This document shows, one piece after another, positions 1-34,676 of a DNA stretch of 34,676 nt; the stretch's first letter is position 1, and every line of letters begins with the position of its first letter. Made by a program: the position numbers and the translations under genes. This DNA is from Saccoglossus kowalevskii (taxonomy: Eukaryota > Hemichordata > Enteropneusta > Harrimaniidae). Location: positions 1-34,676 of the forward strand of contig NW_003148629.1 in assembly GCF_000003605.2 (NCBI RefSeq), written 5' to 3'. The notes beneath the pieces were generated by a model that saw only the letters and a list, made by a program, of their open reading frames with translations, had not been told where the DNA came from and made no database searches.

Positions 1-62
1 CACAATCTTCGGTTGACTTCTCATGTAGGAGAGCGATGCCTTATCCATTAGGCCACAGAAGA
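1..62 (-). tRNA. tRNA-Arg(CCU), 3' end outside window
   Basis: GAG intron. C30-C40 mismatch in the anticodon stem, A26, and acceptor 5' strand TCTTCTG (G1 and C3 changed). Resembles the gene at 12117. Likely weak or dead. Confidence 0.6.
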
Positions 63-193
63 AGTTGAAGTATAAATACATTAACACAATTTTGACAAAT
101 TGATCTTGTGTGTTTTATTGAAAACAAGTGTCAAGTAGAATGCATGTTTTATTTTCATGACGGAGTAGAATTGAATAAATCTGAAAGGGACTT

Positions 194-198
194 AAAAA
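194..198 (-). terminator. Pol III T-run terminator (representative)
   Basis: Five T on the minus strand follow the discriminator at once, as expected for Pol III termination. Copies have T5, T6 or T7. The gene at 7616 (like 2005) has T4 starting two bases later. Genes at 3120, 4478, 5830, 19761 and 32956 have only TTT (ACGTTTAAAA context). Confidence 0.9.
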
Positions 199-209
199 TA
201 CCCCTGGTG

Positions 210-220
210 GGACTCGAACC
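210..220 (-). promoter_or_regulatory. Pol III B box (representative)
   Basis: Minus-strand GGTTCGAGTCC in the T arm of the gene at 199-282 fits the GGTTCGANTCC consensus bound by TFIIIC. Most copies keep it. It is altered in genes at 8072 and 25999 (C56U) and at 24659, 25104, 25779 and 29379 (GTCC changed to GTAT). Confidence 0.9.
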
Positions 221-234
221 CACAATCTTCGGTT

Positions 235-245
235 GACTTCACATG
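235..245 (-). other. 11-base tRNA intron (representative)
   Basis: The 18-base sequence between the anticodon-stem strands becomes a normal 7-base loop (CTCCTA plus A) when CATGTGAAGTC is removed after position 37, the standard nuclear tRNA splice site. C32 can pair with the intron G three bases before the 3' splice site, the expected anticodon-intron pair. Other alleles: CATGAGAAGTC, CATTTGAAGTC, CATGTGAATTC, CATGCGAAGTC, TATGTGAAGTC and forms ending in GTT. Confidence 0.9.
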
Positions 246-264
246 TAGGAGACCGACGCCTTAT

Positions 265-275
265 CCATTAGGCCA
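265..275 (-). promoter_or_regulatory. Pol III A box (representative)
   Basis: Minus-strand TGGCCTAATGG spans positions 8-18 of the gene at 199-282 and fits TRGYNNANNGG. Variants in other genes include C11A (1549, 7164, 12799) and G10A (2225, 2445, 5830, 11441, 14590, 19761, 23978). Confidence 0.88.
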
Positions 276-410
276 CAGAGGCAGTTGACAAGTAAATACC
301 TTAACACAATTTTGACAAATTGATCTTGTGTGTTTTATTAAAAACAAGTGTCAAGTGTCAAGTGAATTGCATGATTTGTTTTCATGACGGAGTAGAATTG
401 AATATATCTG

Positions 411-645
411 CGTGTGGCTGATACGCGATTCTGGAAACAGCCGAATGACAGTTATACTGGATTTTGATGCGAAATTACCATTTAAATGGCCACCATTCTG
501 TCATTTTGAGTGGATTATGGAAACAAACTTGTGCATTTGTGCAAACTGTGTGTGTGAAGGGTTAATGTATTCAGTACATGAATGTACGTGATACAGGTGC
601 GGATAGACGTTGAATCAGCAAATCAGGGTCTTTCGACCATTCCTG
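411..645. repeat. 235-236 bp long-unit insert (representative of 39)
   Basis: The insert separates ATATCTG from AAGGRRTTTTAAAAA, which are contiguous in short units (ATATCTGAAAGGGACTTAAAAA); CTG occurs at both borders. It contains the perfect palindrome CCATTTAAATGG and a GGCTG/CAGCC inverted repeat near its left end, but no A/B box pair. Frames differ between copies, so it does not look coding. Other copies: 1079-1313, 1754-1989, 2870-3104, 3545-3780, 4228-4462, 4903-5138, 5580-5814, 6694-6928, 7369-7602, 7821-8056, 8498-8733, 10296-10531, 11190-11425, 11866-12101, 12549-12783, 13445-13679, 14340-14574, 14802-15036, 15696-15931, 16379-16613, 17055-17290, 19510-19745, 20406-20641, 21711-21946, 22394-22628, 23728-23962, 24410-24643, 25529-25763, 26425-26660, 27102-27337, 27778-28014 (diverged), 28234-28469, 29129-29363, 30687-30922, 31370-31604, 32706-32940, 33599-33834 and 34492-34676 (cut by window end). 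Confidence 0.9.
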
Positions 646-660
646 AAGGAATTTTAAAAA

Positions 661-744
661 TACCCCTGGTGGGACTCGAACCCACAATCTTCGGTTGACT
701 TCTCATGTATGAGACCGACGCCTTATCCATTAGACCACAGAGGC
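661..744 (-). tRNA. tRNA-Arg body with CAU anticodon
   Basis: The loop reads CTCATA, so the anticodon is CAT (Met codon AUG) and U33 is kept. C11U makes a U11-G24 wobble. GAG intron, discriminator A, T5, long flank. Body is otherwise that of the Arg family. Confidence 0.75.
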
Positions 745-873
745 AGTTGAGTATAAATGCCGTACACAATTTTGACAAATTTATCTGTGTGTTTTATGAA
801 ACAAGTGTCAAGTAGAATGCATGTTTATTTCATGACGGAGTAGAATTGAATAAATCTGAAAGGGACTTAAAAA

Positions 874-957
874 TACCCCTGGTGGGACTCGAACCCACAA
901 TCTTCGGTTGACTTCACATGTAGTTGACCGACGCTTTATCCATTAGGCCACAGAGGC
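874..957 (-). tRNA. tRNA-Arg-like, anticodon ACU, U33 lost
   Basis: Loop CAACTA: U33 and C34 both became A, giving ACT. G23A breaks a D-stem pair. GTG intron. Near-universal U33 is missing, so decoding is doubtful. Confidence 0.65.
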
Positions 958-1328
958 AGTTGACAAGTAAATACCTTAACACAATTTTGACAAATTGATC
1001 TTGTGTGTTTTATTAAAAACAAGTGTCAAGTAAATTGCATGATTTGTTTTCATGACGGAGTGGAATTGAATATATCTGCGTGTGGCTGATACGCGATTCT
1101 GGAAACAGCCGAATGACAGTTATACTGGATTTTGATGCGAAATTACCATTTAAATGGCCACCATTCTGTCATTTTGAGTGGATTATGGAAACAAACTTGT
1201 GCATTTGTGCAAACTGTGTCTGTGAAGGGTTAATGTATTCAGTACAAGAATGTACGAGATACAGGTGCGGATAGACGTTGAATCAGCAAATCAGGGTCTT
1301 TCGGCCATTCCTAAAGGAGTTTTAAAAA

Positions 1329-1412
1329 CACCCCTGGTGGGACTCGAACCCACAATCTTCGGTTGACTTCACATGTAGGAGACCGACGCCTTATCCATTA
1401 GGCCACAGAAGC
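1329..1412 (-). tRNA. tRNA-Arg(CCU)
   Basis: Discriminator G, GTG intron, C3U giving a U3-G70 wobble, long flank. Confidence 0.9.
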
Positions 1413-1548
1413 AGTTGAAGTGTAAATGCTGTAACACAATTTTGACAAATTTATCTTGTGTGTTTCATTGAAAACAAGTGTTAAGTAAAATGCATGTTTT
1501 ATTTTCATGACGGAGTAGAATTGAATATATCTGAAAGGGACTTAAAAA

Positions 1549-1632
1549 CACCCCTGGTGGGACTCGAACCCACAATCTTCGGTTGACTTCACATGTAGGA
1601 GACCGACGCCTTATCCATTAGTCCACAGAGGC
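1549..1632 (-). tRNA. tRNA-Arg(CCU)
   Basis: Discriminator G, GTG intron; C11A breaks a D-stem pair and alters the A box. Confidence 0.8.
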
Positions 1633-2004
1633 AGTTGACATTTAAATACCTTAACACAATTTTCACAAATTGATCTTGTGTGTTTTATTGAAAACAAGTG
1701 TCAAGTAGAATGCATGTTTTATTTTCATGACGGAGTAGAATTGAATATATCTGCGTGTGGCTGATACGCGATTCTGGAAACAGCCGAATGACAGTTATAC
1801 TGGATTTTGATGCGAAATTACCATTTAAATGGCCACCATTCTGTCATTTTGAGTGGATTATGGAAAACAAATTTGTGCATTTGTGCAAACTGTGTCTGTG
1901 AAGGTTTAATGTATTCAGTACAAGAATGTACGAGATACAGGTGCGGATAGACGTTGAATCAGCAAATCAGGGTATTTCGGCCATTCCTGAAGGGGTTTTA
2001 AAAG

Positions 2005-2088
2005 TACCCCTGGTGGGACTCGAACCCACAATCTTCGGTTGACTTCACATGTAGGAGACCAACGCCTTATCCAATAGGCCACAGAGGC
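2005..2088 (-). tRNA. tRNA-Arg(CCU)
   Basis: GTG intron, C28U wobble, one D-loop change in the A box. Terminator T4 begins two bases past the discriminator. Long flank. Confidence 0.85.
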
Positions 2089-2224
2089 AGTTGAAGTATA
2101 AATGCCGTAACACAATTTTGACAAATTTATCTTGTGTGTTTTATTGAAAACAAGTGTCAAGTAGAATGCATGTTTTATTTTCATGACGGAGTAGAATTGA
2201 ATAAATCTGAAAGGGACTTAAAAA

Positions 2225-2308
2225 TACCCCTGGTGGGACTCGAACCCACAATCTTCGGTTGACTTCACATGTAGGAGACCAACGCCTTATCCATTAGGTC
2301 ACAGAGGC
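2225..2308 (-). tRNA. tRNA-Arg(CCU)
   Basis: GTG intron, C28U wobble; G10A mismatches C25. Discriminator A, T5. Confidence 0.8.
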
Positions 2309-2444
2309 AGTTGAAGCATAAATGCCCTAACACAATTTTGACAAATTGATCTTGTGTGTTTTATTGAAAACAAGTGTCAAGTAGAATGCATGTTTTATTT
2401 TCATGACGGAGTAGAATTGAATATATCTGAAAGGGACTTAAAAA

Positions 2445-2528
2445 CACCCGTGGTGGGACTCGAACCCACAATCTTCGATTGACTTCTCATGTAGGAGACC
2501 GACGCCTTATCCATTAGGTCACAGAGGC
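2445..2528 (-). tRNA. tRNA-Arg(CCU)
   Basis: Discriminator G, GAG intron without long flank. Acceptor C5-C68 mismatch, C40U wobble, G10A. Confidence 0.72.
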
Positions 2529-2664
2529 AGTTGAAGCATAAATGCCCTAACACAATTTTGACAAATTGATCTTGTGTGTTTTATTGAAAACAAGTGTCAA
2601 GTAGAATGCATGTTTTATTTTCATGACGGAGTAGAATTGAATAAATCTGAAAGGGACTTAAAAA

Positions 2665-2748
2665 TACCCCTGGTGGGACTCGAACCCACAATCTTCGGTT
2701 GACTTCACATGTAGGAGACCAACGCCTTATCCATTAGGCCACAGAGGC
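2665..2748 (-). tRNA. tRNA-Arg(CCU)
   Basis: Consensus except a C28U wobble; GTG intron, discriminator A. Confidence 0.9.
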
Positions 2749-3119
2749 AGTTGACAAGTAAATACCTTAACAAAATTTTGACAAATTGATCTTGTGTGTT
2801 TTATTAAAAACAAGTGTCAAGTAAATTGCATGATTTGTTTACATCACGGAGTAGAATTGAATATATCTGCGTGTGGCTGATACGCGATTCTGGAAACAGC
2901 CGAATGACAGTTATACTGGATTTTGATGCGAAATTACCATTTAAATGGCCACCATTCTGTCATTTTGAGTGGATTATGGAAACAAACTTGTGCATTTGTG
3001 CAAACTGTGTCTGTTAAGGGTTAATCTATTTAGTACAAGCATGTCCGAGACACAGATGCGGATGGACGTTGAATCAGCAAGTCAGGGTCTTTCGGTTATT
3101 CCTGAAGGGGTTTTAAACG

Positions 3120-3203
3120 TACCCCTGGTGGGACTCGAACCCACAATCTTCGGTTGACTTCTCATGTTGGAGACCGACGCCTTATCCATTAGGCCACAGA
3201 AGC
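3120..3203 (-). tRNA. tRNA-Arg body with CCA anticodon
   Basis: Loop CTCCAA, so U36A changes CCT to CCA (Trp codon UGG). Stem, U33 and GAG intron are intact; C3U wobble in the acceptor. Only TTT follows, so termination is probably weak. Long flank. Confidence 0.78.
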
Positions 3204-3339
3204 AGTTGAAGTATAAATGCAGTAACACAATTTTGACAAATTTATCTTGTGTGCTTCATTGAAAACAAGTGTTAAGTAAAATGCATGTTTTATTTTCATG
3301 ACGGAGTAGAATTGAATATATCTGAAAGGGACTTAAAAA

Positions 3340-3423
3340 CACCCCTGGTGGGACTCGAACCCACAATCTTCGGTTGACTTCACATGTAGGAGACCGACGC
3401 CTTATCCATTAGGCCACAGAGGC
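3340..3423 (-). tRNA. tRNA-Arg(CCU), consensus, discriminator G
   Basis: Fully paired as in the consensus; GTG intron, T5. Confidence 0.94.
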
Positions 3424-3795
3424 AGTTGACATTTAAATACCTTAACACAATTTTGACAAATTGATCTTGTGTGTTTTATTAAAAACAAGTGTCAAATAAA
3501 TTGCATGTTTTGTTTTCATGACGGAGTAGAATTGAATATATCTGCGTGTGGCTGATACGCGATTCTGGAAACAGCCGAATGACAGTTATACTGGATTTTG
3601 ATGCGAAATTACCATTTAAATGGCCACCATTCTGTCATTTTGAGTGGATTATGGAAAACAAATTTGTGCATTTGTGCAAACTGTGTATGTGAAGGGTTAA
3701 TGTATTCAGTACAAGAATGCACGAGATGCAGGTGCGGGTGGACGTTGAATCAGCAAGTCAGGGTATTTCGGCCATTCCTGAAGGGGTTTTAAAAA

Positions 3796-3880
3796 TACAC
3801 CTGGTGGGACTCGAACCCACAATCTTCGTGTTGACTTCTCATGTAGGAGAGCAACGCCTTATCCATTAGGCCACAGAGGC
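3796..3880 (-). tRNA. tRNA-Arg(CCU), damaged, 85 bases
   Basis: One extra base in the anticodon-stem 3' strand (CGTG), C30 opposing it, C28U, and C3-U70 acceptor mismatch. GAG intron, long flank. Probably a pseudogene. Confidence 0.55.
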
Positions 3881-4016
3881 AGTTGAAGTATAAATACATT
3901 AACACAATTTTGACAAATTGATCTTGTGTGTTTTATTGAAAACGAGTGTCAAGTAGAATGCATGTTTTATTTTCATGACGGAGTAGAATTGAATAAATCT
4001 GAAAGGGACTTAAAAA

Positions 4017-4102
4017 TACCCCTGGTGGGACTCGAACCCACAATCTTTCGGTTGACTTCACATGTAGGAGACCCAACGCTTATCCATTAGGCCCACAGAG
4101 GC
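4017..4102 (-). tRNA. tRNA-Arg(CCU) with indels, 86 bases
   Basis: Extra bases in three homopolymers and one lost in the D region. The neighbouring spacer has the same kind of error, so consensus error may explain it. GTG intron. Confidence 0.5.
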
Positions 4103-4477
4103 AGTTGACAAGTAAAATTCCTTAACAAAATTTTGACAAATTGATCTTGTGTGTTTTTATTAAAAAACAAGTGTCAAAGTAAATTGCATGATTTGTTTAC
4201 ATCACGGAGTAGAATTGAATATATCTGCGTGTGGCTGATACGCGATTCTGGAAACAGCCGAATGACAGTTATACTGGATTTTGATGCGAAATTACCATTT
4301 AAATGGCCACCATTCTGTCATTTTGAGTGGATTATGGAAACAAACTTGTGCATTTGTGCAAACTGTGTCTGTTAAGGGTTAATCTATTTAGTACAAGCAT
4401 GTCCGAGACACAGATGCGGATGGACGTTGAATCAGCAAGTCAGGGTCTTTCAGTTATTCCTGAAGGGGTTTTAAACG

Positions 4478-4561
4478 TACCCCTGGTGGGACTCGAACCG
4501 ACAATCTTCAGTTGACTTCTCATGTTGGAGACCGACGCCTTATCCATTAGGCCACAGAAGC
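4478..4561 (-). tRNA. tRNA-Arg body with CCA anticodon, second copy
   Basis: As at 3120, plus a C51-C63 T-stem mismatch and a C41U wobble. Weak TTT terminator, long flank. Confidence 0.68.
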
Positions 4562-4697
4562 AGTTGAAGTATAAATGCAGTAACACAATTTTGACAAATT
4601 TATCTTGTGTGATTCATTGAAAACAAGTGTTAAGTAAAATGCATGTTTTATTTTCATGACGGAGTAGAATTGAATATATCTGAAAGGGACTTAAAAA

Positions 4698-4781
4698 CAC
4701 CCCTGGTGGGACTCGAACCCACAATCTTCGGTTGACTTCACATGTAGGAGACCGACGCCTTATCCATTAGGCCACAGAGGC
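4698..4781 (-). tRNA. tRNA-Arg(CCU), consensus, discriminator G
   Basis: GTG intron, T5, all stems paired. Confidence 0.94.
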
Positions 4782-5153
4782 AGTTGACATTTAAATACCT
4801 TAACACAATTTTGACTAATTGATCTTGTGTGTTTTATTAAAAACAAGTGTCAAATAAATTGCATGTTTTGTTTTCATGACGGAGTAGAATTGAATATATC
4901 TGCGTGTGGCTGATACGCGATTCTGGAAACAGCCGAATGACAGTTATACTGGATTTTGATGCGAAATTACCATTTAAATGGCCACCATTCTGTCATTTTG
5001 AGTGGATTATGGAAAACAAATTTGTGCATTTGTGCAAACTGTGTATGTGAAGGGTTAATGTATTCAGTACAAGAATGCACGAGATGCAGGTGCGGATGGA
5101 CGTTGAATCAGCAAGTCAGGGTATTTCGGCCATTCCTGAAGGGGTTTTAAAAA

Positions 5154-5238
5154 TACACCTGGTGGGACTCGAACCCACAATCTTCGTGTTGACTTCTCAT
5201 GTAGGAGAGCAACGCCTTATCCATTAGGCCACAGAGGC
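5154..5238 (-). tRNA. tRNA-Arg(CCU), damaged, 85 bases
   Basis: Same lesions as at 3796 (block duplicate): extra stem base and C3-U70 mismatch. Confidence 0.55.
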
Positions 5239-5374
5239 AGTTGAAGGATAAATACATTAACACAATTTTGACAAATTGATCTTGTGTGTTTTATTGAAAA
5301 CAAGTGTCAAGTAGAATGCATGTTTTATTTTCATGACGGAGTAGAATTGAATAAATCTGAAAGGGACTTAAAAA

Positions 5375-5458
5375 TACCCCTGGTGGGACTCGAACCCACA
5401 ATCTTCGGTTGACTTCACATGTAGGAGACCAACGCCTTATCCATTAGGCCACAGAGGC
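5375..5458 (-). tRNA. tRNA-Arg(CCU)
   Basis: Consensus but C28U wobble; GTG intron, T5. Confidence 0.9.
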
Positions 5459-5829
5459 AGTTGACAAGTAAATACCTTAACAAAATTTTGACAAATTGAT
5501 CTTGTGCGTTTTATTAAAAACAAGTGTCAAGTAAATTGCATGATTTGTTTACATCACGAAGTAGAATTGAGTATATCTGCGTGTGGCTGATACGCGATTC
5601 TGGAAACAGCCGAATGACAGTTATACTGGATTTTGATGCGAAATTACCATTTAAATGGCCACCATTCTGTCATTTTGAGTGGATTATGGAAACAAACTTG
5701 TGCATTTGTGCAAACTGTGTCTGTTAAGGGTTAATCTATTTAGTACAAGCATGTCCGAGACACAGATGCGGATGGACGTTGAATCAGCAAGTCAGGGTCT
5801 TTCGGTTATTCCTGAAGGGGTTTTAAACG

Positions 5830-5913
5830 TACCCCTGGTGGGACTCGAACCCACAATCTTCGGTTGACTTCACATGTAGGAGACTGACCCCTTATCCATT
5901 AGGTCACAGAGGC
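5830..5913 (-). tRNA. tRNA-Arg(CCU), damaged
   Basis: G29A mismatch, and G10A with C25G leaves the first D-stem pair open. GTG intron, only TTT after the gene, long flank. Confidence 0.65.
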
Positions 5914-6049
5914 AGTTGAAGTATAAATGCCGTAACACAATTTTGACAAATTGATCTTGTGTGTTTTATTGAAAACAAGTGTCAAGTAGAATGCATGTTT
6001 TATTTTCATGACGGAGTAGAATTGAATAAATCTGAAAGGGACTTAAAAA

Positions 6050-6132
6050 TACCCCTGGTGGGACTCGAACCCACATCTTCGGTTGACTTCTCATGTAGGA
6101 GACTGACGCCTTATCCATTAGGCCACAGAGGC
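6050..6132 (-). tRNA. tRNA-Arg(CCU), 83 bases
   Basis: One base lost from the variable loop; G29A mismatch; GAG intron. Confidence 0.72.
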
Positions 6133-6268
6133 AGTTGAAGTATAAATGCCGTAACACAATGTTGACCAATTTATCTTGTGTGTTTCATTGAAAACAAGTG
6201 TTAAGTAAAATGCATGTTTTATTTTCATGACGGAGTAGAATTGAATATATCTGAAATGGACTTAAAAA

Positions 6269-6352
6269 CACCCTTGGTGGGACTCGAACCCACAATCTTC
6301 GGTTGACTTCACATGTAGGAGACCGACGCCTTATCCATTAGGCCACAGAGGC
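6269..6352 (-). tRNA. tRNA-Arg(CCU)
   Basis: Discriminator G; G68A gives a C5-A68 mismatch. GTG intron. Confidence 0.82.
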
Positions 6353-6488
6353 AGTTGTAGTGTAATTACCTTAACACAATTTTGACAAATTGATCTTGTG
6401 TGTTTTATTGAAAACAAGTGTCAAGTAGAATGCATGTTTTATTTTCATGACGGAGTAGAATTGAATAAATCTGAAAGGGACTTAAAAA

Positions 6489-6572
6489 TACCCCTGGTGG
6501 GACTCGAACCCACAATCTTCGGTTGACTTCACATGTAGTTGACCGACGCCTTATCCATTAGGCCACAGAGGC
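6489..6572 (-). tRNA. tRNA-Arg-like, anticodon ACU, U33 lost
   Basis: Block duplicate of the gene at 874 with the same loop CAACTA, but the D stem here is intact (G23). Confidence 0.66.
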
Positions 6573-6943
6573 AGTTGACAAGTAAATACCTTAACACAAT
6601 TTTGACAAATTGATCTTGTGTGTTTTATTAAAAACAAGTGTCAAGTAAATTGCATGATTTGTTTTCATGACGGAGTGGAATTGAATATATCTGCGTGTGG
6701 CTGATACGCGATTCTGGAAACAGCCGAATGACAGTTATACTGGATTTTGATGCGAAATTACCATTTAAATGGCCACCATTCTGTCATTTTGAGTGGATTA
6801 TGGAAACAAACTTGTGCATTTGTGCAAACTGTGTCTGTGAAGGGTTAATGTATTCAGTACAAGAATGTACGAGATACAGGTGCGGATAGACGTTGAATCA
6901 GCAAATCAGGGTCTTTCGGCCATTCCTAAAGGAGTTTTAAAAA

Positions 6944-7027
6944 CACCCCTGGTGGGACTCGAACCCACAATCTTCGGTTGACTTCACATGTAGGAGACCG
7001 ACGCCTTATCCATTAGGCCACAGAAGC
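6944..7027 (-). tRNA. tRNA-Arg(CCU)
   Basis: Duplicate of 1329: discriminator G, C3U wobble, GTG intron, long flank. Confidence 0.9.
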
Positions 7028-7163
7028 AGTTGAAGTGTAAATGCTGTAACACAATTTTGACAAATTTATCTTGTGTGTTTCATTGAAAACAAGTGTTAAG
7101 TAAAATGCATGTTTTATTTTCATGACGGAGTAGAATTGAATATATCTGAAAGGGACTTAAAAA

Positions 7164-7247
7164 CACCCCTGGTGGGACTCGAACCCACAATCTTCGGTTG
7201 ACTTCACATGTAGGAGACCGACGCCTTATCCATTAGTCCACAGAGGC
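7164..7247 (-). tRNA. tRNA-Arg(CCU)
   Basis: Duplicate of 1549: discriminator G and C11A. Confidence 0.8.
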
Positions 7248-7615
7248 AGTTGACATTTAAATACCTTAACACAATTTTCACAAATTGATCTTGTGTGTTT
7301 TATTGAAAACAAGTGTCAAGTAGAATGCATGTTTTATTTTCATGACGGAGTAGAATTGAATATATCTGCGTGTGGCTGATACGCGATTCTGGAAACAGCC
7401 GAATGACAGTTATACTGGATTTTGATGCGAAATTACCATTTAAATGGCCACCATTCTGTCATTTTGAGTGGATTATGGAAAACAAATTTGTGCATTTGTG
7501 CAAACTGTGTCTGTGAAGGTTTAATGTATTCAGTACAAGAATGTACGAGATACAGTGCGGATAGACGTTGAATCAGCAAATCAGGTATTTCGGCCATTCC
7601 TGAAGGGTTTAAAAG

Positions 7616-7699
7616 TACCCCTGGTGGGACTCGAACCCACAATCTTCGGTTGACTTCACATGTAGGAGTCCGACGCCTTATCCATTAGGCCACAGAAGC
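7616..7699 (-). tRNA. tRNA-Arg(CCU)
   Basis: U31A opens the last anticodon-stem pair (A31-A39), C3U wobble, GTG intron, T4 two bases downstream, long flank. Confidence 0.8.
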
Positions 7700-8071
7700 A
7701 GTTAACATGTAAATACCTTAACACAATTTTGACAAATTGATCTTGTGTGTTTTATTAAAATCAAGTGTCAAGTAAATTGCATGTTTTGTTTTCATGACGG
7801 AGTAGAATTGAATATATCTGCGTGTGGTTGATACGCGATTCTGGAAACAGCCGAATGACAGTTATACTGGATTTTGATGCGAAATTACCATTTAAATGGC
7901 CACCATTCTGTCATTTTGAGTGGATTATGGAAAACAAATTTGTGCATTTGTGCAAACTGTGTCTGTGAAGGGTTAATGTATTCAGTACAAGCATGTCCGA
8001 GATACAGGTGCGGATGGACGTTGAACCAACAAGTCAGAATCTTTCGGCCATTCCTGAAGGAGATTTAAAAA

Positions 8072-8155
8072 TACCCCTGGTGGGACTCAAACCTACAATC
8101 TTCGGTTGACTTCACATGTAGGAGACCGACGCCTTATCCATTAGGCCACGGAGGC
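8072..8155 (-). tRNA. tRNA-Arg(CCU), T arm and B box altered
   Basis: G51A mismatch and C56U in the T arm change the B box to GGTTTGAGTCC; C6-A67 acceptor mismatch. GTG intron, long flank. Probably poorly transcribed. Confidence 0.65.
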
Positions 8156-8292
8156 AGTTGAAGTATAAATGCCGTAACACAATTTTGACAAATTTATCTT
8201 GTGTGTTTTATTGAAAACAAGTGTTAAGTAAAATGCATGTTTTATTTTCATGATGGAGTAGAATTGAATATATCTGAAAGGGACTTAAAAAA

Positions 8293-8376
8293 TACCCCTG
8301 GTGGGACTCGAACCCACAATCTTCGGTTGACTTCACATGTAGGAGACCGACGCCTTATCCATTAGGCCACAGAGGC
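8293..8376 (-). tRNA. tRNA-Arg(CCU), consensus
   Basis: GTG intron, discriminator A, T6. Confidence 0.94.
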
Positions 8377-8748
8377 AGTTGACGAGTAAATACCTTAACA
8401 CAATTTTGACAAATTTATCTTGTGTGTTTTATTAAAATCAAGTGTCAAGTAAATTGCATGTTTTGTTTTCATGACGGAGTAGAATTGACTATATCTGCGT
8501 GTGGCTGATACGCGATTCTGGAAACAGCCGAATGACAGTTATACTGGATTTTGATGCGAAATTACCATTTAAATGGCTACCATCCTGTCATTTTTAGTGG
8601 ATTATGGAAAACAAACTTGTGCATTTGTGCAAACTGTGTCTGGGAAGGGTTAATGTATTCAGTACAAGCATGCTCGAGATACAGGTGCGGATGGACGTTG
8701 AATCAGCAAGTCAGGGTCTTTCGGCCATTCCTGTAGGGGTTTTAAAAA

Positions 8749-8832
8749 TACCCCTGGTGGGACTCGAACCCACAATCTTCGGTTGACTTCTCATGTAGGA
8801 TACAGACGCCTTATCCATTCGGCCACAGAGGC
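8749..8832 (-). tRNA. tRNA-Arg(CCU)
   Basis: C32A removes the intron pairing base; G29U and U13G are mismatches. GAG intron, long flank. The 493 bp insertion lies in its 5' spacer. Confidence 0.7.
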
Positions 8833-8918
8833 AGTTGACATGTAATTACCTTAACACAATTTTGACAAATTGATCTTGTGTGTTTTATTTAAAACAAGTG
8901 TCAAGTAGAATGCATGTT

Positions 8919-9411
8919 ATCTATACTTAACTCCAATTATTCGTACAAATTAAACAACAAGCATGAAATGCGGTATGCGGTGGTTGCATTACCCAGGAAC
9001 CACACGCGTTTATTACAAGTATCCCCCCTTACATATGTAAATATTCACGGAATAATCGATGATAAATCCCCATCGCGAATACATTGACCGCCCAGGAAAA
9101 CCAGATATAAAAAACCCGTTAAGGGGAAAAACATCTGGAAACCTGTACCCGACACAATGTCAGATGTATCTAGGGGTGGATGTCGGGAGTCATCCATATT
9201 AAAATTGGACATGTATTAAATAAGAAAAAATACATCGTGAGTTGTTTGCAACCGAGACTGAATACAATAGAACACTCTTCTTACTATATACAAATGAGCA
9301 CCTGGTTATTTAGCCAATAACCAGTCAGAACAGGTGCAATGGCACCTGAATAATTTACATACGAATAGATACCAATCATCTGCTAATCTACGAAACGCAG
9401 ATAATTTATCA
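8919..9411. repeat. 493 bp unrelated insertion in a spacer, copy 1
   Basis: The normal spacer GCATGTT/TTATTTTCATG is split exactly here by 493 bp with no similarity to the array. Removing it restores the spacer with no target-site duplication, and I see no terminal inverted repeats. It is rich in short inverted repeats: GTGGTT/AACCAC 8980-9003, palindrome TTACATATGTAA 9029-9040, CCAGAT/ATCTGG 9101-9138, CCCGACA/TGTCGGG 9148-9187, ATGTATT/AATACAT 9211-9235, GGTTATT/AATAACC 9304-9322, GCACCTG/CAGGTGC 9298-9337 with a further GCACCTG at 9342-9348, and ATCTGC/GCAGAT 9378-9402. No convincing ORF. It could be a non-autonomous element or captured filler DNA; the family is not recognised. Confidence 0.8.
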
Positions 9412-9461
9412 TTATTTTCATGGCGGAGTAGAATTGAATATATCTGAAGGCGATTTAAAAA

Positions 9462-9545
9462 TACCCCTGGTGGAACTCGAACCCACAATCTTTGGTTGAC
9501 TTCAAATGTAGGAGACCGACGCCTTATCCATTAGGCCACAGAGGC
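9462..9545 (-). tRNA. tRNA-Arg(CCU)
   Basis: CATTTGAAGTC intron, C28-A42 mismatch, G53-U61 wobble. Its 3' flank leads into the 493 bp insertion. Confidence 0.78.
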
Positions 9546-9681
9546 AGTTGACGAGTAAATACCTTAACACAATTTTGACAAATTTATCTTGTGTGTTTCA
9601 TTTAAAACAAGTGTCAAGTAGAATGCATGTTTTATTTTCATGACGGAGTAGAATTGAATATATCTGAAGGCGATTTAAAAA

Positions 9682-9733
9682 TACCCCTGGTGGAACTCGA
9701 ACCCACAATCCTTATCCATTAGGCCACAGAGGC
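9682..9733 (-). pseudogene. tRNA-Arg pseudogene lacking anticodon arm
   Basis: 52 bases: acceptor, D and T arms and both Pol III boxes remain, but a 32-base deletion removed anticodon stem, loop and intron, joining GGATAAGG to ATTGTGGG. T5 terminator kept, so a short Pol III transcript is still possible. Confidence 0.9.
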
Positions 9734-9870
9734 AGTTGACGAGTAAATACCTGAACACAATTTTGACAAATTTATCTTGTGTGTTTTATTGATAACAAGT
9801 GTTAAGTAAAATGCATGTTTTATTTTCATGACGGAGTAGAATTGAATATATCTGAAAGGGACTTAAAAAA

Positions 9871-9954
9871 TACCCCTGGTGGGACTCGAACCCACAATCT
9901 TCGGTTGACTTCACATGTAGGAGACCGACGCCTTATCCATTAGGCCACAGAGGC
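9871..9954 (-). tRNA. tRNA-Arg(CCU), consensus
   Basis: GTG intron, discriminator A, T6. Confidence 0.94.
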
Positions 9955-10090
9955 AGTTGACGAGTAAATACCTTAACACAAATTTGACAAATTTATCTTG
10001 TGTGTTTCATTGAAAACAAGTGTTAAGTAAAATGCATGTTTTATTTTCATGACGGAGTAGAATTGAATATATCTGAAAGGGACTTAAAAA

Positions 10091-10174
10091 TACCCCTGGT
10101 GGGACTCGAACCCACAATCTTCGGTTGACTTCACATGTAGGAGTCCGACGCCTTATCCATTAGGCCACAGAAGC
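10091..10174 (-). tRNA. tRNA-Arg(CCU)
   Basis: U31A mismatch and C3U wobble; GTG intron, T5. Confidence 0.82.
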
Positions 10175-10546
10175 AGTTAACATGTAAATACCTTAACACA
10201 ATTTTGACAAATTGATCTTGTGTGTTTTATTAAAATCAAGTGTCAAGTAAATTGCATGTTTTGTTTTCATGACGGAGTAGAATTGAATATATCTGCGTGT
10301 GGTTGATACGCGATTCTGGAAACAGCCGAATGACAGTTATACTGGATTTTGATGCGAAATTACCATTTAAATGGCCACCATTCTGTCATTTTGAGTGGAT
10401 TATGGAAAACAAATTTGTGCATTTGTGCAAACTGTGTCTGTGAAGGGTTAATGTATTCAGTACAAGCATGTCCGAGATACAGGTGCGGATGGACGTTGAA
10501 TCAGCAAATCAGGGTCTTTCGGCCATTCCAGAAGGAGTTTTAAAAA

Positions 10547-10630
10547 TACCCCTGGTGGGACTCGAACCCACAATCTTCGGTTGACTTCTCATGTAGGAGA
10601 CCGACGCCTTATCCATTAGGCCACAGAGGC
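10547..10630 (-). tRNA. tRNA-Arg(CCU), consensus
   Basis: GAG intron, discriminator A, T5, long flank. Confidence 0.93.
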
Positions 10631-10766
10631 AGTTGAAGTATAAATGCCGTAACACAATTTTGACAAATTGATCTTGTGTGTTTCATTGAAAACAAGAGTT
10701 AAGTAAAATGCATGTTCTATTTTCATGACGGAGTAGAATTGAATATATCTGAAAGGGACTTAAAAA

Positions 10767-10849
10767 CACCCCTGGTGGGACTCGAACCCACAATCTTCGG
10801 TTGACTTCTCATGTAGGAGACCGACGCCTTATCCATTAGGCCACGAAGC
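10767..10849 (-). tRNA. tRNA-Arg(CCU), 83 bases
   Basis: One base lost from the acceptor 5' strand near position 6-7; discriminator G, GAG intron. Confidence 0.7.
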
Positions 10850-10984
10850 AGTTGAAGTATAAATGCCGTAACACAATTTTGACAAATTTATCTTGTGTGT
10901 TTCATTGAAAGAAGTGTTAAGTAAAATGCATGTTTTATTTTCATGACGGAGTAGAATTGAATATATCTGAAAGGGACTTAAAAA

Positions 10985-11068
10985 CACCCCTGGTGGGACT
11001 CGAACCCACAATCTTCGGTTAACTTCAAATGTAGGAGACCGACGCCTTATCCATTAGGCCACAGAGGC
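10985..11068 (-). tRNA. tRNA-Arg(CCU)
   Basis: Discriminator G; intron CATTTGAAGTT; stems consensus. Confidence 0.88.
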
Positions 11069-11440
11069 AGTTGACATTTAAATACCTTAACACAATTTTG
11101 ACAAATTGATCTTGTGTGTTTTATTAAAAACAAGTGTCAAGTAAATTGCATGTTTTGTTTTCATGACGGAGTAGAATTGAATATATCTACGTGTGGCTGA
11201 TACGCGATTCTGGAAACAGCCGAATGACAGTTATACTGGATTTTGATGCGAAATTACCATTTAAATGGCCACCATTCTGTAATTTTGAGTGGATTATGGA
11301 AAACAAATTTGTGCATTTGTGCAAACTGTGTATGTGAAGGGTTAATGTATTCAGTAAAAGAATGTACGAGATACAGGTGCGGATAGACGTTGAATCAGCA
11401 AATCAGGGTATTTCGGCCATTCCTGAAGGGGTTTTAAAAA

Positions 11441-11524
11441 TACCCCTGGTGGGACTCGAACCCACAATCTTCGGTTGACTTCACATGTAGGAGACCGACG
11501 CCTTATCCATTAGGTCACAGAGGC
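11441..11524 (-). tRNA. tRNA-Arg(CCU)
   Basis: G10A mismatch, otherwise consensus; GTG intron with long flank. Confidence 0.85.
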
Positions 11525-11660
11525 AGTTGAAGTATAAATGCCGTAACACAATTTTGACAAATTGATCTTGTGTGTTTTATTGAAAACAAGTGTCAAGTAG
11601 AATGCATGTTTTATTTTCATGACGGAGTAGAATTGAATATACCTGAAAGGGACATAAAAA

Positions 11661-11744
11661 CACCCCTAGTGGGACTCGAACCCACAATCTTCGGTTGACT
11701 TCACATGTAGGAGACCGACGCCTTATCCATTAGGCCACAGAGGC
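11661..11744 (-). tRNA. tRNA-Arg(CCU)
   Basis: Discriminator G, C66U giving G7-U66 wobble, GTG intron. Confidence 0.88.
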
Positions 11745-12116
11745 AGTTGACGTTTAAATACCTTAACACAATTTTGACAAATTGATCTTGTGTGTTTTAT
11801 TAAAAACAAGTGTCAAGTAAATTGCATGTTTTGTTTTCATGACGGAGTAGAATTGAATATATCTGCGTGTGGCTGATACGCGATTCTGGAAACAGCCGAA
11901 TGACAGTTATACTGGATTTTGATGCGAAATTACCATTTAAATGGCCACCATTCTGTCATTTTGAGTGGATTATGGAAAACAAATTTGTGCATTTGTGCAA
12001 ACTGTGTCTGTGAAGGGTTAATGTATTCAGTACAAGAATGTACGAGATACAGGTGCGGATAGACGTTGAATCAGCAAATCAGGGTATTTCGGCCATTCCT
12101 GAAGGGGTTTTAAAAA

Positions 12117-12200
12117 TACCCCTGGTGGGACTCGAACCCACAATCTTCGGTTGACTTCTCATGTAGGAGAGCGACGCCTTATCCATTAGGCCACAGAGGC
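12117..12200 (-). tRNA. tRNA-Arg(CCU)
   Basis: G30C leaves C30-C40 open; GAG intron, long flank. Confidence 0.8.
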
Positions 12201-12336
12201 AGTTGAAGTATAAATACATTAACACAATTTTGACAAATTGATCTTGTGTGTTTTATTGAAAACAAGTGTCAAGTAGAATGCATGTTTTATTTTCATGACG
12301 GAGTAGAATTGAATAAATCTGAAAGGGACTTAAAAA

Positions 12337-12420
12337 TACCCCTGGTGGGACTCGAACCCACAATCTTCGGTTGACTTCACATGTAGGAGACCGACGCCTT
12401 ATCCATTAGGCCACAGAGGC
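12337..12420 (-). tRNA. tRNA-Arg(CCU), consensus
   Basis: GTG intron, discriminator A, T5. The block around it matches 199-700 at an offset of 12138. Confidence 0.94.
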
Positions 12421-12798
12421 AGTTGACAAGTAAATACCTTAACACAATTTTGACAAATTGATCTTGTGTGTTTTATTAAAAACAAGTGTCAAGTGTCAAG
12501 TAAATTGCATGATTTGTTTTCATGACGGAGTAGAATTGAATATATCTGCGTGTGGCTGATACGCGATTCTGGAAACAGCCGAATGACAGTTATACTGGAT
12601 TTTGATGCGAAATTACCATTTAAATGGCCACCATTCTGTCATTTTGAGTGGATTATGGAAACAAACTTGTGCATTTGTGCAAACTGTGTCTGTGAAGGGT
12701 TAATGTATTCAGTACAAGAATGTACGAGATACAGGTGCGGATAGACGTTGAATCAGCAAATCAGGGTCTTTCGACCATTCCTGAAGGGGTTTTAAAAA

Positions 12799-12882
12799 TA
12801 CACCTGGTGGGACTCGAACCCACAATCTTCGGTTGACTTCTCATGTAGGATAGCGACGCCTTATCCATTAGTCCACAGAGGC
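12799..12882 (-). tRNA. tRNA-Arg(CCU), damaged
   Basis: C3-U70, C11A, C30-C40 and C32A together; GAG intron, long flank. Likely a pseudogene. Confidence 0.6.
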
Positions 12883-13019
12883 AGTTGAAGTATAAATGCC
12901 GTAACACAATTTTGACAAATTTATCTTGTGTGTTTTATTGAAAACAAGTGTTAAGTAAAATGCATGTTTTATTTTCATTATAGAGTAGAATTGAATATAT
13001 CTGAAAGGGACTTAAAAAA

Positions 13020-13103
13020 TACCCCTGGTGGGACTCGAACCCACAATCTTCTGTTGACTTCACATGTAGGAGACCGACGCCTTATCCATTAGGCCACAGA
13101 GGC
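13020..13103 (-). tRNA. tRNA-Arg(CCU)
   Basis: C41A opens the middle anticodon-stem pair; GTG intron, T6. Confidence 0.8.
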
Positions 13104-13239
13104 AGTTGACGAGTAAATACCTTAACACAATTTTGACAAATTTATCTTGTGTGTTTCATTGAAAACAAGTGTCAAGTAGAATGCATGTTTTATTTTCATG
13201 ACGGAGTAGAATTGAATAAATCTGAAAGTGACTTAAAAA

Positions 13240-13323
13240 TACCCCTGGTGGGACTCGAACCCACAATCTTCGGTTGACTTCACATGTAGGAGACCGACGC
13301 CTTATCCATTAGGCCACAGAGGC
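13240..13323 (-). tRNA. tRNA-Arg(CCU), consensus
   Basis: GTG intron, discriminator A, T5. Confidence 0.94.
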
Positions 13324-13694
13324 AGTTGAAGTATAAATACCTTAACACAATTTTGACAAATTGATCGTGTGTGTTATATTAAAAACAAGTGTCAAGTAAA
13401 TTGCATGATTTGTTTTCATGACGGAGTAGAATTGAATATATCTGCGTGTGGCTGATACGCGATTCTGGAAACAGCCGAATGACAGTTATACTGGATTTTG
13501 ATGCGAAATTACCATTTAAATGGCCACCATTCTGTCATTTTGAGTGGATTATGGAAACAATCTTGTGCATTTGTGCAAACTGTGTCTGTGAAGGGTTAAT
13601 GTATTCAGTACAAGAATGTACGAGATACAGGTGCGGATAGACGTTGAATCAGCAAATCAGGGTCTTTCGGCCATTCCTGAAGGCGTTTTAAAAA

Positions 13695-13778
13695 TACCCC
13701 TGGTGGGACTCGAACCCACAATCTTCGGTTGACTTCTCATGTAGGAGACCGACGCCTTATCCATTAGGCCACAGAGGC
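13695..13778 (-). tRNA. tRNA-Arg(CCU), consensus
   Basis: GAG intron, T5, long flank. Confidence 0.93.
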
Positions 13779-13914
13779 AGTTGAAGTATAAATGCCGTAA
13801 CACAATTTTGACAAATTTATCTTGTGTGTTTTATTGAAAACAAGTGTTAAGTAAAATGCATGTTTTATTTTCATGATGGAGTAGAATGAATATATCTGAA
13901 AGGGACTTAAAAAA

Positions 13915-13998
13915 TACCCCTGGTGGGACTCGAACCCACAATCTTCGGTTGACTTCACATGTAGGAGACCGACGCCTTATCCATTAGGCCACAGAGGC
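13915..13998 (-). tRNA. tRNA-Arg(CCU), consensus
   Basis: GTG intron, discriminator A, T6. Confidence 0.94.
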
Positions 13999-14134
13999 AG
14001 TTGAAGTATAAATGCCGTAACACAATTTTGACAAATTTATCTTGTGTGTTTCATTGAAAACAAGTGTTAAGTAAAATGCATGTTTTATTTTCATGACGGA
14101 GTAGAATTGAATATATCTGAAAGGGACTTAAAAA

Positions 14135-14218
14135 CACCCCTGGTGGGACTCGAACCCACAATCTTCGGTTGAATTCACATGTAGGAGACCGACGCCTTAT
14201 CCATTAGGCCACAGAGGC
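14135..14218 (-). tRNA. tRNA-Arg(CCU)
   Basis: Discriminator G; intron CATGTGAATTC; stems consensus. Confidence 0.91.
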
Positions 14219-14589
14219 AGTTGACAAGTAAATACCTTAACACAATTTTGACAAATTGATCTTGTGTGTTTTATTAAAAACAAGTGGCAAGTAAATTGCA
14301 TGATTTGTTTTCATGACGGAGTAGAATTGAATATATCTGCGTGTGGCTGATACGCGATTCTGGAAACAGCCTAATGACAGTTATACTGGATTTTGATGCG
14401 AAATTACCATTTAAATGGCCACCATTCTGTCATTTTGAGTGGATTATGGAAACAAACTTGTGCATTTGTGCAAACTGTGTCTGTGAAGGGTTAATGTATT
14501 CAGTACAAGAATGTACGAGATACAGGTGCGGATAGACGTTGAATCAGCAAATCAGGGTCTTTCGGCCATTCCTGAAGGGGTTTTAAAAA

Positions 14590-14673
14590 TACCCCTGGTG
14601 GGACTCGAACCCACAATCTTCGGTTGACTTCTCATGTAGGAGACCGACGCCTTATCCATTAGGTCACAGAAGC
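14590..14673 (-). tRNA. tRNA-Arg(CCU)
   Basis: G10A mismatch and C3U wobble; GAG intron, long flank. Confidence 0.82.
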
Positions 14674-15051
14674 AGTTGAAGTATAAATGCTGTAACACAA
14701 TTTTGACAAATTGATCTTGTGTGTTTTATTAAAAACAAGTGTCAAGTGTCAAGTAAATTGCATGATTTGTTTTCATGACGGAGTAGAATTGAATATATCT
14801 GCGTGTGGCTGATACGCGATTCTGGAAACAGCCGAATGACAGTTATACTGGATTTTGATGCGAAATTACCATTTAAATGGCCACCATTCTGTCATTTTGA
14901 GTGGATTATGGAAACAAACTTGTGCATTTGTGCAAACTGTGTCTGTGAAGGGTTAATGTATTCAGTACAAGAATGTACGAGATACAGGTGCGGATAGACG
15001 TTGAATCAGCAAATCAGGGTCTTTCGGCCATTCCTGAAGGAGTTTTAAAAA

Positions 15052-15135
15052 TACCCCTGGTGGGACTCGAACCCACAATCTTCGATTGACTTCTCATGTA
15101 GGAGACCAACGCCTTATCCATTAGGCCATAGAGAC
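15052..15135 (-). tRNA. tRNA-Arg(CCU)
   Basis: G7A mismatch, C2U, C28U and C40U wobbles; GAG intron, long flank. Confidence 0.72.
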
Positions 15136-15270
15136 AGTTGACATGTAATTACCTTAACACAATTTTGACAAATTGATCTTGTGTGTTTTATTGAAAACAA
15201 GTGTCAAGTAGAATGCATGTTTTATTTTCATGACGGAGTAGAATTGAATATATCGAAGGCGATTTAAAAA

Positions 15271-15354
15271 TACCCCTGGTGGAACTCGAACCCACAATCT
15301 TAGGTTGACTTCACATGTAGGAGACCGACGCCTTATCCATTAGGCCACAGAGGC
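15271..15354 (-). tRNA. tRNA-Arg(CCU)
   Basis: G42U opens the pair with C28; G53-U61 wobble; GTG intron. Confidence 0.78.
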
Positions 15355-15490
15355 AGTTGACGAGTAAATACCTTAACACAAATTTGACAAATTTATCTTG
15401 TGTGTTTCATTGAAAACAAGTGTTAAGTAAAATGCATGTTTTATTTTCATGACGGAGTAGAATTGAATATATCTGAAAGGGACTTAAAAA

Positions 15491-15574
15491 TACCCCTGGT
15501 GGGACTCGAACCCACAATCTTCGGTTGACTTCACATGTAGGAGTCCGACGCCTTATCCATTAGGCCACAGAAGC
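15491..15574 (-). tRNA. tRNA-Arg(CCU)
   Basis: U31A and C3U, as in 10091; GTG intron. Confidence 0.82.
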
Positions 15575-15946
15575 AGTTAACATGTAAATACCTTAACACA
15601 ATTTTGACAAATTGATCTTGTGTGTTTTATTAAAATCAAGTGTCAAGTAAATTGCATGTTTTGTTTTCATGACGGAGTAGAATTGAATATATCTGCGTGT
15701 GGTTGATACGCGATTCTGGAAACAGCCGAATGACAGTTATACTGGATTTTGATGCGAAATTACCATTTAAATGGCCACCATTCTGTCATTTTGAGTGGAT
15801 TATGGAAAACAAATTTGTGCATTTGTGCAAACTGTGTCTGTGAAGGGTTAATGTATTCAGTACAAGCATGTCCGAGATACAGGTGCGGATGGACGTTGAA
15901 TCAGCAAATCAGGGTCTTTCGGCCATTCCTGAAGGAGTTTTAAAAA

Positions 15947-16030
15947 TACACCTGGTGGGACTCGAACCCACAATCTTCTGTTGACTTCTCATGTAGGAGA
16001 CCAATGCCTTATCCATTAGGCCACAGAGGC
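15947..16030 (-). tRNA. tRNA-Arg(CCU), damaged
   Basis: C3-U70 and G29-A41 mismatches, C28U, G26A; GAG intron, long flank. Confidence 0.65.
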
Positions 16031-16166
16031 AGTTGAAGTATAAATACATTAACACAATTTTGACAAATTGATCTTGTGTGTTTTATTGAAAACAAGTGTC
16101 AAGTAGAATGCATGTTTTATTTTCATGACGGAGTAGAATTGAATAAATCTGAAAGGGACTTAAAAA

Positions 16167-16250
16167 TACCACTGGTGGGACTCGAACCCACAATCTTCGG
16201 TTGACTTCACATGTAGGAGACCGACGCCTTATCCATTAGGCCACAGAGGC
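16167..16250 (-). tRNA. tRNA-Arg(CCU)
   Basis: G69U leaves U4-U69 in the acceptor; GTG intron, T5. Confidence 0.82.
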
Positions 16251-16628
16251 AGTTGACATTTAAATACCTTAACACAATTTTGACAAATTGATCTTGTGTG
16301 TTTTATTAAAAACAAGTGTCAAGTGTCAAGTAAATTGCATGATTTGTTTTCATGACCGAGTAGAATTGAATATATTTGCGTGTGGCTGATACGCGATTCT
16401 GGAAACAGCCGAATGACAGTTATACTGGATTTTGATGCGAAATTACCATTTAAATGGCCACCATTCTGTCATTTTGAGTGGATTATGGAAACAAACTTGT
16501 GCATTTGTGCAAACTGTGTCTGTGAAGGGTTAATGTATTCAGTACAAGAATGTACGAGATACAGGTGCGGATAGACGTTGAATCAGCAAATCAGGGTCTT
16601 TCGGCCATTCCTGAAGGAGTTTTAAAAA

Positions 16629-16712
16629 TACCCCTGGTGGGACTCGAACCCACAATCTTCGGTTGACTTCTCATGTAGGAGACCGACGCCTTATCCATTA
16701 GGCCACAGAGGC
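16629..16712 (-). tRNA. tRNA-Arg(CCU), consensus
   Basis: GAG intron, T5, long flank with the TGTCAAG duplication. Confidence 0.93.
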
Positions 16713-16849
16713 AGTTGAAGTATAAATGCCGTAACACAATTTTGACAAATTTATCTTGTGTGTTTTATTGAAAACAAGTGTTAAGTAAAATGCATGTTTT
16801 ATTTTCATGATGGAGTAGAATTGAATATATCTGAAAGGGACTTAAAAAA

Positions 16850-16933
16850 TACCCCTGGTGGGACTCGAACCCACAATCTTCGGTTGACTTCACATGTAGG
16901 AGACCGACGCCTTATCCATTAGGCCACAGAGGC
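16850..16933 (-). tRNA. tRNA-Arg(CCU), consensus
   Basis: GTG intron, T6; duplicate of 8293. Confidence 0.94.
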
Positions 16934-17305
16934 AGTTGACGAGTAAATACCTTAACACAATTTTGACAAATTTATCTTGTGTGTTTTATTAAAATCAAGT
17001 GTCAAGTAAATTGCATGTTTTGTTTTCATGACGGAGTAGAATTGACTATATCTGCGTGTGGCTGATACGCGATTCTGGAAACAGCCGAATGACAGTTATA
17101 CTGGATTTTGATGCGAAATTACCATTTAAATGGCTACCATCCTGTCATTTTTAGTGGATTATGGAAAACAAACTTGTGCATTTGTGCAAACTGTGTCTGG
17201 GAAGGGTTAATGTATTCAGTACAAGCATGCTCGAGATACAGGTGCGGATGGACGTTGAATCAGCAAGTCAGGGTCTTTCGGCCATTCCTGTAGGGGTTTT
17301 AAAAA

Positions 17306-17389
17306 TACCCCTGGTGGGACTCGAACCCACAATCTTCGGTTGACTTCTCATGTAGGAGACAGACGCCTTATCCATTCGGCCACAGAGGC
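17306..17389 (-). tRNA. tRNA-Arg(CCU)
   Basis: Duplicate of 8749 but keeps C32; G29U and U13G mismatches. GAG intron, long flank. Confidence 0.75.
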
Positions 17390-17475
17390 AGTTGACATGT
17401 AATTACCTTAACACAATTTTGACAAATTGATCTTGTGTGTTTTATTTAAAACAAGTGTCAAGTAGAATGCATGTT

Positions 17476-17968
17476 ATCTATACTTAACTCCAATTATTCG
17501 TACAAATTAAACAACAAGCATGAAATGCGGTATGCGGTGGTTGCATTACCCAGGAACCACACGCGTTTATTACAAGTATCCCCCCTTACATATGTAAATA
17601 TTCACGGAATAATCGATGATAAATCCCCATCGCGAATACATTGACCGCCCAGGAAAACCAGATATAAAAAACCCGTTAAGGGGAAAAACATCTGGAAACC
17701 TGTACCCGACACAATGTCAGATGTATCTAGGGGTGGATGTCGGGAGTCATCCATATTAAAATTGGACATGTATTAAATAAGAAAAAATACATCGTGAGTT
17801 GTTTGCAACCGAGACTGAATACAATAGAACACTCTTCTTACTATATACCAATGAGCACCTGGTTATTTAGCCAGTAACCAGTCAGAACAGGTGCAATGGC
17901 ACCTGAATAATTTACATACGAATAGATACCAATCATCTGCTAATCTACGAAACGCAGATAATTTATCA
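17476..17968. repeat. 493 bp unrelated insertion, copy 2
   Basis: Near-identical to 8919-9411 at an offset of 8557 and at the same spacer position, so it arose by block duplication and not by a second insertion. Differences include one base near 17850 and AATAACC changed to AGTAACC, which breaks one pair of the GGTTATT stem. Confidence 0.85.
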
Positions 17969-18018
17969 TTATTTTCATGGCGGAGTAGAATTGAATATAT
18001 CTGAAGGCGATTTAAAAA

Positions 18019-18102
18019 TACCCCTGGTGGAACTCGAACCCACAATCTTTGGTTGACTTCAAATGTAGGAGACCGACGCCTTATCCATTAGGCCACAGAG
18101 GC
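18019..18102 (-). tRNA. tRNA-Arg(CCU)
   Basis: Duplicate of 9462: CATTTG intron, C28-A42 mismatch, G53-U61. Confidence 0.78.
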
Positions 18103-18238
18103 AGTTGACGAGTAAATACCTTAACACAATTTTGACAAATTTATCTTGTGTGTTTCATTTAAAACAAGTGTCAAGTAGAATGCATGTTTTATTTTCATGA
18201 CGGAGTAGAATTGAATATATCTGAAGGCGATTTAAAAA

Positions 18239-18290
18239 TACCCCTGGTGGAACTCGAACCCACAATCCTTATCCATTAGGCCACAGAGGC
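18239..18290 (-). pseudogene. tRNA-Arg pseudogene lacking anticodon arm
   Basis: Same 32-base deletion as at 9682; carried by the 8557-offset block. Confidence 0.9.
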
Positions 18291-18427
18291 AGTTGACGAG
18301 TAAATACCTAAACACAATTTTGACAAATTTATCTTGTGTGTTTTATTGATAACAAGTGTTAAGTAAAATGCATGTTTTATTTTCATGACGGAGTAGAATT
18401 GAATATATCTGAAAGGGACTTAAAAAA

Positions 18428-18511
18428 TACCCCTGGTGGGACTCGAACCCACAATCTTCGGTTGACTTCACATGTAGGAGACCAACGCCTTATCCATTAG
18501 GCCACAGAGGC
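18428..18511 (-). tRNA. tRNA-Arg(CCU)
   Basis: C28U wobble, otherwise consensus; GTG intron, T6. Confidence 0.9.
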
Positions 18512-18647
18512 AGTTGACGAGTAAATACCTTAACACAAATTTGACAAATTTATCTTGTGTGTTTCATTGAAAACAAGTGTTAAGTAATATGCATGTTTTA
18601 TTTTCATGACGGAGTAGAATTGAATATATCTGAAAGGGACTTAAAAA

Positions 18648-18730
18648 TACCCCTGGTGGGACTCGAACCCACAATCTTCGGTTGACTTCACATGTAGGAG
18701 TCCGACGCCTTATCCATTAGCCACAGAAGC
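18648..18730 (-). tRNA. tRNA-Arg(CCU), 83 bases
   Basis: One base lost from the D stem (TTAGCC), U31A, C3U. Lies at the right seam of the duplicated block, so the deletion may be a consensus error. Confidence 0.62.
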
Positions 18731-18864
18731 AGTTAACATGTAAATACCTTAACACAATTTTGACAAATTGATCTTGTGTGTTTATTAAAATCAAGTGTCA
18801 AGTAAATTGCATGATTTGTTTCATGACGGAGTAGAATTGAATAAATCTGAAAGGGACTTAAAAA

Positions 18865-18948
18865 TACCCCTGGTGGGACTCGAACCCACAATCTTCGGTT
18901 GACTTCTCATGTAGGAGACTGACGCCTTATCCATTAGGCCACAGAGGC
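18865..18948 (-). tRNA. tRNA-Arg(CCU)
   Basis: G29A mismatch; GAG intron, T5. Confidence 0.8.
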
Positions 18949-19084
18949 AGTTGAAGTATAAATGCCGTAACACAATTTTGACCAATTTATCTTGTGTGTT
19001 TCATTGAAAACAAGTGTTAAGTAAAATGCATGTTTTATTTTCATGACGGAGTAGAATTGAATATATCTGAAATGGACTTAAAAA

Positions 19085-19168
19085 CACCCTTGGTGGGACT
19101 CGAACCCACAATCTTCGGTTGACTTCACATGTAGGAGACCGACGCCTTATCCATTAGGCCACAGAGGC
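19085..19168 (-). tRNA. tRNA-Arg(CCU)
   Basis: Discriminator G; C5-A68 mismatch; GTG intron. Confidence 0.82.
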
Positions 19169-19304
19169 AGTTGACATTTAAATACCTTAACACAATTTTC
19201 ACAAATTGATCTTGTGTGTTTTATTGAAAACAAGTGTTAAGTAAAATGCATGTTTTATTTTCATGACGGAGTAGAATTGAATATATCTGAAAGGGACTTA
19301 AAAA

Positions 19305-19388
19305 CACCCCTGGTGGGACTCGAACCCACAATCTTCGATTGACTTCTCATGTAGGAGACCAACGCCTTATCCATTAGGCCACAGAGGC
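19305..19388 (-). tRNA. tRNA-Arg(CCU)
   Basis: Discriminator G, GAG intron without long flank; C28U and C40U wobbles. Confidence 0.85.
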
Positions 19389-19760
19389 AGTTGACAAGTA
19401 AATACCTTAACAAAATTTTGACAAATTGATCTTGTGTGTTTTATTAAAAACAAGTGTCAAGTAAATTGCATGATTTGTTTACATCACGGAGTAGAATTGA
19501 ATATATCTGCGTGTGGCTGATACGCGATTCTGGAAACAGCCGAATGACAGTTATACTGGATTTTGATGCGAAATTACCATTTAAATGGCCACCATTCTGT
19601 CATTTTGAGTGGATTATGGAAACAAACTTGTGCATTTGTGCAAACTGTGTCTGTTAAGGGTTAATTCTATTTAGTACAAGCATGTCCGAGACACAGATGC
19701 GGATGGACGTTGAATCAGCAAGTCAGGGTCTTTCGGTTATTCCTGAAGGGGTTTTAAACG

Positions 19761-19844
19761 TACCCCTGGTGGGACTCGAACCCACAATCTTCGGTTGACT
19801 TCACATGTAGGAGACCGACACCTTATCCATTAGGTCACAGAGGC
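19761..19844 (-). tRNA. tRNA-Arg(CCU) with A10-U25 pair
   Basis: G10A and C25U occur together and restore the D-stem pair as A-U. GTG intron; only TTT after the gene; long flank. Confidence 0.84.
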
Positions 19845-19980
19845 AGTTGAAGTATAAATGCCGTAACACAATTTTGACAAATTGATCTTTTGTGTTTTAT
19901 TGAAAACAAGTGTCAAGTAGAATGCATGTTTTATTTTCATGACGGAGTAGAATTGAATAAATCTGAAAGGGACTTAAAAA

Positions 19981-20064
19981 TACCCCTGGTGGGACTCGAA
20001 CCCACAATCTTCGGTTAACTTCTCATGTAGGAGACTGACGCCTTATCCATTAGGCCACAGAGGC
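19981..20064 (-). tRNA. tRNA-Arg(CCU)
   Basis: Intron CATGAGAAGTT; G29A mismatch. Confidence 0.78.
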
Positions 20065-20200
20065 AGTTGAAGTATAAATGCCGTAACACAATGTTGACCA
20101 ATTTATCTTGTGTGTTTCATTGAAAACAAGTGTTAAGTAAAATGCATGTTTTATTTTCATGACGGAGTAGAATTGAATATATCTGAAATGGACTTAAAAA

Positions 20201-20284
20201 CACCCTTGGTGGGACTCGAACCCACAATCTTCGGTTGACTTCACATGTAGGAGACCGACGCCTTATCCATTAGGCCACAGAGGC
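20201..20284 (-). tRNA. tRNA-Arg(CCU)
   Basis: Discriminator G; C5-A68 mismatch; GTG intron. Confidence 0.82.
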
Positions 20285-20656
20285 AGTTGAAGTATAAATA
20301 CCTTAACACAATTTTGACAAATTGATCGTGTGTGTTATATTAAAAACAAGTGTCAAGTAAATTGCATGATTTGTTTTCATGACGGAGTAGAATTGAATAT
20401 ATCTGCGTGTGGTTGATACGCGATTCTGGAAACAGCCGAATGACAGTTATACTGGATTTTGATGCGAAATTACCATTTAAATGGCCACCATTCTGTCATT
20501 TTGAGTGGATTATGGAAAACAAATTTGTGCATTTGTGCAAACTGTGTCTGTGAAGGGTTAATGTATTCAGTACAAGCATGTCCGAGATACAGGTGCGGAT
20601 GGACGTTGAATCAGCAAATCAGGGTCTTTCGGCCATTCCTGAAGGAGTTTTAAAAA

Positions 20657-20740
20657 TACACCTGGTGGGACTCGAACCCACAATCTTCTGTTGACTTCTC
20701 ATGTAGGAGACCGATGCCTTATCCATTAGGCCACAGAGGC
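20657..20740 (-). tRNA. tRNA-Arg(CCU), damaged
   Basis: C3-U70 and G29-A41 mismatches, G26A; GAG intron, long flank. Confidence 0.67.
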
Positions 20741-20876
20741 AGTTGAAGTATAAATACATTAACACAATTTTGACAAATTGATCTTGTGTGTTTTATTGAA
20801 AACAAGTGTCAAGTAGAATGCATGTTTTATTTTCATGACGGAGTAGAATTGAATAAATCTGAAAGGGACTTAAAAA

Positions 20877-20960
20877 TACCACTGGTGGAACTCGAACCCA
20901 CAATCTTTGGTTGACTTCAAATGTAGGAGACCGACGCCTTATCCATTAGGCCACAGAGGC
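20877..20960 (-). tRNA. tRNA-Arg(CCU), chimeric copy
   Basis: Acceptor 3' strand and 3' flank match the 16167 type (U4-U69), while the rest (G53-U61, C28-A42, CATTTG intron) matches 18019. A recombination point lies inside the gene. Confidence 0.72.
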
Positions 20961-21096
20961 AGTTGACGAGTAAATACCTTAACACAATTTTGACAAATTT
21001 ATCTTGTGTGTTTCATTTAAAACAAGTGTCAAGTAGAATGCATGTTTTATTTTCATGACGGAGTAGAATTGAATATATCTGAAGGCGATTTAAAAA

Positions 21097-21148
21097 TACC
21101 CCTGGTGGAACTCGAACCCACAATCCTTATCCATTAGGCCACAGAGGC
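21097..21148 (-). pseudogene. tRNA-Arg pseudogene lacking anticodon arm
   Basis: Third copy of the 32-base deletion, offset 2858 from 18239. Confidence 0.9.
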
Positions 21149-21285
21149 AGTTGACGAGTAAATACCTAAACACAATTTTGACAAATTTATCTTGTGTGTT
21201 TTATTGATAACAAGTGTTAAGTAAAATGCATGTTTTATTTTCATGACGGAGTAGAATTGAATATATCTGAAAGGGACTTAAAAAA

Positions 21286-21369
21286 TACCCCTGGTGGGAC
21301 TCGAACCCACAATCTTCGGTTGACTTCACATGTAGGAGACCGACGCCTTATCCATTAGGCCACAGAGGC
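21286..21369 (-). tRNA. tRNA-Arg(CCU), consensus
   Basis: GTG intron, discriminator A, T6. Confidence 0.94.
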
Positions 21370-21505
21370 AGTTGACGAGTAAATACCTTAACACAAATTT
21401 GACAAATTTATCTTGTGTGTTTCATTGAAAACAAGTGTTAAGTAATATGCATGTTTTATTTTCATGACGGAGTAGAATTGAATATATCTGAAAGGGACTT
21501 AAAAA

Positions 21506-21589
21506 TACCCCTGGTGGGACTCGAACCCACAATCTTCGGTTGACTTCACATGTAGGAGTCCGACGCCTTATCCATTAGGCCACAGAAGC
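21506..21589 (-). tRNA. tRNA-Arg(CCU)
   Basis: U31A and C3U; GTG intron. Confidence 0.82.
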
Positions 21590-21961
21590 AGTTAACATGT
21601 AAATACCTTAACACAATTTTGACAAATTGATCTTGTGTGTTTTATTAAAATCAAGTGTCAAGTAAATTGCATGTTTTGTTTTCATGACGGAGTAGAATTG
21701 AATATATCTGCGTGTGGTTGATACGCGATTCTGGAAACAGCCGAATGACAGTTATACTGGATTTTGATGCGAAATTACCATTTAAATGGCCACCATTCTG
21801 TCATTTTGAGTGGATTATGGAAAACAAATTTGTGCATTTGTGCAAACTGTGTCTGTGAAGGGTTAATGTATTCAGTACAAGCATGTCCGAGATACAGGTG
21901 CGGATGGACGTTGAATCAGCAAATCAGGGTCTTTCGGCCATTCCTGAAGGAGTTTTAAAAA

Positions 21962-22045
21962 TACACCTGGTGGGACTCGAACCCACAATCTTCTGTTGAC
22001 TTCTCATGTAGGAGACCGATGCCTTATCCATTAGGCCACAGAGGC
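21962..22045 (-). tRNA. tRNA-Arg(CCU), damaged
   Basis: Same lesions as 20657; GAG intron, long flank. Confidence 0.67.
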
Positions 22046-22181
22046 AGTTGAAGTATAAATACATTAACACAATTTTGACAAATTGATCTTGTGTGTTTTA
22101 TTGAAAACAAGTGTCAAGTAGAATGCATGTTTTATTTTCATGACGGAGTAGAATTGAATAAATCTGAAAGGGACTTAAAAA

Positions 22182-22265
22182 TACCACTGGTGGGACTCGA
22201 ACCCACAATCTTCGGTTGACTTCACATGTAGGAGACCGACGCCTTATCCATTAGGCCACAGAGGC
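22182..22265 (-). tRNA. tRNA-Arg(CCU)
   Basis: U4-U69 mismatch; GTG intron. Confidence 0.82.
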
Positions 22266-22643
22266 AGTTGACATTTAAATACCTTAACACAATTTTGACA
22301 AATTGATCTTGTGTGTTTTATTAAAAACAAGTGTCAAGTGTCAAGTAAATTGCATGATTTGTTTTCATGACTGAGTAGAATTGAATATATCTGCGTGTGG
22401 CTGATACGCGATTCTGGAAACAGCCGAATGACAGTTATACTGGATTTTGATGCGAAATTACCATTTAAATGGCCACCATTCTGTCATTTTGAGTGGATTA
22501 TGGAAACAAACTTGTGCATTTGTGCAAACTGTGTCTGTGAAGGGTTAATGTATTCAGTACAAGAATGTACGAGATACAGGTGCGGATAGACGTTGAATCA
22601 GCAAATCAGGGTCTTTCGGCCATTCCTGAAGGAGTTTTAAAAA

Positions 22644-22725
22644 TACCCCTGTTGGGACTCGAACCCACAATCTTCGGTTGACTTCTCATGTAGAGACCAA
22701 CGCCTTATCCATTAGCCACAGAGGC
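22644..22725 (-). pseudogene. tRNA-Arg locus with a base missing from the anticodon, 82 bases
   Basis: One C is lost from the anticodon region and one base from the D stem; G49-A65 mismatch, C28U. GAG intron, long flank. One-base losses continue into the next spacer, so sequence error is possible. Confidence 0.6.
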
Positions 22726-22862
22726 AGTTGAAGTATAAATGCCGTAACACAATTTTGACAATTTATCTTGTGTGTTTTATTGAAAACAAGTGTTAAGTAA
22801 AATGCATGTTTTATTTTCATGATGGAGTAGAATGAATAATATCTGAAAGGGACTTAAAAAAA

Positions 22863-22945
22863 TACCCCTGGTAGGACTCGAACCCACAATCTTCGGTTGA
22901 CTTCACATGTAGGAGACCGACGCCTATCCATTAGGCCACAGAGGC
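22863..22945 (-). tRNA. tRNA-Arg(CCU), 83 bases
   Basis: One D-loop base lost; G51-U63 wobble; GTG intron, T7. Confidence 0.7.
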
Positions 22946-23081
22946 AGTTGAAGTATAAATGCCGTAACACAATTTTGACAATTTTATCTTGTGTGTTTCA
23001 TTGAAAACAAGTGTTAAGTAAAATGCATGTTTTATTTTCATGACGGAGTAGAATTGAATATATCTGAAAGGGACTTAAAAA

Positions 23082-23165
23082 CACCCCTGGTGGGACTCGA
23101 ACCCACAATCTTCGGTTGAATTCACATGTAGGAGACCGACGCCTTATCCATTAGGCCACAGAGGC
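23082..23165 (-). tRNA. tRNA-Arg(CCU)
   Basis: Discriminator G; CATGTGAATTC intron; stems consensus. Confidence 0.91.
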
Positions 23166-23302
23166 AGTTGACGAGTAAATACCTTAACACAATTTTGACA
23201 AATTTATCTTGTGTGTTTTATTGATAACAAGTGTTAAGTAAAATGCATGTTTTATTTTCATGACGGAGTAGAATTGAATATATCTGAAAGGGACTTAAAA
23301 AA

Positions 23303-23386
23303 TACCCCTGGTGGGACTCGAACCCACAATCTTCGGTTGACTTCACATGTAGGAGACCGACGCCTTATCCATTAGGCCACAGAGGC
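23303..23386 (-). tRNA. tRNA-Arg(CCU), consensus
   Basis: GTG intron, T6. Confidence 0.94.
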
Positions 23387-23522
23387 AGTTGACGAGTAAA
23401 TACCTTAACACAAATTTGACAAATTTATCTTGTGTGTTTCATTGAAAACAAGTGTTAAGTAAAATGCATGTTTTATTTTCATGACGGAGTAGAATTGAAT
23501 ATATCTGAAAGGGACTTAAAAA

Positions 23523-23606
23523 CACCCCTGGTGGGACTCGAACCCACAATCTTCGGTTGAATTCACATGTAGGAGACCGACGCCTTATCCATTAGGCCAC
23601 AGAGGC
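23523..23606 (-). tRNA. tRNA-Arg(CCU)
   Basis: Discriminator G; CATGTGAATTC intron. Confidence 0.91.
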
Positions 23607-23977
23607 AGTTGACAAGTAAATACCTTAACACAATTTTGACAAATTGATCTTGTGTGTTTTATTAAAAACAAGTGGCAAGTAAATTGCATGATTTGTTTTC
23701 ATGACGGAGTAGAATTGAATATATCTGCGTGTGGCTGATACGCGATTCTGGAAACAGCCTAATGACAGTTATACTGGATTTTGATGCGAAATTACCATTT
23801 AAATGGCCACCATTCTGTCATTTTGAGTGGATTATGGAAACAAACTTGTGCATTTGTGCAAACTGTGTCTGTGAAGGGTTAATGTATTCAGTACAAGAAT
23901 GTACGAGATACAGGTGCGGATAGACGTTGAATCAGCAAATCAGGGTCTTTCGGCCATTCCTGAAGGGGTTTTAAAAA

Positions 23978-24061
23978 TACCCCTGGTGGGACTCGAACCC
24001 ACAATCTTCGGTTGACTTCTCATGTAGGAGACCGACGCCTTATCCATTAGGTCACAGAAGC
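23978..24061 (-). tRNA. tRNA-Arg(CCU)
   Basis: G10A mismatch, C3U wobble; GAG intron, long flank. Confidence 0.82.
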
Positions 24062-24197
24062 AGTTGAAGTATAAATGCTGTAACACAATTTTGACAAATT
24101 GATCTTGTGTGTTTTATTGAAAACAAGTGTCAAGTAGAATGCATGTTTTATTTTCACGACGGAGTAGAATTGAATAAATCTGAAAGGGACTTAAAAA

Positions 24198-24281
24198 TAC
24201 CCCTGGTGGGACTCGAACCCACAATCTTCGGTTGACTTCACATGTAGGAGACCGACGCCTTATCCATTAGGCCACAGAGGC
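24198..24281 (-). tRNA. tRNA-Arg(CCU), consensus
   Basis: GTG intron, T5. Confidence 0.94.
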
Positions 24282-24658
24282 AGTTGACATTTAAATACCT
24301 TAACACAATTTTGACAAATTGATCTTGTGTGTTTTATTAAAAACAAGTGTCAAGTGTCAAGTAAATTGCATGATTTGTTTTCATGACGGAGTAGAATTGA
24401 ATATATCTGCGTGTGGCTGATACGCGATTCTGGAAACAGCCGAATGACAGTTATACTGGATTTTGATGCGAAATTACCATTTAAATGGCCACCATTCTGT
24501 CATTTTGAGTGGATTATGGAAACAAACTTGTGCATTTGTGCAAACTGTGTCTGTGAAGGGTTAATGTATTCAGTACAAGAATGTACGAGATACAGGTGCG
24601 GATAGACGTTGAATCAGCAAATCAGGGTCTTTCGGCCATCCTGAAGGAGTTTTAAAAA

Positions 24659-24745
24659 TACCCCTGGTGATACTCGAACCCACAATCTTCGGTTGACTTC
24701 TCATGTAGGAGACCGACCCCTTTATCCCATTAGGGCCACAGAGGC
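24659..24745 (-). tRNA. tRNA-Arg(CCU) with indels, 87 bases
   Basis: T stem GTGGG/ATCAC loses the G53-C61 pair and the B-box end; three extra homopolymer bases lie in the D region, plus C25G. GAG intron, long flank. Confidence 0.5.
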
Positions 24746-24882
24746 AGTTGACGAGTAAATACCTTTAACACAATTTTGACAAATTTATCTTGTGTGTTTC
24801 ATTTAAAACAAGTGTCAAGTAGAATGCATGTTTTATTTTCATGACGGAGTAGAATTGAATATATCTGAAAGGGACTTAAAAA

Positions 24883-24966
24883 TACCCCTGGTGGGACTCG
24901 AACCCACAATCTTCGGTTGACTTCACATATAGGAGACCGACGCCTTATCCATTAGGCCACAGAGGC
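24883..24966 (-). tRNA. tRNA-Arg(CCU)
   Basis: Intron TATGTGAAGTC (first intron base C to T); stems consensus. Confidence 0.9.
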
Positions 24967-25103
24967 AGTTGACAAGTAAATACCTTAACACAATTTTGAC
25001 AAATTTATCTTGTGTGTTTTATTGATAACAAGTGTTAAGTAAAATGCATGTTTTATTTTCATGACGGAGTAGAATTGAATATATCTGAAAGGGACTTAAA
25101 AAA

Positions 25104-25187
25104 TACCCCTGGTGATACTCGAACCCACAATCTTCGGTTGACTTCTCATGTAGGAGACCGACGCCTTATCCATTAGGCCACAGAGGC
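25104..25187 (-). tRNA. tRNA-Arg(CCU), T-stem variant
   Basis: T stem GTGGG/ATCAC, B box ending GTAT. GAG intron, T6. Confidence 0.7.
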
Positions 25188-25323
25188 AGTTGAAGTATAA
25201 ATGCCGTAACACAATTTTGACAAATTTATCTTGTGTGTTTCATTGAAAACAAGTGTTAAGTAAAATGCATGTTTTATTTTCATGACGGAGTAGAATTGAA
25301 TATATCTGAAAGGGACTTAAAAA

Positions 25324-25407
25324 CACCCCTGGTGGGACTCGAACCCACAATCTTCGGTTGAATTCACATGTAGGAGACCGACGCCTTATCCATTAGGCCA
25401 CAGAGGC
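25324..25407 (-). tRNA. tRNA-Arg(CCU)
   Basis: Discriminator G; CATGTGAATTC intron. Confidence 0.91.
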
Positions 25408-25778
25408 AGTTGACAAGTAAATACCTTAACACAATTTTGACAAATTGATCTTGTGTGTTTTATTAAAAACAAGTGGCAAGTAAATTGCATGATTTGTTTT
25501 CATGACGGAGTAGAATTGAATATATCTGCGTGTGGCTGATATGCGATTCTAGAAACAGCCGAATGACAGTTATACTGGATTTTGATGCGAAATTACCATT
25601 TAAATGGCCACCATTCTGTCATTTTGAGTGGATTATGGAAACAAACTTGTGCATTTGTGCAAACTGTGTCTGTGAAGGGTTAATGTATTCAGTACAAGAA
25701 TGTACGAGATACAGGTGCGGATAGACGTTGAATCAGCAAATCAGGGTCTTTCGGCCATTCCTGAAGGAGTTTTAAAAA

Positions 25779-25862
25779 TACCCCTGGTGATACTCGAACC
25801 CACAATCTTCGGTTGACTTCTCATGTAGGAGACCGACCCCTTATCCATTAGGCCACAGAGGC
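25779..25862 (-). tRNA. tRNA-Arg(CCU), T-stem variant
   Basis: T stem GTGGG/ATCAC and C25G in the D stem; GAG intron, long flank. Confidence 0.65.
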
Positions 25863-25998
25863 AGTTGACGAGTAAATACCTTAACACAATTTTGACAAAT
25901 TTATCTTGTGTGTTTCATGAAAACAAGTGTTAAGTAAAATGCATGTTTTATTTTCATGACGGAGTAGAATTGAATATATCTGAAAGGGACTTAAAAAA

Positions 25999-26082
25999 TA
26001 CACCTGGTGGGACTCAAACCCACAATCTTCGGTTGACTTCGCATGTAGGAGACCGACGCCTTATCCATTAGGCCACAGAGGC
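25999..26082 (-). tRNA. tRNA-Arg(CCU)
   Basis: C56U in the T loop and B box, C3-U70 mismatch, intron CATGCGAAGTC, T6. Confidence 0.68.
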
Positions 26083-26219
26083 AGTTGACAAGTAAATACC
26101 TTAACACAATTTTGACAAATTTATCTTGTGTGTTTTATTGATAACAAGTGTTAAGTAAAATGCATGTTTTATTTTCATGACGGAGTAGAATTGAATATAT
26201 CTGAAAGGGACTTAAAAAA

Positions 26220-26303
26220 TACCCCTGGTGGGACTCGAACCCACAATCTTCGGTTGACTTCACATGTAGGAGACCGACGCCTTATCCATTAGGCCTCAGA
26301 GGC
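26220..26303 (-). tRNA. tRNA-Arg(CCU)
   Basis: U8A at a near-invariant position and at the first A-box base; GTG intron, T6. Confidence 0.78.
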
Positions 26304-26675
26304 AGTTGAAGTATAAATGCCGTAACACAATTTTGACAAATTGATCTTGTGTGTTTTATTAAAATCAAGTGTCAAGTAAATTGCATGTTTTGTTTTCATG
26401 ACGGAGTAGAATTGAATATATCTGCATGTGGCTGATACGCGATTCTGGAAACAGCCGAATGACAGTTATACTGGATTTTGATGCGAAATTACCATTTAAA
26501 TGGCCACCATTCTGTCATTTTGAGTGGATTATGGAAAACAAACTTGTGCATTTGTGCAAACTGTGTCTGTGAAAGGTTAATGTATTCAGTACAAGCATGT
26601 CCGAGATACAGGTGCGGATGGACGTTGAATCAGCAAGTCAAGGTCTTTCGGCTATTCCTGAAGGGGTTTTAAAAA

Positions 26676-26759
26676 TACCCCTGGTGGGACTCGAACCCAC
26701 AATCTTCGGTTGACTTCACATGTAGGAGACCGACGCCTTATCCATTAGGCCACAGAGAC
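26676..26759 (-). tRNA. tRNA-Arg(CCU)
   Basis: C2U wobble; GTG intron with long flank. Confidence 0.9.
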
Positions 26760-26896
26760 AGTTGAAGTGTAAATGCCTTAACACAATTTTGACAAATTTA
26801 TCTTGTGTGTTTTATTGAAAACAAGTGTCAAGTAAAATGCATGTTTTATTTTCATGACAGAGAAGAATTGAATATATCTGAAAGGGACTTAAAAAA

Positions 26897-26980
26897 TACC
26901 CCTGGTGGGACTCGAACCCACAATCTTCGGTTGACTTCACATGTAGGAGACCGACGCCTTATCCATTAGGCCACAGAGGC
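26897..26980 (-). tRNA. tRNA-Arg(CCU), consensus
   Basis: GTG intron, T6. Confidence 0.94.
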
Positions 26981-27016
26981 AGTTAACATGTAAATACCTT
27001 AACACAATTTTGACAA

Positions 27017-27572
27017 ATTGATCTTGTGTGTTTTATTAAAATCAAGTGTCAAGTAAATTGCATGTTTTGTTTTCATGACGGAGTAGAATTGAATATATCT
27101 GCATGTGGCTGATACGCGATTCTGGAAACAGCCGAATGACAGTTATACTGGATTTTGATGCGAAATTACCATTTAAATGGCCACCATTCTGTCATTTTGA
27201 GTGGATTATGGAAAACAAACTTGTGCATTTGTGCAAACTGTGTCTGTGAAAGGTTAATGTATTCAGTACAAGCATGTCCGAGATACAGGTGCGGATGGAC
27301 GTTGAATCAGCAAGTCAAGGTCTTTCGGCTATTCCTGAAGGGGTTTTAAAAATACCCCTGGTGGGACTCGAACCCACAATCTTCGGTTGACTTCACATGT
27401 AGGAGACCGACGCCTTATCCATTAGGCCACAGAGACAGTTGAAGTGTAAATGCCTTAACACAATTTTGACAAATTTATCTTGTGTGTTTTATTGAAAACA
27501 AGTGTCAAGTAAAATGCATGTTTTATTTTCATGACAGAGAAGAATTGAATATATCTGAATGGGATTTAAAAA
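27017..27572. repeat. Two-unit tandem duplication, period 677
   Basis: Repeats 26340-26895 nearly exactly, including the CTGCATGTGG insert border, the C2U acceptor change and the ATGACAGAGAAG spacer variant. Confidence 0.85.
27353..27436 (-). tRNA. tRNA-Arg(CCU)
   Basis: C2U wobble; duplicate of 26676; long flank. Confidence 0.9.
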
Positions 27573-27656
27573 TACCCCTGGTGGGACTCGAACCCACAAT
27601 CTTCGGTTGACTTCACATGTAGGAGACCGACGCATTATCCATTAGGCCACAGAGGT
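27573..27656 (-). tRNA. tRNA-Arg(CCU)
   Basis: G1A turns the 1-72 wobble into A-U; G23U opens a D-stem pair; GTG intron. Confidence 0.8.
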
Positions 27657-28029
27657 AGTTGACATGTAATTACCTTGACACAATTTTGACAAATTTATCT
27701 TGTGTGTTTTATTGAAAACAAGTGTCAAGTAAATTGCATGTTTTGTTTTCATGACGGAGTAGAATTCAATATATATGCGTGTGGCTTTTACGCGATTCTG
27801 AAAACAGCATAATGACAGATATACGTGATTTTGACGCGTAATTACTATTTAAATGGCCACAATTCTGTCATTTTGAGTTGGATTATGGGAAACAAACTTG
27901 TGCATTTGTGGAAACTGTGTCTGTGAAGTGTGAATGCATTCAGTACAGGCATGTCCGAGATACAGATGCGGATGAACGTTGAACCAACAAGTCAGGGTCT
28001 TTCGGCCATTCCTGAAGGGGTTTTAAAAA

Positions 28030-28112
28030 AACCCTGGTGGGACTCGAACCCACAATCTTCGGTTGACTTCTCATGTAGGAGACCGACGCCTTATCCATTA
28101 GGCCACGGAGAC
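28030..28112 (-). tRNA. tRNA-Arg(CCU), diverged copy, 83 bases
   Basis: One C lost from the acceptor 3' strand, so it runs into a T7 stretch; acceptor 5' strand GTCTCCG. GAG intron. Its long flank is the most diverged in the window. Confidence 0.62.
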
Positions 28113-28484
28113 ACTTAAAGTATATATGCCGTAACACAATTTTGACAAATTGATCTTGTGTGTTTTATTAAAAACAAGTGTCAAGTAAATTGCATGTTTT
28201 GTTTTCATTACGGAGTAGAATTGAATATATCTGCATGTGGCTGATACGCGATTCTGGAAACAGCCGAATGACAGTTATACTGGATTTTGATGCGAAATTA
28301 CCATTTAAATGGCCACCATTCTGTCATTTTGAGTGGATTATGGAAAACAAACTTGTGCATTTGTGCAAACTGTGTCTGTGAAAGGTTAATGTATTCAGTA
28401 CAAGCATGTCCGAGATACAGGTGCGGAAGGACGTTGAATCAGCAAGTCAAGGTCTTTCGGCTATTCCTGAAGGGGTTTTAAAAA

Positions 28485-28568
28485 TACCCCTGGTGGGACT
28501 CGAACCCACAATCTTCGATTGACTTCTCATGTAGGAGACCAACGCCTTATCCATTAGGCCATAGAGGC
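28485..28568 (-). tRNA. tRNA-Arg(CCU)
   Basis: G7A mismatch, C28U and C40U wobbles; GAG intron, long flank. Confidence 0.77.
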
Positions 28569-28703
28569 AGTTGACATGTAATTACCTTAACACAATTTTG
28601 ACAAATTGATCTTGTGTGTTTTATTGAAAACAAGTGTCAAGTAGAATGCATGTTTTATTTTCATGACGGAGTAGAATTGAATATATCGAAGGCGATTTAA
28701 AAA

Positions 28704-28787
28704 TACCCCTGGTGGAACTCGAACCCACAATCTTAGGTTGACTTCACATGTAGGAGACCGACGCCTTATCCATTAGGCCACAGAGGC
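28704..28787 (-). tRNA. tRNA-Arg(CCU)
   Basis: C28-U42 mismatch, G53-U61; GTG intron. Confidence 0.78.
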
Positions 28788-28923
28788 AGTTGAAGTGTAA
28801 ATGCCTTAACACAATTTTGACAAATTTATCTTGTGTGTTTTATTGAAATCAAGTGTCAAGTTAAATGCATGTTTTATTTTCATGACAGAGAAGAATTGAA
28901 TATATCTGAAGGAGACTTAAAAA

Positions 28924-29007
28924 TACCCCTGGTGGGACTCGAACCCACAATCTTCGGTTGACTTCACATGTAGGAGACCGACGCCTTATCCATTAGGCCA
29001 CAGAGGC
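28924..29007 (-). tRNA. tRNA-Arg(CCU), consensus
   Basis: GTG intron, T5. Confidence 0.94.
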
Positions 29008-29378
29008 AGTTGACGATTAAATACCTTAACACAATTTTGACAAATTTATCTTGTGTGTTTTATTGAAAACAAGTGTCAAGTAGAATGCATGTTTTATTTT
29101 CATGACGGAGTAGAATTCAATATATCTGCGTGTGGCTGATATGCGATTCTGGAAACAGTCGAATGACAGTTATACTGGATTTTGATGCGAAATTACCATT
29201 TAAATGGCCACCATTCTGTCATTTTGAGTGGATTATGGAAACAAACTTGTGCATTTGTGCAAACTGTGTCTGTGAAGGGTTAATGTATTCAGTACAAGAA
29301 TGTACGAGATACAGGTGCGGATAGACGTTGAATCAGCAAATCAGGGTCTTTCGGCCATTCCTGAAGGAGTTTTAAAAA

Positions 29379-29462
29379 TACCCCTGGTGATACTCGAACC
29401 CACAATCTTCGGTTGACTTCTCATGTAGGAGACCGACCCCTTATCCATTAGGCCACAGAGGC
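29379..29462 (-). tRNA. tRNA-Arg(CCU), T-stem variant
   Basis: Duplicate of 25779 (offset 3600): GTGGG/ATCAC and C25G; GAG intron, long flank. Confidence 0.65.
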
Positions 29463-29599
29463 AGTTGACGAGTAAATACCTTAACACAATTTTGACAAAT
29501 TTATCTTGTGTGTTTCATTGAAAACAAGTGTTAAGTAAAATGCATGTTTTATTTTCATGACGGAGTAGAATTGAATATATCTGAAAGGGACTTAAAAAA

Positions 29600-29683
29600 T
29601 ACACCTGGTGGGACTCGAACCCACAATCTTCGGTTGACTTCGCATGTAGGAGACCGACGCCTTATCCATTAGGCCACAGAGGC
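29600..29683 (-). tRNA. tRNA-Arg(CCU)
   Basis: C3-U70 mismatch and CATGCGAAGTC intron; T loop intact, unlike its duplicate at 25999. Confidence 0.78.
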
Positions 29684-29820
29684 AGTTGACAAGTAAATAC
29701 CTTAACACAATTTTGACAAATTTATCTTGTGTGTTTTATTGATAACAAGTGTTAAGTAAAATGCATGTTTTATTTTCATGACGGAGTAGAATTGAATATA
29801 TCTGAAAGGGACTTAAAAAA

Positions 29821-29904
29821 TACCCCTGGTGGGACTCGAACCCACAATCTTCGGTTGACTTCACATGTAGGAGACCGACGCCTTATCCATTAGGCCTCAG
29901 AGGC
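29821..29904 (-). tRNA. tRNA-Arg(CCU)
   Basis: U8A as at 26220; GTG intron. Confidence 0.78.
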
Positions 29905-30040
29905 AGTTGAAGTATAAATGCCGTAACACAATTTTGACAAATTGATCTTGTGTGTTTCATTGAAAACAAGTGTTAAGTAAAATGCATGTTTTATTTTCAT
30001 GACGGAGTAGAATTGAGTATATCTGAAAGGGACTTAAAAA

Positions 30041-30124
30041 CACCCCTGGTGTGACTCGAACCCACAATCTTCGGTTGAATTCACATGTAGGAGACCGACG
30101 CCTTATCCATTAGGCCACAGAGGC
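30041..30124 (-). tRNA. tRNA-Arg(CCU)
   Basis: Discriminator G; C62A opens a T-stem pair; CATGTGAATTC intron. Confidence 0.78.
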
Positions 30125-30261
30125 AGTTGACAAGTAAATACCTTAACACAATTTTGACAAATTTATCTTGTGTGTTTTATTGATAACAAGTGTTAAGTAA
30201 AATGCATGTTTTATTTTCATGACGGAGTAGAATTGAATATATCTGAAAGGGACTTAAAAAA

Positions 30262-30345
30262 TACCCCTGGTGGGACTCGAACCCACAATCTTCGGTTGAC
30301 TTCACATGTAGGAGACCGACGCCTTATCCATTAGGCCACAGAGGC
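30262..30345 (-). tRNA. tRNA-Arg(CCU), consensus
   Basis: GTG intron, T6. Confidence 0.94.
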
Positions 30346-30481
30346 AGTTGAAGTATAAATGCCGTAACACAATTTTGACAAATTGATCTTGTGTGTTTCA
30401 TTGAAAACAAGTGTTAAGTAAAATGCATGTTTTATTTTCATGACGGAGTAGAATTGAATATATCTGAAAGGGACTTAAAAA

Positions 30482-30565
30482 CACCCCTGGTGGGACTCGA
30501 ACCCACAATCTTCGGTTGAATTCACATGTAGGAGACCGACGCCTTATCCATTAGGCCACAGAGGC
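30482..30565 (-). tRNA. tRNA-Arg(CCU)
   Basis: Discriminator G; CATGTGAATTC intron. Confidence 0.91.
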
Positions 30566-30937
30566 AGTTGACAAGTAAATACCTTAACACAATTTTGACA
30601 AATTGATCTTGTGTGTTTTATTAAAAACAAGTGGCAAGTAAATTGCATGATTTGTTTTCATGACGGAGTAGAATTGAATATATCTGCGTGTGGCTGATAT
30701 GCGATTCTAGAAACAGCCGAATGACAGTTATACTGGATTTTGATGCGAAATTACCATTTAAATGGCCACCATTCTGTCATTTTGAGTGGATTATGGAAAA
30801 CAAATTTGTGCATTTGTGCAAACTGTGTCTGTGAAGGGTTAATGTATTCAGTACAAGCATGTCCGAGATACAGGTGCGGATGGACGTTGAATCAGCAAAT
30901 CAGGGTCTTTCGGCCATTCCTGAAGGAGTTTTAAAAA

Positions 30938-31021
30938 TACACCTGGTGGGACTCGAACCCACAATCTTCTGTTGACTTCTCATGTAGGAGACCGATGCCT
31001 TATCCTTTAGGCCACAGAGGC
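30938..31021 (-). tRNA. tRNA-Arg(CCU), damaged
   Basis: Lesions of the 20657 type plus a D-loop change in the A box (CCTAAAGG); GAG intron, long flank. Confidence 0.63.
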
Positions 31022-31157
31022 AGTTGAAGTGTAAATACATTAACACAATTTTGACAAATTGATCTTGTGTGTTTTATTGAAAACAAGTGTCAAGTAGAAT
31101 GCATGTTTTATTTTCATGACGGAGTAGAATTGAATAAATCTGAAAGGGACTTAAAAA

Positions 31158-31241
31158 TACCACTGGTGGGACTCGAACCCACAATCTTCGGTTGACTTCA
31201 CATGTAGGAGACCGACGCCTTATCCATTAGGCCACAGAGGC
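31158..31241 (-). tRNA. tRNA-Arg(CCU)
   Basis: U4-U69 mismatch; GTG intron. Confidence 0.82.
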
Positions 31242-31619
31242 AGTTGACATTTAAATACCTTAACACAATTTTGACAAATTGATCTTGTGTGTTTTATTAA
31301 AAACAAGTGTCAAGTGTCAAGTAAATTGCATGATTTGTTTTCATGACCGAGTAGAATTGAATATATCTGCGTGTGGCTGATACGCGATTCTGGAAACAGC
31401 CGAATGACAGTTATACTGGATTTTGATGCGAAATTACCATTTAAATGGCCACCATTCTGTCATTTTGAGTGGATTATGGAAACAAACTTGTGCATTTGTG
31501 CAAACTGTGTCTGTGAAGGGTTAATGTATTCAGTACAAGAATGTACGAGATACAGGTGCGGATAGACGTTGAATCAGCAAATCAGGGTCTTTCGGCCATT
31601 CCTGAAGGAGTTTTAAAAA

Positions 31620-31703
31620 TACCCCTGGTGGGACTCGAACCCACAATCTTCGGTTGACTTCTCATGTAGGAGACCGACGCCTTATCCATTAGGCCACAGA
31701 GGC
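31620..31703 (-). tRNA. tRNA-Arg(CCU), consensus
   Basis: GAG intron, T5, long flank. Confidence 0.93.
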
Positions 31704-31839
31704 AGTTGAAGTATAAATGCCGTAACACAATTTTGACAAATTTATCTTGTGTGTTTTATTGAAAACAAGTGTTAAGTAAAATGCATGTTTTATTTTCATG
31801 ATGGAGTAGAATGAATATATCTGAAAGGGACTTAAAAAA

Positions 31840-31923
31840 TACCCCTGGTGGGACTCGAACCCACAATCTTCGGTTGACTTCACATGTAGGAGACCGACGC
31901 CTTATCCATTAGGCCACAGAGGC
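31840..31923 (-). tRNA. tRNA-Arg(CCU), consensus
   Basis: GTG intron, T6. Confidence 0.94.
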
Positions 31924-32059
31924 AGTTGAAGTATAAATGCCGTAACACAATTTTGACAATTTTATCTTGTGTGTTTCATTGAAAACAAGTGTTAAGTAAA
32001 ATGCATGTTTTATTTTCATGACGGAGTAGAATTGAATATATCTGAAAGGGACTTAAAAA

Positions 32060-32143
32060 CACCCCTGGTGGGACTCGAACCCACAATCTTCGGTTGAATT
32101 CACATGTAGGAGACCGACGCCTTATCCATTAGGCCACAGAGGC
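32060..32143 (-). tRNA. tRNA-Arg(CCU)
   Basis: Discriminator G; CATGTGAATTC intron. Confidence 0.91.
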
Positions 32144-32280
32144 AGTTGACGAGTAAATACCTTAACACAATTTTGACAAATTTATCTTGTGTGTTTTATT
32201 GATAACAAGTGTTAAGTAAAATGCATGTTTTATTTTCATGACGGAGTAGAATTGAATATATCTGAAAGGGACTTAAAAAA

Positions 32281-32364
32281 TACCCCTGGTGGGACTCGAA
32301 CCCACAATCTTCGGTTGACTTCACATGTAGGAGACCGACGCCTTATCCATTAGGCCACAGAGGC
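32281..32364 (-). tRNA. tRNA-Arg(CCU), consensus
   Basis: GTG intron, T6. Confidence 0.94.
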
Positions 32365-32500
32365 AGTTGACGAGTAAATACCTTAACACAAATTTGACAA
32401 ATTTATCTTGTGTGTTTCATTGAAAACAAGTGTTAAGTAAAATGCATGTTTTATTTTCATGACGGAGTAGAATTGAATATATCTGAAAGGGACTTAAAAA

Positions 32501-32584
32501 TACCCCTGGTGGGACTCGAACCCACAATCTTCGGTTGACTTCACATGTAGGAGACCGACGCCTTATCCATTAGGCCACAGAGGC
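32501..32584 (-). tRNA. tRNA-Arg(CCU), consensus
   Basis: GTG intron, T5. Confidence 0.94.
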
Positions 32585-32955
32585 AGTTGACGATTAAATA
32601 CCTTAACACAATTTTGACAAATTTATCTTGTGTGTTTTATTGAAAACAAGTGTCAAGTAGAATGCATGTTTTATTTTCATGACGGAGTAGTATTCAATAT
32701 ATCTGCGTGTGGCTGATATGCGATTCTGGAAACAGTCGAATGACAGTTATACTGGATTTTGATGCGAAATTACCATTTAAATGGCCACCATTCTGTCATT
32801 TTGAGTGGATTATGGAAACAAACTTGTGCTTTTGTGCAAACTGTGTCTGTTAATGGTTAATCTATTCAGTACAAGCATGTCCGAGACACAGATGCGGATG
32901 GACGTTGAATCAGCAAGTCAGGGTCTTTCGGTTATTCCTGAAGGGGTTTTAAACG

Positions 32956-33039
32956 TACCGCTGGTGGGACTCGAACCCACAATTTTCGGTTGACTTCTCA
33001 TGTAGGAGACCAACGCCTTATCCATTAGGCCACAGAGGC
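32956..33039 (-). tRNA. tRNA-Arg(CCU)
   Basis: U4-C69 mismatch, C28U, one variable-loop change; GAG intron; only TTT after the gene; long flank. Confidence 0.7.
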
Positions 33040-33175
33040 AGTTGAAGTATAAATGCCGTAACACAATTTTGACAAATTTATCTTGTGTGTTTCATTGAAA
33101 ACAAGAGTTAAGTAAAATGCATGTTTTATTTTCATGACGGAGTAGAATTGAATATATCTGAAAGGGACTTAAAAA

Positions 33176-33258
33176 CACCCCTGGTGGGACTCGAACCCAC
33201 AATCTTCGGTTGACTTCTCATGTAGGAGACCGACGCCTTATCCATTAGGCCACGAAGC
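33176..33258 (-). tRNA. tRNA-Arg(CCU), 83 bases
   Basis: Duplicate of 10767: base lost in the acceptor 5' strand, discriminator G, GAG intron. Confidence 0.7.
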
Positions 33259-33393
33259 AGTTGAAGTATAAATGCCGTAACACAATTTTGACAAATTTAT
33301 CTTGTGTGTTTCATTGAAAGAAGTGTTAAGTAAAATGCATGTTTTATTTTCATGACGGAGTAGAATTGAATATATCTGAAAGGGACTTAAAAA

Positions 33394-33477
33394 CACCCCT
33401 GGTGGGACTCGAACCCACAATCTTCGGTTAACTTCAAATGTAGGAGACCGACGCCTTATCCATTAGGCCACAGAGGC
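33394..33477 (-). tRNA. tRNA-Arg(CCU)
   Basis: Duplicate of 10985: discriminator G, CATTTGAAGTT intron. Confidence 0.88.
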
Positions 33478-33849
33478 AGTTGACATTTAAATACCTTAAC
33501 ACAATTTTGACAAATTGATCTTGTGTGTTTTATTAAAAACAAGTGTCAAGTAAATTGCATGTTTTGTTTTCATGACGGAGTAGAATTGAATATATCTACG
33601 TGTGGCTGATACGCGATTCTGGAAACAGCCGAATGACAGTTATACTGGATTTTGATGCGAAATTACCATTTAAATGGCCACCATTCTGTAATTTTGAGTG
33701 GATTATGGAAAACAAATTTGTGCATTTGTGCAAACTGTGTATGTGAAGGGTTAATGTATTCAGTAAAAGAATGTACGAGATACAGGTGCGGATAGACGTT
33801 GAATCAGCAAATCAGGGTATTTCGGCCATTCCTGAAGGGGTTTTAAAAA

Positions 33850-33932
33850 TACCCCTGGTGGGACTCGAACCCACAATCTTCGGTTGACTTCACATGTAGG
33901 AGACGGACGCCTATCCATTAGGCCATAGAGGC
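33850..33932 (-). tRNA. tRNA-Arg(CCU), 83 bases
   Basis: One D-loop base lost, C29-C41 and A7-C66 mismatches; GTG intron with long flank. Lies at a block seam. Confidence 0.62.
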
Positions 33933-34066
33933 AGTTGACATGTAATTACTTAACACAATTTTGACAAATTGATCTTGTGTGTTTTATTGAAAACAAGTGT
34001 CAAGTAGAATGCATGTTTTATTTTCATGACGGAGTAGAATTGAATATATCGAAGGCGATTTAAAAA

Positions 34067-34150
34067 TACCCCTGGTGGAACTCGAACCCACAATCTTAGG
34101 TTGACTTCACATGTAGGAGACCGACGCCTTATCCATTAGGCCACAGAGGC
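34067..34150 (-). tRNA. tRNA-Arg(CCU)
   Basis: Duplicate of 28704: C28-U42 mismatch, G53-U61. Confidence 0.78.
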
Positions 34151-34286
34151 AGTTGAAGTGTAAATGCCTTAACACAATTTTGACAAATTTATCTTGTGTG
34201 TTTTATTGAAATCAAGTGTCAAGTTAAATGCATGTTTTATTTTCATGACAGAGAAGAATTGAATATATCTGAAGGAGACTTAAAAA

Positions 34287-34370
34287 TACCCCTGGTGGGA
34301 CTCGAACCCACAATCTTCGGTTGACTTCACATGTAGGAGACCGACGCCTTATCCATTAGGCCACAGAGGC
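34287..34370 (-). tRNA. tRNA-Arg(CCU), consensus
   Basis: GTG intron, T5. The sequence beyond leads into a truncated insert. Confidence 0.94.
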
Positions 34371-34676
34371 AGTTGACGATTAAATACCTTAACACAATTT
34401 TGACAAATTTATCTTGTGTGTTTTATTGAAAACAAGTGTCAAGTAGAATGCATGTTTTATTTTCATGACGGAGTAGTATTCAATATATCTGCGTGTGGCT
34501 GATATGCGATTCTGGAAACAGTCGAATGACAGTTATACTGGATTTTGATGCGAAATTACCATTTAAATGGCCACCATTCTGTCATTTTGAGTGGATTATG
34601 GAAACAAACTTGTGCTTTTGTGCAAACTGTGTCTGTTAATGGTTAATCTATTCAGTACAAGCATGTCCGATGATGA

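What the first reader, a model, noticed from the sequence alone, without database searches (positions are those of the whole stretch)
1..34676. More than 100 tandem copies of one intron-bearing tRNA-Arg(CCU) gene, all in one direction
112 loci of a single isotype in 34.7 kb, running off both ends, is far beyond the handful of copies usual for a tRNA reading AGG. About 30 copies are intact by eye and the spacers are homogenized along with the genes. It may serve tRNA supply, Pol III/TFIIIC-based chromatin organization, or be a selfish satellite born from a tRNA gene.
Basis: partly seen in the sequence, partly recalled or inferred. Interest (0 to 1): 0.85.

Follow-up and report, generated by a model that had tools for sequence, protein, structure and literature searches.

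The report
Tandem array of arginine tRNA genes
This stretch of an animal genome is one long row of more than a hundred copies of a single arginine tRNA gene, about a third of them still intact, and it is one of several such single-type tRNA rows in that genome, an arrangement that published work calls unusual.

Summary
The window is a whole contig (C3883) of a 572 Mb animal-like assembly. It carries 112 copies of one tRNA-Arg(CCU) gene with an 11-nt intron, all on the minus strand. Intron-aware ARAGORN genes; Rfam passes 107. A second contig, C476, adds 33 copies and has no unique flank. Under strict rules 38 of 108 untruncated window copies look able to make a tRNA. Units are mostly 220 bp (S) or 456 bp (L); genes before S spacers are healthier. 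S-unit similarity does not fall with distance along the array, so homogenisation seems to go by blocks or conversion.

The array is not alone. Arg-TCG, Cys-GCA, Thr-TGT, Trp-CCA and Lys-CTT also form tandem arrays in this genome; Asp-GTC, as far as one search shows, does not. Such arrays are known from Entamoeba, Hydractinia and, in part, Nematostella. I judge it a new member of a known kind: working tRNA genes in concerted evolution, amplified satellite-like beyond ordinary need. Expression and true copy number were not testable.

The parts
1..34676 (-). Tandem array of 112 tRNA-Arg(CCU) gene copies, whole contig, mostly 220 bp and 456 bp units
   Evidence: nhmmer 112 hits all minus; Rfam 107 over cut-off; contig identity; unit lengths
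199..282 (-). Representative intact copy (84 bp gene, 73 nt mature tRNA), identical to the consensus
235..245 (-). 11-nt intron CATGTGAAGTC of that copy, after base 37; third base from its 3' end is G, able to pair with C32 (the pairing rule is recalled)
265..275 (-). Box A (TGGCCTAATGG; box limits recalled) of that copy; identical in 88 of 108 window copies
210..220 (-). Box B (GGTTCGAGTCC; box limits recalled) of that copy; identical in 95 of 108 window copies
194..198 (-). T5 run directly after the gene, Pol III terminator-like; a run of at least 4 T lies there in 135 of 143 units of both contigs
1754..1990 (-). Extra spacer segment (about 237 bp) that makes the L (456 bp) unit, lying between two CAG triplets; of 60 candidates in the genome 40 were scored, all 40 on C3883 or C476
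8919..9410 (.). 492-bp insertion inside an S spacer (713 bp unit); the same insertion is at 17476-17967 (99.6%) and twice in C476 (98.0% each)
   Evidence: no Rfam match
9682..9734 (-). Truncated gene copy with a 32-nt internal deletion; same deletion at 18239-18291 and 21097-21149

Best explanation
It is a real chromosomal array of tRNA-Arg(CCU) genes, amplified in tandem from one intron-bearing gene and kept alike by block-wise exchange and gene conversion. Shown: copy number, orientation, intact promoter boxes and terminators in most units, an intact cloverleaf in about a third of copies, a common pool of variants without decay of S-unit similarity with distance, and a shared deletion and a shared insertion that recur at several places. 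Inferred: the sound copies are transcribed by RNA polymerase III from their internal boxes A and B, end at the T5 run, are spliced by the tRNA splicing enzyme and charged as ordinary tRNA-Arg reading AGG; copy number drifts like a satellite far above ordinary need; weak selection acts on the total number of sound copies and not on each copy, so decayed copies (above all those before the long spacer) accumulate beside good ones.
For: 112 copies in one direction; 105 ARAGORN genes; 38 of 108 sound under the strict rule; consensus mature RNA folds as a cloverleaf; box A canonical in 88 and box B in 95 of 108; at least four T in 135 of 143 units; mean identity of S units 0.948 at neighbour distance 1 and 0.949 at distance 40, with 45 identical pairs of 3828, several of them between the two contigs; a 2.7 kb block at 98.3% identity between 7600-10295 and 16149-18849; one 492-bp insertion at four places on two contigs; A/T sites of the S gene less variable than those of its spacer, 0.19 against 0.50 distinct variants per site, permutation p 0.012; other isotypes arrayed likewise.
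Against: No expression data. Changes in the stems do not favour pairing: 10 of 36 distinct stem variants in S units keep the pair, where 26% is expected, and 8 of 28 in L units, where 31% is expected, so selection on single copies is not visible in the stems. G/C sites of the gene are not less variable than the spacer: 0.88 against 0.57 (p 0.115) in S and 0.73 against 0.49 (p 0.046) in L; A/T sites of the L gene neither, 0.41 against 0.26 (p 0.21). G/C sites of box B in S units vary as much per copy as the rest of the exon, 0.024 against 0.024. 70 of 108 copies fail the strict rule. L-unit similarity is lower at the longest distance, 0.933 at rank 30 against 0.952 at rank 1. A dispersed, sound tRNA-Arg(CCU) gene elsewhere could do all the work; that search did not complete.
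Confidence: 0.6

Rival explanations
1. Stage- or tissue-specific bulk supply: arrays of chosen isotypes are silent in most cells and switched on where a great deal of protein of special composition is made, for instance oocyte, early embryo or a secretory gland.
For: Not every isotype is arrayed: six arrayed ones were found, while Asp-GTC has five good dispersed copies and no array found. Precedents in print: oocyte-specific tandem tRNA genes of Xenopus activated at zygotic genome activation (commentary PMC11500080, part 1 of 2 of the text read) and the Arabidopsis Ser/Tyr tRNA cluster, silent in most tissues and reactivated in the root cap (PMC12308677, passages).
Against: No expression data; about two thirds of copies have a defect; no known RNA or regulatory RNA element in the spacers (Rfam finds only tRNA). 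Protein-binding sites were not searched.
Confidence: 0.2
2. Selfish or structural satellite born from a tRNA gene; the copies make no useful tRNA and the boxes survive by homogenisation alone.
For: No excess of pair-preserving stem changes; 70 of 108 copies defective; the Arg-TCG and Thr arrays hold regular relic-like copies between good ones; copy number far above that found for Asp.
Against: The commonest mature sequence is intact and perfectly folded; the D-loop, anticodon loop, T-loop and 5' side of the T stem are among the least variable parts in S units; T runs kept; A/T sites of the gene less variable than the spacer in S units.
Confidence: 0.13
3. The array works mainly on chromatin, as a TFIIIC/Pol III boundary or clustering element; tRNA output is incidental.
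For: Box A and box B are kept in more copies (88 and 95 of 108) than full gene integrity (38 of 108), though a short box is easier to keep than a whole gene. The human 1q23.3 tRNA tandem repeat is implicated as a boundary (PMC4041453, passages).
Against: Both boxes overlap universally conserved tRNA positions, so their retention does not separate the two roles; no flanking genes were reachable, because both contigs are array from end to end.
Confidence: 0.05
4. Assembly artefact: copy number inflated by the assembler.
For: Both array contigs are short and end inside the array; no reads were available.
Against: Copies differ by about 5%. Among 2483 self-matches the longest is 4.0 kb at 94.3%, and the most alike of those of 1 kb or more is 2.7 kb at 98.3%. 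Five other isotypes show the same design on other contigs.
Confidence: 0.02

Closest known systems
Hydractinia (hydrozoan) tRNA tandem arrays, PMC11067881 (passages read)
   [quoted passage not shown] here no array was found for one tested isotype, Asp-GTC, and snRNAs were not tested. Two unit lengths and decayed copies beside good ones are described here; the passages I saw do not say whether Hydractinia shows this.
Entamoeba tRNA gene arrays, PMC2652664 (passages read)
   Same: Long tandem tRNA arrays of unclear function, some with one tRNA gene per unit.
   Different: Entamoeba units hold 1-5 tRNA genes, E. histolytica has short tandem repeats between genes, most copies of a unit are uniform and the paper saw no clear evidence of pseudogene copies; here copies differ by about 5% and most carry a defect under the strict rule.
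Large tDNA clusters of Nematostella and teleost fishes, PMC2888827 (section 6 and passages read)
   Same: Clusters of fifty and more tRNA genes; most adjacent pairs are parallel.
   Different: Pairs in Nematostella and zebrafish are mostly mixed in isotype; this array is pure. The paper does name species with mostly homogeneous pairs (Tetrahymena, Monosiga, drosophilids).
Xenopus oocyte-specific tandem tRNA genes (commentary PMC11500080, part 1 of 2 read)
   Same: Tandem tRNA genes in an animal.
   Different: Xenopus units hold several different tRNA genes (recalled), and their stage-specific use is measured; nothing is measured here.
Human 1q23.3 tRNA tandem repeat, PMC4041453 (passages read)
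   Same: Tandem repeat with tRNA genes in an animal, variable copy number.
   Different: 7.3 kb GC-rich unit with five tRNA genes of mixed isotype and orientation, 9-43 units.
Arabidopsis Ser/Tyr and Cys tRNA clusters, PMC12308677 (passages) and PMC10701932 (search listing and start of abstract)
   Same: Tandemly duplicated tRNA genes; the Cys cluster has one gene per 0.4 kb unit.
   Different: Four genes in the Cys cluster; mixed isotypes in the Ser/Tyr cluster.

Membership tests
Nuclear tRNA-Arg(CCU) gene | Cloverleaf with all stems paired, anticodon CCT | tested here: met
   45 of 108 untruncated copies meet it fully; the mature consensus folds to it; 63 of 108 do not meet it
Nuclear tRNA-Arg(CCU) gene | Intron directly after base 37 with a base able to pair with base 32 | tested here: met
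   ARAGORN places an 11-nt intron in 78 of the 98 rows seen, as Arg(CCT); G at the third base from the 3' end in 101 of 108. The pairing rule is recalled
Nuclear tRNA-Arg(CCU) gene | Pol III boxes A and B and a T-run terminator | tested here: met
   88 and 95 of 108 with the commonest boxes; at least four T in 135 of 143 units
Nuclear tRNA-Arg(CCU) gene | Transcribed, spliced, charged and used on the ribosome | not testable with these tools
   no RNA data
Isotype-pure tandem tRNA array as in Hydractinia or Entamoeba | Many copies head to tail, one orientation, spacers alike | tested here: met
Isotype-pure tandem tRNA array as in Hydractinia or Entamoeba | Most or all isotypes arrayed in the genome | tested here: inconclusive
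   Six isotypes arrayed; no array for Asp-GTC, 5 good and 4 weak of 9 candidates; the initiator Met query did not complete and the other isotypes were not tested
Selfish satellite | No constraint on the embedded gene | tested here: inconclusive
   No pairing bias in stems; A/T sites of S genes less variable than spacer (p 0.012), G/C sites not (p 0.115), L genes not

The most novel reading that the evidence does not exclude
In this animal a chosen set of tRNA isotypes (Arg-CCU, Arg-UCG, Cys, Thr-UGU, Trp, Lys-CUU so far) has been amplified into tandem arrays of tens to over a hundred genes while others such as Asp stay at a handful of dispersed genes, and the arrays form a switchable supply for a special protein programme (oocyte, embryo or gland). 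Within some arrays a good gene alternates with a decaying one, so the array may be held at a set number of working genes.
Probability: 0.15. Interest if true: 0.75.

Novelty: new member of a known kind. Interest (0 to 1): 0.45.

Why it matters
The Hydractinia authors call tandem array organisation of tRNAs unusual outside Entamoeba, with one example in mammals (PMC11067881, 2024, passages). If this genome is a bilaterian's, as its mitochondrial contig suggests, large arrays of a single isotype are more widespread than those cases imply. A genome in which some isotypes are arrayed and at least one seems not to be offers a natural test of whether tRNA gene number follows demand, drift or chromatin role.

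Tried and rejected
Rejected: (1) SINE or dispersed repeat: the 131 matches of the unit (66 candidates, 40 scored) all lie on C3883 and C476. (2) The long spacer as a mobile element scattered in the genome: all 40 scored of 60 candidates lie on the two array contigs. (3) Other RNA genes in the spacers: Rfam gives only tRNA at gathering level over the window and nothing at E up to 1 in 8834-9461. (4) Prokaryote or phage origin: no match of the 221-bp unit in the phage collection, no exact match of a 23-base pattern in viral contigs or of a 31-base pattern in GTDB contigs; the assembly is 572 Mb with an animal-type mitochondrial contig. (5) Simple neighbour-to-neighbour unequal crossing-over as the only homogeniser: S-unit similarity does not fall with distance. 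(6) DNA-methylation decay as a sign of germline silencing: CpG transitions per copy are S gene 0.014 against 0.012 at other G/C sites, L gene 0.057 against 0.023, L spacer 0.016 against 0.030, S spacer 0.080 against 0.026 on only two CpG bases; mixed, so no conclusion.

Led nowhere: naming the species. The mitochondrial contig reads TGA as Trp, has AAA at conserved Lys and ATA at conserved Ile sites, one AGA at a site that I recall as usually Ser, COX1 on the strand opposite to ND1 and COX2, and several tRNA genes. From recalled code tables I lean to a hemichordate, weakly. Searches for a dispersed tRNA-Arg(CCU) gene, for initiator Met, for 5S RNA and for 18S RNA did not complete. A first script with fuzzy matching timed out; one script failed for a file name and one for a variable name; each was redone another way.
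Full report
What is there. The window is contig C3883, complete, of an assembly of 572,110,611 bases in 4830 contigs. nhmmer with the gene's own consensus finds 112 copies, all on the minus strand. Rfam's tRNA model scores 107 matches above its cut-off. ARAGORN allowing introns reports 105 genes; of the 98 rows that I saw 90 are Arg(CCT), 78 of them with an 11-nt intron. The gene is 84 bp. Without the intron it is a 73-nt tRNA whose minimum-energy fold is a perfect cloverleaf. A T5 run follows the gene; a run of at least four T lies there in 135 of 143 units from both contigs.

How many copies are sound. Of 112, one is cut by the contig end and three share a 32-nt deletion, leaving 108. 46 have all 21 stem pairs and the CCT anticodon, 45 of these without a gap. 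If the intron must also keep the G that can pair with base 32 (a splicing rule that I recall) and four T must follow, 38 remain. 22 of 108 have one and the same mature sequence and 10 more differ from it only at base 73. The anticodon is changed in 6 of 108, five by substitution and one by a deletion. So 'over 100 genes' is right as a count of loci; about a third look able to make a normal tRNA.

Two main kinds of unit. Over both contigs there are 143 measurable units: 88 of about 220 bp (S), 48 of about 456 bp (L), 4 of about 713 bp and 3 of 188 bp. The L form has a 237-bp segment between two CAG triplets; in the genome this segment was seen only on the two array contigs (40 of 60 candidates scored). 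The 713-bp form is an S spacer with a 492-bp insertion, present at two places in the window (99.6% alike) and two in C476 (98.0%). Genes before an S spacer are sounder than genes before an L spacer: 45 of 88 against 13 of 48 with all pairs and the CCT anticodon (Fisher p 0.007), and 1.34 against 2.58 exon differences (rank test p 1e-6); of the four genes of the 713-bp units none is sound. Copies are related by descent, so these p values are too small.

How the array is kept alike. Mean identity is 0.949 among S units and 0.952 among L units of the window. For S it does not fall with distance: 0.948 at rank distance 1 and 0.949 at 40. For L it is 0.952 at 1, 0.950 at 20, 0.947 at 25 and 0.933 at 30, where few pairs remain. 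Identical S units lie kilobases apart and some occur on both contigs. The 32-nt deletion recurs at three places and the 492-bp insertion at four, and a 2.7 kb block around two of the insertions repeats at 98.3%. This points to exchange or copying of multi-unit blocks, with gene conversion, and not to neighbour-by-neighbour spread alone.

Constraint. In S units nucleotide diversity is 0.031 and 0.035 in the two exon halves, 0.061 in the intron and 0.064 in the spacer; in L units it is 0.080 and 0.045 in the exons, 0.038 in the intron and 0.050 in the spacer. In S units the D-loop, T-loop, 5' side of the T stem, variable loop and anticodon loop are among the least variable parts. Against selection on single copies: stem changes keep pairing no more often than the spacer's mutation spectrum predicts (10 of 36 against 26% in S; 8 of 28 against 31% in L). 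Box B as a whole is not spared at its G/C sites in S (0.024 per copy, as in the rest of the exon). G/C sites of the gene are if anything more variable than the spacer (S p 0.115, L p 0.046), while A/T sites are less variable in S (p 0.012) and not in L (p 0.21). The 20 bases 5' of the gene are the most variable stretch in the sliding-window print (0.167 in S, 0.13-0.15 in L). That could be the extra mutation known for transcribed tRNA genes (Thornlow et al. 2018, recalled; the paper was not held), but a few old variants at middle frequency would look the same.

The rest of the genome. The 10.7 kb contig C476 is array from end to end, 33 copies. An Rfam tRNA search of the genome scored only its best 63 of 25,204 candidates: 29 lie on C237, 22 on C926 and 12 on seven other contigs. 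Fetched stretches show tandem arrays of Arg-TCG (C237, C1937, C3006), Cys-GCA (C926, C682, C4368), Thr-TGT (C4103) and Trp-CCA (C4826), with single odd calls among them. One Arg-TCG gene on C3484 stands alone in the stretch fetched. The 51 kb contig C1937 is array at both ends and in the middle stretch that I fetched. In the Arg-TCG and Thr arrays weaker matches to the gene, relic-like copies, lie regularly between the good ones. That Rfam search favours high-scoring repeated tRNAs, so three further isotypes were picked beforehand, of which two queries were answered. Lys-CTT is arrayed: of 124 candidates 40 were scored, 26 on C4166 and 12 on C2779, each on one strand, and one each on two other contigs; of two C4166 loci examined one shows four Lys genes in a row and the other one Lys gene and one called Asn, and the one C1146 locus a lone Lys gene. 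For Asp-GTC no array was found: 9 candidates, all scored, five full-length matches at 92-93% identity (three on C2786, the nearest two 5 kb apart on opposite strands) and four weak ones; the four Asp loci examined hold one tRNA gene each. The initiator Met query did not complete. The queries were human-type sequences from memory, so a much diverged array could be missed.

What it most likely does. The simplest account is a working but over-amplified tRNA gene family. Each sound copy has its own promoter and terminator, the pool is homogenised, and number drifts. Asp suggests that a handful of genes can serve an isotype here. A switchable supply is the most interesting rival, with precedents in Xenopus (commentary PMC11500080, part 1 of 2 read) and Arabidopsis (PMC12308677, passages). 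A pure satellite and a chromatin role remain possible. None of these can be settled without RNA or ChIP data.

Known relatives. [quoted passage not shown] Entamoeba histolytica has 25 array types (PMC2652664, passages). Nematostella and teleost fishes have very large clusters, in Nematostella and zebrafish mostly of mixed isotype (PMC2888827, section 6).

Host. COX1, ND1, COX2 and nearby tRNA genes on contig C4830 mark an animal with a bilaterian-type mitochondrial genome; a hemichordate is my weak guess from recalled code tables.

Noticed in passing
G000 contigs C237, C1937, C3006 (loci L012-L035, L037, L042, L043, L047, L048): Arrays of tRNA-Arg(TCG) in about 565 bp dimers: one good gene and one weaker, relic-like copy per dimer (spacing measured on C1937 and C3006); a lone Arg-TCG gene stands on C3484 (L038, L050).
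   Followed up: partly
G000 contigs C926, C682, C4368 (L036, L039, L040, L041, L044): Arrays of tRNA-Cys(GCA) with a unit of about 237 bp; 10,000 of 10,012 bases of contig C682 hold 40 copies by nhmmer.
   Followed up: partly
G000 contigs C4103 (L011, L049), C4826 (L045), C4166 (L055, L058) and C2779 (coordinates only): Arrays of tRNA-Thr(TGT), tRNA-Trp(CCA) and tRNA-Lys(CTT); tRNA-Asp(GTC) in contrast is dispersed (L059-L062).
   Followed up: partly
window 8919-9410 and 17476-17967: 492 bp insertion of unknown kind in an S spacer, also twice in C476; no Rfam match.
   Followed up: partly
L046 (G000:C4830, mitochondrial): COX1 lies on the strand opposite to ND1 and COX2; TGA reads Trp, ATA looks like Ile and AAA like Lys, a combination that I recall as uncommon among bilaterians.
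   Followed up: partly
20 bp 5' of the gene in the units, e.g. window 283-302: The bases just upstream of the gene are the most variable part of the unit (diversity 0.167 in S, 0.133 in L).
   Followed up: partly
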